NCBI GenBank assembly: GCA_017307855.1
Contig: JAFKGD010000005.1
Coordinates: 222,432 to 286,431 of the forward strand
Direction: 5' to 3'
From: Burkholderiales bacterium
GTDB lineage: Bacteria > Pseudomonadota > Gammaproteobacteria > Burkholderiales > Burkholderiaceae_C
Length of the DNA stretch: 64,000 nt
The position numbers and the translations under genes are program-made. Positions 1 to 64,000 of the stretch are shown in pieces. The number at the start of each line of letters is the position of its first letter. The stretch's first letter is position 1. The notes beneath the pieces are model-generated. The model was not told where the DNA came from, made no database searches, and saw nothing but the letters and a program-made list of their open reading frames with translations.

Positions 1-163
1 ACAGCATGATCTGCGCGTCCAGCACCCAGGCGTGGGGCTTGTTGAGCGCGTAGCGTGAGAACACCTCCCAGCTGATCAGCAGCGTGAGGCCGACCACGGC
101 CCAGGCCGAGATCTTTCCGATGAAAGTCGATATCGCGTCGATGCCGAACAGCAGCTTGCGCAT
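1..163 (-). CDS. TRAP transporter small permease (DctQ-type), 5' part only
   Basis: The gene starts at an ATG at 163 and runs off the left edge, so only about 54 N-terminal residues are present. They begin MRKLLFGIDAISTFIGK and continue into a hydrophobic helix followed by WEVFSRYALNKPHAW, which is typical of the first helix and loop of TRAP small (Q) subunits. It lies 114 bp downstream of the DctP-type binding protein on the same strand, which is standard TRAP operon order. The large M subunit would lie outside the window. The family is clear; the substrate cannot be told. Confidence 0.85.
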   Translation of the reverse strand, partial: MRKLLFGIDAISTFIGKISAWAVVGLTLLISWEVFSRYALNKPHAWVLDAQIML

Positions 164-207
164 GGGAGACGGTTCCTGTGAAAACGGGAGGCACGCGAAG
201 AAAGCAA

Positions 208-231
208 GGGGCGCCCGGTGCGGGGCGCCCC
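208..231 (-). terminator. Intercistronic GC hairpin between dctP and dctQ
   Basis: A perfect 9-bp inverted repeat (GGGGCGCCC / GGGCGCCCC) with a 6-nt loop. On the minus strand it is followed by TTGCTTTCTT, a weak T-rich tail. It sits between the binding protein and the small permease. Such hairpins can stabilise or attenuate the message so that the periplasmic protein is made in excess of the permease; that role is inferred. Confidence 0.5.
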
Positions 232-277
232 TGCAGGACGCACGATCAGCGGCGGCGGCCGGTGCCGCCGCCGGGCT

Positions 278-1417
278 TCAGGTCTTCTTGGCGTTGCCGC
301 CGCCGGCGCGCTGGCCGTAGTAATGGTTCCAGGCCATGCGGAAGTCGATCTCGGTGTCGTTCTTCCAGCGGCCGGTGCGCTGCGAGAACGCGCGCATCGA
401 ATCCATCACCTTCTTGAACATCGCGTTCTCGGCCGCCTTCTTCTGCGTGACCTTGTCCCACGCGGCCAGTTGCGCGCGCAGGATGGTGTCGGGCGTCTTG
501 AAGAACTTCACCCCCTGCTTGGCCTGCATCTCGAGGTAGTCGGTGGAATAGCGGTGCGCGGCCTTCCAGCTCATGTCGGCCGAGGCGGCCTGCACGGCGT
601 AGTCGATCACGGCCTTGAGATCCTGCGGCAGCGCGTTGTACTTGGTCTTGTTGAACAGCACCTCGAACTGCTCGCTGCACTGGTGGAAGCTCTGCAGCAT
701 GCAGTTCTTGGCCACGTCGGGGAAGCCCAGCACGCGGTCGCTGGAGGCGTTGTTGAACTCGGCCGCGTCGAGCAGGCCGCGATCGAGCGCGGGCACGATC
801 TCGCCGCCGGGCAGCGGGTTGACGGCCAGGCCCATCTCGGTGAACACGTCCACCGCCAGGCCCACGGTGCGGAACTTCAGGCCCTTGAGGTCTTCGACGC
901 GCGCCACCGGCTTCTTGAACCAGCCCAGCGGCTGCGTGGGCATCGGGCCGTAGAGCATCGACACCACATCGAGGTTGAGGCTCTGGTAGATCTCGGTGAG
1001 CAGCTCCTTGCCGCCGCCGTAGTTGTGCCAGGCCAGCACCATGTTGGCATCCATGCCGAAGGCCGGGCCCGAGCCCCACAGCGCCACCGCCTGGTTCTTG
1101 CCGTACCAGTAGGCCACCACGCCGTGGCCGCCGTCGAGCGTGCCCTTGGCCACCGCGTCGAGCAGCTGGAACGCGGGCACCACGGCGCCGGCGGGCAGCA
1201 CTTCCACCTTCAGGCGGTTGCCCGCCATGTCGTTGATCTTCTTGGCGAAGTCCTGCGCGAACTCGTGGAAGATGTCCTTGGCCGGCCACGTGCTCTGGAA
1301 GCGGAACGTCGTGGTCTGCGCCGTCGACACCATCGGGAAAGCGGCGGCGCCGGCACCCACGGCGCCGGTGGCGGCACCCTTGATGAAGCGGCGGCGCGGG
1401 GAAGAGGTCTGGCTCAC
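278..1417 (-). CDS. TRAP transporter solute-binding protein (DctP family), Tat-exported
   Basis: A 379-residue protein starting at GTG 1417, with AAGGAGA placed about six bases upstream. The N-terminus carries a twin-arginine motif (RRRFIKG, residues 8-14) and a short hydrophobic stretch ending AFPMVSTAQ, so export as a folded protein by Tat is likely. The mature part starts FRFQSTWPAKD and keeps the DctP-family core, including GLKFRTVG and FNNASSDRVLG. The length and Tat signal resemble the TakP-like subgroup that binds 2-oxo or hydroxy acids, but the ligand is not decided by sequence. It forms an operon with the small permease and is divergent from a RidA-family gene. Confidence 0.9.
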   Translation of the reverse strand: MSQTSSPRRRFIKGAATGAVGAGAAAFPMVSTAQTTTFRFQSTWPAKDIFHEFAQDFAKKINDMAGNRLKVEVLPAGAVVPAFQLLDAVAKGTLDGGHGVVAYWYGKNQAVALWGSGPAFGMDANMVLAWHNYGGGKELLTEIYQSLNLDVVSMLYGPMPTQPLGWFKKPVARVEDLKGLKFRTVGLAVDVFTEMGLAVNPLPGGEIVPALDRGLLDAAEFNNASSDRVLGFPDVAKNCMLQSFHQCSEQFEVLFNKTKYNALPQDLKAVIDYAVQAASADMSWKAAHRYSTDYLEMQAKQGVKFFKTPDTILRAQLAAWDKVTQKKAAENAMFKKVMDSMRAFSQRTGRWKNDTEIDFRMAWNHYYGQRAGGGNAKKT

Positions 1418-1472
1418 GTGTGTCTCCTTGTGTGGTTGATAAGCCGCTGGAGTGTGTGTTTTTGTGCGACGT

Positions 1473-1510
1473 GAACGGGCATGCTAGGGACGACGGGGCC
1501 GCGCCCGTTC
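1473..1510. promoter_or_regulatory. Inverted repeat in the dctP/ridA divergent promoter region
   Basis: GAACGGGC (1473-1480) and GCCCGTTC (1503-1510) form a perfect 8-bp dyad spaced by 22 bp between the divergent dctP and ridA genes. It could be an operator for a GntR- or IclR-type regulator encoded elsewhere. No regulator gene is adjacent, so this is a candidate only. Confidence 0.35.
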
Positions 1511-1628
1511 TAGCAATTACCCGCGCAGTGAATGCTTTTTTTTTCGTCGTGCACCGCAGCATTGACCTCGCAGCGCGGCCGCTATGCTGGGTGGCCCGCA
1601 ACCCCGCCCCACATCGAAGGAGACTGCC

Positions 1629-2024
1629 GTGTCCGCCCTCACCCACATCCCCTCGCCCGGCCGGTTCAAGGTGCCGCCGCTGTCGGCCGCCGTGCGCGTG
1701 GGCGATCTGCTGTTCGTCTCGGGCACGCCCGGCTACGACGAGGACGGCCACATCGCCGAAGGCGACTTCGGCCGCCAGTTCGACCAGGCCGTGGCCACGC
1801 TGCAAGCCATCCTCGCGGCAGGTGGCGCGTCGATGCGCTCCATCGTCAAGGTCAACATGCTGCTCACGCGGCTGGACGACGTGGCCGAGATGAACCGCCG
1901 CTATGCCGAAGCCTTCGGGCCCGGCCCCTACCCGGCGCGCACCACCTGTGTGGTTCTGTCGTTGCCCGACCCGCGCATGCTGCTGGAGATCGAATGCGTG
2001 GCGCAGGTGGATCCGCGCGCCTGA
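1629..2024 (+). CDS. RidA family (YjgF/YER057c) enamine/imine deaminase
   Basis: A protein of 131 residues from GTG 1629, chosen because AAGGAGA lies at 1617-1623; an in-frame ATG at 1584 has no ribosome-binding site. RidA proteins are trimeric enzymes that hydrolyse reactive enamine/imine intermediates such as 2-aminoacrylate. The catalytic arginine is present in PARTTCVV and the C-terminal glutamate in LEIECVA, so it should be active. It is divergent from the TRAP operon and ends 10 bp from the convergent patatin gene. A link with TRAP substrate metabolism is possible but not shown. Confidence 0.88.
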   Translation: MSALTHIPSPGRFKVPPLSAAVRVGDLLFVSGTPGYDEDGHIAEGDFGRQFDQAVATLQAILAAGGASMRSIVKVNMLLTRLDDVAEMNRRYAEAFGPGPYPARTTCVVLSLPDPRMLLEIECVAQVDPRA

Positions 2025-2034
2025 GGTCCGGTAC

Positions 2035-3453
2035 TCAGGGCGGCGGCGCCAGCTCGCCGCCCAGCGACTGGATCAGCTGCCGGAACTGCGGCGACTGGCG
2101 CAGGATGTGGCGGCCGGCGTCGATGAGCGCATCGACGTCGCGGTGCGGAATGGAGAAGGCCGTGGGCACCTGCAGCAACAGGCGCGGCTGCAGCAGCTCG
2201 GGCGCGTCGCGCAGGTTGACGGTGACCACGTGCACCTGCGCGTCGGCCGCGAAGCCGTCGCGCGCGCCCTGGCGCCGCGACAGTTCGCGCCGCCACGATT
2301 GCGCCGTGTCGGCCAGCAGGCCCAGCGTCTCGTTGGTGGCGCGCGCGCCGGCACCGAACAGCAGCGCATCGGCCACCTGCAGCGAGCTGGGCACCGTGTC
2401 CTGCTGGTCGATGCGCTCCGACGGGTCGCGCTCGGCGTTCACCGCGATGATGACCAGCCGGCGGATGGCACCGGCCGGCACTTCACGTGTCACGCTGCGG
2501 ATGCCGCCCCCCGCGAGCGCGCGGTCGAGCAGCGTGCGCACGCCCAGGTTGTCGGCCAGGCCGCCGTCGACCAGGTGGATGTAGGGCCGGGCGTCGCCGT
2601 CGAGGTAGCTGCGCTGCGTGGAGCGCAGCAGGCGCAGGCGATAGTCGGCATCGCCGGGCGTGGCCTCGTCGCCGGGGCTGGCCGTGCGCAGCGGGCACTG
2701 CGCACTGTAGTTGCGCAGCGTGACGGGGCTCAGCACGATGGGCACGGCCGATGACGCCGCCACGGCGAACGACAGCGGCACGCTGCCGAGATCGGAGCAG
2801 ATCAGCGCGAACTGCTCCCAGCTGAATTCGAAGCTCGCGCCCAGCGACAGATCGGTGGCCGACACCAGCAGGCGCGGCCGGCCGGGGCGCGCGGCCAGGT
2901 CGGCGAAGGTCATGCCGCCGTAGAGCTCGTCGAGCCGGCGCGCCAGCAGGTGCGTACGGCCGAACCATGGCGAGGTGAGGTCGAACAGGCTCGCGGGCTT
3001 GAGCATGTTGCTGATGAGCGAATCCTGGAAGTCCTGCCGCAGGAATTCGCGCTCGAACGCGGGAAAGGCCTGCTCGCCGTGCGCCGCCACGTAGGCCGCG
3101 ACGATGCTGCCGCCCGAGACGCCGCTGATCACGTCCACCTCGTCCAGCAGCGAGGTGTCGCGCCCGTCCCAGCGCACGCGGGTCTGCCGGAGCGCATCGA
3201 GCACGCCGTAGCCGAAGGCCGCCGCGCGCGCGCCGCCGCCGGAGAGCGTGACCGCGATGGTCATCGACAGATCGGAGGCATCGACGGCCTGCGCCGCTCC
3301 GATGGCGGCTGCGGCCGGGTCGGCGTCGGCCGCCAGCGGCTGGTTGATCCAGGGCCGTGCGCTGGAGCATCCCGCCAGCGCGGCGGCCAGCAGGCAGGGC
3401 AGCAGGATGCGCCAGGCGCGGCGCGGCTTCGGGGTGGCAGGTACTGCGGGCAT
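2035..3453 (-). CDS. Patatin-like phospholipase, predicted lipoprotein
   Basis: A protein of 472 residues from ATG 3453. The N-terminus is a lipoprotein signal (basic residues, hydrophobic run, lipobox LAGC), so it is probably anchored in the outer membrane. The patatin fold is shown by the oxyanion loop SGGGARAAAFG, the nucleophile elbow GVSGGS and the DGG catalytic aspartate in HLVDGGLADN. Patatins are Ser-Asp dyad acyl hydrolases. It starts 26 bp after trkH and may be co-transcribed with it. The frame stays open upstream through trkH, but the signal peptide fixes the true start. Confidence 0.88.
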   Translation of the reverse strand: MPAVPATPKPRRAWRILLPCLLAAALAGCSSARPWINQPLAADADPAAAAIGAAQAVDASDLSMTIAVTLSGGGARAAAFGYGVLDALRQTRVRWDGRDTSLLDEVDVISGVSGGSIVAAYVAAHGEQAFPAFEREFLRQDFQDSLISNMLKPASLFDLTSPWFGRTHLLARRLDELYGGMTFADLAARPGRPRLLVSATDLSLGASFEFSWEQFALICSDLGSVPLSFAVAASSAVPIVLSPVTLRNYSAQCPLRTASPGDEATPGDADYRLRLLRSTQRSYLDGDARPYIHLVDGGLADNLGVRTLLDRALAGGGIRSVTREVPAGAIRRLVIIAVNAERDPSERIDQQDTVPSSLQVADALLFGAGARATNETLGLLADTAQSWRRELSRRQGARDGFAADAQVHVVTVNLRDAPELLQPRLLLQVPTAFSIPHRDVDALIDAGRHILRQSPQFRQLIQSLGGELAPPP

Positions 3454-3479
3454 GGGTGCGGAGATTACCCGCGCCGCGC

Positions 3480-4940
3480 TCACTCGCGCCAGAACTGCGG
3501 CGTGAACAGCACCAGCACGGTGATGAGTTCCAGCCGCCCGATCAGCATGCCGAAGGTCAGCACCCAGTGCTGCAGCGCGCTCAGGCCCTCGAAGCTGCCC
3601 GCCGGGCCGACGCTTCCAAGGCCGGGGCCGATATTGTTCACGCAGACGATCACGGCGGAGAACGCGGTTTCCAGATCCATGCCCGTGAGCATCATCAGCA
3701 TCGACAGTCCGAGGATGGCGCCGCCGTAGATGAGCATGTAGGCGAGCACGTTGGCCGTGACGCTGCCCGGCACGATGCCACCGGAGAGCGTGACCGGGTT
3801 GACCACGCGCGGGTGGATGGCGCGCACCAGTTCGCGCCGAGCCTGCTTGACCAGCAGGATCATGCGGACCATCTTGATGCCGCCGCCGGTGGAGCCCGCG
3901 CACGACGCGAAACAGCCCAGGAAGATCAGCAGCACCGGCGCGAACGCGGGCCACAGCGTGTAGTCGGTGGAGGCGTAGCCGGTGGTAGTGGCCAGCGACA
4001 CGACGTGGAAGGCCACCGCGCGCAGGCTTTCGCGGTCGCTCTCGTAGTAGTGGCGCACGCCCAGCAGCACGGTGAGCAGCGCGATGGCCAGCAGCATCAC
4101 GCCCACGTAGGCGCGCACTTCCTGGTCGCGCCACAGTGGCATCAGCGAGCGCACGCGCCAGGCCACGAAGTAGCGCGCGAAGCTCACGCCCGAAACCAGC
4201 ATGAAGACCATGGCGATGGCTTCGAGCAGCGGCGAATTCCAGTAGCCGAAGCTGCTGTCGTGCGACGAGAAGCCGCCCAGGCCCATGGTGGAACACATGT
4301 GCATGAAGGCATCGGGCCAGCTCATGCCGCCCCAGCGGTAGGCCAGCAGGCAGGCGCCCGAGAGCACGAAGTACACCGTCCAGAGGCCGCGCGCGGTATC
4401 GGCGATGCGCGGTGTGAGGCGCGCGTCCTTCAGCGGGCCGGGCGCCTCGGCCTTGTAGATCTGCACGCCCCCCAGGCCCAGCATGGGCAGCACGGCCACC
4501 ACCAGCAGGATGATGCCCAGGCCGCCCACGAACTGCAGGAAGCAGCGCCACACGTTGACCGATACCGGCAGCGCGTCCAGCCCCGTGAGCGCGGTGGCGC
4601 CGGTGGCCGTGAGCCCGCTCATCGATTCGAAGTAGGCGCGCGTGAAGTCCAGCCCCGGCATCGCCAGCACCAGCGCCAGCGCCGAATAGAGCGGCAGCAC
4701 CACCCACACCAGCGTGACCAGCAGGAAGCCGTCACGCGGCTGCAGCTCGCGGCGGTGGCGCCGCACGGCGCGGCCCAGCAGCCACGCGCTGCCCAGCGTG
4801 AACGCGAAGGCGCCGGCCCACACGTAGGCCAGGTAGGGGTGGTCGAGCGCGAGGGCCCACGCCATCGGCACCAGGAAAGCGAACGCGAAGCCGCCCAGCG
4901 CGCGGGCCAGCACGAACAGGACGGGTTGCAGGCTGTGCAT
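3480..4940 (-). CDS. trkH: TrkH-family potassium uptake membrane protein
   Basis: A 486-residue polytopic protein from ATG 4940. It has the four pore-loop repeats typical of TrkH/KtrB: TGATALTG, STMGLGGFSS, SLATTTGYAS and NNIGPGLGSVG, each with the conserved filter glycine. The inter-helix segment CAGSTGGGIKMVR is also characteristic. TrkH is the K+-translocating subunit of the Trk system in the inner membrane. It starts 14 bp after trkA, so the two genes are translated from one message. Length matches the family. Confidence 0.95.
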   Translation of the reverse strand: MHSLQPVLFVLARALGGFAFAFLVPMAWALALDHPYLAYVWAGAFAFTLGSAWLLGRAVRRHRRELQPRDGFLLVTLVWVVLPLYSALALVLAMPGLDFTRAYFESMSGLTATGATALTGLDALPVSVNVWRCFLQFVGGLGIILLVVAVLPMLGLGGVQIYKAEAPGPLKDARLTPRIADTARGLWTVYFVLSGACLLAYRWGGMSWPDAFMHMCSTMGLGGFSSHDSSFGYWNSPLLEAIAMVFMLVSGVSFARYFVAWRVRSLMPLWRDQEVRAYVGVMLLAIALLTVLLGVRHYYESDRESLRAVAFHVVSLATTTGYASTDYTLWPAFAPVLLIFLGCFASCAGSTGGGIKMVRMILLVKQARRELVRAIHPRVVNPVTLSGGIVPGSVTANVLAYMLIYGGAILGLSMLMMLTGMDLETAFSAVIVCVNNIGPGLGSVGPAGSFEGLSALQHWVLTFGMLIGRLELITVLVLFTPQFWRE

Positions 4941-4954
4941 GGACGGCGCGCCGG

Positions 4955-6343
4955 TCAGAAGAACGTGGCGCTGACCTGGAACAGGCGCTCGACCTCGCGC
5001 ACGCAGCGCTTGTCGGGGATGAAGAAGACCAGGTGGTCGCCTTCCTGGATCAAGGTGCCGGGGCGTGGCAGCACCACTTCGAGCCCGATGTCCTCCCCGC
5101 GCACGATCGCGCCCAGGCGCACGCCCGGGGGCAAAGACAGGCGCTCGACGGTACGGCCCACCAGGCGCGAGGTCTTCTCGTCGCCGCGCGCAATGCCTTC
5201 GAGCGCCTCGGCAGCGCCGCGCCGCAGGCTGTGCACGGCCGCCACGTCGCCGCGCCGCACGTGCGTCAGCAGCTCGCCGATCACCGTCTGCGCGGGCGAG
5301 ACGGCGATGTCGATGCTGCCGCCCTCGATCAGCTCGGCGTAAGCCCGGCGGTTGATCAGCGCCAGCACGCGGCGGGCGCCCATGCGCTTGGCCAGCATGG
5401 CGGCCAGGATGTTGTCTTCGTCGTCGTTGGAGAGCGCCAGGAACATGTCGACCCCGCGCACGCCTTCGTCGGCCAGCAGTTCCTCGTCGGTGCCGTCGCC
5501 GCCAAGCACCAGCACGCGCGAGGGCAGCTCGGTGGCCAGCACTTCGCAGCGCCGCAGGTCGCGCTCGATCACCTTGACCTCGCAGCGGCCGGCCAGGCGG
5601 CGCGCCAGCCGCAGGCCCACCTTGCCGCCGCCGGCGATCATCACGCGGCGCACCGGCTCGTCGGCGTTGTGCACGGCCACCAGCGCGGGCCGCACGGCGT
5701 CGCGGTCGGCCAGCAGGAACAGCTCGTCGCCCGGCTGGATGACCGGATCGCCCTGGCCCGTGATCTCGGCGTCGCCGCGGTAGACGGCCACCACCTGCAC
5801 CTTGGCCGAGGGGATCAGCGTCTCCAGTTCCGACAGGCGCCGCTGCACCAGCGCGCCGCCCGAGGCCGCCCGCACCACCACGAGGTGGGCCCGGCCCTGC
5901 GAGAACTCCAGCACCTGCAGCGCCTCGGGATAGTCCACCAGGCGCCCCACGTAGCGCACCACCGATTCCTCGGGCCGGATCACGTGGTCCACGGCGAAAC
6001 CGTCGCGGCCCAGCAGCGGATGGTCGTCGGTGAACTCCGGCGAGCGCAGGCGCGCGATGGTGGTGGGGATGTTGAACGCGGCGTGCGCCACCTTGCAGGC
6101 GGCCAGGTTGGTTTCGTCGAGCGTGGCGCACGAGATCAGCAGGTCGGCATCGGCGGCGCCCGCGCGCTCCAGCGTGCCGGGCTCGATGCCGTTGCCGGCG
6201 ACGCCGCGCAGATCCAGCCGTTCCTCCAGCGCGCGCAGGCGCGCCGCGTCGGGGTCGATCAGCGTGATGTCGTTGCGCTCGGACAGCAGGCTCTCGGCCA
6301 CGCTCTCGCCGACGCGGCCAGCGCCCAGGATGATGATCTTCAT
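4955..6343 (-). CDS. trkA: Trk system potassium transporter TrkA
   Basis: A 462-residue cytoplasmic protein from ATG 6343; the longer open frame up to 6400 lacks a plausible start. It has two tandem RCK units, each with a Rossmann nucleotide-binding domain (GAGRVGESVAE at residues 7-17; IAGGGKVGLRLARRL in the second half) followed by a TrkA-C domain. TrkA binds NAD(H) or ATP and gates TrkH. It is the first gene of the trkA-trkH pair and perhaps a three-gene unit with the patatin lipoprotein. Confidence 0.95.
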   Translation of the reverse strand: MKIIILGAGRVGESVAESLLSERNDITLIDPDAARLRALEERLDLRGVAGNGIEPGTLERAGAADADLLISCATLDETNLAACKVAHAAFNIPTTIARLRSPEFTDDHPLLGRDGFAVDHVIRPEESVVRYVGRLVDYPEALQVLEFSQGRAHLVVVRAASGGALVQRRLSELETLIPSAKVQVVAVYRGDAEITGQGDPVIQPGDELFLLADRDAVRPALVAVHNADEPVRRVMIAGGGKVGLRLARRLAGRCEVKVIERDLRRCEVLATELPSRVLVLGGDGTDEELLADEGVRGVDMFLALSNDDEDNILAAMLAKRMGARRVLALINRRAYAELIEGGSIDIAVSPAQTVIGELLTHVRRGDVAAVHSLRRGAAEALEGIARGDEKTSRLVGRTVERLSLPPGVRLGAIVRGEDIGLEVVLPRPGTLIQEGDHLVFFIPDKRCVREVERLFQVSATFF

Positions 6344-6418
6344 GAGGCCCGAGGTTAACCCGGCGGCCGAGCGGGCAGCGCCGCGCCTGCACGCCGGCAC
6401 CCCGGCTGCCGCCGCGGC

Positions 6419-7201
6419 CTACACGGTAGGAACCGTGCCGCCGTCGATCCTGTACTCGGCTCCGGCGATCGAAGCGGAGCGCGGCGAAGCCAGGAACGCG
6501 ATCAGATCGGCGACCTCGTCGGGTCGGGCAGGACGACCCACCGGAATGCCGCCCAGCCAATCCATGACGATCTTCTTGCCGCCCTCGTAGTCCGTTCCGG
6601 CCTCTGCGGCCCGCTGCCGCGCGAATGCAACGGAAGCTTCTGTCTCGATCCAGCCCGGCGCGACGCTCAGCACGCGCACGCCCCGGGGCGTCACCTCTCT
6701 TGCCAGCGACTTGCTGTACGTAGTGAGGGCGCCCTTGGCCGCGGCGTAGGCCGTGGTCGATTCGGGCAGGGGCAGCACGCGCTGGATGGAGCTGACGTGG
6801 ATGATGACGCCCGAGCCTCGAGCCAGCATCGTGGGCAGCAGCGCACGATCCAGGCGGACGGCGGGCATCAGGTTCAGGTTGAGTTCGGCGAACCAGTGCT
6901 CGTCGCTGATCGCCGCGAAGCCACCGCCGGGAGTCTTCGAGCCGCCGAGCACGTTGACCAGGATGTCGACGCCGCCCCATTCCTGCAGGACATGCCGGGC
7001 CAGATCGTTCGTGCCTTGCGCCGTCGACAGATCGGCCGCCACGTAGGTCACCCCCGCCACCGGCTGCGCCGGCAGGGTGCGCGCCGACGTCGGCACGCGG
7101 GCGCCGGCGTCCGCGAGTGTTTTCACGACGGCGGCACCCAGGCCCAGCGTGCCGCCGGTGACCACGGCCCGCAGGCCATCGAGTTGGAGGTCGAAGCTCA
7201 T
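6419..7201 (-). CDS. SDR family NAD(P)-dependent oxidoreductase
   Basis: A 260-residue classical short-chain dehydrogenase. It shows the cofactor motif TGGTLGLG (residues 15-22), VNVLGG in place of NNAG, the catalytic serine in HVSSIQ, the Tyr-Lys pair in TAYAAAKGA and a C-terminal DGGTVPTV. The start overlaps the stop of the NTF2-like gene by four bases (ATGA), so the two are translationally coupled. A divergent LysR regulator sits beyond the pair and probably controls both. Substrate unknown. Confidence 0.9.
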   Translation of the reverse strand: MSFDLQLDGLRAVVTGGTLGLGAAVVKTLADAGARVPTSARTLPAQPVAGVTYVAADLSTAQGTNDLARHVLQEWGGVDILVNVLGGSKTPGGGFAAISDEHWFAELNLNLMPAVRLDRALLPTMLARGSGVIIHVSSIQRVLPLPESTTAYAAAKGALTTYSKSLAREVTPRGVRVLSVAPGWIETEASVAFARQRAAEAGTDYEGGKKIVMDWLGGIPVGRPARPDEVADLIAFLASPRSASIAGAEYRIDGGTVPTV

Positions 7202-7524
7202 GCGGTGATCTCCAGGCTGGCGATCAGGCCGCGTTCGAGGCGGAAGCGGTAGTTCAGAACGGCCGGGCTGCCAGGGAAGTTGCCGGTGACGTTGGCGCGC
7301 ACGAGCTGGGTCGCGTTGTCCCGCTCGATGGCGAGAGGCACGCTCGTTGCGCTGTATCTGGCCGATGCCTCGGCCAGGAAGGCCAGGATGGCGTCGACGC
7401 CCGCATACGTGTGGCCGTCGTCTTTCAGGACGGCCTGCGCCGCGAAGCACCGCGCGAGGGCCTCGGGATCGTGTTCGGCCGCGAAGTACGCGGCGATCGG
7501 CTCGGGAAGGGTCAAGGCATTCAT
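7198..7524 (-). CDS. NTF2/SnoaL-like domain protein
   Basis: A 108-residue protein with the small cone-shaped alpha+beta pattern of NTF2-like proteins (Pfam SnoaL_2 type): an N-terminal helix with HDPEALARCF, then AGVDAILAFLAEAS, and C-terminal strands NYRFRLERGLIASLEI. Such proteins may be isomerases, cyclases, or non-enzymatic ligand binders. It is the first gene of a pair with the SDR and divergent from LysR. Specific function unknown. Confidence 0.8.
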   Translation of the reverse strand: MNALTLPEPIAAYFAAEHDPEALARCFAAQAVLKDDGHTYAGVDAILAFLAEASARYSATSVPLAIERDNATQLVRANVTGNFPGSPAVLNYRFRLERGLIASLEITA

Positions 7525-7572
7525 GTGGATGGCTCCGTGGGTCGATGAAGGCCTGAGGATGCGCGCCGCTTT

Positions 7573-7620
7573 GAATTCAGTGAATCACCTAGAATCCGCA
7601 CGATCTGTGTAGGCAGGAAT
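7573..7620. promoter_or_regulatory. Repeated GAAT elements in the LysR divergent promoter
   Basis: GAAT occurs at 7573, 7582, 7592 and 7617 in the 101-bp gap between the NTF2-like gene and the LysR gene; the first three are spaced 9-10 bp, close to one helical turn. LysR regulators usually bind such divergent regions. Assignment as an operator is inference. Confidence 0.3.
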
Positions 7621-7625
7621 ACATA

Positions 7626-8552
7626 ATGCGCGGATCCGAGTTCACCGAACTGAAGGCCTTCGCCGCCGTGGTCGAACGGGCGAGCTTCGCCCGCGCCGCA
7701 GAGCATCTGGGCCTGTCGCCCTCGGCCCTCAGCCAGACCATCCGGCAGCTGGAGAGCCGGATCGGCGCGCGACTGCTCAATCGCACGACCCGCAGCGTCG
7801 CCCCTTCGGCCAGCGGCGAGCTGCTCTACAGGCGCATCGCGCCCCTGTTCTGCGAGATGGATGCCGCGGTGGCCGAGGCCAGCGAGGCCGCGGGGCGCAC
7901 CAGTGGCACGCTTCGCATCAACACGCTGGGCCTCGCGGCGAGAACCCTCATCGCGCCGCGCCTTGCACGCTTCCATCGGGCGCACCCCGAGGTGGTGCTC
8001 GATATCGTCGTCGACGACGCGCTGGCCGACATCGTCAGCGGGCGCTTCGATGCCGGCATCCGCGTGGGCGGGCAGCTGGAGAAGGACATGGTGGCCGTCC
8101 GGCTCACACCGGACCTGGACATGATCGCGGTGGCATCCCCCGACTACCTCGCGCGCCGGGGCGTGCCCCGGACCCCTGCCGAGCTGCACCAGCACGCCTG
8201 CATCAACTGGCGGCTGCAGATGGACGGCAGGCACTATCGCTGGGAGTTCGAGAAACGGGGAAAGCGGCTCGAGGTGGCGGTGGACGGCCCCATCGTCACC
8301 AACCACGCTGACGTCGGCGTGGCTGCTGCACTGAACGGGTTGGGCATCGCCTATCACTTCGAACGGGACGGGGTGGGGGACCTCCTGGCCCAGGGGCGGC
8401 TGGTTCAGGTTCTCGCGGACTGGTCGATCTCGCGCCCCGGACTGTTCCTCTATCACCCCAGCCGGCGGCACCGCCCCGCCCTCCTGGGCGCCTTCATCGA
8501 CTGCCTGCTGGACCGGGACACGGACGATCGACTGGACCCGGTCGGAGCGTGA
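7626..8552 (+). CDS. LysR family transcriptional regulator
   Basis: A 308-residue protein. The N-terminal winged helix-turn-helix is clear (ELKAFAAVVERASFARAAEHL, recognition helix SPSALSQTIRQLE, residues about 5-60), followed by a periplasmic-binding-protein-like effector domain from about residue 90. It resembles the DSF/CrgA-type LysR subgroup that regulates adjacent oxidoreductases. It is transcribed divergently from the NTF2-like/SDR pair, its likely target. Confidence 0.9.
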   Translation: MRGSEFTELKAFAAVVERASFARAAEHLGLSPSALSQTIRQLESRIGARLLNRTTRSVAPSASGELLYRRIAPLFCEMDAAVAEASEAAGRTSGTLRINTLGLAARTLIAPRLARFHRAHPEVVLDIVVDDALADIVSGRFDAGIRVGGQLEKDMVAVRLTPDLDMIAVASPDYLARRGVPRTPAELHQHACINWRLQMDGRHYRWEFEKRGKRLEVAVDGPIVTNHADVGVAAALNGLGIAYHFERDGVGDLLAQGRLVQVLADWSISRPGLFLYHPSRRHRPALLGAFIDCLLDRDTDDRLDPVGA

Positions 8553-8573
8553 CCCGCTGGATGCAGACCCGGC

Positions 8574-8598
8574 ATGCGGCCGGGCGGCTCCGCCGCAT
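8574..8598. terminator. Hairpin between convergent lysR-type and acyl-CoA dehydrogenase genes
   Basis: ATGCGGC (8574-8580) pairs with GCCGCAT (8592-8598), and a GGCGG/CCGCC stem can form inside. It lies in the 66-bp gap between two convergent stops. There is no U-tract, so a bidirectional terminator role is only likely from position. Confidence 0.35.
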
Positions 8599-8618
8599 CG
8601 ACACGCCCGGGCCGGCGT

Positions 8619-9746
8619 TCAGAGCGCGCGCTGGATGATGATCTTCTGCACGTCCGACGTGCCCTCGTAGATCTGGCACACGCGCACATCGCGCCAGATG
8701 CGCTCGACGGGAAAGTCGTTGACGTAGCCGTAGCCGCCCAGGGTCTGGATCGCGGCGCTGCAGACCTGCTCGGCCGCCTCGCTGGCGAACAGCTTGGCCA
8801 TGGCGGCCTCCTTGAGGCAGGGCCGGCCCGCATCACGCAGCGCCGCGGCATGCCAGATGAGCTGGCGCGCGGCTTCGAGCTTCGTCGCGCACTCGGCCAG
8901 GCGGAAGCCCACCGCCTGATGGTTGAAGATGGCCGTGCCGAAGCTCTCGCGTTCCTTCGCATAGGCGATGGCCACGTCGAGCGCGCTGCGCGCCATGCCC
9001 ACGCTCTGCGCGGCGATGCCGATGCGCCCGCCCTCCAGCGACGACAGCGCGATGCGGTAGCCGTCGCCCTCGGCGCCGATGAGGTTGTCGGCCGGCACGC
9101 GGCAGTTCTCGAACTGGATCTGCGCAGTGTCGCTGCTGTGCTGGCCGACCTTGTCTTCCAGCCGCGCGACCCCGTAGCCCGGCGTGTCGGTGGGCACGAG
9201 GAAAGCGCTCATGCCCTTCTTGCCCGCTCCCTTGTCGGTGACGGCGATGACGATGGCGACATGGCCGTTCTGGCCGCTGGTGATGAACTGCTTGACGCCG
9301 TCGATGACATAGCCGTCGCCCTCGCGCCGCGCGGTGGTGCGCAGCGCCGAGGCATCGCTGCCCACGTGCGGTTCGGTCAGGCAGAACGCGCCCAGCATCT
9401 CGCCACGTGCCAGCGGCGCCAGCCACTGCTGCTTCTGTGCCTCGCTGCCGTAGCGCAGGAGGATGGCGTTGACAGGGCAGTTGGTCACACTGATGGCGGT
9501 GCTGGTGCCGCCGTCTCCTGCCGCGATTTCCTCCAGCACCAGCGCGAGCGAGAGGTAATCCAGGCCCGCGCCACCGTAGGCCTCCGGCACGCAGATGCCG
9601 TAGGCGCCCAGCGCGGCCAGGCCGCGGTGCGCGTCTGTGGGGAAGTGGTGGTCACGGTCCCAGCGCGCGGCATGGGGCCAGAGCTCGGCCTGGGCGAACT
9701 CGCGCACGGCGTCGCGGATCATTTCCTGATCGGTGGTGAGCAGCAT
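8619..9746 (-). CDS. Acyl-CoA dehydrogenase family protein (short-chain type)
   Basis: A 375-residue protein with the full acyl-CoA dehydrogenase fold: helical N-domain, middle beta-domain with FAD-contacting CLTEPHVGSDAS and QFITSGQNG, and C-terminal helices. The catalytic base is the glutamate in QIYEGTSDVQ near residue 361, the position used by short- and medium-chain dehydrogenases. It oxidises an acyl-CoA to the 2-enoyl-CoA and passes electrons to ETF. The next gene upstream is an SDR 64 bp away on the same strand. Chain specificity is not determined. Confidence 0.9.
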   Translation of the reverse strand: MLLTTDQEMIRDAVREFAQAELWPHAARWDRDHHFPTDAHRGLAALGAYGICVPEAYGGAGLDYLSLALVLEEIAAGDGGTSTAISVTNCPVNAILLRYGSEAQKQQWLAPLARGEMLGAFCLTEPHVGSDASALRTTARREGDGYVIDGVKQFITSGQNGHVAIVIAVTDKGAGKKGMSAFLVPTDTPGYGVARLEDKVGQHSSDTAQIQFENCRVPADNLIGAEGDGYRIALSSLEGGRIGIAAQSVGMARSALDVAIAYAKERESFGTAIFNHQAVGFRLAECATKLEAARQLIWHAAALRDAGRPCLKEAAMAKLFASEAAEQVCSAAIQTLGGYGYVNDFPVERIWRDVRVCQIYEGTSDVQKIIIQRAL

Positions 9747-9810
9747 CGAGGGTCTCCGGGTGTCGGGGGGCGCAACGGGAATGAGATTGCGGCGTGCAGG
9801 CCGGTGCGCC

Positions 9811-10479
9811 TCACCAGGTGCCGAAAGGCGTACCGTCGTAGTCGACGAAGGTGCCGCGCTGCGATGGCGTCAGCGCCGCGATCGTGCGACGCATCGCCGT
9901 CACGCTCTGCTCGGCCGTGAGCGGCGCAGCGTCCCCACCCATCGCGGTGCGGACCCACCCGGGTGAGAGGGCGACGAGCAGCGCGTCCGGGTAGTCGAGT
10001 TGCGCCGACGCCACCGCCATGTTGAGCGCGGCCTTGCTGACGCGGTACGTCCAGCCGCGGCTGGATTCCACGCCATCGATGCGGGCCATCCGGCTGCTGA
10101 TGAAGGCGAAGCGCCCGCGCGCAGCCTCCACCAGCGGCGCGACCTGCGGGATGGCCTGCATGGCGCCCAGCACGTTGGTGTGCATGGCCTGATCGAACGC
10201 GTCCTTCGTGGGTGGTTGCCGCGCGTCACCTTCGGGAAAGGCGCCAGCCACGTAGAGCGCGACGTCGATCTTCTCGCCGTCGAGCTGCCAGGCCAATGCG
10301 CTGATGCTGGCCGGATCGGCCACGTCGACACGCAGCGGCTCGGCGCCGGCGGCGCGCAATTGCTCCAGCGCCGCGTCGGTGCGCGCGGTGGCGATCACGC
10401 GCGCGCCATCGGCCACGTACTGGCGCACGAATTCGAAGCCGATGCCTCGCGAGGCGCCGATGACGAGGATGGTGGGCAT
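9811..10479 (-). CDS. SDR family oxidoreductase (C-factor-like)
   Basis: A protein of 222 residues from ATG 10479; the frame remains open upstream through the palindromic repeat, but translation there is not credible. It has GASRGIGFEF (cofactor), YVAGAF, the serine in FISSRMA and the YRVSK Tyr-Lys pair. Size and the late SPGWVRTAMGG motif resemble the CsgA/C-factor-like SDR subgroup. Substrate unknown. It lies upstream of the acyl-CoA dehydrogenase on the same strand. Confidence 0.87.
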   Translation of the reverse strand: MPTILVIGASRGIGFEFVRQYVADGARVIATARTDAALEQLRAAGAEPLRVDVADPASISALAWQLDGEKIDVALYVAGAFPEGDARQPPTKDAFDQAMHTNVLGAMQAIPQVAPLVEAARGRFAFISSRMARIDGVESSRGWTYRVSKAALNMAVASAQLDYPDALLVALSPGWVRTAMGGDAAPLTAEQSVTAMRRTIAALTPSQRGTFVDYDGTPFGTW

Positions 10480-10555
10480 GGGTCTCTGGCTTTCTTGGTG
10501 TTCAGGGGTGGTCAGGCGTGATGTTGCGCCTGGTGTGCGAGGTCGGCGGGTACGT

Positions 10556-10782
10556 CCCTCCGCGAATGTCCCCCGGCTTTGGCGGAGCCAAAGCCTCCTC
10601 CCTGATTTCGCTGCGGGACGCACCCACCACCCTCGCACAGGGGCACGTGCGCTGCACATCCGAGAAGAACGGACGTCCCAGGATCCCGCCGATGCCGCGC
10701 TCCCCGCAGCGAAATCAAGGAGGAGCCGGCCGCAGGCCGGCGGGGGACATTCGCGGAGGGGAGTGCGGCGTCGGCGGGATCC
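10556..10782. repeat. Composite palindromic intergenic element (BIME/MITE-like)
   Basis: This fills most of the 366-bp gene-free gap 10480-10845. Outer arms of 19 bp (10556-10574 and 10742-10760) are perfectly complementary. Inner arms of 23 bp (10595-10617 and 10703-10725) have one mismatch. Between outer and inner arm each half carries its own small hairpin (10575-10595, GGCTTTGG/CCAAAGCC; 10725-10741, GCCGGCC/GGCCGGC), of different sequence but the same fold. A further 25-bp pair (10681-10705 with 10758-10782, two mismatches) offers an alternative fold. This looks like two inverted copies of a REP-like unit. No transposase is present. Confidence 0.75.
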
Positions 10783-10845
10783 CTCCCACCCATCGCACGA
10801 GCCGCTTCCATCATGATCGAAACGAGACTCGCAGCGACCCGCCGT

Positions 10846-12027
10846 TCAGACCAGCTCGACCGCCAGCGCCGTGCCCTCGCCGCCGCCGATGCACAGCGTG
10901 GCCACGCCGCGCTTCTTGCCGCGCGCCTTGAGCGCATGGATCAGCGTGACGATGATGCGCGCGCCCGACGCGCCGATCGGGTGGCCCAGCGCGCAGGCGC
11001 CGCCGTTGACGTTGACGATGTCGTGGCCGATACCCAGTTCCTTCATCGCGGCCATGGGCACGACGGCGAAGGCTTCGTTGACTTCCCACAGGTCGACGTC
11101 GGCAACGCTCCAGCCGACTTTCTTGAGCAGCTTCTGCACCGCGCCCACGGGCGCCGTGGTGAACCATTCGGGTTGCTGCGAATGCGTGGCATGGCCCACG
11201 ATGCGCGCGATCGGCGTGGCGCCCAGCTGCTTCGCGGTGGACTCGCGCGCCAGCACCAGCGCGGCCGCGCCGTCGTTGATCGACGAGCTGCTCGCGGCGG
11301 TAATGGTGCCGTCCTTCCTGAACGCGGGCTTGAGCGTGGGGATCTTGTCGAGCTTGACCTTGCCCGGGCCTTCATCGGCAGACACGGTGACCTCGCCCGT
11401 GCGGTTCTTCACCGGCACCGGCACGATCTCGGCCGCGAACGCACCCGACTCGGTGGCGGCCTTGGCGCGCTTGACGCTCTCCATGGCGAACGCGTCCTGC
11501 GCCTCGCGCGTGAACTGGTACTTGTCGGCGCATTGCTCGCCGAAGGTTCCCATGGAGCGGCCGGCCTCATAGGCGTCTTCCAGGCCGTCGAGCATCATGT
11601 GGTCGAAGATGCGGTCGTGGCCCATGCGGTAGCCGCCGCGTCCCTTGAGCATGAGGTAGGGCGCGTTGGTCATGCTCTCCATGCCGCCGGCCACCATCAC
11701 GTCGCGGCTGCCGGCCACGAGCTGGTCGTGCGCCAGCATGGCCGCCTCCATGCCCGAGCCGCACATCTTGGACAGCGTGACAGCACCGGTCGATGCGGGC
11801 AGGCCGCCCTTGAAGCCGGCCTGCCGCGCGGGCGCCTGGCCCTGGCCCGCCATCAGGCAGTTGCCGAACAGCACTTCATCCACCTTGTCGGCCGCCACAC
11901 CCGAGCGCTCGAGGGCGGCCCGGATGGCCGCGCCGCCCAGATCGTGCGCCGATAGCGCGGAAAAGTCGCCCTGGAAGGCGCCCATGGGCGTGCGCGCGGC
12001 ACCGAGGATGACGACGGGATCGGACAT
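10846..12027 (-). CDS. Acetyl-CoA C-acyltransferase (thiolase)
   Basis: A 393-residue biosynthetic-type thiolase with all active-site elements: nucleophile Cys in KMCGSGM (about residue 89), NEAFA, GGACALGHPIG with the catalytic His, and the second Cys in CIGGGEG. It makes or splits acetoacetyl-CoA. AAGGAG lies well placed before ATG 12027. It is the last gene of the unit liuR - thioesterase - ivd - can - thiolase, where it would cleave the acetoacetyl-CoA arising from leucine, directly or after acetoacetate activation. Confidence 0.93.
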   Translation of the reverse strand: MSDPVVILGAARTPMGAFQGDFSALSAHDLGGAAIRAALERSGVAADKVDEVLFGNCLMAGQGQAPARQAGFKGGLPASTGAVTLSKMCGSGMEAAMLAHDQLVAGSRDVMVAGGMESMTNAPYLMLKGRGGYRMGHDRIFDHMMLDGLEDAYEAGRSMGTFGEQCADKYQFTREAQDAFAMESVKRAKAATESGAFAAEIVPVPVKNRTGEVTVSADEGPGKVKLDKIPTLKPAFRKDGTITAASSSSINDGAAALVLARESTAKQLGATPIARIVGHATHSQQPEWFTTAPVGAVQKLLKKVGWSVADVDLWEVNEAFAVVPMAAMKELGIGHDIVNVNGGACALGHPIGASGARIIVTLIHALKARGKKRGVATLCIGGGEGTALAVELV

Positions 12028-12075
12028 GGATGAAGCTCCTTGATGGATGGTTTGGCGGGGAGCGCGCTGGCGCGC

Positions 12076-12741
12076 TCAGACGAGGTGGCGGCGCTCTTCG
12101 GAAACGCCGGCGATGGCGGCCTTGTACTTTTCCTCGATGCCGCCGGTGCCGGAGACCGACAGGTGCATGTCGTGCACCAGCCCGTCGCTCAGTCCGTAGC
12201 ACCAGGCATGCAGCGTGACCTGCTGGCCGCGCTGCCAGGCGTCCTGCATCACGGTGGTCTGCGCGACGTTCATCACCTGCTCGATCACGTTGAGCTCGCA
12301 CAGCACGTCGTGGCGCAGGTGCTCGGCGGTGGATGCGATGAGCGACGCATGGCGGTCGCGCACGTCCTTGATGTGGCGCAGCCAGTTGTCGGCCAGGCCC
12401 ACGCGCTGGTCTAGCAGCGCCGCCTTCACGCCGCCGCAGCCGTAGTGGCCCACCACCATGAGGTGCTCGATCTTGAGCTGGTCCACCGCGAACTGGATCG
12501 TGGACAGGCAGTTGAGGTCGGTCGGCACCACCACGTTGGCGACGTTGCGGTGCACGAACACCTCGCCGGGCTCCAGGCCGGTGATCTGGTTGGCCGGCAC
12601 GCGGCTGTCGGAGCAGCCGATCCACATGTACTTGGGCTCCTGCTGGGCCATCAGGCTGCGGAAGAAACCGGGGCGGTCGCGCTCCATCTGGGCGGCCCAG
12701 TGGCGGTTGCGTTCGAAGAGCTTGGAGATGTCTGCAGTCAT
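12076..12741 (-). CDS. can: Beta-class carbonic anhydrase
   Basis: A 221-residue protein with the beta-class zinc ligands: Cys and Asp in GCSDSRVPA (about residues 43-48), and His and Cys in VGHYGCGG (about residues 98-101). It interconverts CO2 and bicarbonate in the cytoplasm. It lies between isovaleryl-CoA dehydrogenase and thiolase. Bicarbonate is the co-substrate of methylcrotonyl-CoA carboxylase, the step after isovaleryl-CoA dehydrogenase, which may explain its place in a leucine operon (inference). Confidence 0.93.
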   Translation of the reverse strand: MTADISKLFERNRHWAAQMERDRPGFFRSLMAQQEPKYMWIGCSDSRVPANQITGLEPGEVFVHRNVANVVVPTDLNCLSTIQFAVDQLKIEHLMVVGHYGCGGVKAALLDQRVGLADNWLRHIKDVRDRHASLIASTAEHLRHDVLCELNVIEQVMNVAQTTVMQDAWQRGQQVTLHAWCYGLSDGLVHDMHLSVSGTGGIEEKYKAAIAGVSEERRHLV

Positions 12742-12776
12742 GCCGCTATTGTCGCGTCGTCAGTGGCAGGGGCGGC

Positions 12777-13961
12777 TCACAGGGTCTCGGCGAAGAGCTC
12801 ACGACCGATCAGCATGCGCCGGATCTCGCTGGTGCCCGCGCCGATTTCGTAGAGCTTGGCGTCGCGCCACAGGCGGCCCAGCGGGTACTCGTTGATGTAG
12901 CCGTTGCCACCGAATATCTGCACGCCCTCGCCCGCCATCCAGGTGGCCTTCTCGGCACACCAGAGGATCACGCTGGCGCAGTCCTTGCGCACCTGGCGCA
13001 CGTGCTCGGTGCCGAGCAGGTCGAGGTTCTTGGCCACGGTGTAGGCGAAAGAGCGGCCGGCCTGCAGCACGGTGTACATGTCGGCCACCTTGCCCTGGAT
13101 GAGCTGGAATTCGCCGATGCTCTGGCCGAACTGCCGGCGGTCGTGGATGTAGGGCACCACGTTGTCCATCACCGACTGCATGATGCCCAGCGGGCCGCCG
13201 GTGAGCACGGCGCGTTCGTAGTCGAGCCCGCTCATGAGCACGCGCGCACCGCCATTGAGGCCGCCGAGGATGTTCCCGGCCGGCACCTCGACGTTCTGGA
13301 ACACCAGCTCGCCCGTGTGGCTGCCGCGCATGCCGAGCTTGTCGAGCTTCTGCGCGACGGAAAAGCCCTTCATGCCCTTCTCGATCAGGAAAGCCGTGAC
13401 GCCACGGGCTCCGAGCTCGGGTTCGGTCTTGGCATACACCACCAGCGTGTCGGCGTCGGGGCCGTTGGTGATCCACATCTTGCTGCCGTTGAGCAGGTAG
13501 TAGCCCCCCTTGTCCTCGGCCTTGAGCTTCATGCTGATGACGTCGGAGCCCGCGCCGGGCTCGCTCATCGCCAGCGCGCCCACGTGCTCGCCGCTGATCA
13601 GCTTCGGCAGGTACTTGCGGCGCTGCGCCTCGCTGCCGTTGCGCTTGATCTGGTTGACGCACAGGTTGCTGTGCGCGCCGTAAGAGAGGCCCACCGATGC
13701 ACTGGCGCGGCTGATCTCCTCCATGGCCACCATGTGCGCGAGGTAACCCATGTCGGCGCCGCCGTATTCCTCGGACACGGTGATGCCCAGCACGCCCAGA
13801 TCGCCCATCTTGCGCCAGAGGTCCATCGGGAACTGGTCGGTACGGTCGATCTCCGCGGCGCGCGGCGCGATCTCGGCGGCGGCGAAGTCGCGCACGGCAT
13901 CGCGCAGGGCGTCGATGTCGTCTCCGAGCTGGAAGTTCAGGCCTGGAAGGTTCGTGCTCAT
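12777..13961 (-). CDS. ivd: Isovaleryl-CoA dehydrogenase
   Basis: A 394-residue acyl-CoA dehydrogenase. The usual C-terminal catalytic glutamate is replaced by glycine (YEIGAGTSE), while a glutamate is present in [10 protein letters not shown] on helix G. That relocation of the base is the hallmark of isovaleryl-CoA dehydrogenase. The length and the N-terminal [14 protein letters not shown] also match the family. It converts isovaleryl-CoA to 3-methylcrotonyl-CoA in leucine degradation. Its neighbours liuR, a thioesterase, carbonic anhydrase and thiolase support this. Confidence 0.93.
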
Positions 13962-13997
13962 GCGGTATGTCTCCTGGAATGTCCGGTATTCGTGCGT

Positions 13998-14459
13998 TCA
14001 GCCCTGCACGCCTTCGCGGCCCGTGACGGCCATCAAGGTGCAGCTCATGGTGGCGACCAGCTTTTCGCGGCCGCCGTCGAAGGCGATGGCGCGGCCCTCG
14101 CACACCGTCACGGTGCGGCCGGGCTTGATCACGGTGCCGGTCATGCGGAAGCGCTCGCCGCGCGCGGGCGCGAGCAGGTTGATCTTGAATTCGATGGTGA
14201 GCACCGCCGCATCGGCCGGCATCAGCGAGAAGCCGGCGTAGCCGCAGGCAGAGTCCAGCGCCGTGGCCACCATGCCCGCATGCAGAAAGCCGTGCTGCTG
14301 CGTGAGGGCCGGAGCCCAGTCGAGCTCGATCGTCACCTCGCCGGGCTGCACCGACGCGAGTTGCGCGCCCAGCGTGCGCATGGCCGCCTGACGCTCGAAG
14401 CTCTCGTGCACGCGCTGCAGCCAGTCGGCGGCCTGGGGCTGGAAGGTGGGCGTCGGCAT
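13998..14459 (-). CDS. PaaI-type hotdog-fold thioesterase
   Basis: A protein of 153 residues from ATG 14459. The hotdog signature is QQHGFLHAGMVATALDSACG, followed by LTIEFKINLLAPARG and GRTVTVCEGRAIA, typical of PaaI/YdiI-like acyl-CoA thioesterases. It probably hydrolyses a dead-end acyl-CoA of the branched-chain pathway, releasing CoA. It sits between liuR (22 bp) and ivd (36 bp) in the same operon. Confidence 0.88.
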   Translation of the reverse strand: MPTPTFQPQAADWLQRVHESFERQAAMRTLGAQLASVQPGEVTIELDWAPALTQQHGFLHAGMVATALDSACGYAGFSLMPADAAVLTIEFKINLLAPARGERFRMTGTVIKPGRTVTVCEGRAIAFDGGREKLVATMSCTLMAVTGREGVQG

Positions 14460-14481
14460 TGGTGGTCTCCGGTGGCAGTCG

Positions 14482-14883
14482 TCAACGCGTGCGCTCTGCC
14501 TTGGCCAGCAGGGCGCGCGCTTCCTTCTCGTGGGCGCGCACCTCGTCGAGGTTGGCCTGGATCTCGGCCATCTGTTCCTCGATCTGGACACGGTGGGCCG
14601 ACAGCACCTGCAGGAACTTGCGCAACTGCGGCACGGTATCGCGCGGGCTGTCGTAGGTGTCGATGATGTCGCGCGCCTCGCTCAGCGACAGGCCCAGGCG
14701 CTTGGCGCGCAGCGTGAGCTTGAGCCGTGTGCGGTCGCGCGCCGTGTAGATGCGGTTGCGCCCGCCCGGCCCTTCGCGGCGCGGCGACAGCAGGCCCATG
14801 TCTTCATAGAAACGGATGGCGCGGGTGGTCAGGTCGAACTCGCGGGCCAGATCGCTGATGGTGTAGGTGACGGGGGTGGCCAT
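14482..14883 (-). CDS. liuR: MerR family regulator, LiuR-like
   Basis: A protein of 133 residues from ATG 14883. The N-terminal MerR winged helix is clear (TYTISDLAREFDLTTRAIRFYEDMGLL), followed by a wing RREGPGGRNRIYTARDR and a dimerisation coiled coil. No metal-binding cysteines are seen. It fits the LiuR subgroup that controls leucine/isovalerate use. It heads the ivd operon, and an overlapping pair of ACGT palindromes lies 72-92 bp upstream. Confidence 0.87.
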   Translation of the reverse strand: MATPVTYTISDLAREFDLTTRAIRFYEDMGLLSPRREGPGGRNRIYTARDRTRLKLTLRAKRLGLSLSEARDIIDTYDSPRDTVPQLRKFLQVLSAHRVQIEEQMAEIQANLDEVRAHEKEARALLAKAERTR

Positions 14884-14954
14884 GCGGGCGCGAAGGGTGA
14901 ATCCGGGGCGACAGCATCCAGTGCGCTGGCTGCCTACAATAGACGGATTACATC

Positions 14955-14975
14955 TTACGTTGACGTAAACGTCAA
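14955..14975. promoter_or_regulatory. Predicted LiuR operator (two overlapping palindromes)
   Basis: TTACGT-TG-ACGTAA (14955-14968) and TTGACGT-AA-ACGTCAA (14960-14975) are both perfect and overlap. The ACGT-based half sites agree with LiuR motifs predicted for proteobacteria. On the minus strand TTGACG (-35) and TGTAAT (-10, 17 bp spacer) flank the dyad, the usual MerR promoter geometry. The site ends 18 bp before the divergent MBL gene, so it may control both directions. Confidence 0.7.
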
Positions 14976-14993
14976 TCTCGCGAAGCCCTCTGC

Positions 14994-16061
14994 ATGAACG
15001 CACTCGAACAGGAACTCGACTACCCCTGGGGCGATACGCTGCCCGCGCCCGGCACCACGCTGGAGCTGGTGCCCGGCGTGCGCTGGATCCGCATGGCGCT
15101 GCCGTTCGCGCTCGACCACATCAACCTGTGGCTGCTGCGCGACCACCTGGATGGCCGCGACGGCTGGACGGTGGTGGACTGCTGCATCGCGCGCGACGAG
15201 GCGCGCGCCCAGTGGCAACAGATCTTCGAGGATGAACTGCAGGGCCTGCCGGTGCTTCGCGTGATCGTCACGCACATGCATCCGGACCACCTGGGCCTGG
15301 CCAGTTGGCTGTGCGAGCGCTGGAGCACTCCCGCGCACGAATGCCGGCTGTGGATCAGCGCCACCGACTACTACTCCGCCGCCGTGGCCATCCTCAGCAC
15401 CACCGGCAATGGCGGCCACCGCGCCGCCGACTTCTTCGCCACGCACGGACTGACCGAGCCGGGGGCCGTCGCCAAGGTGCGCGAGCGCACGGGCTACTAC
15501 GCGAGCATGGTGCCCTCGCTGCCGCCGGCCTACCGGCGCATGCAGGACGGCGACGTGATCGACATCGGCGGGCGGTCCTGGACCTGCATCTCGGGCTACG
15601 GCCATGCACCCGAGCACATCGCGCTGCATTGCGCGCAGGACGGCCTTCTGATCGGCGGCGACATGATGCTGCCGCGCATCTCGACCAACGTGAGTGTGTA
15701 CGACACCGAGCCCGAGGCCGATGCGCTCAAGCAGTTCCTCGCGTCTGTCGACCGCTTTGCGCTCCTGGCGGCCGATACGCTGACCTTGCCCTCGCACGGC
15801 AAGCCGTTCCGCGGCCTGCATGCGCGCATCCGCCAGTTACACGCGCACCACCGCGACCGGCTGGCCGAGGTGCTGCAGGCCTGCGCCACGCGGCCGCACA
15901 GCGCGGCCGACATCCTGCCGCTGCTGTTCCACCGCAAGCTCGACCTGCACCAGACCACCTTCGCGATGGGCGAGGCCATCGCGCACCTGCATGCGCTGTG
16001 GTTCGCGGGCCAGTTGCGCCGCACGCGCGGGCCCGACGGGGTCTACCGGTTCGCTGCCTGA
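14994..16061 (+). CDS. MBL-fold metallo-hydrolase with C-terminal helical domain
   Basis: A 355-residue protein with the dinuclear metal motif THMHPDHLG (HxHxDH), a downstream aspartate in LLIGGDMML and a final histidine in TLPSHGKPF. After the metallo-beta-lactamase domain comes a winged-helix-like tail (RPHSAADILPLLFHRKLD). Similar proteins are annotated as glyoxalase II- or thioesterase-like, and the family is often found near fatty or branched-chain acid genes. It is divergent from liuR with the predicted LiuR operator just before its start, suggesting membership in that regulon. The last 19 bp overlap the convergent kinase gene. Confidence 0.88.
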   Translation: MNALEQELDYPWGDTLPAPGTTLELVPGVRWIRMALPFALDHINLWLLRDHLDGRDGWTVVDCCIARDEARAQWQQIFEDELQGLPVLRVIVTHMHPDHLGLASWLCERWSTPAHECRLWISATDYYSAAVAILSTTGNGGHRAADFFATHGLTEPGAVAKVRERTGYYASMVPSLPPAYRRMQDGDVIDIGGRSWTCISGYGHAPEHIALHCAQDGLLIGGDMMLPRISTNVSVYDTEPEADALKQFLASVDRFALLAADTLTLPSHGKPFRGLHARIRQLHAHHRDRLAEVLQACATRPHSAADILPLLFHRKLDLHQTTFAMGEAIAHLHALWFAGQLRRTRGPDGVYRFAA

Positions 16062-17596
16062 ATCTGCACCTGCCGCACGAGCGTGTCGTCCGGCACGGAC
16101 TGCGCGGCATCCGGCCGGGGCAGCGAGATGTAGAACGTGGCGCCGGACATCGGCGTGGACTCGCCCCACACATTCCCGCCGTGGCGCGACACCACGCGCT
16201 GCACGATGGCCAGGCCCAGGCCGGCGCCGGGAAAGTCGGCCGAGGAGTGCAGCCGCTGGAAGGCCGTGAACAGCTTGCCGGCATAGGCGGGGTCGTAGCC
16301 GGCGCCGTTATCGGACACGTAGAGCACCGACTCACGCGGCCGGCGTCCCAGCGCCAGGCCGACCTTGATCCAGCCCTGCTCTTTCTTGGACGTGAACTTC
16401 CAGGCGTTGTCGATCAGCGCCATCAGCGCCGTGGTCAGCAGTTCGGGGTCGGCGTGCACGCGGATCGACGGCTCGATCTCCAGTGCCACGTCGCGCCCCT
16501 TGTCGCGCTGGCGCAGGCTCTCGACGATGGACACCGCCAGCGGCGTGACATCGACCGTGGCCGGATTCATGGTCAGCCGCGACACGCGCGAGAGCAGGCG
16601 CAGGTCTTCGATCAGCCGGGCCATCTTGCCCGTGGCCGCCTCGATTCGGCCCAGATAGTGCAGACCCTGCTCGCCGAGCCTGTCGCCGAACTGGCTGGCC
16701 AGCACCTTGGTGAATCCGTCCACCGCATGCAGCGGCGACTGCATGTCGTGCGACATGGCGTATTGCAGCGAGCCCAGCTCGCGGAGCGAATCCTGCAGCG
16801 CCTGCGTGCGCTCGCGCACGCGCTGCTCCAGTTCGGTGTTCTCCTGCCGCAACTGGGCATCGGCCAGGTAGCGCGTGGTCACGTCGGCCACGGTCACCAG
16901 CACGGCGCGCTTGCCCGACCACTCGATGGACAGGCCGGACACTTCCACCATCTGCACCTGTCCATCGCGCTTGCGGTGCTTGCACAGGCGCATGGCCCCC
17001 GCGCCCTGCGGATGCGCCTCCAGAGCAGGCAGTGACTGGCGCAGGTCGCGCTCGTCGCTGCTGGGGTAGAGCTTGTTGGCCGTCATGGCCAGGAATTCGG
17101 ATTGCGAGTAGCCGTAGAACCTGACCGCCGCGCGGTTGGCCGCCAGTACGTCGAGCGTGGCGATGTCGACCACCCACATGATGTTGGGGTTGGACTCGAA
17201 CAACCCCTGGCCGCGCCGCTCGCTGTCGCGCAGCAGGCCCATGAGCCGATGGCGTTCACTGACGTTGCGCAGGTGCACCACCGTGAGCTCGCCGTTCTGG
17301 CTGATGGCGTATTCGATCCAGCGGGCAGCGAACTCATCGCGATCCAGGAAGGTGTAGGCCCGTCCCGACTGCAGCGCGCGCCGCGCATGGGCATGGTGCT
17401 CTTCGGCCACATCCTCGGGCAGCGTGTCCCAGAAGGCCGCGCCCTCCAGCGGTACCAGCAGGCCGCGCATGAGTTCGTGCGCGCGGCGGTTGGCTCGCAG
17501 CACCGTGCCGGCGGCATCCAGCACGAGGATGCCTTCGGATGACAGGTCGCCCAGGTCTGGCGCCGGCGCGGCCACCTCAGGCTCCGCGCGCCGCAC
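16043..17596 (-). CDS. PAS domain sensor histidine kinase
   Basis: A 517-residue soluble kinase starting at GTG 17596, inside the end of the response regulator gene (20-bp overlap), so translation is probably coupled. Order: PAS (about 17-110), PAS (about 130-245), short coiled coil, HisKA with the phospho-acceptor H283 in AMSHDMQSPL, and HATPase with N-box DNAWKF (N397), DNGAGYD and GAGLGLAIV. No transmembrane segment, so it senses a cytoplasmic signal. Its C-terminal half resembles that of the large kinase at 18299-22654. Its 3' end overlaps the convergent MBL gene by 19 bp. Confidence 0.9.
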   Translation of the reverse strand: MRRAEPEVAAPAPDLGDLSSEGILVLDAAGTVLRANRRAHELMRGLLVPLEGAAFWDTLPEDVAEEHHAHARRALQSGRAYTFLDRDEFAARWIEYAISQNGELTVVHLRNVSERHRLMGLLRDSERRGQGLFESNPNIMWVVDIATLDVLAANRAAVRFYGYSQSEFLAMTANKLYPSSDERDLRQSLPALEAHPQGAGAMRLCKHRKRDGQVQMVEVSGLSIEWSGKRAVLVTVADVTTRYLADAQLRQENTELEQRVRERTQALQDSLRELGSLQYAMSHDMQSPLHAVDGFTKVLASQFGDRLGEQGLHYLGRIEAATGKMARLIEDLRLLSRVSRLTMNPATVDVTPLAVSIVESLRQRDKGRDVALEIEPSIRVHADPELLTTALMALIDNAWKFTSKKEQGWIKVGLALGRRPRESVLYVSDNGAGYDPAYAGKLFTAFQRLHSSADFPGAGLGLAIVQRVVSRHGGNVWGESTPMSGATFYISLPRPDAAQSVPDDTLVRQVQIQAANR

Positions 17597-18236
17597 GCAG
17601 CGCGTTGAGAAGCGCCGTCACGTAGCCGTGCAGCCAGTCGAAGTTCACCGGCTTCTGGCGGAACAGTGTGCCCGGCGGCAGACCGCCGCGCGCCGTCACG
17701 GCGTCTTCCTGCATGCCGGTGATGACCAGCACCTGCATGTTGGACAGCAGCGGGTTGCGGCGCAGCACCTTGAGCATTTCCACGCCGTCGACACCGGGCA
17801 TGTCCAGGTCGGTGATGAGCAGGTCGGGACGCAAGGTGGCGATGTCCACCAGCGCTTCCAGGGCCGAACCCATGAGCGACAGGTCGACGTCGAGGCCCCA
17901 TTCCTCGAAACAGGCCTTGAGCAGTTCGCGCGAGTTCTCGTCATCCTCCACCACCAGCACCGACAGGGTGCGCGTGGGCTCGCTGTCGGCGAACTGGGAG
18001 GTGGGCTGGTTGTCGCGGATGTACTGGTTGATCGAGCGCATCGAGATGCGCCGGTGGCCGCCACGGGTCTTCCAGGCTTCGATCTCGCCTTTCTCGACCA
18101 GCGCCTGCACGGTGGCGACCGACATGCCCAGCAGCTTGGCGGCGTACGAGGTGCCGCAGTAACTGTCCTCGCCGATGGTTTCGACGGACAGCGTCGAATC
18201 CTGCTGGGACGGGGCGAAAGACGGTGGCGTGCTCAT
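17577..18236 (-). CDS. Response regulator with N-terminal excisionase-type HTH and C-terminal receiver
   Basis: A 219-residue protein with reversed architecture: residues about 25-75 form a MerR/excisionase-like winged helix (GTSYAAKLLGMSVATVQALV, then GGHRRISMRSIN), and residues about 90-215 are a receiver with the acidic pair in VVEDDE and phospho-acceptor D143 (LITDLDMPG). Most response regulators carry the DNA-binding domain at the C-terminus. It overlaps its partner kinase by 20 bp. A 28-bp AT-rich element 24-51 bp upstream is shared with the other regulator gene in the cluster and is a candidate binding site. Confidence 0.9.
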   Translation of the reverse strand: MSTPPSFAPSQQDSTLSVETIGEDSYCGTSYAAKLLGMSVATVQALVEKGEIEAWKTRGGHRRISMRSINQYIRDNQPTSQFADSEPTRTLSVLVVEDDENSRELLKACFEEWGLDVDLSLMGSALEALVDIATLRPDLLITDLDMPGVDGVEMLKVLRRNPLLSNMQVLVITGMQEDAVTARGGLPPGTLFRQKPVNFDWLHGYVTALLNALRAARGA

Positions 18237-18259
18237 GTTTTATCGGTTTCTGCCAGCAA

Positions 18260-18287
18260 TTTTATCGAATTCATCAGTTTCATCAAA
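18260..18287 (-). promoter_or_regulatory. Shared TGATRAA-repeat element upstream of the HTH-receiver gene
   Basis: Read on the minus strand this 28-mer starts TTTGATGAAACTGATGAA and ends TTCGATAAAA. It contains TGATGAA twice with 9-bp spacing and a third related CGATAAA. It matches 23 of 28 positions in the element at 23157-23184. It also contains a possible -35 (TTGATG) and -10 (TAAAAT) with 16 bp between them. It lies 24-51 bp before the start codon. Confidence 0.6.
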
Positions 18288-18298
18288 ATGAAACGATA

Positions 18299-21200
18299 TC
18301 AGGGGTTTCCCGGCGGGTGGACCGCCATCACCTCATCGGCCAACGCCGCCGAGGGGACCGTGCCGAGCACGAAGCGGAACGTCGCGCCCTGGCCTGGCCG
18401 GGCATCGGCCCAGACGCGGCCCTGGTGGCGCGTGACGATACGGTGCACCGTGGCCAGGCCGATGCCCGTCCCCGGGAACTCGGTCGCGGCATGCAGCCGG
18501 TGGAACACGCCGAACAACTTGTCTGCGTAGGTCATGTCGAAGCCGGCGCCGTTGTCGCGCACGAAGAAGACGCCTTCGTCCTCCACGCCGACCTCGATGC
18601 TGGCATCGGCCGTCTGCGAGGTGAACTTCCATGCGTTGGCCAGCAGGTTCTCCAGCATCACGCGCAACAGGCGCACGTCGCCCCAGCCGATCAGCCCGCC
18701 CTGCACATGAACGCGCACCGAGCGGTGCGGCTCGTTCTGCTGCAGCCGGTCGAGGATGCCGCGCGCGACTTCCGACAGGTCGACGGCCTCGTTGCGCAGA
18801 TTGGCACGGGAGACCTGGGCCAGCGACAACAGGTCTTCGATCAGCTGACCCATGTAGCCGGTGGCCGCCTGGATGCGCTCCAGGTAATGCGGCACGCGCG
18901 ATCCCTCCGCGGGCTGGATCTCCCGCGCCAGCAGCTTGGAGAAACCGTGGATGGTGTTGAGCGGAGAGCGCAGGTCGTGCGAGACGGAGTACGAGAACGC
19001 CTCGAGCTCGCGGTTGGATTCGCGCAGCTGCGCCTCGACCATCTTGGATTCGGTGATGTCTGTGTCGATGCCGACCCAGCAGATCACGCGGCCGGCGTCG
19101 TCGTACACCGGCGCGCCGCGGTACGACATGATGTGGTAGCGGCCGAACTTGTCGCGGATGCGGCGCTCGCCCTTGTAGACCGTGCGGGTCTGGCGCGCTA
19201 CCACCCAGTTGGCCAGGGAGTTGTCGCGGTCTTCGGGATGGATCACATCCACCCAGCGGTTGCCCCCGAGCCAGTAGTCCGACGTGCCCCCCACCAGCTC
19301 GTACCAGTTGCGGTTGAAGTAGGTGACGCCCTTGCCCGACTCGTAGCTCCAGATGATCTGCGGCGCCTGGTCGGTGACGGCGCGGTAGCGCGCCTGCTCG
19401 CGCATCAGCTCCAGCGTGCGCTCGTGCACCTTGCGCTCCAGTCCGCTGTTGAGCGCGCGCACTTCCTCGAGCAGCGTCACGTTTTCCAGCGCGATCGAAG
19501 CGAGCTGTGCCATTTCCATCGCCACGTACTCGTCCTGCAGCGAGAACTCGCCCTCGTACTTGTCGGTGAGTTGAAGCACACCGATGTTCTCGCCGCGCCG
19601 GTTGGTCAGCGGCACGCCAAGCCAGGCCCGCATTGGCGGGTGCGCCACGCCTTCCAGTCCGGACGGCCAGCGCGGATGGGCGCGCAGCGCCGCGTCGGAC
19701 AGCCGCAGCGGCCGGTTGGTCTCGCGCACCACGTCGTGGATGCCACCGTCGGGCGGCTCGTACGAATGGCCGCGCCAGTCGTCGTAGCGATCGGACATCG
19801 AGGTGGCATGCACCGCATGGGCCCAGTCGCCGCCGTGCACCAGGCTGATCACGCACTGATGCGCGCGGATCACCGCACGGGCCTGCTCGACGACTTCATG
19901 GAGGGTGCCCTGCAAGGTCTGGTGCGACAGCACCATCTGGGTGGCATCGGTGGCGCGCTGCAACGTGAACAGGTGCTCCTGCAGGTTCTGTTCGGCCTGC
20001 ACGCGGGTGATGTCGTGGATGACGGCGAAGCGCGCATCGATGCCGCCATAGCGCACCGGGTTGGACATCACGTCCACCGGGAACTCGCTGCCGTCGCGGC
20101 GGCGGTGCGTCCAGCCTTCCGCCACGCCCTGGTAGCCCTCGCGGATGCGGCGTTCCATGCGCTCCCGGTCGCGTTCGGGCCGCATGTCCATCAGCGTGAG
20201 GCCCACCATCTCCTCGCGGCTGTAGCCATATTGCTGCAGCACGGCATTGTTGACGGCCAGCAGGCGGCCCGTGTTCTCCTCGAACACCCACATCGGCATC
20301 GGGCCGTGCTCGAAGAGCGCCTGCAGGCGCTCCTCGCTTTCGGCGAGGGCCGTTTCGGCGCGCTTGCGGTCGGTGATGTCGCGGCCCACCAGGATCAGGT
20401 CGCCCGCCCCCGCCTGCTGGTCGCCGAAGGGAACGACGTCGAACTCCAGCCAGATCTCGGCACCGGCACGCGTGTAGGCCAGCAGTTCCTGGCGTACCGC
20501 CTGCCGGCCGTTGACGGCGGCCTCCAGGTGCGCGCGCGCCTGCGGGCAGGTGCCGGCACCATCCAGCCACGGCATCGGCTGGCCGGTGACGGCGTCCGAC
20601 GAATGACCGGTGAGCCGCTCGAAGGCCGGGTTGGCGTAGAGCACACGTGCCGCCGGCGCCTCGTGCCCGTCATCGCCGCGCGCGGGCTCCACGCGCGCGA
20701 TGACCACGATGTCGTTGATGTGCTCCACGGCGTTGCGCAGCAGCAGCAGTTCGGCCTGCGACTTCTTGCGCTGCGTGATGTCCTGGATTACGCCCGAGCG
20801 CTTGACGGCCTCGCCGCCCGCGCCGCGGTACACCTGGCCGCGCTTGAGCATCCAGCGCACCGAGCCGTCGGGCATCTGCACGCGGAACTCGATGTCCACC
20901 GTGCCCTCGCGCCGGGCCGCGGTACGGCGATGCTCCGTGAAAGCCTCGACGTCGTCGGGATGGAGGCGCGCCAGCAGCGCGGCGTCGCCTTCGCGCGCAT
21001 CGGCGCGCGTGAGGCCGAACATTTCATAGACCTCGTCGGACCACCAGCTTTCACCGGTGCGCAAGTCCTGCTCCCAGTTGCCGATGCGGCCCACGCGCAG
21101 GGCATCCACCAGGCGGCGCTGCGTCTCGCGCAGGCGGGCATAGATGCGCGCTTCCTGCATCTCGGCCTTGCGCAGTTCGGTGATGTCGCTGAAGACGACC

Positions 21201-22654
21201 AGTCCGCCAATCAGTTCTCCGCCCGCGCCGGTGAGCGGGCGATAGCTGCAGCGCAGCACGCATCCGCCGGGCACGAGGTCGTTGCGCACGGCGATGTCGG
21301 CCTGACCCGATTCGCCCTGCATGGCGCGATGCAGCGGCTGCTCTTCCAACTCGAGCTCGCGCTGGGAATCAGGGACGAACAGGCCGAACTTCGCCGTCCA
21401 GGCCTTCGGCTCGCCCATGTTGGCGACGATCGGGAAGATGCTGGCGGCGGTGGCGTTGTAGAGCAGCAGGTTGCCCTGGAGATCGGCCGCCCACAGGCCT
21501 TCGTGCATGCTGTTGAAGACCAGCGCCTGCGTGGCCTGCGCCTGGTGGCTGCGCCGCAACTCGTCCTGCAGTGCTTCCTGCCGCTGTTGCAAGGCATCGG
21601 CCATGTGGTCGAGGGCGGCACCCACGCGCACCAGCTCGTCCGCCGTGGCGCCATCGAACGTGCCCACGCGCTCGGTGAGCGCGCCGGCAGCCACACGGTC
21701 CGCGGTATCCAGGATGCGGCGCACCGGCCGCGTCAGCGCCCGGCCGCCCAGCCGCCAGGCCAGGCCCGCACCCAGTGCAGTGAGCAGCAGGAGCAGCAGC
21801 ACTTCGGTGTAGAGCGCACGCATGCTCGGACCCACCACCTGCGCGCGGTCCAGGCTGATCGAGGCCATGAGCCGCGAGCCTGCCTCGCCAGCCGCTGGCG
21901 CGAACGCGTAGATGCGCTCCTGCCCGCCCGGATCCACTCCCTCGACTACGCCGGCCTCGCCTTGCTGCACGGCGCGGCGCATCACCTCGGCGCGTACCGT
22001 CTCGCCGACCTCGATCGATTCCCCCGCCTGTGCAGCCAGAACGGTGCCATGGCGATCGACCACCGTGAGGCGTGCCCCCGGCGGCAGCCGGACGTCGGTC
22101 AGCCGTTCGGCCAGCCCGGCGAGATCGAGCGACAGGTAGATCACACCGGTGGGCACTCCCTGGGCATCGCGCTGCGGCAGGCCGAAGCCCAGCGCCTTCA
22201 CACCACTCACGCGCCCCTGCATGTATTCGCCCACAGCGAAGTCGTCATGCACCAGCGCTTCGCGGAAGTAGAGACGGTCGCCAACATTCAGGCCGATGGC
22301 CGCGCGTGCACGGCCGCTGCAGCGGATCACGCCGTCGAGGCCCACCAGGCCGACGTCGGCATAGTGGGGAAAGCGCTCGACCACGTGCGCGAGGTAGTTC
22401 TCGCAGCGCCGCGTATCGCCTTCGCGCAGTTCGGCCGAACTGGCCACGGCTGTGAGCAGGCCGCGCGCCGCGTCGGAGACGCCCGCCAGGCTGCTGGCTG
22501 CGAGCGACACAGATAACTCGAGGCCGGCGCGCGAAGCGTCCAGCGCCCGACGCGCGTCGCGCAGCGAGGTGACGATGGAGAACGCCACCAGCGGCAGCAC
22601 GGCCACCAGGACGAGCAGCGCCAGGCGCGCCTGCAGCTTGCGATGCAGCTTCAC
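18299..22654 (-). CDS. Large membrane sensor histidine kinase: Cache-HAMP-PAS4-GAF-PAS-HisKA-HATPase
   Basis: A 1451-residue protein starting at GTG 22654. Order: transmembrane helix (8-29), extracytoplasmic Cache-like sensor (about 35-270), second helix (about 280-300), HAMP (about 300-360), four PAS domains (about 375-495, 510-630, 640-765, 775-890), GAF (about 900-1060), a fifth PAS (about 1090-1205), HisKA with H1226 in SVSHDLRSPL, and HATPase with DNGAGFD and GTGIGLATV. It has no receiver or Hpt domain, so it should pass phosphate to a separate regulator, most simply the receiver gene 36 bp upstream. The number of PAS modules is high. The signals are unknown. Confidence 0.9.
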   Translation of the reverse strand: MKLHRKLQARLALLVLVAVLPLVAFSIVTSLRDARRALDASRAGLELSVSLAASSLAGVSDAARGLLTAVASSAELREGDTRRCENYLAHVVERFPHYADVGLVGLDGVIRCSGRARAAIGLNVGDRLYFREALVHDDFAVGEYMQGRVSGVKALGFGLPQRDAQGVPTGVIYLSLDLAGLAERLTDVRLPPGARLTVVDRHGTVLAAQAGESIEVGETVRAEVMRRAVQQGEAGVVEGVDPGGQERIYAFAPAAGEAGSRLMASISLDRAQVVGPSMRALYTEVLLLLLLTALGAGLAWRLGGRALTRPVRRILDTADRVAAGALTERVGTFDGATADELVRVGAALDHMADALQQRQEALQDELRRSHQAQATQALVFNSMHEGLWAADLQGNLLLYNATAASIFPIVANMGEPKAWTAKFGLFVPDSQRELELEEQPLHRAMQGESGQADIAVRNDLVPGGCVLRCSYRPLTGAGGELIGGLVVFSDITELRKAEMQEARIYARLRETQRRLVDALRVGRIGNWEQDLRTGESWWSDEVYEMFGLTRADAREGDAALLARLHPDDVEAFTEHRRTAARREGTVDIEFRVQMPDGSVRWMLKRGQVYRGAGGEAVKRSGVIQDITQRKKSQAELLLLRNAVEHINDIVVIARVEPARGDDGHEAPAARVLYANPAFERLTGHSSDAVTGQPMPWLDGAGTCPQARAHLEAAVNGRQAVRQELLAYTRAGAEIWLEFDVVPFGDQQAGAGDLILVGRDITDRKRAETALAESEERLQALFEHGPMPMWVFEENTGRLLAVNNAVLQQYGYSREEMVGLTLMDMRPERDRERMERRIREGYQGVAEGWTHRRRDGSEFPVDVMSNPVRYGGIDARFAVIHDITRVQAEQNLQEHLFTLQRATDATQMVLSHQTLQGTLHEVVEQARAVIRAHQCVISLVHGGDWAHAVHATSMSDRYDDWRGHSYEPPDGGIHDVVRETNRPLRLSDAALRAHPRWPSGLEGVAHPPMRAWLGVPLTNRRGENIGVLQLTDKYEGEFSLQDEYVAMEMAQLASIALENVTLLEEVRALNSGLERKVHERTLELMREQARYRAVTDQAPQIIWSYESGKGVTYFNRNWYELVGGTSDYWLGGNRWVDVIHPEDRDNSLANWVVARQTRTVYKGERRIRDKFGRYHIMSYRGAPVYDDAGRVICWVGIDTDITESKMVEAQLRESNRELEAFSYSVSHDLRSPLNTIHGFSKLLAREIQPAEGSRVPHYLERIQAATGYMGQLIEDLLSLAQVSRANLRNEAVDLSEVARGILDRLQQNEPHRSVRVHVQGGLIGWGDVRLLRVMLENLLANAWKFTSQTADASIEVGVEDEGVFFVRDNGAGFDMTYADKLFGVFHRLHAATEFPGTGIGLATVHRIVTRHQGRVWADARPGQGATFRFVLGTVPSAALADEVMAVHPPGNP

Positions 22655-22690
22655 ACGGAGGAAACGGTCGGCAGCGGGTCGCGGCGCGCT

Positions 22691-23131
22691 TCAGCGCGGC
22701 GGACGGCTTTCGTTGACGAGCAGCCAGTACACCTTCACCTGGCGCAGCTTGTCGGTGAACTCACCGAAATCGACGGGCTTGCGCACGAAGCTGTTGGCCC
22801 CGTTCCTGTAGCTGGCGATGATGTCTTCTTCCTCGCTGGACGAGGTGAGCATGACCACCGGCACGAAGGCCGTGCGCGGATCTGCGCGCATGCGCTGCAG
22901 CACCTCGAGACCCGTGAGCTTGGGCAACTTCAGGTCGAGCAGCACCACTTCAGGCTGCACCGTGACGTCGCGGCCCGCGTGCTTGCCTTCGCCGAACAGG
23001 TAATCCAGTGCCTCGACCCCATCGTGGGCAACCGCAATCTGGTTGCGGATGCCGTTCTCCTGCAGCGTCAGCAGGGTGAGTTCGAGGTGGTCGGGGTTGT
23101 CCTCGACGACCAGAATGGTTTTTTCCTTCAT
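22691..23131 (-). CDS. Single-domain response regulator (Rcp1-like)
   Basis: A 146-residue lone receiver: acidic residues in VVEDNPDH, phospho-acceptor D66 in VVLLDLKLPK, Thr/Ser in MLTSSSEE and Lys in VRKPVDF. The LELTLLTLQENG and KLPKLTGLEVL segments are typical of Rcp1-type receivers that pair with phytochrome-like kinases. It precedes the large kinase by 36 bp and carries upstream the same 28-bp element as the HTH-receiver gene. Confidence 0.92.
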   Translation of the reverse strand: MKEKTILVVEDNPDHLELTLLTLQENGIRNQIAVAHDGVEALDYLFGEGKHAGRDVTVQPEVVLLDLKLPKLTGLEVLQRMRADPRTAFVPVVMLTSSSEEEDIIASYRNGANSFVRKPVDFGEFTDKLRQVKVYWLLVNESRPPR

Positions 23132-23156
23132 GCGCGTCCTCAGCAGCCTTTCAGGG

Positions 23157-23184
23157 TTTTGGCGAATTTATCAGATTTATCAAA
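23157..23184 (-). promoter_or_regulatory. Shared TGATRAA-repeat element upstream of the Rcp1-like regulator
   Basis: On the minus strand it starts TTTGATAAATCTGATAAA and ends TTCGCCAAAA. It matches 23 of 28 positions in the element at 18260-18287 and sits 26-53 bp before its start codon, almost the same distance. The surrounding 70 bp are strikingly AT-rich for this chromosome. Confidence 0.6.
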
Positions 23185-23234
23185 TTTGCACCAGCATTCG
23201 CAATTTCCTCGAATTTCAGGCAAGCCGCAGGACC

Positions 23235-24152
23235 TCACAGCAGGGGGACCGCTTCGTCCCTGAGCTGGCCTCTGAGCACCTCGTAATCGGGCACCACGGT
23301 GCGCACGGTGTCCCAGAAGCGCGGGCTGTGGTCCATCACGCGCAGGTGACTCAGCTCGTGCGCCACCACGTAGTCGATCACCGGCAGGCGGAAATGGATC
23401 AGCCGCCAGTTGAGCCGGATCGAGCCATCGGCGCTGGCGCTTCCCCATCGCGTGCTCGCACTCGACAGCGCCAGCTTGTGCCACTTCACGCCCAGCAACG
23501 GCGCGAAATGGTCGAGCCGCTCGATGAACACGCGGCGGGCCTGGCGCATCAGCCAGGCCTGCGCGGCATCGCGGATCTGCGCGGGCTCGGCCTGCTGCGG
23601 CAAGGACAGGCGCAGCGTGAGGCGAGGCGCACCGGGCGGCGCATCGGCCGCCGTATCGAGCACGGCGCCGCCACGCGCGGCCTGCCGGGAATCGAGCGCG
23701 AGCACCACGGTCTCCCCCATGAACGGCAGCGTCGCGCCGTCGCGCCAGTCGATGCGGCCCGCCTCGGCGCGCTGGTGGCGCTCGCGCTGCTCGCCGAGCT
23801 TGCGCACGATCCAGCCCGCTTTTTCCTGCAGTGCCGCCTCCACGTCGCCCAGCGCGACCCAGCGCGGCGCGCTGACCACGAGCCCTTCCACGCCGATGGC
23901 GAAACCGATGGTGCGGCGGCGCCCGCGCCGGAATTCATACTCGACGTGCGTGCCCTGCAGCACGGTGCGCCGCGTGGCGCGCGGATGCGTGAAGCGGGCA
24001 GGCGCCAGCACGTCGGCCAGCGGCTGGGCGGGTACGGCCGGCACGGCGGCTTCGGGCAACGGCACCGCAGGTGGGACGGCTACAGCGGCCGGCGGCTTCG
24101 GTTCGGCACGGAGGTCGAAGCCGTCCAGCACCAACTGGATGAACCGCTGCAT
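23235..24152 (-). CDS. YgjP/DUF45-type zinc metallopeptidase
   Basis: A protein of 305 residues from ATG 24152. The zinc motif is VVAHELSHLRVMDHSPRFW: HExxH plus a downstream His, the pattern of the YgjP/SprT-like (M48-related) family. The N-terminal 60 residues are Ala/Pro-rich and low in complexity. The central part (GFAIGVEGLVVSAPRW, SASTRWGSAS) is diagnostic of DUF45. It starts 26 bp after plsC, an arrangement common in this order. Cellular role unknown. Confidence 0.88.
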   Translation of the reverse strand: MQRFIQLVLDGFDLRAEPKPPAAVAVPPAVPLPEAAVPAVPAQPLADVLAPARFTHPRATRRTVLQGTHVEYEFRRGRRRTIGFAIGVEGLVVSAPRWVALGDVEAALQEKAGWIVRKLGEQRERHQRAEAGRIDWRDGATLPFMGETVVLALDSRQAARGGAVLDTAADAPPGAPRLTLRLSLPQQAEPAQIRDAAQAWLMRQARRVFIERLDHFAPLLGVKWHKLALSSASTRWGSASADGSIRLNWRLIHFRLPVIDYVVAHELSHLRVMDHSPRFWDTVRTVVPDYEVLRGQLRDEAVPLL

Positions 24153-24178
24153 GGTGGATGCCGGATCGGCCAGGCGGC

Positions 24179-24934
24179 TCAGCCCCCGGCGCGGCGCTCG
24201 CCCGCGTAGGCTTCGGGATCGAGGCGACGCATCTCGGCCTCGATCCAGTCCTGCACCTCGCGCATCAGCTCTTCGGGATCGCGCCCGGCGCTCGGAATGG
24301 GCTGCCCGATGGAGACGTCGACCACGCCCGGGTACTTGATGAAGGCCTTGCGCGGCCAGCATTTGGCCGAGCTCACGGCGATCGGCACCACGGGTGCACC
24401 GGTGGCCACGGCCAGGCGCGTGCCGCCGGTCTTGTAGTTGCCAACCTGACCGCGCGGAATGCGCGTGCCTTCGGGAAACATGATGATCCAGGTGCCCTGC
24501 GCCAGCAGCCGGCGGCCCTGCTCCACCACCTTGTTGAAGGCCTGCGTGCGCTGGCTGCGGTCGATGTGGATCATGTCCAGCCGGCCGATGGCCCAGCCGA
24601 AGAACGGGATGTAGAGCAGTTCCTTCTTGAACACGTAGGCCAGCGGGTGCGGCATCAGTGTCGGCATGAGGAAGGTCTCGAGCGTGGACTGGTGCTTGAC
24701 CAGCAGGATCGCCGCGCTGCTGTTGCCTTGCGGCAGGTTTTCCATGCCGCTCACACGTGTGCGCACGCCGCAGATGAGGCGAAGCGCATTCATCACCAGC
24801 ACCAGCCAGGCGCGCGCGATGCGATAGAGCGGCTCCCCGCGCACGAACAGGCAGGCGACGAGGATGGCGATCGCGTACGGCACGACGGTCACCAGCATGA
24901 CCAGCAGATGGAGGATGGAGCGCAGCAGGGCCAT
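24179..24934 (-). CDS. plsC: 1-acyl-sn-glycerol-3-phosphate acyltransferase (PlsC)
   Basis: A 251-residue membrane protein with an N-terminal hydrophobic segment, motif I KHQSTLETF and motif III MFPEGTRIPRG. Motif I reads HxxxxE rather than the textbook HxxxxD; I have seen this glutamate in other proteobacterial members, so I do not take it as inactivation. It acylates lysophosphatidate to phosphatidate. It is part of the glyQ-glyS-gmhB-plsC-DUF45 block. Confidence 0.9.
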   Translation of the reverse strand: MALLRSILHLLVMLVTVVPYAIAILVACLFVRGEPLYRIARAWLVLVMNALRLICGVRTRVSGMENLPQGNSSAAILLVKHQSTLETFLMPTLMPHPLAYVFKKELLYIPFFGWAIGRLDMIHIDRSQRTQAFNKVVEQGRRLLAQGTWIIMFPEGTRIPRGQVGNYKTGGTRLAVATGAPVVPIAVSSAKCWPRKAFIKYPGVVDVSIGQPIPSAGRDPEELMREVQDWIEAEMRRLDPEAYAGERRAGG

Positions 24935-25003
24935 GGAGATTGTGTTCGCGGTGGAGAGGGTAGGGATTGGTGCGTCACCGGCCCGGCCGGCAACGGCGCG
25001 GGT

Positions 25004-25609
25004 TCAGGCGTCGGCGCGCGGCGGGGCGAGGCGCGCGCGGCGCTCCTCCCGCGCGATCAGGTAGCGGGCGAAGCTGGCGAGGTCTTCGTGCACCAGCGTG
25101 CCGGCCGGGAAGTCGGGCGACAGCGGCACGTTGCGCCAGGCCACGCCCTTGCCGGTGAGGATCAGGTGAGGCTCGCAGCCGGCGGCGGCACCGGCCTGCA
25201 GGTCGCGCACGCTGTCGCCAGCCGCGGGCACGCCGGTCAGGTCCACGCCGAAGCGCTCGCCGATCTGCACGAACAGGCCGGGCTTGGGCTTGCGGCATTC
25301 GCAACCCTCTTCGGGCGCGTGGGGGCAGTAGAAGACGGCTTCGACGCGGCCGCCCGCCGTGGCCAGCAGCTTGTACATGCGGGCATGCATGGCGTTGAGC
25401 GCCGCGACATCGAACAGCCCGCGCCCCAGCCCCGACTGGTTGGAGGCGATCACCACCTGCCAGCCCGCATGGTTCAGCCGCGCGATGGCCTCGAGCGCGC
25501 CGGGCAGCGGGATCCACTCCTCCGGCGACTTGACGAACTCGTCGCTGTCCTGATTGATCGTGCCATCGCGATCCAGGATGACGAGCTTCACCGCTTGCCG
25601 ATCAGGCAT
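25004..25609 (-). CDS. gmhB: D-glycero-beta-D-manno-heptose 1,7-bisphosphate 7-phosphatase
   Basis: A protein of 201 residues from ATG 25609, preferred over ATG 25648, which lacks a ribosome-binding site; GAAGGG precedes 25609. HAD motif I is LDRDGTINQDS, motif II is ASNQSG, and the zinc-binding loop of GmhB is visible as CPHAPEEGCECRKPKPG. It removes the 7-phosphate in ADP-heptose synthesis for the LPS inner core. It sits between glyS and plsC. Confidence 0.92.
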   Translation of the reverse strand: MPDRQAVKLVILDRDGTINQDSDEFVKSPEEWIPLPGALEAIARLNHAGWQVVIASNQSGLGRGLFDVAALNAMHARMYKLLATAGGRVEAVFYCPHAPEEGCECRKPKPGLFVQIGERFGVDLTGVPAAGDSVRDLQAGAAAGCEPHLILTGKGVAWRNVPLSPDFPAGTLVHEDLASFARYLIAREERRARLAPPRADA

Positions 25610-25669
25610 GGGCCGCCCTTCGCGCCCCGGCCGCGTGGCAGGGCTCATCTTGGAAGCGGCCGTGGCGCG

Positions 25670-27805
25670 TCATGCGGCGAGTCGCGACAGGTCGGCCACG
25701 CGGTTCATCGCCACGTGCAGGGTCTTGAGCAGGCCCAGGCGGTTCAGGCGCAGGTCGTCCTGCTCGGCATTGACCATGACGCCGTCGAAGAACGCATCGA
25801 CCGGCGTCCGGAGCGCGGCCAGCGACTGCAGCGAAGCCGTGTAGTCGCCGGATTCGAACTTCGCGTCGGCCGCAGGGACGCTGGCTTGCAGTGCTGCGTA
25901 GAGCGCCTGTTCGGCCGGCTCCTGCAGCAGCACCGGGCTCACGTGCGCGTCGACGTCGCCGGCCTTCTTGAGGATGTTGGACACGCGCTTGTTGGCCGCG
26001 GCCAGGGCCGGCGCCTCGGGCAGCGCGGCGAAGGCGCGCACGGCTTCGAGGCGCCTCGGAATGGTGGACCAGCGCCCCAGCTTCTGCGCATGGATGGCGG
26101 CGTCGACTTCTGCGGCGGAATAGCCGCCGTCACGCAGGTACCCCTTGAGGCGCTCGACCAGGAACTCGTCGAGCTCGACCGCCTTGTCCTGCAGCAGGCC
26201 TGCGGGAAAGACGCCGAACGCCAGTCGGGTGAGCTCGTGGAAATGCAGCGGCAGATCGCGCTCGATCAGCATGCGCACCACGCCCAGCGCATGGCGACGC
26301 AGCGCGAACGGATCCTTGTCGCCCGTGGGCAGGTTGCCGATGCCGAACATGCCCACCAGCGTCTCGAGTTTGTCCGCCAGCGCCACGACGACACCGACAT
26401 CGCCGCGCGGCAGCGTGTCGCCCGCGAAGCGCGGCTTGTAGTGGTCCTCGATGGCGTCGGCCACGTCGGCCGGCAGCCCGTCGTGCTGGGCGTAGTAGCG
26501 GCCCATGGTGCCCTGCAGCTCAGGAAACTCGCCCACCATGTCGGTCAGCAGGTCGGCCTTGGCGTACTCGGCGGCGAACTGCACGTTCGCCACCAGCTGC
26601 GGATCGAGCTTGCTGGCGATGGCCCTGGCGATCGCCTTCACGCGCTCGACCCGCTGCCCCTGCGTGCCCAGCTTGTTGTGATAGACCACCTTGCCCAGGC
26701 CCTCGACGCGCGAGGCCAGCGTCTTCTTGCGGTCCTGGTCGAAGAAGAACTTGGCGTCGGCCAGGCGCGGGCGCACCACGCGCTCGTTGCCGCCGGTGAC
26801 GGCGCTGGCGTCCTGCGGGCTGATGTTGCTCACCACGAGGAAGCGGTTGGTCAGCTTGCCCGCCGCATCGAGCAGCGGGAAGTACTTCTGGTTGGCCTTC
26901 ATCGTGAGGATGAGGCATTCCTGGGGCACGCCCAGGAACTGCGATTCGAACTCGCACACCAGCACGTTGGGCCGCTCGACCAGCGCGGTCACTTCGTCGA
27001 GCAGCGCATCGTCCTCGATGGGCCTGGCGCCGTTGCCCACCCGGGCGGCGGCATCGGCGAGCTGGCGGGCGATCTCGGCACGGCGCGCGTCGAAGCCGGC
27101 GATCACCGCGCCTTCTTCGCGCAGCTGCCGGGCGTAGCTGTCGGCGTCTTTCAGCACCACGGGATCGACCTTCGCCTCGAAGCGGTGGCCGTGCGTGGCG
27201 TTGCCGGCCACGAGGCCCAGCGCCTGCACCGGCACCACGTCGGCGCCGTGCAGCGCGACCAGGCCGTGTGCGGGGCGCACGAAGCTCACGCTGCTCCAGC
27301 CCGGCAGTTCGCAGCCCGATTCGAGCTGGTAGCTCATGACCTTGGGAATGGGCAGCCGGGCGATGGCTTCGGCCAGCGCCTTCTGCAAGCCGCCCTCCAG
27401 CGTCGCGCCGGCCACGGTGCTGTCGTAGAACAGCGCCTCGGCCTTGCCGTCGGGCGCGCGCTTGAGCGCGGCGACGGCGGATGCCGGATCGGAGACGTCG
27501 GCGCCCAGCGCCACAAGCTTCTTGAGCAGCGCCGGCGTGGCGTTGCCCGCCGCATCCAGTCCCACCGAGACGGGCATCAGCTTCTGCGACACCGCCTTGT
27601 CGGCGCCCCGGGCGGCGACATCGGTGACGTGCGCGGCCAGCCGGCGCGGCGAGGCGAAGGGCGTCACGGCCGAGCCGGACGTCGTGAGGCCCTGGGCCTT
27701 GAGTTGCTCGAACAGCACGGACGAGAACGCCTCGCCGAGCTTTTTCAGTGCCTTGGGCGGGAGTTCTTCGACGAACAGTTCGACCAGGAGATTCTTGCTT
27801 GTCAT
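25670..27805 (-). CDS. glyS: Glycine--tRNA ligase beta subunit
   Basis: A 711-residue protein from ATG 27805, starting MTSKNLLVELFVEELPPKAL, the characteristic beginning of bacterial GlyS. Internal landmarks include FASPRRLA, PQECLILTMKANQKYF and LADKLETLVGMFGIG (HD-like domain), with a C-terminal anticodon-binding DALR-like region. With GlyQ it forms the alpha2beta2 glycyl-tRNA synthetase. It begins 23 bp after glyQ. Confidence 0.97.
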   Translation of the reverse strand: MTSKNLLVELFVEELPPKALKKLGEAFSSVLFEQLKAQGLTTSGSAVTPFASPRRLAAHVTDVAARGADKAVSQKLMPVSVGLDAAGNATPALLKKLVALGADVSDPASAVAALKRAPDGKAEALFYDSTVAGATLEGGLQKALAEAIARLPIPKVMSYQLESGCELPGWSSVSFVRPAHGLVALHGADVVPVQALGLVAGNATHGHRFEAKVDPVVLKDADSYARQLREEGAVIAGFDARRAEIARQLADAAARVGNGARPIEDDALLDEVTALVERPNVLVCEFESQFLGVPQECLILTMKANQKYFPLLDAAGKLTNRFLVVSNISPQDASAVTGGNERVVRPRLADAKFFFDQDRKKTLASRVEGLGKVVYHNKLGTQGQRVERVKAIARAIASKLDPQLVANVQFAAEYAKADLLTDMVGEFPELQGTMGRYYAQHDGLPADVADAIEDHYKPRFAGDTLPRGDVGVVVALADKLETLVGMFGIGNLPTGDKDPFALRRHALGVVRMLIERDLPLHFHELTRLAFGVFPAGLLQDKAVELDEFLVERLKGYLRDGGYSAAEVDAAIHAQKLGRWSTIPRRLEAVRAFAALPEAPALAAANKRVSNILKKAGDVDAHVSPVLLQEPAEQALYAALQASVPAADAKFESGDYTASLQSLAALRTPVDAFFDGVMVNAEQDDLRLNRLGLLKTLHVAMNRVADLSRLAA

Positions 27806-27828
27806 GTGCTTGCGATCCGTTCCCTGCC

Positions 27829-28734
27829 TCAGGCGGCCTTCTTCTGCATTTCGGCGACCCATTCGCGCGGCGCCATGGGAAAGCCCAGGCGCTCGCGGCT
27901 CTCGTAGTAGGCCTGCGCCACGGCACGCGCGAGGTTGCGGATGCGGCCGATGTAGGCGGCGCGTTCGGTCACGCTGATGGCGCCGCGCGCGTCCAGCAGG
28001 TTGAAGGTGTGGGCGGCCTTGAGCACCTGTTCGTAGGCGGGCAGCGCGAGTTGCTGCTCCATCAGGTATTTGGCCTGCTTCTCGTGCGCCGTGAATGCGG
28101 TGAACAGGAAATCGGCGTCACTGTGCTCGAAGTTGTAGGCCGACTGTTCCTTCTCGTTCTGCAGATAGACGTCGCCATAGCTCATGGTCTCGGTCCACTG
28201 GAGGTTGTAGACGTTGTCCACGCCCTGCAGGTACATGGCCAGGCGCTCCAGCCCGTAGGTGATCTCGCCCGTGGCCGGCTTGCAGTCGATGCCGCCGACC
28301 TGCTGGAAGTAGGTGAACTGCGTCACCTCCATGCCGTTGAGCCAGACTTCCCAGCCCAGGCCCCAGGCGCCCAGCGTGGGGTTCTCCCAGTCGTCTTCCA
28401 CGAAGCGGATGTCGTTCTTCTTCAGATCGAACCCCAGCGCTTCGAGCGAGCCCAGGTACAGCTCGAGGATGTTGGCCGGCGCCGGCTTGAGCACCACCTG
28501 GTACTGGTAGTAATGCTGCAGCCGGTTGGGGTTCTCGCCGTAGCGGCCGTCCTTGGGGCGGCGGCTGGGCTGCACGTAGGCGGCCTTCCAGGGCTCGGGG
28601 CCGATGGCACGCAGGAACGTGGCCGTGTGCGACGTGCCTGCGCCGACCTCCATGTCGTAGGGCTGCAGGAGCGCGCAGCCCTGCGCGTCCCAGTAGGACT
28701 GCAGCTTCAGGATGATTTGCTGGAAGGTCAACAT
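27829..28734 (-). CDS. glyQ: Glycine--tRNA ligase alpha subunit
   Basis: A 301-residue protein of normal length with class II synthetase features: [15 protein letters not shown] at the start, [39 protein letters not shown] and [15 protein letters not shown]. It carries the adenylation site of the heterotetramer. It heads the glyQ-glyS-gmhB-plsC-DUF45 block. In many Burkholderiales lnt lies directly upstream; here lnt is about 20 kb away beyond the catabolic region. Confidence 0.97.
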
Positions 28735-28838
28735 GTCGGCGTCTTCGCGATCGGAAAAGCACGCGTGGCGCGCGCAAACCGGTGATTTTACGAGCCTGCC
28801 CGCCCGCAGGACGGGCGCTGTTTAAACTTGCGCGCTCC

Positions 28839-29570
28839 ATGCCCCGTTCCCGCTCGCCCCTGCCCGACACCGCGCCAGCCCAGTCTGACGGCTGGAGCGA
28901 CGCCGAGATGGCCGCCATGGCCACGCTGCCGGGCACCGGCCCCGAGCAGCGGCTGCGCGAGCAGCGCCAGCGCATCGACGAGCGCATCCGCAAGGCGGCC
29001 ATCGTCGAATTCAGCCAGCACGGACTGCGCGGCGCCTCCACCCAGGACATCGCTGCGCGCGCCGGTCTGACCAAGCCTCAGCTGCATTACTACATCAAGG
29101 GCAAGGAGCGGCTCTACGAGGAACTGCTCGCCTCGGTCGTGCACCGCTGGGTGCAGGACACGTCGTTCGATCACGCCAGCGACGATCCGGCGGCGGTGCT
29201 GGCGAGTTACGTCGAGGACAAGATCCGGACCTCACTCGACGACCCCGAGCTCGCGCGCATCTTCGGCCTGGAGATCCTGTCGGGCGCACCGCATCTGGGC
29301 CCGCACTGGCCGACCGCGTTCGAGGTCACCGGCCGGCTGGCCGCCACGCTGCAACGCTGGATGGACGAAGGCCGCATGCGGCGGTGCAATCCGCACCTGC
29401 TGCTCATGAACATCTGGGCCATGACCAGCCACTACGCGTATTACGCGGTGCAGGTGCGCCAGATGTCGGCCCGCTTCCCCGAGTCGCCCATGGACCGCGA
29501 CACCGTCGTGCGCGAAGTCACCGACCTGGTGCTGGCCGGCTGCGGCCTCGCGCCCCACGACGGCGCCTGA
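28839..29570 (+). CDS. TetR/AcrR family regulator, RutR-like (copy 1)
   Basis: A protein of 243 residues from ATG 28839. After a variable 45-residue N-terminus comes the TetR helix-turn-helix (IRKAAIVEFSQHGLRGASTQ, then AGLTKPQLHYYIKGKERLYE). The C-terminal part (LARIFGLEILSGAPHLG, MNIWAMTSHYAYYAVQV) resembles the E. coli RutR ligand domain, which binds uracil/thymine. It is divergent from glyQ and followed by an operator-like dyad and a binding-protein/oxygenase operon. It is the most diverged of three paralogues in this region. Confidence 0.88.
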   Translation: MPRSRSPLPDTAPAQSDGWSDAEMAAMATLPGTGPEQRLREQRQRIDERIRKAAIVEFSQHGLRGASTQDIAARAGLTKPQLHYYIKGKERLYEELLASVVHRWVQDTSFDHASDDPAAVLASYVEDKIRTSLDDPELARIFGLEILSGAPHLGPHWPTAFEVTGRLAATLQRWMDEGRMRRCNPHLLLMNIWAMTSHYAYYAVQVRQMSARFPESPMDRDTVVREVTDLVLAGCGLAPHDGA

Positions 29571-29659
29571 GGCGCGCGCCACGTCCGGCCGCGGTGCGGC
29601 CATGCACCGTTCTCCCGCTGCCCCTCACCGTGACCGGCCCGCTTGAGGCCCGTCAAGGC

Positions 29660-29675
29660 TGGCACGCTTCATGCG
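29660..29675 (+). promoter_or_regulatory. Predicted sigma-54 promoter, module 1
   Basis: TGGCACG-CTTC-ATGCG: the -24 block is perfect, the -12 block has TGC, and GG and GC are separated by exactly 10 bp as required. It lies directly upstream of the TTGACC/GGTCAA operator and 46 bp before the binding-protein start. Confidence 0.65.
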
Positions 29676-29705
29676 TTTGACCGATCGATCAAATCCTTGG
29701 TCAAA
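29676..29705 (+). promoter_or_regulatory. RutR-like operator, module 1
   Basis: TTTGACC (29676-29682), GATCAAA (29687-29693) and GGTCAAA (29699-29705). The first two form TTGACC-N4-GATCAA, one mismatch from the E. coli RutR consensus TTGACC-N4-GGTCAA; the third half site follows after 5 bp. The site would cover the transcription start of the sigma-54 promoter, fitting repression by a RutR-like TetR protein. Confidence 0.65.
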
Positions 29706-29720
29706 CACAGGAGTCGTTCC

Positions 29721-30713
29721 ATGCCGTTCCCCATCCGTCTCGCCCGTTTTCCGCTGGCCGCTGCGCTGGCGCTGGGCTTCGCCGGCTCCGCGCTGGCACA
29801 GCAGAAATTCACGTTCCTGACCAACTGGTACGCGCAGGCCGAGCACGGCGGCTACTACCACGCGCTGGCCAGTGGTGCGTACAAGGCCGCGGGGCTCGAT
29901 GTGACGATCCGCATGGGCGGGCCGCAGGTCAACACGCTGCAGATGATGGCGGCCGGCCAGGCCGACTGCATCATGGGTTCGTCGGACACGCAGGTGCTCA
30001 AGATCCGCGAGCAGGGCATCCCGGCGGTGACCATCGCCACCATCTTCCAGAAGGATCCGCAGGGTCTCACGGCCAACCCCGACACCAGACGCATCGAGGA
30101 ACTCAAGGGCCGCACCATCCTCATCAGCACCGGCGCGCGCAATACCTACTGGCCCTGGCTCAAGGCCACCTTCGGCTTCACGGAGGATCAGGCCCGCCCC
30201 TACGCCTTCAGCCTCGCGCCTTTCGTGCAGGACAAGTCCATCGCGCTGCAGGGCTATGTGACTTTCGATCCGTACGCGGTGAAATCGCAGACCGGCATCG
30301 ACCCCTCGTTCTTCCTGTTCGCCGACCTGGGCTGGCCGCCCTATGCCAACACCGTGGTCTGCATGGAACAGACGCTCAAGGACAAGCCGCAGATGGTCGC
30401 CGCCTTCCTCAAGGCGTCGCTTGAAGGCTGGAAGAACTACCTGACGGGCGACCGCGCCGCGGCCCATGCGCTGATCAAGAAAGACAACCCGCAGATGAAC
30501 GACGGCCAGCTGGAGTTCGCCGTCAGGACCATGATGGAACGCGGCATGGTCATGGGCGGCGATGCGGCCAAGGCAGGCATCGGCACCATCACGCCCGAGC
30601 GCCTGAAGAAGACCTACGACTTCCTGGTCGGTGCCAAGCTGCTCGACCCGAAGGTGGATCTGGCCGCCAGCTACGACACGCGCTTCATCTCGGCCATCAA
30701 GGTGATGCCGTGA
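29721..30713 (+). CDS. ABC transporter substrate-binding protein, NMT1/THI5-like (copy 1)
   Basis: A protein of 330 residues from ATG 29721 with CAGGAG upstream. It has a Sec signal peptide ending GSALAQ. The mature start FTFLTNWYAQAEHGGYYHAL is the family signature, also seen in HMP-binding ThiY proteins. DCIMGSSDTQ and IFQKDPQG are conserved in all three copies here. Unlike copies 2 and 3 it has no ATPase or permease genes next to it, so it may share a permease with the others. Its stop overlaps the start of the oxygenase gene (GTGA). Confidence 0.9.
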   Translation: MPFPIRLARFPLAAALALGFAGSALAQQKFTFLTNWYAQAEHGGYYHALASGAYKAAGLDVTIRMGGPQVNTLQMMAAGQADCIMGSSDTQVLKIREQGIPAVTIATIFQKDPQGLTANPDTRRIEELKGRTILISTGARNTYWPWLKATFGFTEDQARPYAFSLAPFVQDKSIALQGYVTFDPYAVKSQTGIDPSFFLFADLGWPPYANTVVCMEQTLKDKPQMVAAFLKASLEGWKNYLTGDRAAAHALIKKDNPQMNDGQLEFAVRTMMERGMVMGGDAAKAGIGTITPERLKKTYDFLVGAKLLDPKVDLAASYDTRFISAIKVMP

Positions 30714-31675
30714 CGCGCGCGCCGAGCCTGCCGGTCATCGACCTGTCGCAGAGCCAGGCCGGCCCCGAGACCGAGCACGGCGTGGCACGCGCGGTGGACG
30801 CCGTCTGCCGCGAATCGGGTTTCTTCTACATCACCGGCCACGGCGTGCCCGAGTCGCTGGTGGAGAGCATGTTCGGTTGCGCGCGCCACTTCTTCGCCCA
30901 GCCGGCCGACACCAAGGCGCGCTGGAGCACGAAGCTCTCGCCGATCCGGCGCGGCTGGGATGCCATCGGCCACCAGGCGCTGGACAACGGCAAGCCGGCC
31001 GATCTGCTGGAGGGCTACAACATCGGCCTGGAGTTCGATCCGGCCGATCCGCTGGGCGACCGGCAGCCGCGCCGGGGGCCCAACCAGTGGCCCGACGAGG
31101 GCGCCGCACCCGGCATGCGCGCCACGGCAGAGGCCTACATGGCGGCGCTGGAGCACGCCTCGCGCCGCGTGATGCGGCTCATCGCGATCGGACTGGCGCT
31201 GCCCGGCGACTATTTCGAGCCCTTCATGCGCCGGCCCGTGCCCTCGATGCGGCTGCTTCACTATCCGCCGCATCCGGCCGATGCACAAGCCGGGCAGGCC
31301 GGCGCCGGCGCGCACACCGACTGGGGCGCGCTCACGCTGCTGGCGCAGGACGACGGCGGTGGCCTGCAGGTGCAGGATGCGCAGGGCGACTGGCACGACG
31401 TGCCGCCCGTGCCCGGCAGCTTCGTGGTCAACCTGGGCGATCTGATGTCGCGCTGGACGAACGATGCCTACCGCTCGACCATGCACCGCGTGATCAACAA
31501 CGTGAGCGGACGCGACCGCTACTCGATCCCGTACTTCTTCGACATCGACTTCCACGCGCGCGTGAGCGCGTTGCCCGGCTGCTTCGACGCGGCCCATCCA
31601 CCGCGGTACGCCGAAGTCACCGCCGGCGAACACCACGCCGAGAAGATGCGGCTGGCGCGCCTGGCCTACGGCTGA
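30710..31675 (+). CDS. 2-oxoglutarate/Fe(II) oxygenase, isopenicillin N synthase family
   Basis: A protein of 321 residues from GTG 30710, translationally coupled to the binding protein by a 4-bp overlap. The Fe(II) ligands are visible as AHTDWG (H202, D204) and TMHRV (H259), and the 2-oxoglutarate-binding RxS is RYS (R270, S272). The N-terminal DIOX_N domain shows FFYITGHGVPE. The IPNS superfamily includes thymine 7-hydroxylase of fungi. With a RutR-like regulator and a THI5-like binding protein next to it, hydroxylation of a pyrimidine-type substrate is a reasonable guess, not proven. Confidence 0.9.
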   Translation: MTRAPSLPVIDLSQSQAGPETEHGVARAVDAVCRESGFFYITGHGVPESLVESMFGCARHFFAQPADTKARWSTKLSPIRRGWDAIGHQALDNGKPADLLEGYNIGLEFDPADPLGDRQPRRGPNQWPDEGAAPGMRATAEAYMAALEHASRRVMRLIAIGLALPGDYFEPFMRRPVPSMRLLHYPPHPADAQAGQAGAGAHTDWGALTLLAQDDGGGLQVQDAQGDWHDVPPVPGSFVVNLGDLMSRWTNDAYRSTMHRVINNVSGRDRYSIPYFFDIDFHARVSALPGCFDAAHPPRYAEVTAGEHHAEKMRLARLAYG

Positions 31676-31685
31676 TCGCCGCCCC

Positions 31686-32690
31686 TCAGCGCCCGAGCCG
31701 GGCGCGCAGAGCCGGATCGAGCGACGCGAGGAACGCCTCGACCGCGTCGGTGTACGCGCCGGGCAGCCCCAGTTGCGCGTTGATCTCGCCGTGCGTCATC
31801 GGCTGGCCCAGCACCTCGGCCCGCACGCCCAGGCTGCCGGCGTGGTCCGCGAAGCGCTGCGCGCCGTCGCAGGGGCGGTCGCGTCGCTGCGTGGAGCACA
31901 CGGCCAGCAACGGCGCGGCACCGCGCACCAGTTGCTGCTGCGGCGAGGCGGCCCGCCAGAACGCCGGGTCGCTGCCGAAGGCGGCGTCGTAGAACGGCAG
32001 GTGGCGCCGCTCCATCACCGGGGCGACATCGAGCAGGGCGCTGTCCAGCGCCACCGTGCCCAGCCACGGCCGGGCGCCCTGCGCCAGGGCGCGCTGCGGG
32101 TTGGCATTGAGAAGCGCCACCAGATGCGCACCGGCCGAATGCCCCATCAGCACGAAGCGCCCGGCATCGCCGCCCCAGCCGGCGGCAGCCTTCTGCGCGA
32201 AGGCCAGTGCGCGCGCCACGTCGTCGGCCTGCACCAGCGGATCGGCGCCGGGCAGCAGGCGGTAGTTGGTGGACACCACGATGAATCCGCGCGACACCCA
32301 GCGATCGACCTTGTTGCCGACCACGCCACGCGCGGTCTTGCTGCCGGTGCGCCAGGCGCCCCCGTGCACCATGAAGATGACCGGCGCGCCCTGCGCCTGG
32401 GCGGGGATGTAGGCATCGAGCTTCTGCAGCGCATCGGCGCCGTAGGCCTGATCGGCGACCCGACGCGCACCCGGCGGCAGTGGCACGCGCACCGACGGCC
32501 CGGCGCCTTCGGTTTCGATCTCGCTGCCGGCTCCGGCGGCGGCCTGCGCGCGGCGCTCGGCCAGCCGCTCGCGCAGCGGCCCCTGCGCTGCGGCGCTGAA
32601 CACCAGGCCCAGGGCCAGCAACGCGAGAGATGCGCGGCGCCAGGCGCGGCCGCAAACGGTGGAGGAGGAAAAGAGGCCCGGAAACTGCAT
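31686..32690 (-). CDS. Secreted alpha/beta hydrolase (esterase-like)
   Basis: A protein of 334 residues from ATG 32690 with AGGAG upstream and a signal peptide ending FSAAAQ. The fold is shown by the oxyanion motif HGGAW, the nucleophile GHSAGAH and a C-terminal histidine in PMTHGEIN. It resembles BD-FAE/carboxylesterase-type hydrolases active in the periplasm. It is convergent with the oxygenase (10 bp) and divergent from TetR copy 2, so it is the only minus-strand gene in the 20-kb region. A role in releasing the transported substrate from an ester is conceivable. Confidence 0.85.
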   Translation of the reverse strand: MQFPGLFSSSTVCGRAWRRASLALLALGLVFSAAAQGPLRERLAERRAQAAAGAGSEIETEGAGPSVRVPLPPGARRVADQAYGADALQKLDAYIPAQAQGAPVIFMVHGGAWRTGSKTARGVVGNKVDRWVSRGFIVVSTNYRLLPGADPLVQADDVARALAFAQKAAAGWGGDAGRFVLMGHSAGAHLVALLNANPQRALAQGARPWLGTVALDSALLDVAPVMERRHLPFYDAAFGSDPAFWRAASPQQQLVRGAAPLLAVCSTQRRDRPCDGAQRFADHAGSLGVRAEVLGQPMTHGEINAQLGLPGAYTDAVEAFLASLDPALRARLGR

Positions 32691-32843
32691 GGACGGCTCC
32701 TGTCGCGACCGGAATCGATCGCCTGATGTGCCCCGCAGTGTAGTGACGCCCCGCTGCGCGCGCCATGGCATCGCGCCGGCCACGGCAGACTCCAGTACCA
32801 TGCCCTTCGGCCCTTTCAACCTTCCCGCCCGTTCCGTTTCGCC

Positions 32844-33545
32844 ATGAAAGTGGATGCCGCCCCCACCCTCGCACCGCCGCTTGCAACGCCGCTGGCGCAA
32901 GACATGCCCGCGCCCGACGGCCCGCTCTCGCGCACCCGGCCGGGGCGCGAACGCATCATGGCGGCGATCCGCGAGGCGGCCATCGCCGAGTTCAGCCTGC
33001 ATGGTCTCAAGGGCACCTCCACCCAGGCCATCGCCGAGCGCGCCGGCCTCACCAAGCCCCAGCTGCACTACTACATCAGCGGCAAGGACGAGCTCTACGA
33101 AGAGCTGCTCATGCAGGTGCTGCACGACTGGAAGGTGGTGTTTTCCTTCGAGGCCTCCAACGACCCCGCCCGGGTGCTGGCCACCTACATCCGCGCCAAG
33201 CTCGACCACGCATTCGACAACCCCGAGATCTCGCGCATCTTCACGCGCGAGGTGCTCGACGGCGGCCGCAACCTCGAGCGCTACTGGCCCAACGCACGCG
33301 CGTGGTCGCAGAAGAAGGTCGACATCATCAACGGCTGGATGGCGCGCGGGCTCATCCCGCCGATGGACGCGCGCCTGCTGCTCATGCACATCTGGGCGCT
33401 CACGCAGCACTACGCCGACTTCGCGCTGCAGGTGCGCGTGATGCATGGCCTGGCCCCCGAGGCACCGCTGCCGCGCGAGACCATCACGCGCGAAGTCACC
33501 ACCTTCATCCTGCGCGGCTGCGGCCTCACGCCACCGGCCGACTGA
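32844..33545 (+). CDS. TetR/AcrR family regulator, RutR-like (copy 2)
   Basis: A 233-residue protein. The helix-turn-helix is KGTSTQAIAERAGLTKPQLH. The ligand domain ends with ALTQHYADFALQVRVM, almost the same as the RutR segment in E. coli (ASTQHYADFAVQV). It is close to copy 3 (41290-41976). It is followed by a perfect sigma-54 promoter and a CCTGACCA/TGGTCAGG dyad before the next operon. Confidence 0.9.
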   Translation: MKVDAAPTLAPPLATPLAQDMPAPDGPLSRTRPGRERIMAAIREAAIAEFSLHGLKGTSTQAIAERAGLTKPQLHYYISGKDELYEELLMQVLHDWKVVFSFEASNDPARVLATYIRAKLDHAFDNPEISRIFTREVLDGGRNLERYWPNARAWSQKKVDIINGWMARGLIPPMDARLLLMHIWALTQHYADFALQVRVMHGLAPEAPLPRETITREVTTFILRGCGLTPPAD

Positions 33546-33590
33546 GCGCACCGCGCGGCAGCACGCACAGCGGCACGCGCCGCACACCAC

Positions 33591-33606
33591 TGGCACACCT
33601 CTTGCT
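33591..33606 (+). promoter_or_regulatory. Predicted sigma-54 promoter, module 2
   Basis: TGGCACA-CCTC-TTGCT agrees with the consensus TGGCACR-N4-TTGCW at every defined position, with GG-N10-GC spacing. It precedes the operator at 33610-33640 and the reductase gene. A NtrC-type activator is expected, as for the E. coli rut operon. Confidence 0.75.
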
Positions 33607-33609
33607 GAA

Positions 33610-33640
33610 CCTGACCAGTTGCTCTGATTGAGTGGTCAGG
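33610..33640 (+). promoter_or_regulatory. RutR-like operator, module 2
   Basis: CCTGACCA (33610-33617) and TGGTCAGG (33633-33640) form a perfect 8-bp dyad with a 15-bp spacer, starting four bases after the -12 box. TGACC and GGTCA are 22 bp apart start to start, as in module 3. Confidence 0.6.
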
Positions 33641-33684
33641 GCCCTGGACAACGCTGCACCAGCCCGGTGCAGCCACCGAGGGGA

Positions 33685-34278
33685 ATGCCAGTGCGTGTGC
33701 TCGTCGTCTATTGCCATCCGGTGGAAACCAGCTTCCACGCGGCACTGCACCAGGAAGTGGTGGAGAAGCTGCGCGCCGCCGGCCACGAGGTCGACGACTG
33801 CGACCTGTACGCCGAAGGCTTCAACCCCGTGATGTCGCGCGAGGAACGGCTGGGCTACCACGACGTGCCCGCCAACCAGGCCCCGCTGGCCGAGCACGTG
33901 CGCCGCCTGCAGTGGGCCGAGGCGATGGTGTTCTGCTTCCCGACGTGGTGCTTCGGCCTGCCGGCCATGCTCAAGGGCTACTTCGACCGGCTCTTCATGC
34001 CGGGCGTGGCGTTCGACATCAGTGACCCGGCCAACGTCAAGCCGATGCTGGGGCACCTGAAGCGCATCTCGGCCGTGGTGACCTACGGCCGCCCGCGCTG
34101 GATGGCGATGTACATGGGCGATCCGCCGCGCAAGATCATCACGCGGTACATGAAGCGCATGACGGGCAACACCGCCCGCGTGGACTACCACGCCCACTAC
34201 CACATGAACATCGCGACCGAGTCGCAGCTCACCCGCTTCAAGCAGCGCGTGGGTGCCGCGATGTCGGACTTCGCCTGA
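33685..34278 (+). CDS. Flavodoxin-fold NAD(P)H-dependent oxidoreductase (quinone reductase-like)
   Basis: A protein of 197 residues from ATG 33685; GTG 33691 is better spaced from GAGGGGA (33678-33684) and may be the real start. The fold is NAD(P)H dehydrogenase (quinone)/MdaB-like: VRVLVVYCHPVETSF with the FMN phosphate loop, VFCFPTWCFGLPAMLKGYFD, and VVTYGRP. It is the first gene of the second operon and has no counterpart in the third. It may reduce a quinone or flavin for another enzyme of the pathway. Confidence 0.87.
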   Translation: MPVRVLVVYCHPVETSFHAALHQEVVEKLRAAGHEVDDCDLYAEGFNPVMSREERLGYHDVPANQAPLAEHVRRLQWAEAMVFCFPTWCFGLPAMLKGYFDRLFMPGVAFDISDPANVKPMLGHLKRISAVVTYGRPRWMAMYMGDPPRKIITRYMKRMTGNTARVDYHAHYHMNIATESQLTRFKQRVGAAMSDFA

Positions 34279-34304
34279 GCCCCGCCGCACCGGCCACCGC
34301 CACC

Positions 34305-35603
34305 ATGTCCGGACTGCGCGCATCGCCCGCCGCCCCGCAGCAACTGCTGAACGCGCGCCTGCCCGCCTGGCTGCTGGGCGATGCCTGGCCGCGACACGAA
34401 GGCGCACCCGCGCTCGCCCGCGTGCAGATCGAAGGCGGCCGCGTCGTCTCGGTGGTGCCCATGGATGCCGCGCCCTGCACTGCGCCCGCCTGGGACGTGG
34501 GCGGCACCCTGCTGCTGCCGGCGTTCGTCGATGCCCACGTGCACCTCGACAAGGCGTTCACCCTCTCGCGCATCACCGGCGTGCAGCCCGGCCTGCTGGG
34601 TGCGATCGAGGCCTCGTCGCGCGACGTGCCCACGTGGACGCCCGAGGACATCCGCACGCGCGCCACGCGCGGACTGCAATGGGCGCACGAATGCGGTACC
34701 ACGCGCCTGCGCACGCACGTCAACTGGTCGGAGATCGGCCCGCTGCCCATGGCCTGGCCCGTGCTGGCCGAGCTGTCGCGCCAGTGGGGCGGGCGCGTGT
34801 TGCTGGAGCTGGTGAGCCTGACCAAGCTGATCAGCTTCGCCGACGCCGCGAACGCACGCACCGTGGCGGCGCAGGTCAAGGCCACGGGCCCGCACGCGCT
34901 GCTGGGCGGCTTCGTGCATTCGTCCAACTGGGATCGCCCCTCGCTCGCGCATCTGCTCGACGCGGCGGCCGCGCAAGACCTCGACGTCGATCTCCACACC
35001 GACGAGGAACTCAATCCCGAAGCGCACGGCCTGCTGGCGGTGGCCGAACTCTCGCGCGCCATGGGCTTCGCGGGCCGCATCGTCTGCGGCCACGTGTGTG
35101 CGCTGGCGGCCATGCCCGAATCGCAGGCCCTCGCCGTGCTCGATGCCGTGGCGCGTGCGCCCATCACGCTGGTTTCGCTGCCCATCACCAACCTGCTGCT
35201 GCAGGACGCCGTCACCGGCCGCACACCGCGCCAGCGCGGCATCACGCTGGTGAAAGAGGCCCGCGCACGCGGCATTCCCCTGCTATTCGCCAGCGACAAC
35301 GTGCAGGACCCGTTCTGCCCCGTCGGCAGCTTCGATCCGCTCGAAGCCTTCGCCGCCGGCGTGCTGGCCGCGCAGCTCGACGCGCCGTTCGACCGCTGGT
35401 CCGACACGCTCTGCCGTCACGACTTCCTGGCACGCGGCAGGCCCGGTCCCGCATCGCTGGCCGGCCAGCCCGCCGACCTGCTGCTCTTCCCCGATGCCGA
35501 CGCCACCGGATTCCCGTCACGCACCGCGCGCCGCGTGGTGCTGCGCGCCGGCGTGGCGGACAGCGCACCGCCCGCGGCCTGGCTCGCACCGGCCACCGCC
35601 TGA
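34305..35603 (+). CDS. Amidohydrolase family protein, cytosine deaminase-like (copy 1)
   Basis: A 432-residue TIM-barrel amidohydrolase of the CodA type. Metal ligands: VDAHVHLDKAF (H78, H80), the His in CGHVCALAA (H263) and D331 in ASDNVQDPF; DLHTDEE (H231, E234/E235) supplies the proton shuttle. CodA-like enzymes deaminate or hydrolyse ring amidines such as cytosine, isocytosine and creatinine. It lies 26 bp after the reductase and 27 bp before the creatininase-like gene. Confidence 0.9.
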   Translation: MSGLRASPAAPQQLLNARLPAWLLGDAWPRHEGAPALARVQIEGGRVVSVVPMDAAPCTAPAWDVGGTLLLPAFVDAHVHLDKAFTLSRITGVQPGLLGAIEASSRDVPTWTPEDIRTRATRGLQWAHECGTTRLRTHVNWSEIGPLPMAWPVLAELSRQWGGRVLLELVSLTKLISFADAANARTVAAQVKATGPHALLGGFVHSSNWDRPSLAHLLDAAAAQDLDVDLHTDEELNPEAHGLLAVAELSRAMGFAGRIVCGHVCALAAMPESQALAVLDAVARAPITLVSLPITNLLLQDAVTGRTPRQRGITLVKEARARGIPLLFASDNVQDPFCPVGSFDPLEAFAAGVLAAQLDAPFDRWSDTLCRHDFLARGRPGPASLAGQPADLLLFPDADATGFPSRTARRVVLRAGVADSAPPAAWLAPATA

Positions 35604-35630
35604 TCCCGCATTCACAAGGACACCTCTTCC

Positions 35631-36488
35631 ATGCTGCACGGCTACATTCCCCCGCACCGCTTCCTGCCCTACCTGAGCTGGCCCGAGATCGCGGCGCTGC
35701 CCGACCGCGAGAACACGGTGATCGTGCTGCCCTGCGGCGCCATCGAACAGCACGGCCCGCACCTGCCCTGCAGCGTCGACACGGTGATCTCCTCGGGCGT
35801 CATCGGCGAAGCGCTCAAGCGGCTGCCGGCCGCGGTGCGCGCGTTCGCGCTGCCGCCCATCAGCTACGGCAAATCGGAAGAGCACCTGCACTTCCCCGGC
35901 ACCATGACGTTGACGGGCACCACGCTGCTATCCACCGTGATCGAGATCGGCGAATCGGTGTACCGCTCGGGCTTCCGCAAGCTGGTGTTCGCCAACGGCC
36001 ATGGCGGTCAGCCGCAGGTGCTGGAGATGGCCGCGCGCGAACTGCGCCTGCGCCACGGCGACTTCGTCATCGTTCCCTTCGGCGTCTCGCGCCTGCCCAA
36101 CGCATCGGGCAGGCAGGTGAGCGAGAAGGAGAAGAGGCTGTCGATGCACGCCGGCCATTCCGAGACCGCGCTGATGCTGGCCCTGGCCCCCGACACGGTG
36201 CACATGGACAAGGCCGAGCCCTGGTACCCGCCCGAATTCCCGATCAAGCTGCTCTCGCCCGACGGCCGCCCGGCCTGCGCCTGGACGGCGCGCGACTTCG
36301 GCCCCAGCGGCGTGATCGGCGACCCCACCTCCGCCACGAAGGAGCAGGGCGAAGAAATCCTCAGCACGCTGGCCGACAGCTGGGTGCAGGCCCTCACCGA
36401 GCTGTATGCCCTGCGCTGGATCGTGCGCGAGGAAGCCACGTGGGAGCGCGGCCAGTACACCGGCCACATCCAGCAATCCATGCCCTGA
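35631..36488 (+). CDS. Creatininase family protein (copy 1)
   Basis: A 285-residue protein with the creatininase metal motifs: AIEQHGPHLP (E39, H41), CSVDT (D50), NGHGGQ (H124) and HAGHSETA. The family includes creatinine amidohydrolase, FAPy deformylase (ArfB) and MftE, all metal-dependent C-N hydrolases on small amides. It directly follows the amidohydrolase, suggesting two successive hydrolyses. Copy 2 is at 43472-44326. Confidence 0.92.
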   Translation: MLHGYIPPHRFLPYLSWPEIAALPDRENTVIVLPCGAIEQHGPHLPCSVDTVISSGVIGEALKRLPAAVRAFALPPISYGKSEEHLHFPGTMTLTGTTLLSTVIEIGESVYRSGFRKLVFANGHGGQPQVLEMAARELRLRHGDFVIVPFGVSRLPNASGRQVSEKEKRLSMHAGHSETALMLALAPDTVHMDKAEPWYPPEFPIKLLSPDGRPACAWTARDFGPSGVIGDPTSATKEQGEEILSTLADSWVQALTELYALRWIVREEATWERGQYTGHIQQSMP

Positions 36489-36505
36489 GATGGCGCGCCG
36501 CCGCA

Positions 36506-36521
36506 CGGCCCGCCTCTTGCT
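36506..36521 (+). promoter_or_regulatory. Possible internal sigma-54 promoter before binding-protein copy 2
   Basis: CGGCCCG-CCTC-TTGCT has GG-N10-GC spacing and a perfect -12 block, with two mismatches in the -24 block. The last nine bases (CCTCTTGCT) are the same as at the module 2 promoter. No clear TTGACC dyad follows. Confidence 0.45.
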
Positions 36522-36580
36522 AAACCGCCTGTCTTGTTTCCCCATCCCTGACTGATTTGTCTGACCCAGGAGCGCTACTT

Positions 36581-37582
36581 ATGACCATCCGCCTCTCCCC
36601 CCTGGCCATGCGCGTCGCGCAGGCATTCGGTGCCACCGTGCTGGGCCTCGCGGCCACCGGCGCGCAGGCGCAGGAAAAGTTCACCTACATGACCAACTGG
36701 TATGCGCAGGCCGAGCACGGCGGCTTCTACCAGGCGGTGGCCACGGGCATCTACAAGAAGTACGGCCTCGACGTCACCATCAAGATGGGCGGCCCGCAGG
36801 TCAACATCCTGCAACTGATGGCCGCCGGCCAGGCCGACTGCATCATGGGCTCCAGCGACATGCAGATGATGCGCGCGCGCGCCAATGGCCTGCCGGTGGT
36901 GACGCTGGCCGCCGTGTTCCAGAAGGATCCGCAAGTGCTCATCGCCCACGAGGACGTGAAGTCCATCGAGGACATGAAGGGCAAGACCATGCTGATCGGC
37001 ACCACCGCCGTGCAGGGCTACTGGGCCTGGCTGAAGGCCAAGTACGGATTCACCGATTCGCAGATGCGCCCCTACACGTTCAACATCCAGCCGTTCCTGG
37101 CCGACAAGAACGTGGCGCAGCAGGGCTACCTCACCTCCGAGCCCTACGCCATCCAGAAGGCCGGCGTGAAGGCCAACACCTTCCTGCTCTCGGACAACGG
37201 CTACCCCTCCTACGCCACCACCATCTCGTGCCTGGAGAACACCGTCGCCACGCGCACCAAGGCCACGTCCGATTTCGTGAAGGCCACGATGGAAGGCTGG
37301 AAGAGCTACCTGGCCGATCCGGCGCCCGCCAACGCGCTGATCAAGAAGGACAACCCCAACATGACCGACGACCAGCTCAACCACAGCGTGGCCAAGTTGA
37401 AGGAAATGGGCATCGTCACCAGCGGCGACGCGCAGAAGCTGGGCATCGGCATCATGTCCGACACGCGCATGAAGCAGAACTACGACTTCCTCGTGAGCCA
37501 GAACCTCATCGACCCGTCCAAGATCAAGATCGAGCAGGCGTACCGGCTCGACTTCATCAAGGACGCCAAGGTGATGCCGTAA
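36581..37582 (+). CDS. ABC transporter substrate-binding protein, NMT1/THI5-like (copy 2)
   Basis: A protein of 333 residues from ATG 36581 with CCAGGAG upstream and a signal peptide ending TGAQAQ. The mature start is FTYMTNWYAQAEHGGFYQAV. It is very similar to copy 3 (shared VLIAHEDVKS, NPNMTDDQLN, ALIKKDNPNM) and less so to copy 1. It is followed directly by its ATPase and permease. The ligand is probably a small N-heterocycle such as a pyrimidine, by analogy with ThiY and other THI5-like proteins. Confidence 0.92.
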   Translation: MTIRLSPLAMRVAQAFGATVLGLAATGAQAQEKFTYMTNWYAQAEHGGFYQAVATGIYKKYGLDVTIKMGGPQVNILQLMAAGQADCIMGSSDMQMMRARANGLPVVTLAAVFQKDPQVLIAHEDVKSIEDMKGKTMLIGTTAVQGYWAWLKAKYGFTDSQMRPYTFNIQPFLADKNVAQQGYLTSEPYAIQKAGVKANTFLLSDNGYPSYATTISCLENTVATRTKATSDFVKATMEGWKSYLADPAPANALIKKDNPNMTDDQLNHSVAKLKEMGIVTSGDAQKLGIGIMSDTRMKQNYDFLVSQNLIDPSKIKIEQAYRLDFIKDAKVMP

Positions 37583-37600
37583 GGCACGGGGGCTGTCCAC

Positions 37601-38416
37601 ATGGTGCCTGACAACACGAACGCCACGCCCGCCATCGAGGTCCTCTCGGCCGAGAAGACCTACCCCAACGGGACGGTGGCGCTGCAGCCGGTCGACCTGA
37701 CGATCCAGGAGGGCGAATTCGTCACCCTGCTCGGCCCGTCGGGCTGCGGCAAGAGCACGCTGCTCAAGATGATCGCCGGCCTGCTGGAGCCCACCGACGG
37801 CCGCCTGCTGCTCTGGCGCAAGCCGGTGGAGCAGCTGCAGACGGCCGGCAGCGGCAAGAAGATGGCGTTCGTGTTCCAGGCGCCCACGCTGATGCCCTGG
37901 GCCAGCGTGCAGACCAACGTGCGCCTGCCGCTCGACCTGGCCGGCGTGCCGCGCGCCGAGGCCGATGCCCGCGTGGCCGATGCACTCGCGCTGGTGGGCC
38001 TGTCGAAGTTCGCCAAGGCCCTGCCGCGTGCGCTCTCGGGCGGCATGCAGATGCGCGTGTCGATCGCGCGCGGCCTGGTGGTCGAGCCCACGTTGCTGCT
38101 GATGGACGAGCCTTTCGGTGCGCTCGACGAGATCACGCGCCACAAGCTCGATGCCGACCTGCTCGAACTCTGGCGCAAGAAGAACCTCACCGTGGTGTTC
38201 GTGACCCACTCGATCCATGAGGCCGTGTTCCTCTCCACGCGCGTGGTCATGATGGCCGCGCGGCCGGGCCGCATCGTGGAGGAGTTCCACATCGACGAGC
38301 CCTACCCGCGCCGACCCGAGTTCATGGTCACGCCGGAATTCGCCCGCCACGCCCGCGCCCTGCAGGACAGCCTGCACCGCGCCAGCCAGCACACCGACGA
38401 GGAAACCGAGGCATGA
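37601..38416 (+). CDS. ABC transporter ATP-binding protein (copy 1)
   Basis: A 271-residue ATPase of the nitrate/taurine/THI5 group: Walker A GPSGCGKST, Q-loop FVFQAPTLMPW, signature LSGGMQMR, Walker B LLLMDEPFGALD and switch His in VTHSIHE. It overlaps the permease by 4 bp (ATGA). Residues around the signature are the same as in copy 2, and the DNA there is nearly identical, while the ends differ. Confidence 0.95.
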   Translation: MVPDNTNATPAIEVLSAEKTYPNGTVALQPVDLTIQEGEFVTLLGPSGCGKSTLLKMIAGLLEPTDGRLLLWRKPVEQLQTAGSGKKMAFVFQAPTLMPWASVQTNVRLPLDLAGVPRAEADARVADALALVGLSKFAKALPRALSGGMQMRVSIARGLVVEPTLLLMDEPFGALDEITRHKLDADLLELWRKKNLTVVFVTHSIHEAVFLSTRVVMMAARPGRIVEEFHIDEPYPRRPEFMVTPEFARHARALQDSLHRASQHTDEETEA

Positions 38417-39342
38417 ACACCGTCGCCGCAACAACCGCCGCCGGCGTCTCCACGCCCGGTGCCCCTTCCGCTGCCGTGACGGCGGCGTCATCGATGCCGG
38501 CAGCGGCGCCCGCGAAGCGCCCGCCGCCGGCGCGCGTTGCCGCCACGCCGGTGCCGCTGCTCCAACAGCCCAAGGTGCAGCGCATCGTCCTGCCACTGGT
38601 GGTGGCGATCGTGTTGCTGGGAACCTGGCAGGCACTGGTCACCGGCCTCAAGCTGCCGCCCTATCTCGTGCCGTCGCCGGTGCTGATGATGGAGACGCTG
38701 TTCACCGACTGGGCACCGCTGGGCCTGGCCCTGCTGGTGACCATGAAGATCACCGTGCTGTCCTTCGTGGTGGCGGTGGTCATCGGCGTGCTGATCTCGT
38801 TCCTGTTCGTGCAGAGCCGGATCATCGAGACAGCGTTGTTCCCCTATGCCGTGCTGCTGCAGGTCACGCCCATCGTGGCCATCGCGCCGCTGATCATCAT
38901 CTGGGTGAAGGAGCCCACGGCTTCGCTCGTGGTGTGCGCGGCGCTCGTCGCGTTGTTCCCCATCATCTCCAACACCACGCTGGGACTGCGCAGTGTCGAC
39001 CCCGACCTGCAGAGCTACTTCAAGATGAACCGCGCCTCGCGCTCGCAGGTGCTGCTGCGCCTGCGCATCCCCAGCGCGTTGCCGTACTTCTTCGGCGGCC
39101 TGCGCATCTCGTCGGGCCTGGCGCTGATCGGCGCCGTGGTGGCTGAATTCGTGGCCGGCACGGGCGGCACGGGCACGGGCCTGGCCTATCAGATCCTCAT
39201 GGCCGGCTATCAGCTCAACATCCCGCGCATGTTCGCCGCGCTGCTGCTGATCTCGCTGGCCGGCGTGTTCCTGTTCGTGCTGATGGCGTGGCTCACCAAG
39301 GTGTGCCTGGGCTCGTGGCACGCCAGCGAACTGTCGAACTAA
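38413..39342 (+). CDS. ABC transporter permease (copy 1)
   Basis: A 309-residue integral membrane protein of the BPD_transp_1 family, with about six helices after an Ala/Pro-rich N-terminal 50 residues. The EAA-like loop is FKMNRASRSQVLLRLRIPSA. The central region (LISFLFVQSRIIETALFPYA to VALFPIISNTTLGLRS) is the same as in copy 2 at protein level and nearly so at DNA level. Confidence 0.94.
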   Translation: MNTVAATTAAGVSTPGAPSAAVTAASSMPAAAPAKRPPPARVAATPVPLLQQPKVQRIVLPLVVAIVLLGTWQALVTGLKLPPYLVPSPVLMMETLFTDWAPLGLALLVTMKITVLSFVVAVVIGVLISFLFVQSRIIETALFPYAVLLQVTPIVAIAPLIIIWVKEPTASLVVCAALVALFPIISNTTLGLRSVDPDLQSYFKMNRASRSQVLLRLRIPSALPYFFGGLRISSGLALIGAVVAEFVAGTGGTGTGLAYQILMAGYQLNIPRMFAALLLISLAGVFLFVLMAWLTKVCLGSWHASELSN

Positions 39343-39376
39343 GGCCCCCACGTTCGCCCACTGCGTGTGGCTCTCT

Positions 39377-39391
39377 GCCCCCCGAGGGGGC
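39377..39391 (+). terminator. Short GC hairpin between permease and oxidase genes
   Basis: GCCCCC-CGA-GGGGGC, a perfect 6-bp stem in the 78-bp gap before the FAD oxidase. There is no T-run. Similar C-run/G-run hairpins are common between genes in Comamonadaceae; it could attenuate or stabilise the transcript. Confidence 0.35.
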
Positions 39392-39420
39392 GGCGATCGA
39401 TCTCAGGAAGGATTTGTGTC

Positions 39421-40779
39421 ATGAATGCAGCGCTTTCGCCGGTCGAGCAGATCCAGCACGAGTTGCCGGACCTGGACTGGATCACCGACGACAACCGCGT
39501 CACGCGGCTGTCGCAGGATTTCTCGTGGTTCAGCCCCGTGCTCAAGCGCGACCTGGCGGGCAAGCGCGCCGCCGCCGTCGCCAAGCCACGCAGCGAGGAC
39601 GAGATCCGCCGACTGGTGTCGGCCTGCGCCCGCCGCAAGGTGCCAATCACCGTGCGCGGCGGCGGCACCGGCAACTACGGCCAGGCCGTGCCGCTGCACG
39701 GCGGCATCCTGCTCGACATGAGCGGCTACAACGCTTTCCTGTGGGCACGACCCGGCGTGGGCCGCGCGCAGGCGGGCATCAAGCTCGGCGAGTTCGACCG
39801 CGCCGCGCGCCCCACGGGATGGGAGCTGCGCGCGATTCCTTCCACATTCAAGAGCGCGACGCTGGGCGGCCTGTTCGGCGGCGGCTTCGGCGGCGCGGGC
39901 TCGATCACCTACGGTCCGCTCGCAGCACCCGGCAACGTGCTGGGCGTGCGCGCGATGACCATCGAGGCCGAGCCGCAGATCGTCGAGCTGCGCGGCGCCG
40001 AGGCCATGCGCATGCATCACTTGTGGGGCACCAACGGCCTCGTGCTGGAGATCGAGGTGGGCCTGGCGCCCGCGCTGCCGTGGGCCGAGACCATCGTGGT
40101 GTTCGACGACTTCGACCAGGCGCTGGCGTTCGGCGACGCGGTGGCCCATGCCACCGGCGTCGTCAAGAAGGAGATCTGCTTCCTGGCCGATCCCATTCCG
40201 GCCTATATGCACACGCTGGCCGACCACCTGCCAGCGGGCAAGCACGCCATCCTGCTGCTGGTGGCCGAGTACTGCCGCGAGACGACACTGGAGATGGCCG
40301 CGCAGCACGGCGGCGAGGTCACCTACGACAAGTCGGCCGACGAAGCCGCCGCCAGCGGACGCACGCTGGTCGAATACGGCTGGAACCACACCACGCTGCA
40401 CGCGCTCAAGGTGGACAAGGGCCTGACCTATCTGCAGAGCAGCTTCACGCCGGGCGAGCACCTCGAGCAGGTGAGCCGGATGGAGAAGCTGTTCAAGGGC
40501 GAGGTGCTGATGCACGCCGAGTTCCTGCGCAACGGCGCGGGCCTGACGACCTGCACCGCCTTGCAACTGGTGCGCTACACCACAGAGGAGCGGCTGCGCG
40601 AGATCATCGCCATCTACCGCGCCAACGGCGTGCGCATCAACGACCCGCACACCTTCATCATCGAGGAAGGCAAGGCCGGCGGCGACCTCGACCCGGAGAT
40701 CGTGGCCACCAAGCGCCGCTTCGATCCGCTGGGCCTGCTCAATCCGGGGAAGATGCGCGCCTGGCCGTACGAGGGCTGA
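39421..40779 (+). CDS. FAD-binding oxidoreductase, PCMH/GlcD type (copy 1)
   Basis: A protein of 452 residues from ATG 39421. The N-terminal half is a VAO/PCMH-type FAD domain: TVRGGGTGNYGQAVPLHGG for the pyrophosphate, STFKSATLGGLFGGGFGGAG and SITYGPLAAPGN. The C-terminal half ends FDPLGLLNPGKMRAW, typical of GlcD-like oxidases. No obvious histidine for covalent flavin. Same length as copy 2 (47165-48523). Likely oxidises a hydroxy or dihydro-heterocyclic intermediate; substrate unknown. Confidence 0.9.
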   Translation: MNAALSPVEQIQHELPDLDWITDDNRVTRLSQDFSWFSPVLKRDLAGKRAAAVAKPRSEDEIRRLVSACARRKVPITVRGGGTGNYGQAVPLHGGILLDMSGYNAFLWARPGVGRAQAGIKLGEFDRAARPTGWELRAIPSTFKSATLGGLFGGGFGGAGSITYGPLAAPGNVLGVRAMTIEAEPQIVELRGAEAMRMHHLWGTNGLVLEIEVGLAPALPWAETIVVFDDFDQALAFGDAVAHATGVVKKEICFLADPIPAYMHTLADHLPAGKHAILLLVAEYCRETTLEMAAQHGGEVTYDKSADEAAASGRTLVEYGWNHTTLHALKVDKGLTYLQSSFTPGEHLEQVSRMEKLFKGEVLMHAEFLRNGAGLTTCTALQLVRYTTEERLREIIAIYRANGVRINDPHTFIIEEGKAGGDLDPEIVATKRRFDPLGLLNPGKMRAWPYEG

Positions 40780-40954
40780 ATTCCCCAGGCATTCGGATTG
40801 GCACTGCGCCGGCGCATGGCGCAGCCCGGTGGGGCTCGCGAGCGGGTTCTCAGGCAACTCTCTCGTTCGTCAACTATCACCCAGGCCCCTGCCAACCTGC
40901 TCGATCGCACTTCTTGCTGACCCGCGACCCCCTCGTGTGATCCCACACCATGCA

Positions 40955-41198
40955 GGCCCAGGCGGGTGGGCCGGGGGGCAGTGCGCCTGTGAAGCGCCGA
41001 GGCGCGCAGCGACACCGGCCGCGCGCCTGCCGAAGGACAGGCGCGCTTCGTCATCTGACTTGCGGCAGTTGTTGAGCGCAATGAGCGCAGCGAATGCAGC
41101 GAGTTCTGCCGCACGCCGGTGTCGCGAGCACCGCAGGGCAGTCGGCGCAGCCGACCGCTTCACTCGAAGCACTGCGCACCGGCCCGCCCGCCTGGGCC
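40955..41198. repeat. 244-bp foldback (MITE-like) intergenic element
   Basis: This lies in the 510-bp gene-free gap 40780-41289 between the oxidase and TetR copy 3. Outer 20-bp arms (40955-40974 and 41179-41198) pair with one mismatch; CAGTGC/GCACTG and TGAAGCG/CGCTTCA pair next. An 11-bp perfect pair (41009-41019 with 41115-41125) and an 8-bp pair (41061-41068 with 41106-41113) continue to a 37-nt loop. The whole can fold into one long hairpin. No transposase gene. The rest of the gap (40780-40954 and 41199-41289) shows no gene. Confidence 0.7.
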
Positions 41199-41289
41199 GG
41201 CCCCCACGGCACGCGTTCATCCATAAGCACGCCACCCCCCTGCTACCATCTGCCGCGCCTGCGTCGGCCCGCGCCGCGCGGGCGACCGC

Positions 41290-41976
41290 ATGACCGCCCG
41301 CCCGAACGACCGCCCCTCCGACGACACGCCACCCGACAACGGCCGCGCCACGCGTGGCCCGCGGCCGGAGCGCCAGAGTCGCAAGCGCGTGATGGCCGTC
41401 ATCCGGGAGGCGGCCATCGCCGAATTCAGCCTGCACGGCTTGAAGGGCACCTCCACCCAGGCCATCGCCGAACGCGCCGGCCTCACCAAGCCCCAGCTGC
41501 ACTACTACATCAGCGGCAAGGAGGCGTTCTACGCCGAACTCCTCCAGTCGGTGATGATGGCCTGGAAGCTGGAGTTCGCGCCCGCCCATCTCACGCGGCC
41601 GGCCGACATCCTGGCCAACTACGTGCGCGCCAAGCTCGACCACGCGTTCGACCACCCCGAGGTCTCGCGCATCTTCACGCGCGAAATCCTGGACGGCGGC
41701 CACAACCTCGGCCACTACTGGCCCAATGCGCGCGCCTGGGTGCAGGGCGAGGTGGACGTCATCAACGGCTGGATCGCGCGCGGCCTCATGCCGCCGATGA
41801 ATGCGCACCTGCTGCTCATGAACATCTGGGCCATGACGCAGCACCACGCGGATTTCGCGCTGCAGATGCGCGAAATCTGCGGTGACGGCACCGGCGCGCC
41901 GCCGTTCGACCGCGCCACCGTGGTGCACGAGCTCACCACCTTTGTGCTTCGCGGGTGCGGGTTGTCGCATTCCTGA
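41290..41976 (+). CDS. TetR/AcrR family regulator, RutR-like (copy 3)
   Basis: A 228-residue protein, close to copy 2 (32844-33545): shared KGTSTQAIAERAGLTKPQLH and SRIFTREILDGGHNL; the ligand domain has MTQHHADFALQMREI. It is followed within 66 bp by the third TTGACC/GGTCAA operator and the second amidohydrolase operon. A long foldback repeat lies upstream. Confidence 0.9.
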   Translation: MTARPNDRPSDDTPPDNGRATRGPRPERQSRKRVMAVIREAAIAEFSLHGLKGTSTQAIAERAGLTKPQLHYYISGKEAFYAELLQSVMMAWKLEFAPAHLTRPADILANYVRAKLDHAFDHPEVSRIFTREILDGGHNLGHYWPNARAWVQGEVDVINGWIARGLMPPMNAHLLLMNIWAMTQHHADFALQMREICGDGTGAPPFDRATVVHELTTFVLRGCGLSHS

Positions 41977-42023
41977 CACGCTCCGCTGACAGCGGCCGCT
42001 TTTAAGGGGTTTCCCTTTGGGCT

Positions 42024-43427
42024 TTGGCCCCTGCGTTCACTAAACTTGACCGATCGATCAGATTAATTGGTCAAGTTTTGAACTGGCTCAATCCTCCTGC
42101 CCCGCCGCCGTGCGATGACAGCGCGCCTGCCGCCGTCCGCGGCGCGCGCCTGCCGGCATGGTTGCTGCCGCAGGACTGGCCGCGCGATCCAGCCCTCCGC
42201 AACGCGCCAGCGCTTGCCCGCATCGAACTGGCCGACGGCCGCATCGCGCGCGTGAAGCCCGAGCCGCCCGGCGCCGTGGAAGCTCCCGACACCGTACCGG
42301 CATGGAACGCCCATGGCGCACCCGTGCTGCCCGGTCTCGTGGAAGCCCACACCCATCTCGACAAAGCCTTCACGCTCGGCCGCATGGGCACCGTCCGCCC
42401 CGGCCTGCTGGGCGCGATCGACGCGCTGATCGAGGACCGCGCACGCTGGACCGACGCCGACATCCGCGCCCGCGCCACGCGCGGCCTGCAGTGGGCCTGG
42501 CAAGCCGGCACCACGCACCTTCGCACGCACGTGGACTGGTTCAACGGCGCGATGCCACCACCCGCCTGGGGCGTGCTGTCCGCGCTGGCCCATGAATGGC
42601 GTGGCCGGCTGGGCGTGGAGCTGGCCGCGCTGGCGCCGCTGCGCTTCTTCGCCGACGCCGCGCAGGCCGGCGAGCTGGCACGCCAGGCCGCATCGACCGG
42701 CCCGCACGCGCGGCTGGGCGGCTTCGTCCACACCAGCAACTGGGACGCCGGGGCGCTGCGCCACCTCGTCATGGCCGCGGCCGAAGCCGGCATCGACCTC
42801 GACCTGCACGTGGACGAAGAACTCGAACCCGGCGCACAGGGCCTGGCCACGATCGCGCGACTGGCGCGCGAGACCGGCTTCACCGGCCGCATCGTCTGCG
42901 GCCACGTCTGCGCGCTGGCGGCCATGCCCGAATCGCAGGCCCTCGCCGTGCTCGACGCCGTGGCGCGCGCGCCCATCACCCTGGTCTCGCTGCCCGTCAC
43001 CAACCTGCTGTTGCAGGACGCCGTCACCCACCGCACGCCGCGCCAGCGCGGCATCACGCTGGTGAAGGAAGCCCGCGCACGCGGCATCCCGCTGCTGTTC
43101 GCCAGCGACAACGTGCAGGATCCGTTCTGCCGCACCGGCAGCCTGGACCCGGTGGAGACGATGGCCATCGCCACCTGGGCCGCACAACTGGACGCTCCGT
43201 TCGACACGTGGTCCGACAGCATCTGCCGCGGCGACTGGCTGCAGCGCCAGCCGGCGGCGCGTCCCACGCTCGAAGGCGCGCCAGCCGACCTGGTGATCTT
43301 TCCCGATGCCGACGCCACCGGCTGGCCTTCGCGCACCGCGCGCCGGCAGGTGCTGCGCGCCGGCCGGTGGCTGCAGACCGCCGTTCCCGCAGCCGCCGAC
43401 ACAGCGGATGCGCCCGCGCCGGCCTGA
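42024..43427 (+). CDS. Amidohydrolase family protein, cytosine deaminase-like (copy 2), start uncertain
   Basis: Up to 467 residues. Metal and catalytic motifs are all present: VEAHTHLDKAF, RTHVDW, DLHVDEE, CGHVCALAA and ASDNVQDPF. Similarity to copy 1 begins only at ARLPAWLL, about 40 residues in. The frame has no ATG before that; the choices are TTG 42024, which would put the operator 42042-42078 inside the gene, or TTG 42078, which has no Shine-Dalgarno. The reductase gene that precedes copy 1 is missing here, so a deletion may have removed the original start. Confidence 0.85.
   Translation: MAPAFTKLDRSIRLIGQVLNWLNPPAPPPCDDSAPAAVRGARLPAWLLPQDWPRDPALRNAPALARIELADGRIARVKPEPPGAVEAPDTVPAWNAHGAPVLPGLVEAHTHLDKAFTLGRMGTVRPGLLGAIDALIEDRARWTDADIRARATRGLQWAWQAGTTHLRTHVDWFNGAMPPPAWGVLSALAHEWRGRLGVELAALAPLRFFADAAQAGELARQAASTGPHARLGGFVHTSNWDAGALRHLVMAAAEAGIDLDLHVDEELEPGAQGLATIARLARETGFTGRIVCGHVCALAAMPESQALAVLDAVARAPITLVSLPVTNLLLQDAVTHRTPRQRGITLVKEARARGIPLLFASDNVQDPFCRTGSLDPVETMAIATWAAQLDAPFDTWSDSICRGDWLQRQPAARPTLEGAPADLVIFPDADATGWPSRTARRQVLRAGRWLQTAVPAAADTADAPAPA
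42042..42078 (+). promoter_or_regulatory. RutR-like operator, module 3
   Basis: AAACTTGACC (42042-42051) and GGTCAAGTTT (42069-42078) form a perfect 10-bp dyad. Inside, TTGACC-GATC-GATCAG matches the start of the module 1 site. No good sigma-54 element is seen upstream, unlike modules 1 and 2. Confidence 0.65.
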
Positions 43428-43471
43428 CAACACGCGTCGCCCCACGACATCCCTTTCCAGAGACCTACTCC

Positions 43472-44326
43472 ATGCTGCATGGTTACTGCCCCCCGCACCG
43501 CTTCCTGCCCTATTTGAGCTGGACCGAGATCGCCGCCCTGCCCGACCGCGAGAACACCGTGATCGTGCTGCCCGTGGGCGCCACCGAGCAGCACGGCCCG
43601 CACCTGCCCTGCAGCGTGGACACCGCCATCGCCGCCGGCGTGATGGGCGAGGCGCTCAAGCGCCTGCCGGCCAGCGTGCGCGCCTTCGGCCTGCCGCCGA
43701 TCACCTACGGCAAGTCGGAAGAGCACCTGCACTTCCCCGGCACGTTCACGCTCACCGGTCCCACGCTGCTGGCGACCATGATCGAGCTGGGCGAGTCGGT
43801 CTACCGCTCGGGCTTCCGCAAGCTGGTGTTCGCCAACGGCCACGGCGGCCAGCCTCAGGTGCTGGAGATGGCCGCGCGCGAACTGCGCCTGCGCCATGGC
43901 GATTTCGTGATCGTTCCGTACGGCGTCTCGCGCGTGCCCAACTGCTCGGGCCAGTTCGTGAGCGAGCAGGAGAAGAAGCTGTCGATGCACGCCGGCCATT
44001 CCGAGACCGCGCTGCTGCTGGCGCTGGCGCCCGAAACCGTGCACATGGAACACGCGAAGCCGTACTTTCCGCCGCCGTTCCCGGTCAAGACGCTGTCGGC
44101 CGACGGCCGCCCCAGCTGCGCCTGGGTGGCGCGCGATTTCGGGCCCAGCGGCGTGATCGGCGACCCCACGGGCGCCACGCGCGAGCAGGGCCTGCAGATT
44201 CTCGACACGCTGGCCGACAGCTGGGTCAAGGCGCTGACCGAACTACACGAGCTGCGCTGGATCGAGCGTGACGAATCCACCTGGGAGCGTGGCCAGTACA
44301 CCGGCCACATCCAGCAGTCCATCTGA
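43472..44326 (+). CDS. Creatininase family protein (copy 2)
   Basis: A protein of 284 residues from ATG 43472. Metal motifs as in copy 1: ATEQHGPHLP, CSVDT, NGHGGQ and HAGHSETA. The two copies are highly similar along their whole length (shared GKSEEHLHFPGT and YRSGFRKLVFANGHGG), diverging mainly in AKPYFPPPFPVK versus AEPWYPPEFPIK near the presumed substrate pocket. It lies 44 bp after amidohydrolase copy 2. Confidence 0.92.
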   Translation: MLHGYCPPHRFLPYLSWTEIAALPDRENTVIVLPVGATEQHGPHLPCSVDTAIAAGVMGEALKRLPASVRAFGLPPITYGKSEEHLHFPGTFTLTGPTLLATMIELGESVYRSGFRKLVFANGHGGQPQVLEMAARELRLRHGDFVIVPYGVSRVPNCSGQFVSEQEKKLSMHAGHSETALLLALAPETVHMEHAKPYFPPPFPVKTLSADGRPSCAWVARDFGPSGVIGDPTGATREQGLQILDTLADSWVKALTELHELRWIERDESTWERGQYTGHIQQSI

Positions 44327-44381
44327 CCCGTTTCCTTTTTCCCCTCCAACCTTTCCGTCCACCCCTCAGAAAGACCCTGCC

Positions 44382-45365
44382 ATGAAACTCCGTTCCATCG
44401 TTCGTGCGTGCGGCATCGCCGCCATCGCCTCGCTCGGCCTGGCCGCGCAGGCCCAGGAAAAGATCACCTTCATGACCAACTGGTACGCGCAGGCCGAGCA
44501 CGGCGGCTACTACCAGGCCGTGGCGCAGGGCATCTACCAGAAGGCCGGGCTGGACGTGACGATCAAGATGGGCGGCCCGCAGGTCAACATCATCCAGATC
44601 ATGGCGGCCGGCCAGGCCGACTGCATCATGGGCGCGACCGACACGCAGATGATGGTGGCGCGCGGCAACGGCCTGCCGATCGTCAACGTGGCGGCGATCT
44701 TCCAGAAGGATCCGCAGGTGCTGATCGCCCACGAGGACGTGAAGTCTTTCGAGGACATGAAGGGCAAGACCATCCTGATCGCGCCCACCGCCATGCGCGG
44801 CATGTGGTCGTGGCTCAAGGGCAAGTACGGCTACACCGATTCGCAGGCCCGCCCCTACACCTACAACATCCAGCCCTTCGTGGCCGACAAGAACATCGTG
44901 CAGATGGGCTTCCTGTCGTCCGAGCCGTTCGCCATCCAGAAGGCCGGCGTGAAGGCCAACACCTTCCTGCTGGCCGACCAGGGCTACCCTCCGTACGCCA
45001 ACCTGATCTCGTGCATGGAGAAGACGGTGAAGGAACGCGAGAAGACCATCGCCGCCTTCGTGAAAGCCACGGCCGAGGGCTACAGGAGCTACCTGAACGA
45101 TCCGGCGCCGGCCAACGCGCTGATCAAGAAGGACAACCCCAACATGACCGATGACCAGCTGAACTACGGCATCACCAAGCTCAAGGAGATGGGGATCATC
45201 ACCAGTGGCGATGCGCAGAAGCAGGGCATCGGCATCATGACCCGCGAGCGCCTGCAGAAGACGCACGCCTTCCTGGTCGAGAACCAGATGATCGACCCGG
45301 CCAAGGTCAACCTCGAGCAGGCCTACCGGCTCGATCTGGTGCAGGGCGCCAAGGTCCTGCCGTAA
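44382..45365 (+). CDS. ABC transporter substrate-binding protein, NMT1/THI5-like (copy 3)
   Basis: A protein of 327 residues from ATG 44382. The signal peptide ends LAAQAQ; the mature part starts ITFMTNWYAQAEHGGYYQAV. It is very similar to copy 2. Differences such as APTAMRGMWSWLKG versus TTAVQGYWAWLKA lie in a segment that contacts ligand in THI5-like proteins, so the two may bind related but different compounds (inference). Confidence 0.92.
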   Translation: MKLRSIVRACGIAAIASLGLAAQAQEKITFMTNWYAQAEHGGYYQAVAQGIYQKAGLDVTIKMGGPQVNIIQIMAAGQADCIMGATDTQMMVARGNGLPIVNVAAIFQKDPQVLIAHEDVKSFEDMKGKTILIAPTAMRGMWSWLKGKYGYTDSQARPYTYNIQPFVADKNIVQMGFLSSEPFAIQKAGVKANTFLLADQGYPPYANLISCMEKTVKEREKTIAAFVKATAEGYRSYLNDPAPANALIKKDNPNMTDDQLNYGITKLKEMGIITSGDAQKQGIGIMTRERLQKTHAFLVENQMIDPAKVNLEQAYRLDLVQGAKVLP

Positions 45366-45480
45366 TCCACGGGCGGCCACCGGCCGCCACGCGCGCTGCG
45401 CCAGCGCGGGCCTTTCATGCAGGACATGAAGCCCGTGCCGGGCCCGGCTCGCCCATCCCCTCCATTCCGAGCGCTCCACG

Positions 45481-46302
45481 ATGAACTCCAGCCTCTCGCC
45501 CGCCGCCGCGCCGCCCCTGGCCGCGATCGACATCCATCAGGTCCAGAAGACCTACCCCAACGGCACCGTGGCCCTGCAGCCGGTGGACCTCACGGTGCGC
45601 GAAGGCGAGTTCGTCACCTTGCTCGGTCCTTCGGGCTGCGGCAAGAGCACGCTGCTCAAGATGATCGCCGGCCTGCTGGAGCCCACCAGCGGCAGCCTCA
45701 AGCTGTGGGGCCGCGGCGTCGACCAGCTGGAGGCCGGCGGCCACAAGCTGTCGTTCGTGTTCCAGGCGCCCACGCTGATGCCCTGGGCCAACGTGCAGAC
45801 CAATGTGCGCCTTCCGCTCGACCTGGCCGGCGTGCCGCGTGCCGAGGCCGACGCCCGCGTGGCCGATGCGCTCGCGCTGGTGGGCCTGTCGAAGTTCGCC
45901 AAGGCCCTGCCGCGTGCGCTCTCGGGCGGCATGCAGATGCGCGTGTCGATCGCGCGCGGCCTGGTGGTCGAGCCCACGTTGCTGCTGATGGACGAGCCCT
46001 TCGGCGCGCTCGATGAGATCACGCGCCACAAGCTCGATGCCGACCTGCTGGAGCTGTGGCAGAAGAAGAAGCTCACCGTCGTCTTCGTGACGCACTCGAT
46101 CCACGAGTCGGTGTTCCTGTCGAACCGCGTGGTGATGATGGCCGCGCGCCCCGGCCGCATCGTGGAGGAATTCCCGATCGACGAGCCGTATCCGCGCTCG
46201 CCCGACTTCATGGTCTCCACCCAATTCAGCCGCCACGCCAGGCAGCTGCAGGACAGCCTGCTGCGCGCCAGCCGCGACACCACCGAGGATTCCCACGCAT
46301 GA
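45481..46302 (+). CDS. ABC transporter ATP-binding protein (copy 2)
   Basis: A 273-residue ATPase with Walker A GPSGCGKST, Q-loop FVFQAPTLMPW, signature LSGGMQMR, Walker B LLLMDEPFGALD and VTHSIHE. The 115-bp gap before it (45366-45480) holds no gene. The region around the signature motif is nearly base-for-base the same as in copy 1 despite divergence at both ends, suggesting gene conversion. It overlaps the permease by 4 bp. Confidence 0.95.
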   Translation: MNSSLSPAAAPPLAAIDIHQVQKTYPNGTVALQPVDLTVREGEFVTLLGPSGCGKSTLLKMIAGLLEPTSGSLKLWGRGVDQLEAGGHKLSFVFQAPTLMPWANVQTNVRLPLDLAGVPRAEADARVADALALVGLSKFAKALPRALSGGMQMRVSIARGLVVEPTLLLMDEPFGALDEITRHKLDADLLELWQKKKLTVVFVTHSIHESVFLSNRVVMMAARPGRIVEEFPIDEPYPRSPDFMVSTQFSRHARQLQDSLLRASRDTTEDSHA

Positions 46303-47144
46303 CCGCCACCGCCCTGACTTCGACTCCGCCGCGCACGGTGCCCGTGCGCACGCCGCTCCTGCGCCAGCCGCGCGTGCAGCGTGTGCTGTTCCCCCTGATG
46401 GTGGCCGTGGTGCTGATCGGCCTGTGGGAAGGCCTGGTGGTCGGCCTGGAGCTGCCGCCCTACCTCATCCCCTCGCCCACGCTGATGATGAAGACGCTGT
46501 TCGCCGACTGGGGCATCCTGATGAACTCGCTGTTCATCACGATGAAGATCACGGTGCTGTCGTTCGTGGTGGCCGTGGTGGTGGGCGTGCTGATCTCGTT
46601 CCTGTTCGTGCAGAGCCGGATCATCGAGACGGCGTTATTCCCCTATGCCGTGCTGCTGCAGGTCACGCCCATCGTGGCCATCGCGCCGCTGATCATCATC
46701 TGGGTGAAGGAGCCCACGGCTTCGCTCGTGGTGTGCGCGGCGCTCGTCGCGCTGTTCCCCATCATCTCCAACACCACGCTGGGGCTGCGCAGCATCGATC
46801 CCGACCTGCAGAGCTACTTCAAGATGAACCGGGCCACGCGCAGCCAGATGCTCTGGCGCCTGCGCATCCCGAGCGCGCTGCCTTACTTCTTCGGCGGCCT
46901 GCGCATTTCGTCGGGCCTGGCGTTGATCGGCGCCGTGGTGGCCGAATTCGTGGCCGGCACGGGCGGCACCAACACGGGCCTGGCGTACCAGATCCTCATG
47001 GCCGGCTACCAGCTCGACATCCCGCGCATGTTCGCCGCGCTGCTGCTGATCTCGCTGGCCGGCGTGTTCCTGTTCGTGCTGATGGCCTGGTTGACGAAGA
47101 TCAGCCTCGGTTCGTGGCACGCGAGCGAAATTTCGCAGGACTGA
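46299..47144 (+). CDS. ABC transporter permease (copy 2)
   Basis: A protein of 281 residues from ATG 46299 (ATGA overlap with the ATPase). Same family as copy 1 but with a shorter N-terminal extension. Conserved loop FKMNRATRSQMLWRLRIPSA. About 190 bp in the centre (around 46580-46795) are nearly identical to copy 1. Confidence 0.94.
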   Translation: MTATALTSTPPRTVPVRTPLLRQPRVQRVLFPLMVAVVLIGLWEGLVVGLELPPYLIPSPTLMMKTLFADWGILMNSLFITMKITVLSFVVAVVVGVLISFLFVQSRIIETALFPYAVLLQVTPIVAIAPLIIIWVKEPTASLVVCAALVALFPIISNTTLGLRSIDPDLQSYFKMNRATRSQMLWRLRIPSALPYFFGGLRISSGLALIGAVVAEFVAGTGGTNTGLAYQILMAGYQLDIPRMFAALLLISLAGVFLFVLMAWLTKISLGSWHASEISQD

Positions 47145-47164
47145 TCCATTTCAGGGATTCCGCC

Positions 47165-48523
47165 ATGAACGCACCCGCTTCCAACATCGAACAACTCCAC
47201 CTGGAACTGCCCGACCTCGACTGGATCACCGAGCCCAACAAGGTGGCCCGGCTGTCGCAGGATTTCTCGTGGTTCAGCCCCGTGCTCAAGCGCACGCTCG
47301 CGGGCAAGCAGGGCGACATCGTCTGCAAGCCCCGCACGGAAGACGAGATCCGCCGCGTGGCCGCCGCCTGTGCGCGCCGCAACATCCCGCTCACCGTGCG
47401 CGGCAGCGGCACCGGCAACTACGGCCAGTCGACACCCCTGCACGGCGGCGTGATCCTGGACATGAGCGGCTACAACGCCTTCCTCTGGGCCCGGCCCGGC
47501 GCCGCGCGCGCGCAGGCCGGCATCCGGCTGGGCGACTTCGACACCCAGGCCCGCACCATGGGCTGGGAACTGCGTGCGATCCCCTCCACCTACAAGACGG
47601 CCTCGCTGGGAGGCCTGTTCAGCGGCGGCTTCGGCGGCGCCGGCTCGATCAACTATGGCCCCATCGGCGCTACCGGCAACATCCTGGCCGTGCGCGCGAT
47701 GAGCGTGGAGGCCGAGCCCCAGGTGGTCGAGCTGCGTGGCCCCGACGCGCTGCTGATGCATCACCTCTGGGGTACCAACGGCCTGGTGCTCGAAGTGGAA
47801 ATGGCGCTGGCGCCCGCACATCCCTGGATGGAGATGATCGTCACCTTCGACGACTTCGACCGCGCGCTCGAGTTCGGCAACGTGCTGGCGCATTCGCCAG
47901 GCGTGGTGAAGAAGGACATCTGCCTGCTGGCCGACCCCGTGCCTGCCTACTTGACGACGCTGGCCGAGCACCTCACGCCCGGCTGCCACGCGGCGCTGCT
48001 GATCGTGGCCGAGTTCTCCGAAGACGCGGCGCTTCAGGTGATCGAGCGCTTCGGTGGCCGCGTGACCTACCGCGCCAGCGCCGAGCAGGTGACGGCCACG
48101 CGCCGCACGCTGCTCGAGTACATGTGGAACCACACCACGCTCAACGCGCTCAAGGTCGACAAGACGCTGACCTACCTGCAGACCACCTTCACACCCGGCA
48201 AGCACCTCGACCAGGTGCGCCTGGTGCGCCAGCTGTTCGGCGACGAAGTGCTGATGCATGTCGAGTTCCTGCGCAGCATGGACGGCTTCACGACTTGCAC
48301 GTCGCTTCCGATCGTGCGCTTCTCGACCGAGGAGCGGCTACGCGAGATCATCCGGATCTTCCGCGACAACGGCATCCGCGTGAACGACCCGCACACCTAC
48401 ATCATCGAGGAAGGCAAGGCCGGCGGCGACCTGCCGCAGGCGGTGGTCGATCTCAAGCGCAAACTCGATCCTCACGGCCTGCTCAATCCCGGCAAAATGC
48501 GCGCTTGGGCGGTGCCCGGCTGA
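47165..48523 (+). CDS. FAD-binding oxidoreductase, PCMH/GlcD type (copy 2)
   Basis: A protein of 452 residues from ATG 47165, the same length as copy 1. FAD domain motifs: TVRGSGTGNYGQSTPLHGG, ASLGGLFSGGFGGAG and SINYGPIGATGN; C-terminal LDPHGLLNPGKMRAW. It lies 20 bp after the permease, so it is in the transport operon. The tight link with transport implies that it acts on the imported compound or its first product. Confidence 0.9.
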   Translation: MNAPASNIEQLHLELPDLDWITEPNKVARLSQDFSWFSPVLKRTLAGKQGDIVCKPRTEDEIRRVAAACARRNIPLTVRGSGTGNYGQSTPLHGGVILDMSGYNAFLWARPGAARAQAGIRLGDFDTQARTMGWELRAIPSTYKTASLGGLFSGGFGGAGSINYGPIGATGNILAVRAMSVEAEPQVVELRGPDALLMHHLWGTNGLVLEVEMALAPAHPWMEMIVTFDDFDRALEFGNVLAHSPGVVKKDICLLADPVPAYLTTLAEHLTPGCHAALLIVAEFSEDAALQVIERFGGRVTYRASAEQVTATRRTLLEYMWNHTTLNALKVDKTLTYLQTTFTPGKHLDQVRLVRQLFGDEVLMHVEFLRSMDGFTTCTSLPIVRFSTEERLREIIRIFRDNGIRVNDPHTYIIEEGKAGGDLPQAVVDLKRKLDPHGLLNPGKMRAWAVPG

Positions 48524-48561
48524 TCGTTCGCCGGGCCACGGCGGCCCCTCATGCGGGTTCA

Positions 48562-48644
48562 CCTTCAGCCGTATAACAAGGCGGGGAGCCGAAGACAGTG
48601 CTCTGGCACGGCGAGGCGAACCAACGCAGTTAGACGGTTGAAGG
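48562..48644. repeat. 83-bp imperfect palindrome resembling an integron attC site
   Basis: Arms CCTTCAGCCGTATAAC (48562-48577) and GTTAGACGGTTGAAGG (48629-48644) match at 14 of 16 positions. GTTAGAC fits the attC core GTTRRRY and GTATAAC nearly fits the inverse core RYYYAAC, 65 bp end to end, with GTGC/GCAC in the middle. The inner L boxes pair poorly. It lies at the right end of the catabolic region, between the oxidase and the RidA-like gene. No integrase is seen. It could simply be a terminator-like hairpin. Confidence 0.4.
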
Positions 48645-48671
48645 CGATTCCGCATCAAAGGAAGTACACAC

Positions 48672-49130
48672 ATGAGCATGGGCAAGCCGATGGCCAACTA
48701 CGCCGCCGCGAAACGCGTGGGCGATTTCGTCTTCATGAGTGGCGTGGTAGCGGTCAACCCCGCCACGCGCAGCGCCGTGCAGAGCTACGACGACATCCCC
48801 GAGGCCGCGCGCGAGGCGCTGCGGCCGCTGGGCTATGTCACCGGGCAGATGACGGTGGACATCTTCGAGGCGCCCATCGTGGCGCAGAGCTGGTTCGTGC
48901 TGGAACGCATCCGGCAGATCGCGGCCGAGCACGGCGGCACCATGGCCGACGTGGTGAAGCTGGTGCAGTACTTCCGCCAGCTCTCGCACTACGCGCCATA
49001 CAACCGCGTGCGCGGCCTGTTCTATCCGGGCGAGCCGCCGGTTTCCACCGTGGTCGAAGTCTCGCGCTTCATGCCGGGCGACGAGGTGCTGATCGAGGTG
49101 GAAGCCACCATGTACCTGCCGGCGCGCTGA
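48672..49130 (+). CDS. RidA family protein lacking the catalytic arginine
   Basis: A protein of 152 residues from ATG 48672 with AAGGAAG upstream. It has the RidA chorismate mutase-like fold (VGDFVFMSGVVAVNPAT, MADVVKLVQYFRQL) and the C-terminal glutamate in IEVEATMY. The segment that normally reads PxRS/T has PPVSTVVEVSR, so the arginine needed for imine hydrolysis is replaced by valine. It may bind or act on a different intermediate. It is the last + strand gene of the catabolic region and ends 12 bp before the convergent lnt. RutC of the rut pathway belongs to the same superfamily. Confidence 0.85.
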   Translation: MSMGKPMANYAAAKRVGDFVFMSGVVAVNPATRSAVQSYDDIPEAAREALRPLGYVTGQMTVDIFEAPIVAQSWFVLERIRQIAAEHGGTMADVVKLVQYFRQLSHYAPYNRVRGLFYPGEPPVSTVVEVSRFMPGDEVLIEVEATMYLPAR

Positions 49131-49142
49131 TCGCGCGCCGCG

Positions 49143-50684
49143 TCAGCGCAGCACGTCGCGGCGGCGGTGCCGCACGGCCACCGCCAGCAGGATGGGCAGC
49201 AGGCCCAGCGCCCAGAGCGGCACCAGCCCTACCCGCGACACCCACCAGCCGTAGGGCGTGACGCCCGTGCGGCCTTCCACCTCGCCCACCAGCACGCCGC
49301 GCGTGTGGCGCGGGAACAGGTGCGTGACGTTGCCCGTATGGTCGATGATGGCCGTGGCGCCCGTATTGGTGGCGCGCAGCATGGGCCGCGCGAATTCGAT
49401 CGCGCGCATGCGAGAGATCGCCAGGTGCTGGTCGATCGCCACCGTGTCGCCGAACCAGCCGATGTTGCTCGCATTGACCAGCACCGTGGGTGCCTTCGCC
49501 GCGTCGAGGAAGTAGGCCCCGATCTCTTCGCCGAACAGGTCCTCGTAGCAGATGTTGGGCACCAGGCGCTGGCCCTGCCATTCGAACGCGGGCTGCACCG
49601 GAGCGCCTCGGCCGAAGTCACCAAGCGGGATGTCCATCAGGCTGGTGAACCAGCGGAACATCGGCGGCACGAATTCGCCGAAGGGCACGAGGTGCTGCTT
49701 GTCGTAGCGGTAAGGCGTGGGCCCGGCCGCGCCGGGCTTGAGGCCTACGACCGAATTGAAATACCCCTCCGAGCGGTCGCCCAGCGGCACGCCGATGAGC
49801 GCGGCACGCTCACCGGTGGCAAAGACGTCGACAAGCGATTGCCAGTAACCCTCGGGCAACGAACGCGGCAGCAGCGGCAGCGCCGTCTCGGGCGCCACCA
49901 CCAGCGGCGCCGACGCCCAGCGCAACGCCTCGGCATACCACTGGAGGGCCAGGGGCACGCCGCTGCCGGGCTGGAACTTCTCGTTCTGCGGGATGTTGCC
50001 TTGCAGCAGCGCCACCTGCAGGCGGCCGGAATCCTCACCGCGCGGCGCCGGCAGCCACGGCAGCGCCGCCAGGACGGCGATAGCGGCTGCGGCTGCCGTC
50101 AGGTCGCGGCCGGATGGCCGGCGCCGTGCCGCATCTGCCAGTGCGAAGGCCGCTGACGCGGCCACCATGCCGATGCCATACACCCCCAACCACGGCGCCA
50201 GCCCGGCCAGCGGGCCGTCGACATGCGCATAACCGCCAGCTCCCCACGGGAACCCGGTGAACCAGTGGCCACGCAGCAGTTCGGCCAGCAGCCAGAGCGA
50301 GGCGAACAGCGAGGCGCGCGACAGGCGCCCGTGAGGCAGGTAGCGCACGAAGGCCGCGCAGGCGGCGGCGTAATAGAGCGTGAGGAAAGCCGCCAGCCCC
50401 AGCACGGCGACGGCCGCCAGCGGCGCCGCGAGTCCGCCGTAGGTGTGCATGGAAATGAACAGCCACCAGAACGTGCCGCACAGCCAGGCCGTGCCGAACG
50501 CCTGCCCCAGAGCGAAGCCGCGCCATGCCGAGGCCTGCCCCACCAGCAGCCGCGCCAGCACCGCAAGCGAAGCGAGTTGCAGCCACCAGAGGGGCTGCCC
50601 GCCCACAGGCCAGGCGATGGAGGCGGCCTGTGCCAGCCCCGCCAACGCCGCCGCAAGCAGCGGCCAGACGAAGCTGCCACGCAT
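49143..50684 (-). CDS. lnt: Apolipoprotein N-acyltransferase
   Basis: A 513-residue inner-membrane enzyme with about six N-terminal helices and a C-terminal nitrilase domain carrying the Glu-Lys-Cys triad: VAPETALP (Glu), YDKQHLVPFGE (Lys) and NICYEDLFG (Cys). It transfers the third acyl chain to lipoproteins. It starts 33 bp after corC, the common lnt/corC pairing. Confidence 0.95.
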   Translation of the reverse strand: MRGSFVWPLLAAALAGLAQAASIAWPVGGQPLWWLQLASLAVLARLLVGQASAWRGFALGQAFGTAWLCGTFWWLFISMHTYGGLAAPLAAVAVLGLAAFLTLYYAAACAAFVRYLPHGRLSRASLFASLWLLAELLRGHWFTGFPWGAGGYAHVDGPLAGLAPWLGVYGIGMVAASAAFALADAARRRPSGRDLTAAAAAIAVLAALPWLPAPRGEDSGRLQVALLQGNIPQNEKFQPGSGVPLALQWYAEALRWASAPLVVAPETALPLLPRSLPEGYWQSLVDVFATGERAALIGVPLGDRSEGYFNSVVGLKPGAAGPTPYRYDKQHLVPFGEFVPPMFRWFTSLMDIPLGDFGRGAPVQPAFEWQGQRLVPNICYEDLFGEEIGAYFLDAAKAPTVLVNASNIGWFGDTVAIDQHLAISRMRAIEFARPMLRATNTGATAIIDHTGNVTHLFPRHTRGVLVGEVEGRTGVTPYGWWVSRVGLVPLWALGLLPILLAVAVRHRRRDVLR

Positions 50685-50717
50685 CAGCGAAGCGCCGCGC
50701 GCAGAGGAGCCGTTGCG

Positions 50718-51608
50718 TCAGCCGCCACTGGCGTCTTCGCTTTCGACCGGCGAGACCTTGAACCACTTCACGGCGCCACCACGCGTGTGCAGCACCACGA
50801 AGTTGAGCCCTGCCAGCGTGAGGAATTCGCCACGACGCGGCACATGACCCATCTCGTGCGCGATCAGGCCACCGATGGTGTCGAACTCGCGGTCGAGCTC
50901 GTCGTCGGGATCGCTCGCCAGCTCGACGCCGAAGGCTTCGTTGACGCGCTCGATCGGCGTGTCGCCGCTCACGCGGTAGGTGCGGTCGGCCAGGCCGAAA
51001 ATGTCGCCCTCGTCGAGCGCGATGTCGAATTCGTCCTCGATCTCGCCGACGATCTGCTCGAGCACGTCCTCGATGGTGATGAGGCCCGCCACGCGGCCGA
51101 ACTCGTCGATGACGATGGCCAGGTGGTTGCGGTTGCCGCGGAACTCGCGCAGGAGGTCGTTGAGGCCCTTGCTCTCGGGCACGAACACGGCCGGGCGCAG
51201 CAGCGCGCGGATGTTGAGCTCGGGCGCGCGCTGCAGCTTCAGCAGGTCCTTGGCCAGCAGGATGCCGATGATGTTTTCCTTCTCGCCCTCGTAGACCGGG
51301 AAGCGCGAATGGGCCGTGTCGATGACGAGATGCAGGATGTCGTCGTAGGCCGACTCGATGTCGATCAGGTCCATGCGCGGTGCCGCCACCATCACGTCGC
51401 CGGCGCTCATGTCGGCCATGCGGATCACGCCCTCGAGCATCACGCGCGACTCGGCGCCGATGACCTCGTTGTCCTCGGCTTCGGCGAGGGTCTCGATCAG
51501 TTCGTCCCGAGAATCCGGACCGGGGTGGATGAACTCGGCGAGTTTCTGCAGGAACGTCCGCTTGTCTTCCCGGCTCGGGGCCGGGCGCTCAGGATGAGGG
51601 TCTGTCAC
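50718..51608 (-). CDS. corC: CorC/HlyC-family protein with CBS pair
   Basis: A protein of 296 residues from GTG 51608 (no closer ATG). Order: short N-terminal region, two CBS domains (VMVAAPRMDLIDI to IDTAHSRFPVYEGEKENIIG and AIVIDEFGRVAGLITIEDVL), then a CorC_HlyC transporter-associated domain with GDTPIERVNEAFG and TIGGLIAHEMGHVP. This family is linked to Mg/Co resistance. It is cytoplasmic, without membrane helices, and is followed by lnt. Confidence 0.92.
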   Translation of the reverse strand: MTDPHPERPAPSREDKRTFLQKLAEFIHPGPDSRDELIETLAEAEDNEVIGAESRVMLEGVIRMADMSAGDVMVAAPRMDLIDIESAYDDILHLVIDTAHSRFPVYEGEKENIIGILLAKDLLKLQRAPELNIRALLRPAVFVPESKGLNDLLREFRGNRNHLAIVIDEFGRVAGLITIEDVLEQIVGEIEDEFDIALDEGDIFGLADRTYRVSGDTPIERVNEAFGVELASDPDDELDREFDTIGGLIAHEMGHVPRRGEFLTLAGLNFVVLHTRGGAVKWFKVSPVESEDASGG

Positions 51609-51696
51609 TGCGGGAATGCAGGGAGTGGAGGAACGTCCAAGGATACCGGATCGAAGCGACAGCGATGCACAAGCCCCTGCGCCCGCGCCTGCGGCG

Positions 51697-52413
51697 TCAG
51701 CTGCCGGACTGGTGCCGGGCGGCGCGCAGGCCTCCCCGGACTTCCTGCACGCTATCGATGAAGTCGCGGAAATGCTTGGCCTGCTGCTTGAGCTGGAAGT
51801 CCATCTCGGCGTACTGGCGCTCGACCAGCTCGGCCATGCGCGTGTCAAGCGTGGCCTGCGGCAGGCGCAGCAGCGCCTCGGACTCGGAGCCGTGCCGTTC
51901 GACCGTGGCACCGGCCCGGCGCGCGATGCGCAACATGGCGGCGTTCTCGGACAGCGCATGGATGAGAAGCAGTTCCACCCCGGCGTTGCGCGCGCTCATG
52001 ACGGCACGATCGAACAGCCGGGAGCCCAGGCCGCGCCCGCGGCCTGTGCGCAACACCGACACGCCGAACTCGGCCGTGGTGCCGGCGCGCTGGCGCGAGG
52101 CGTGGGCCAGATGCGCCATGGCGATGAGCTCGAGCCGGCGGTTGTAGATGCCAAAGATCTCGTCGCGATCGAAATCGAGCCTGGCGACGTACTGCTGGAT
52201 TTGCGTGTCGCTGGCCGCATAGCCGAACCGCAGGTAGCGGTCGTGCGGCTCGAGCGACATGAGGTGGCGCAGGATGCGGCCGCGATGGGCGGGGCCCAGC
52301 GAACGGATGGGCACCAGCACGCCTGGGCGCGGCGCGGCCGGGCGAGCTCCGGGCACGCGGAAAAAGTCGCGGCTGGCGGAAAGCGAGGCCTTGAGGAGCT
52401 GGCGGGTGTCCAT
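51697..52413 (-). CDS. GNAT family N-acetyltransferase
   Basis: A protein of 238 residues from ATG 52413 with GAGGGAG just upstream. The acetyl-CoA-binding loop is [18 protein letters not shown], and [14 protein letters not shown] and [19 protein letters not shown] are typical of a proteobacterial GNAT subgroup. The C-terminal 60 residues are a charged helix ([19 protein letters not shown]), perhaps a coiled coil. Substrate unknown. Confidence 0.87.
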
Positions 52414-52519
52414 CTCCCTCAAATATAAGGGTTTACCCGGGTCAATCCAAGCGCCGTATGTCGCCACGGGGTCATTGGGCTGCACACGACACGAGGCAGC
52501 GACGAACACCGGGCAACGG

Positions 52520-52993
52520 TCAGATCGGCATGGCCGTGGTGGCCTTCACGCGGTCCAGCACGAAGCTGGTCTTGCAATCCTGCACGCTCGGATGCTTGAG
52601 CAGGGTTTCCATGATGAAACGGCTGTAGTGCGCCATGTCAGCCACGACCACACGCAGCAGGTAATCCATCTCGCCAGTCAGCGCCGCGCATTCCACCACT
52701 TCGGGCCATGTCTGCACGCTGGCGCGGAACAGATCCATCGGGTTGCGCTTGTGGCTTTCGGTGTGCTTTTCGAGCCGCACGTTGAGGTAGGCCGTCATGC
52801 CCAGTCCCACGGATTCGGGTTTCACCAGCGCCACGTAGCGGTCGATCACGCCGGCGTCCTCAAGCCGGCGCACGCGCCGCAGCACGGCGCTGGGCGAGAG
52901 GTTGACCGCCTCGGCGATCTGGTCGTAGGTGGCGCGGCCGTCTTCCTGGAGACGGCGCAGGATCAGGCGGTCGAGCTTGTCGAGTGCATGCAT
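52520..52993 (-). CDS. Lrp/AsnC family transcriptional regulator
   Basis: A protein of 157 residues from ATG 52993 (GGTGA upstream). The N-terminal helix-turn-helix is [19 protein letters not shown] then [19 protein letters not shown]; the C-terminal RAM domain shows [20 protein letters not shown]. It is divergent from hppD-phhA, with a clean dyad in between. It probably senses tyrosine or phenylalanine and controls that operon (inference). Confidence 0.92.
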
Positions 52994-53001
52994 TTCACCA
53001 A

Positions 53002-53032
53002 TTGTGCATTTTTCATGCGCATCGATGCACAA
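53002..53032. promoter_or_regulatory. Dyad between the Lrp-type gene and hppD
   Basis: TTGTGCAT (53002-53009) and ATGCACAA (53025-53032) form a perfect 8-bp inverted repeat with a 15-bp spacer. It lies 9 bp from the regulator start and 70 bp from hppD. Lrp proteins bind such AT-edged dyads; a likely autoregulatory and hppD operator. Confidence 0.6.
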
Positions 53033-53101
53033 CTACGCCCCAAACGGCATGAAAGCTGCGGGCTGGCAACGATAAAGTGGCACGATCAATTGGAGACCAA
53101 C

Positions 53102-54241
53102 ATGAATGCCCCACTGCCCGCACAAGCTGCCCCCGCCTTCGAGCCTTGGGACAATCCCATGGGCACCGACGGATTCGAGTTCATCGAATACGCCGCGCCC
53201 GACCCCAAAGCCATGGGAGAGGTGTTCGAGCGCATGGGTTTCCGTCCCGTCGCCAGGCACCGTCACAAGGACGTGACGCTCTATCGCCAGGGCACGATCA
53301 ATTTCATCATCAACGCCGAGCCCGACTCGTTCGCCCAGCGTTTCGCCCGGCTGCACGGCCCCAGCGTCTGTGCCATCGCCTTCCGCGTGCAGGACGCCAA
53401 GGCCGCGTACGAGCGCGCCATCTCGCTGGGCGCCTGGGGCTTTGCCGGCAAGGCCGGCCCGGGCGAGCTCAACATCCCGGCCATCAAGGGCATCGGCGAC
53501 AGCCTGATCTACCTGGTAGACCGCTGGCGCGGCAAGAACGGCGCGCAGCCCGGCGACATCGGCAACATCGGCTTCTACGATGTCGACTTCGAAGCCCTGC
53601 CAGGCCTGACCGCCGAAGAGGCGCTCACCCCCGCGGGCAACGGCCTCACGTACATCGATCACCTCACGCACAACGTGCACCGCGGCCGCATGAACGAGTG
53701 GGCCGAGTTCTACGAGCGCCTGTTCAACTTCCGCGAGGTGAAGTACTTCGATATCGAGGGCCAGGTGACAGGCGTCAAGAGCAAGGCCATGACCAGCCCC
53801 TGCGGCAAGATCCGCATCCCGATCAACGAGGAAGGCAAGGAGCAGGCCGGCCAGATCCAGGAGTACCTCGACATGTACCGCGGCGAGGGCATCCAGCACA
53901 TCGCCATGGGTTCGGACGATCTGTACGCCACGGTGGACAAGCTCAAGGCCAGGGGCGTCAAGCTGCTCGACACCATCGACACCTACTACGAACTGATCGA
54001 CAAGCGCATCCCGGGTCACGGCGAACCCGTCGATGAGCTGTTCAAGCGCAAGATCCTGATCGACGGCAAGGCAGGCGCCTTGTTGCTGCAGATCTTCAGC
54101 GAGAACCAGCTGGGCCCGATCTTCTTCGAGTTCATCCAGCGCAAGGGCGACGACGGGTTCGGCAACGGCAATTTCAAGGCGCTGTTCGAGAGCATCGAGC
54201 TCGACCAGATCCGCCGCGGCGTGCTGCAGACGAAGACCTGA
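53102..54241 (+). CDS. hppD: 4-hydroxyphenylpyruvate dioxygenase
   Basis: A protein of 379 residues from ATG 53102 with GGAGA upstream. It has two vicinal-oxygen-chelate domains; the C-terminal one holds the iron ligands in YIDHLTHNV (His), IQHIAMGS (His) and FFEFIQRKG (Glu). [14 protein letters not shown] near the C-terminus is the closing helix of the family. It converts 4-hydroxyphenylpyruvate to homogentisate. phhA follows after 44 bp, so the pair turns phenylalanine into homogentisate together with a transaminase encoded elsewhere. Confidence 0.96.
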
Positions 54242-54285
54242 ACGCCGCGTCCGAGCATCACGACAAAAATCAGGGAGACAACACC

Positions 54286-55104
54286 ATGGCAGTCGAACCC
54301 GTCGTCTACGGCGCCAGCGACCGGCCGCCGCGCGGCGACTACACGCGCGCTGGCGATGACTACACCTGCTCGCAGGACTATGCCGCCTACACACAGGCCG
54401 ACCACGACACCTACCGGCGCCTGTACCAGCGGCAGAGCGCGCTGTTGCCCGGCCTGGCGGCCGGCGAATTCGTCCGCATGCTGCCGTTTCTTGGCGCCGT
54501 CGATCGCATTCCCCGCTTCGACGAGGTCAACGAGCGGCTCTACAAGGCCACGAAGTGGCAACTGGTGGGCGTGCCCGGGCTGATTCCGGAAGTGCCGTTC
54601 TTCACCCTGCTGGCGAACCGCAAGTTTCCGGTGACGGACTGGATCCGCACGCCGCAGGAGTTCGACTACATCGTCGAGCCGGACATCTTCCACGATCTGT
54701 TCGGCCACGTGCCACTGCTGTTCAACCCGGTGTTCGCCGACTACGTGCAACGCTACGGCGAAGGCGGCCTCAAGGCCGAGGCGCTGGGCGCCTGCGAGAT
54801 GCTTTCGCGCCTGTACTGGTACACGATCGAGTTCGGCCTGATTCGTGAGGCCGAGGGGCTGCGCGCCTACGGCGCCGGCATCCTGAGTTCCTCAGGCGAG
54901 CTGCGTTACAGCGTGACCAGCCCCGAGCCGCGCCGCATTCCGCTCGTCCTGGAAGACGTGATGCGCACGCGCTACAAGATCGACACCTTCCAGCACACCT
55001 ACTTCGTCATCGACAGCTTCGAGCAGCTCTTCGAGATGACGGCGCCTGACTTCACACCCGTGTACGAACGCGTGCGCGGGCTGGGCGAGCGGATGGCGGG
55101 CTGA
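54286..55104 (+). CDS. phhA: Phenylalanine 4-monooxygenase
   Basis: A 272-residue monomeric bacterial phenylalanine hydroxylase. Iron ligands: DIFHDLFGHVPLL (two His) and YWYTIEFGLI (Glu). FVRMLPFLGAVDRIPRF and the C-terminal IDSFEQLFE are also conserved. It uses tetrahydropterin and O2 to make tyrosine. It is the second gene after hppD, under the Lrp-type regulator. Confidence 0.95.
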   Translation: MAVEPVVYGASDRPPRGDYTRAGDDYTCSQDYAAYTQADHDTYRRLYQRQSALLPGLAAGEFVRMLPFLGAVDRIPRFDEVNERLYKATKWQLVGVPGLIPEVPFFTLLANRKFPVTDWIRTPQEFDYIVEPDIFHDLFGHVPLLFNPVFADYVQRYGEGGLKAEALGACEMLSRLYWYTIEFGLIREAEGLRAYGAGILSSSGELRYSVTSPEPRRIPLVLEDVMRTRYKIDTFQHTYFVIDSFEQLFEMTAPDFTPVYERVRGLGERMAG

Positions 55105-55123
55105 GCCCACCGTCGCGCAAGGC

Positions 55124-55129
<6 letters not shown>
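55099..55129. terminator. Bidirectional hairpin between phhA and the hybrid kinase
   Basis: GGCTGAGCC (55099-55107) and GGCTCAGCC (55121-55129) form a perfect 9-bp stem with a 13-nt loop that includes both convergent stop codons. There is no T-run. Position and symmetry suggest a shared terminator. Confidence 0.45.
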
Positions 55130-58498
<3,369 letters not shown>

Positions 58499-58546
58499 CG
58501 GGCCTCCGGGATAACGTGGATCGGGACGGGCGGGAGGCGGGCGGGC

Positions 58547-59665
58547 TTACTGCGCCAGCCCCAGCAGTTCGGCGGCATCGAGCGCCGCGCTGCGGCCTGG
58601 GAGGTCGACCAGAGCGCGCGAGCCGATGCGCACGGCACCGGTTACGCTGCGCAGGACGGTCATGCTCGCGGCGATGGTCCAGCCCATGCCGTAAGCCTGC
58701 TTCTGCAGTTGCATGGCGGCCACCACGGCATCGCCCACGGGGAGCACCTGGGCCAGCGTGTTGTGCAGCGGCTCGTGCACACGCGTGAGGGTGACGGGGC
58801 CGCTGTGCAGCGCAACGTTGACCTCGAAGCGCGGCAGGCCGCGGTCGGCGAACTGCTTTTCCTGATGATGACGCAGGCGGTGGGCCGAGTCGATCAGCCC
58901 AAGCGCCGCGCGCACGGCGCGCAGGCCATGATTGACCGAGCGGGTGTCGGCCTCTTCGGCGAAGATGGCCAGCAGGCCATCACCGACGAATTGCATGTGC
59001 CGCGCGCCGAAGAGATGCACGGTGTCACCCACACTGGCGTAGAAGCGCTTGACGAGATCGCTGAGTTCGTCCTCCGACAGCTTCTCGGCCATCACGCCAT
59101 AGTGCGGCATGTCCACGAACAGCACGGTGGCGCCGGTCAGCCGCACATCGGCTTCGTCCCCGTCACCCGTCGGCCAGCGATCCTGCAATTCCTTGAAAAG
59201 CCGCTGTTCGTAGAGCTTGGCCAGCTTGTGTTTCTGGTCGGCCAGCGCGCTTTGCACGGCGGCATCGACGGCCAGGTTCTGCATGGCGCGGTTCATTTCG
59301 CGCTTGCCCAGTTGCGCGGCGACGGCCTCGCGCAGCTCGGCCGGGTGAAACGGCTTCGTGATGTAGTCGTCAGCGCCAGTGTTCATGCCCTGGCGCATGT
59401 GAGCGCGCTCCTGCAGCGAGGTCAGCAGAATCACGGGCGTCGAGGCCAGGTTGGGACGCGCGCGCAGCGCAGCCAGCATCTCGAAGCCGTTCATCTCGGG
59501 CATCTGGATGTCGCTGATGACGAGGTCGGGCTTGCTCTGCTCGGCCATGGCCAAGCCCTGCGCGCCGTTTTCGGCCAACAGAACCTGGTAACCATCTTTT
59601 CTGAGAACGGAGCCCACCAGCATCCGCGTCCCGGCATCGTCTTCTGTCACGACGATCAGGGGCAT
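58547..59665 (-). CDS. Response regulator with class III adenylate/guanylate cyclase-like output domain
   Basis: A 372-residue protein. Receiver (1-120) with D52 (LVISDIQMPEMNG) and KPF; a helical linker with ADQKHKLAKLYEQR; cyclase homology domain (about 175-345). The two metal-binding aspartates are kept: D185 in VLFVDMPHYG and D229 in FVGDGLLAIF. In the later motif, normally GDxVNxAxR, the sequence is GDAVVAAMQLQ, so the transition-state Asn and Arg are replaced by V315 and Q319. The domain may be weakly active or serve as a nucleotide sensor. Confidence 0.88.
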   Translation of the reverse strand: MPLIVVTEDDAGTRMLVGSVLRKDGYQVLLAENGAQGLAMAEQSKPDLVISDIQMPEMNGFEMLAALRARPNLASTPVILLTSLQERAHMRQGMNTGADDYITKPFHPAELREAVAAQLGKREMNRAMQNLAVDAAVQSALADQKHKLAKLYEQRLFKELQDRWPTGDGDEADVRLTGATVLFVDMPHYGVMAEKLSEDELSDLVKRFYASVGDTVHLFGARHMQFVGDGLLAIFAEEADTRSVNHGLRAVRAALGLIDSAHRLRHHQEKQFADRGLPRFEVNVALHSGPVTLTRVHEPLHNTLAQVLPVGDAVVAAMQLQKQAYGMGWTIAASMTVLRSVTGAVRIGSRALVDLPGRSAALDAAELLGLAQ

Positions 59666-59764
59666 GGGATTTCCTTTTTCTTCACTGCCTTGGGGCCATC
59701 ATGTAGCTCACTTGCGCCCGCAGTTACAGCCGACTTGCAACGAACTGCGACTGAGGTATTCAGT

Positions 59765-60670
59765 TTACTGCGAGTCAATGACCCCCAAAGCATGGTCGAT
59801 TACCCGCGCGTCGAACGCCATGCACACGTGCGCGACGCCCGGAAGGAACCGGTTGTCGGCTCCTGGCAGGGTTGCGGTGCTCGCAGGAAAGACGATGTTG
59901 TCTGCGCTGGAATACCAGCAGGTGATGCCCGCGCCGTCCGCCATTGTCCGAGCCTCGGTTCCTGCCAGTTGACACAGCCAGTCGCAATCGGGCCGCATCT
60001 GACTGGCGTTGGGAGAGCGGGCAAAGCGGCTGAGCCAGGTGCCCCGGTGTGGAGATCCGATGGTGATGACGTGTGCAGCGCGTCTGTGGTTCCGCCCCTG
60101 AGCAAGCCAGGCGCGCGCCGCCAGCCCTCCCATGCTGTGGCAGACCAGCACGGGAGCTAGCCCTGTCGCGGCCTCGGCCCGGCTCACTGCCTTCTCGAGG
60201 ATGGGAACGTAGTCGTCGATCGTGCCGAACACCGGCTCCAGGTTGACCGCCACGAACGGCCGGCCGATGCGGCGCAGGGGTTTCAGCCAGGGTGTCCAGA
60301 AGCCCCGGTTGCAGACGAATCCATGCACGAACACGAAGGCGCGGCGGCCCCGCGCGTCGGGCGGCAGATGGTCCGGCACGGCGCGTGATGCGAACGGCTG
60401 GCGCCAGCAGAAGATGGCCGGCGTGGTGCGCACCTCGGCCCACCAAGCGCGGACCAGTTGCGCGGCGCTGGCTCGCGGCGCGGGATCGCGCCGGTTGACC
60501 CAGTGTGCCAGCGCGAATTCCAGTGCGAGGACCGGCGCGTGCACATACAGGATGAGAATGCCGCCTGCTGCTGCGACGAAAGGTGCATCGTGGGCGAACC
60601 ACCAGGCCATCCATGCCAGGGCCGCAGCGATCAGAAGGAAGGTGGTCAGTTGCTGCATTCGGGCGAGCAT
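59765..60670 (-). CDS. Membrane-anchored alpha/beta hydrolase (lipase-like)
   Basis: A protein of 301 residues from ATG 60670 (ATG 60658 also possible). Two N-terminal hydrophobic segments (TFLLIAAALAWMAWWF and AAAGGILILYVHAPVLALEF) anchor it. The hydrolase domain has FVFVHGFVCN (oxyanion), the nucleophile CHSMGG and a late histidine in GVAHVCMAF. It belongs to the triacylglycerol lipase/permease-like esterase group. It is divergent from fadD, which would activate released fatty acids. Confidence 0.85.
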   Translation of the reverse strand: MLARMQQLTTFLLIAAALAWMAWWFAHDAPFVAAAGGILILYVHAPVLALEFALAHWVNRRDPAPRASAAQLVRAWWAEVRTTPAIFCWRQPFASRAVPDHLPPDARGRRAFVFVHGFVCNRGFWTPWLKPLRRIGRPFVAVNLEPVFGTIDDYVPILEKAVSRAEAATGLAPVLVCHSMGGLAARAWLAQGRNHRRAAHVITIGSPHRGTWLSRFARSPNASQMRPDCDWLCQLAGTEARTMADGAGITCWYSSADNIVFPASTATLPGADNRFLPGVAHVCMAFDARVIDHALGVIDSQ

Positions 60671-60776
60671 GTGGCCATTGTCCCCGATGCGACGCCGCCA
60701 GCTCCTACCTAGGACAAGACCCGAGGGGCTGGCCGGGGCACGGATTCGACAATGGCCGGCAACAGAGGAGACAGAC

Positions 60777-62462
60777 ATGCAGAAGATCTGGCTGGACAGC
60801 TATCCGGCAGGTGTGGCGCACGACGTGGAGCCCGAGCGCTATCGCTCGCTTGTGCATCTGCTCGACGAGTCGTTCCAGCGGCACGCCCAGCGGCCATTCA
60901 CCGTGTGCATGGAGCGGTGGATGAACTATGGCGAGCTCGATACGCTGTCGTCCGATCTCGGAGCCTGGCTGCAGTCGACGGGTCTGCCCACCGGGTCGCG
61001 GGTGGCCATCATGGTGCCCAACGTGCCGCAGTTCCCGGTGGCTATGGCAGCGGTGCTGCGCGCAGGCTATACGTGCGTGAACGTCAATCCGCTCTACACG
61101 GCCCGCGAGCTCAGGCACCAGTTGCGGGACTCGGGAGCTGAAGCCATCATCATCCTGGAGAACTTCGCCCACACGCTGGAAGAAGTCATCGAGGACACGC
61201 CCGTACGGCATGTGGTCGTCACCGCCATGGGCGACCAGTTGGGGTTCTGGTATGGGCGCTGGATCACGTTCGCCGTACGCCATCTGGCCCGCATGGTGCC
61301 GGCCTACAGGTTGCCACTGACGGAAGGGCGTACGGTGACTCGCTGGGGCGACGCCCTGGCGCAGGGCGCCGGCATGAAGCTTCAGCGTGTGGACAGTACG
61401 CTCGATTCGATCGCGTTTCTGCAATACACCGGCGGTACCACGGGCCTGTCGAAGGGCGCCGTCCTGACCCACAGGAACATCGTGGCAGCAGTTTTGCAGG
61501 CAGAAGCCTGGTTCACGCCGGCGCTGGGCCGGGTAGGCGACGTCAGCCGCACGCACAGCATCGCCGCCCTGCCGCTGTATCACATCTTCGCGCTGACGCT
61601 ATGCCTGTTGGCCATACGTTGGGGCTCGCACATGACCCTGGTGCCGAATCCGCGTGACATTGGAAAGTTCGTCGAAACCCTCAAGCGCCGCCCATTCCAC
61701 ATGCTGCCGGCGGTGAACACGCTGTTCAATGCGCTGCTGCAGCACCCGCAGTTCCGCAGTGTCGACTTTTCGACTCTCTGCGTCTCCCAGGCCGGCGGCA
61801 TGGCGGCTTCGGAAGGTACGGCGCGTCAGTGGCAGAAGGCCACGGGTTGCGCCATGATCGAAGGCTGGGGCATGAGCGAGACGTGTGCCATCGGCACCAA
61901 CAATCCCGTCACCAATACGCACTTCACGGGTTCCATCGGACTGCCTTTGCCCGGCGTGGACATTGCGATCAAGGACGATGCGGGCCAATCGTTGCCCCTG
62001 GGCGAAGCGGGTGAGATCTGCATCCGCGGTCCCAACGTGATGACGGGTTACTACAGGCAGGCAGAGGAAACCCGGCAGGCGTTCACGGCGGATGGGTTCA
62101 TGCGCACCGGCGACATCGGCATCATGGACGATGCCGGCTACACGCGCATCGTCGATCGCAAGAAGGACATGATTCTCGTGAGCGGCTTCAACGTTTTTCC
62201 GAACGAACTCGAGAACGTCGTCTCCATGTGCCCGGGCGTGGTGGAGTGTGCGGCGGTCGGTGTCCCCGACGAGAAGCAAGGCGAAGCGATCAAGCTGTTC
62301 GTCGTGAAGGCCAACGCCTCGCTCACCGAGGAAGAAGTGGCTGCCTACTGCGCCGACAACCTCACCGGCTACAAGCGCCCCAAGTACATCGAGTTCCGCG
62401 ACGACCTCCCGAAAACCAATGTCGGCAAGATTCTCCGGCGTGAGCTGCGTAGCGGGCGATAG
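60777..62462 (+). CDS. fadD: Long-chain fatty acid--CoA ligase
   Basis: A protein of 561 residues from ATG 60777 with GAGGAG upstream. Adenylate-forming motifs: P-loop QYTGGTTGLSKGA, EGWGMSETCA, GFMRTGDIG, DRKKDMILVSGFNVFPNE and the catalytic lysine in KTNVGKILRR. Overall like proteobacterial FadD. It activates fatty acids with ATP and CoA at the inner membrane. The MBL gene begins one base after its stop. Confidence 0.94.
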   Translation: MQKIWLDSYPAGVAHDVEPERYRSLVHLLDESFQRHAQRPFTVCMERWMNYGELDTLSSDLGAWLQSTGLPTGSRVAIMVPNVPQFPVAMAAVLRAGYTCVNVNPLYTARELRHQLRDSGAEAIIILENFAHTLEEVIEDTPVRHVVVTAMGDQLGFWYGRWITFAVRHLARMVPAYRLPLTEGRTVTRWGDALAQGAGMKLQRVDSTLDSIAFLQYTGGTTGLSKGAVLTHRNIVAAVLQAEAWFTPALGRVGDVSRTHSIAALPLYHIFALTLCLLAIRWGSHMTLVPNPRDIGKFVETLKRRPFHMLPAVNTLFNALLQHPQFRSVDFSTLCVSQAGGMAASEGTARQWQKATGCAMIEGWGMSETCAIGTNNPVTNTHFTGSIGLPLPGVDIAIKDDAGQSLPLGEAGEICIRGPNVMTGYYRQAEETRQAFTADGFMRTGDIGIMDDAGYTRIVDRKKDMILVSGFNVFPNELENVVSMCPGVVECAAVGVPDEKQGEAIKLFVVKANASLTEEEVAAYCADNLTGYKRPKYIEFRDDLPKTNVGKILRRELRSGR

Positions 62463-62463
62463 C

Positions 62464-63387
62464 GTGAATTCGCCTGATTTGCCAGAAGACATCGTCGTCT
62501 TCGAGCGAGGCTGGTTGTCGTCGAACAGCATCCTGCTCAAGGACGAAGGTGGCCGCCACGCTCTGGTCGACAGCGGCTATGCGACCCATGCGTCCCAGAC
62601 GCTGGCCCTCGTGCGGGACTCCCTGCAGGGAGCGCCGCTGTCAACGTTGGCGAATACGCATCTCCATTCGGATCATTGTGGTGGCAACCGCACACTACAA
62701 GTTGCGTACCCAGAGTTGAAGACCCTCGTTCCCACCGGTTGCGCAGCAGATGTTGGCCACTGGGATGAAGATCGTCTTTCCTACCGGGCAACTGGCCAAC
62801 TGTGCCAGCGCTTCGGCTTCGACGACCTTCTCGTTCCCGGTCAGCCAGTGCTATTGGGATACCGCGAGTGGGAAGTGCACGCGGCACCTGGTCATGATCC
62901 CCAGTCCGTCGTTCTGTTCGAGCCTGAGAATCGGGTGCTCATTTCGGCCGATGCCTTGTGGCAGCACGGCTTTGGAGTTGTGTTTCCGGAACTCGAGGGC
63001 GTGGACGCGTTCTCTGATGTCGATCGCACGCTCGATCTTATTGAGCAGTTGCATCCACGGATCGTGATACCAGGGCACGGACCTGTATTCGTCGACGTCG
63101 AGGATGCACTGCAGCGCGCTCGCGACCGACTCATCGCTTTCATCGACAACCCCGCGCGACACTCGATGTACGCAGCCAAGGTACTGTTGAAATTCAAACT
63201 GCTGGAGGTTCAGCGGATCGAGCGATCGGCCTTGCTCGACTGGGCCATGTCTACGCCCTATTTCGAGCTGGTGCATACAAGACATGCGGGCACGCAGGAC
63301 CAGAAGCGCTGGGTGCTGGAATTGATGACTCAGCTTGCACGAACTGGCGCCGCCCGCGTCGAAGGAGACTGGATCAGCAACGAATAA
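62464..63387 (+). CDS. MBL-fold metallo-hydrolase
   Basis: A protein of 307 residues from GTG 62464, one base after fadD stop; an ATG at 62419 would overlap fadD by 44 bp. Metal motifs: NTHLHSDHCGGN (HxHxDH), AAPGHDPQS (His), LISADALW (Asp) and IPGHGPVF (His). The C-terminal 90 residues are helical. Possibly a thioesterase or lactonase working with fadD. Base composition is slightly richer in A+T than in the neighbours. Confidence 0.88.
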   Translation: MNSPDLPEDIVVFERGWLSSNSILLKDEGGRHALVDSGYATHASQTLALVRDSLQGAPLSTLANTHLHSDHCGGNRTLQVAYPELKTLVPTGCAADVGHWDEDRLSYRATGQLCQRFGFDDLLVPGQPVLLGYREWEVHAAPGHDPQSVVLFEPENRVLISADALWQHGFGVVFPELEGVDAFSDVDRTLDLIEQLHPRIVIPGHGPVFVDVEDALQRARDRLIAFIDNPARHSMYAAKVLLKFKLLEVQRIERSALLDWAMSTPYFELVHTRHAGTQDQKRWVLELMTQLARTGAARVEGDWISNE

Positions 63388-63408
63388 AAGGCGAAAGTAC
63401 AAAAAAGA

Positions 63409-63436
63409 AAAGCCCGGTCATTTCTGACCGGGCTTT
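63409..63436. terminator. Strong rho-independent terminator of the rRNA operon
   Basis: AAAGCCCGGTCA / TGACCGGGCTTT: a perfect 12-bp stem with a 4-nt loop. On the minus strand it is followed by TTCTTTTTTG, a clear U-tract, so it ends the rRNA transcript. It probably also ends the convergent fadD-MBL operon. Confidence 0.93.
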
Positions 63437-63448
63437 CTCGCTGTAAGA

Positions 63449-63562
63449 GCCTGACAATGTCCTACTTTCACACGGGAACCCGCACTATCATCGGCGCAGA
63501 CGCGTTTCACTGTCCTGTTCGGGATGGGAAGGAGTGGTACCACGTCGCTATGGTCATCAGGC
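63449..63562 (-). rRNA. rrf: 5S ribosomal RNA
   Basis: About 114 nt on the minus strand. It starts GCCTGATGACCATAGCGACG, contains the conserved GGTACCACTCCTTCCCATCC and CCGAACAGGACAGTGAAACG blocks, and ends with the complementary CATTGTCAGGC. The two ends pair as helix I. Confidence 0.95.
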
Positions 63563-63673
63563 ATAACTTGTCGTCATCTTGACCAGGTCAAGACAACCAA
63601 TTCATAGAGCAAATCAGCTTCAATTTTGAATGCGTCACTTGGCATAACAACCTTGATCGCAGATCAAAGTTAT
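63563..63673 (-). other. 23S-5S internal transcribed spacer
   Basis: A spacer of about 111 bp between the 23S 3' end and 5S. It is AT-richer than the chromosome, contains no tRNA, and has short dyads (TTGATC/GATCAA near 63653-63665; TGACC/GGTCA near 63580-63590) likely used in rRNA processing. Confidence 0.7.
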
Positions 63674-64000
63674 AGGGTCAAGCCGCACGAGCAATTAGTA
63701 TCAGTTAGCTTAACGCATTACTACGCTTCCACACCTGACCTATCAACGTCCTGGTCTTGAACGACTCTTTAGGGGGCTCGAGGCCCCGGCAGATCTCATC
63801 TTGAAACGAGTTTCCCGCTTAGATGCTTTCAGCGGTTATCTCTTCCACACATAGCTACTCGGCAATGCCACTGGCGTGACAACCGATACACCAGAGGTGT
63901 GTCCACTCCGGTCCTCTCGTACTAGGAGCAGGCTTCCTCAAATCTGCAGCGCCCACGGAAGATAGGGACCAAACTGTCTCACGACGTTTTAAACCCAGCT
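63674..64000 (-). rRNA. rrl: 23S ribosomal RNA, 3' end only
   Basis: The last about 327 nt of the 23S rRNA on the minus strand, running off the right edge. It includes the sarcin-ricin loop (complement of the segment with CTCTCGTACTAGGAGC near 63916) and the 3' terminal helix ending GGCTTGACCCT. The exact 3' end is placed by analogy with E. coli. Confidence 0.95.

Follow-up and report, generated by a model that had tools for sequence, protein, structure and literature searches.

A gene cluster of about 20 kb occupies positions 28839-49130 of the 64,000-nt stretch that we analyzed from a Burkholderiales bacterium (GCA_017307855.1, contig JAFKGD010000005.1, positions 222,432-286,431; henceforth the window), where it is organized as three related, presumably self-regulated gene sets, modules A, B and C (Table 1). 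Reading frames were fixed by frame-wise G+C profiles and homology, by which four of the five plus-strand ORFs (out of 20) without a Pfam match proved to be wrong frames and one spurious. The gene content claimed in the first-pass annotation stands: its three NMT1/THI5 binding proteins, two ABC ATPases, two permeases, two CodA-like proteins, 2OG/Fe(II) oxygenase, Flavodoxin_2 protein and RidA protein are all Pfam matches, while one creatininase-like protein and one FAD oxidase (FAD_binding_4) are recovered by Pfam and their second copies by identity, the creatininase-like copy also by a genome search with PF02633. A minus-strand esterase/lipase-like gene was absent from that list. Modules B and C have seven gene pairs in common, regulators among them, at 64-83% identity. 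For the module C CodA-like ORF the first TTG (42024) precedes the dyad, and the start given is merely an in-frame codon soon after it.

Table 1. Features of the cluster, in window coordinates
Feature	Position	Strand	Evidence
TetR regulator of module A with a C-terminal domain like that of RutR	28839..29570	+	TetR_N + TetR_C_3; RutR model 122.7 bits, cut-off 368
Dyad TGACC-N16-GGTCA, upstream of module A binding-protein gene	29678..29703	.	pattern search
Module A NMT1/THI5-like solute-binding protein	29721..30713	+	NMT1; ATG start; 53% identity to module B protein
2OG/Fe(II) oxygenase, isopenicillin-N-synthase-like	30710..31675	+	DIOX_N + 2OG-FeII_Oxy
Esterase/lipase-like protein	31686..32690	-	BD-FAE / Abhydrolase_3; frame checked
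Module B TetR regulator	32844..33545	+	65% identity to module C TetR; TIGR03613 141 bits
Dyad TGACC-N17-GGTCA, module B	33612..33638	.	pattern search
Flavodoxin-fold NAD(P)H:quinone-reductase-like protein	33685..34278	+	Flavodoxin_2; NQO-type PDB matches
CodA-like amidohydrolase of module B; probably a deaminase without cytosine specificity	34305..35603	+	Amidohydro_3; PRK07583 304.9 bits, cut-off 403; residues
Module B creatininase-like hydrolase	35631..36488	+	Creatininase Pfam 3e-75; under creatininase and MftE cut-offs; residues
Module B NMT1/THI5-like binding protein	36581..37582	+	Pfam; PDB 4nmy 1.1e-8, 3ix1 5.3e-8
Module B ABC ATPase	37601..38416	+	ABC_tran
Module B ABC permease	38413..39342	+	BPD_transp_1
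Module B FAD enzyme, relative of folate-catabolism flavin oxygenase 6v42	39421..40779	+	
Module C TetR regulator	41290..41976	+	TetR_N, TetR_C_3
Dyad TGACC-N17-GGTCA, module C; flanks lengthen dyad: AAACTTGACC/GGTCAAGTTT	42047..42073	.	pattern search
Module C CodA-like amidohydrolase, start provisional	42081..43427	+	Amidohydro_3; 64% identity to module B
Module C creatininase-like hydrolase	43472..44326	+	83% identity to module B; PF02633 238.5 bits; frame
Module C NMT1/THI5-like binding protein	44382..45365	+	NMT1 4.4e-32; ATG start
Module C ABC ATPase	45481..46302	+	ABC_tran
Module C ABC permease	46299..47144	+	BPD_transp_1
Module C FAD enzyme	47165..48523	+	68% identity to module B; frame
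RidA-family protein	48672..49130	+	Ribonuc_L-PSP; RutC 39.6 bits, cut-off 169.1

All three TetR proteins carry the YcdC/RutR-type C-terminal domain that had been attributed to them, two by Pfam and the module B protein by TIGR03613 and by its identity to its counterparts (52% to that of module A), although none reaches the cut-off of this RutR equivalog model (122.9, 126.9 and 141.3 bits against 368). Each TetR gene is followed by a dyad, as previously noted, and with spacers of 8-24 these are the three occurrences of TGACC-N-GGTCA in the whole window. A degenerate 27-bp form (up to two mismatches) matches only the module B and C sites in the 4.99-Mb genome, and its reversed control matches nowhere in it. 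The exact N17 dyad lies downstream of 34 of 51 homologous TetR genes in other loci; the looser N8-24 dyad occurs in 2.45% of random segments of equal length (n=2000). The cluster shares TetR_C_3 regulators, TTGACC/GGTCAA half-sites and a RidA protein with the Rut/RutR system, but its half-sites are spaced much wider than those of the RutR site, which we take to be TTGACCANNTGGTCAA. The short-spacer RutR palindrome gave four window matches (up to three mismatches; 0.95 expected), one inside the cluster; the wide-spaced dyad is the real signal.

The uptake genes resemble ThiXYZ/THI5-type systems in joining an NMT1/THI5-family binding protein to an ATPase and a permease; however, the binding protein is only weakly similar to solved members (best E 1.1e-8), the nearest of which belong, despite their distance, to the pyrimidine-binding type. 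Thiamin genes were not recognized among the window proteins scanned. The 2OG oxygenase finds its best PDB match in 6jyv (4.7e-65), with thymine dioxygenase at 5.8e-44, and in some other loci its homologs adjoin a binding-protein gene.

The module B CodA-like protein scores below the PRK07583 cut-off and reaches 18.5 bits against the dihydropyrimidinase model TIGR02033, whose cut-off no cluster protein passes. Across 35 aligned proteins (the two window proteins and 33 of 61 locus proteins inside a length filter that dropped 28), H61, H63, H214, E217, H246 and D313 of CodA, presumably its metal and acid-base positions, are kept throughout, window copies included, and Q156, D314 and W319, which we assume to bind and recognize cytosine, are replaced throughout by P/K/R, N and F, respectively. 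We consider the module B protein a probable deaminase that is not cytosine-specific.

The creatininase-like hydrolases belong to the Pfam family of creatininase and MftE, and positions 34, 36, 45, 120 and 178 are conserved. The module B protein nonetheless reaches neither the TIGR04448 cut-off (106.3 bits against 235) nor that of MftE, and in an alignment of 55 proteins (53 of 71 locus proteins inside the length filter plus the two from the window) positions 122 and 174 differ from creatininase in all 55 and position 177 falls in a gap; W154 is retained in 16 of the 55. The excerpted text of one paper describes a creatininase-family formamidase in riboflavin synthesis (PMC9478397), and that of another, on riboflavin catabolism (PMC12746152), mentions neither creatininase nor pterin.

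The closest solved relative of the FAD enzyme is 6v42 (40% identity), whose fold it shares along with similarity over the full length, well above that to other FAD_binding_4 enzymes; its predicted structure has a pLDDT of 92.6 with a 40-sequence alignment and 34.7 from the single sequence. As the PDB entry is titled as a flavin oxygenase "involved in folate catabolism", the link to folate runs through this title and the 40% identity, and from sequence we infer that the enzyme may be an oxygenase acting on a pteridine or folate-derived substrate. In Rhizobium the clusters of 6v42/6v43 relatives comprise one module with regulators annotated as LysR, in contrast to two modules with TetR regulators here.

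We then searched other genomes for the co-occurrence of these genes, as the first-pass annotation had suggested, and found a conserved combination across 95 loci in alpha-, beta- and gammaproteobacteria, retrieved with the FAD enzyme as query (80 kept of 541 found, four plasmid regions and 11 fetched regions) and including Rhizobium, Pantoea and Klebsiella plasmid records. Besides the FAD query (95), the families occur in the following numbers of loci: binding protein 86, ATPase 81, creatininase-like 72, permease 70, CodA-like 59, TetR 51, flavodoxin 43, RidA 22 and 2OG oxygenase 16. These neighborhood counts are lower bounds, since gene calling fuses or misses some genes and contig ends truncate several loci, and they overstate independent events, since some loci are near-duplicates (e.g. 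L019/L097 and L056/L059). The binding-protein family was found in 42 places, and 18 of these that lack a deaminase, FAD or CodA relative in their neighborhood were examined: 16 had transporter genes at most, L182 had a creatininase-like and a Rieske gene besides, and L189 a Rieske gene. Viral contigs searched with the FAD enzyme yielded no relative. In quickly computed trees (SH-aLRT support, no bootstrap), among the rows listed, the module C FAD enzyme groups with four Hydrogenophaga sequences (99) with module B just outside, all within a seven-row group (96); the module C binding protein likewise joins Hydrogenophaga, and that of module B joins Pseudacidovorax and Xenophilus azovorans (93). 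On these trees we reject a duplication private to this genome, and modules B and C may stem from an older duplication or transfer.

In other genomes, the transporter and FAD enzyme are repeatedly accompanied by an isoxanthopterin-deaminase-type enzyme (PRK12393); two such linked deaminases, when scanned, exceeded the PRK12393 cut-off and not that of 8-oxoguanine deaminase. In seven of 15 deaminase regions, no relative of the binding protein reached 50% (one region had a 24% match, and some lie on short contigs). An isoxanthopterin/pterin-6-carboxylate deaminase, as we take 2paj to be, has no counterpart in the window, and no PRK12393 member passes the 543-bit cut-off in this genome (best 394 bits).

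In light of these associations, we propose that the cluster is probably a locus for the uptake and catabolism of pterin-type pteridines, and hold with slightly greater confidence that its substrate belongs to the pteridine class; folate itself as the natural source is a more tentative suggestion. Neither carboxypeptidase nor p-aminobenzoate genes were recognized among the cluster genes. Pterins had earlier been named only among compounds to test, and they and other pteridines are now better supported. The substrate, a pterin or lumazine originating from folate or another pterin, would be imported by the binding proteins and the two ABC importers and oxidized by the 2OG and FAD oxygenases. The CodA-like metalloenzyme, which would have to act as the deaminase since the genome lacks a PRK12393 enzyme over the cut-off, would take off the 2-amino group. 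In the dione ring so formed, the creatininase-like metalloenzyme would hydrolyze one of the amides, a ring-opening role to which we give an even chance. RidA would clear an enamine or imine, and the ureido nitrogen would be released as urea or ammonia. Each module would be under its own RutR-like repressor at a TTGACC-N16/17-GGTCAA-type operator, released by a pathway compound.

The first-pass annotation had inferred a catabolic route for pyrimidine-like or other N-heterocycles, of which the co-regulated, conserved set for uptake and attack survives, and with it the distinction from the Rut and reductive pathways: as claimed, no RutA (searched genome-wide), RutB or dihydropyrimidinase was recognized in the cluster. 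A pyrimidine substrate (uracil, thymine, barbiturate or hydroxymethylpyrimidine), suggested by the RutR-like regulators and their half-sites, the distant ThiY/THI5 kinship of the binding proteins, the thymine dioxygenase among the 2OG relatives and the CodA fold, is unlikely. RutA is encoded elsewhere in this genome (696 bits, over the cut-off, only at C12:109648), and some 3 kb from it lies a relative of RutR closer than the three TetR proteins here (304 bits, itself under the 368 cut-off); two dihydropyrimidinase-family genes over the cut-off are on C2. The module B CodA- and creatininase-like proteins fall under their cut-offs and lack the specificity residues, and a recurrent partner elsewhere is a pterin-type deaminase. 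No more probable are oxidized purines or guanine-like bicyclic compounds (8-oxoguanine, urate or xanthine-type rings), which are chemically near pterins: the linked deaminase family lies near 8-oxoguanine deaminase (PRK08203, 390 bits, cut-off 532), 12 of the 95 loci include a deaminase family of the CDA type (one representative scanned), and urea-handling genes lie close to some loci, but the two scanned deaminases pass PRK12393 instead and the closest solved relative of the FAD enzyme is titled for folate catabolism. That both pteridine leads are mere family resemblance and the substrate another N-heterocycle (creatinine, hydantoin, triazine or a plant product) would fit the breadth of every enzyme family, the presence at L182 of an AtzE-type gene that passes its cut-off and a biuret-hydrolase/RutB-like gene that passes neither of its two, and the R. 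etli genes of the amidase, allophanate-hydrolase and isochorismatase types, yet it is the least probable reading, with the creatininase positions changed and two separate family links both pointing to pterins.

Bacterial pteridine breakdown is known from older biochemistry, e.g. of isoxanthopterin in Alcaligenes faecalis; to our knowledge, it largely lacks assigned genes, and genes for breaking the pterin ring are hardly documented. The combination had not been recognized as a described pathway, and we likewise found no account of the gene set or pathway, nor a paper on the 6v42/6v43 flavin oxygenase, among open-licence papers, though one may be in print elsewhere and the 6v42 title already ties the FAD family to folate catabolism. 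We tentatively suggest that the cluster, with its relatives in the three proteobacterial classes, might represent a complete pterin-degradation route whose genes are undescribed in print, running from ABC import through 2OG and flavin oxygenation and CodA-type deamination to a creatininase-family enzyme that opens the lumazine ring, under the control of three repressors derived from RutR whose operator is wide-spaced. If true, this would assign genes to the bacterial breakdown of pteridines, and the conserved set with its named candidate enzymes is directly testable. The pterin reading would also correct the labels "cytosine deaminase", "creatininase" and "nitrate/sulfonate transporter" seen in related records.

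The locus is real, conserved and co-regulated. It falls into three parts, modules A, B and C, each headed by a TetR gene with a YcdC/RutR-type ligand domain, and the gene list of the first-pass annotation holds apart from an esterase/lipase-like gene that was absent from it; this gene has no homologue in our table of 95 homologous loci (E 1e-10, coverage 40%). The window contains three copies of the dyad TGACC-N16/17-GGTCA, each 66-108 bases past a TetR gene. A degenerate 27-bp form with at most two mismatches matches the 4.99-Mb genome only at the sites of modules B and C, and its reversed control has no match. The exact N17 site stands past 34 of 51 homologous TetR genes in other loci, against a background in which even a looser N8-24 form occurs in 2.45% of 2000 length-matched random segments. 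The half-sites equal those of RutR, but the spacing of the cluster dyads is much wider.

Layout of the cluster and its surroundings in the window (modules in gene order)
Feature	Position	Strand	Description
glyQ	27829-28734	-	divergent, one flank of cluster
Cluster	28839-49130	+	modules A, B and C
Module A			TetR, NMT1/THI5 binding protein, 2OG/Fe(II) oxygenase
Esterase/lipase-like gene	31686-32690	-	between modules A and B, convergent with 2OG gene
Module B			TetR, flavodoxin-fold reductase, CodA-like amidohydrolase, creatininase-like hydrolase, binding protein, ABC ATPase, permease, FAD enzyme
Module C			TetR, CodA-like, creatininase-like, binding protein, ATPase, permease, FAD enzyme, RidA
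lnt	49143-50684	-	other flank of cluster
Stretch beyond lnt	52259-55104		ORF of 660 residues with a hydroxyphenylpyruvate-dioxygenase part from residue 297; after this ORF, a biopterin-dependent aromatic amino acid hydroxylase, which also uses a pterin

Of 300 genomes of the order, 7 carry the FAD enzyme at E up to 1e-60, the window's own genome among them. A scan of genome contigs yielded at least 541 relatives, the best 80 of which were retained for locus comparison, and 140 plasmid records also contain a relative. Much the same operon order recurs in Variovorax, Hydrogenophaga, Polaromonas, Acidovorax, Ramlibacter and Xenophilus, with related gene sets in Klebsiella, Rahnella, Pantoea, Rhizobium and Agrobacterium records. 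In 34 loci among L032-L076, mostly of Variovorax, an lnt homologue comes after the operon, as in the window, and in 32 loci a corC homologue; the chromosomal position therefore looks old. Modules B and C have seven gene pairs in common (64-83% identity) and are not mutual closest relatives in quick trees: module C groups with Hydrogenophaga sequences in both, and the module B binding protein with Pseudacidovorax and Xenophilus azovorans. The same genome carries a further, more distant set (L029, G000:C9:196001-216000), with a FAD enzyme (38% identity), CodA-like protein (37%), binding protein (39%) and relatives of the ATPase and permease; neighbours in common suggest a similar arrangement at L071 of Xenophilus azovorans.

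The earlier emphasis on a pyrimidine-like substrate is probably wrong. Outside the window the same genome encodes RutA (696 bits), a RutR relative about 3 kb from it (304 bits, under the 368-bit cut-off) and two dihydropyrimidinase-family proteins (604 and 497 bits). The RutR model gives the three TetRs of the cluster 123-141 bits. Among length-filtered alignments, the CodA-like proteins keep the metal and acid-base positions in 35/35 and have altered residues in 35/35 at the cytosine-recognising positions; the creatininase-like proteins retain positions 34, 36, 45, 120 and 178 in at least 54 of 55, with 122 and 174 altered in all 55, 177 in a gap and W154 present in 16. Taken together, these observations make a pyrimidine substrate unlikely and, from the residue patterns, both families look like functional hydrolases acting on other substrates.

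Several accessory genes recur elsewhere. With one representative of each family scanned, genes for CDA-type deaminases occur close to the operon in 12 loci (L080, L082, L083, L086, L087, L089, L090, L092, L094, L101, L107, L108) and UreD-type urease accessory genes in 12 of 95 (L080, L082, L083, L085, L086, L087, L090, L091, L092, L096, L101, L108). L031, L034, L070, L072, L077 and L078 encode a second binding protein and, directly after it, one or two Rieske (VanA-type) oxygenases; L031, L034, L072 and L078 have an isoxanthopterin-type deaminase (PRK12393) as well. At L036, L051, L054, L093, L099, L110 and L112 a PDR/VanB-type reductase gene takes the place of the flavodoxin-fold gene, suggesting that electron donors may be exchangeable between loci; in eight others this family is a 100-residue ORF, mostly adjoining the flavodoxin gene.

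The most likely function of the locus is pteridine catabolism. Import of a pterin would come first, and its side chain or ring would be oxidised by the FAD oxygenase and the 2OG enzyme, a relative of thymine dioxygenase, which oxidises a ring methyl group; the flavodoxin-fold reductase is a possible electron donor. The CodA-like enzyme would deaminate, replaced or accompanied in other lineages by the isoxanthopterin-type deaminase, the creatininase-like enzyme would hydrolyse an amide, RidA would provide a clean-up step and nitrogen may exit as urea, which agrees with the UreD-type genes and with an R. etli gene annotated as urea amidolyase. Against pteridine catabolism, the window's own genome has no PRK12393 enzyme over the cut-off, and 7 of the 15 deaminase regions, some on short contigs, showed no such binding protein at ≥50% identity. 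From 42 binding-protein places we examined 18 that have no known deaminase, and 16 of these showed transporter genes at most; L189 has a Rieske gene, and L182 transporter, creatininase-like and Rieske genes, an AtzE-type gene over the cut-off and a biuret-hydrolase/RutB-like gene under both cut-offs. The tie to folate itself, as against free pterins, is weak. The locus is not wholly new, since a solved structure for one of its enzyme families (PDB 6v42, 40% identical to the FAD enzyme) is already tied by its title to folate catabolism.
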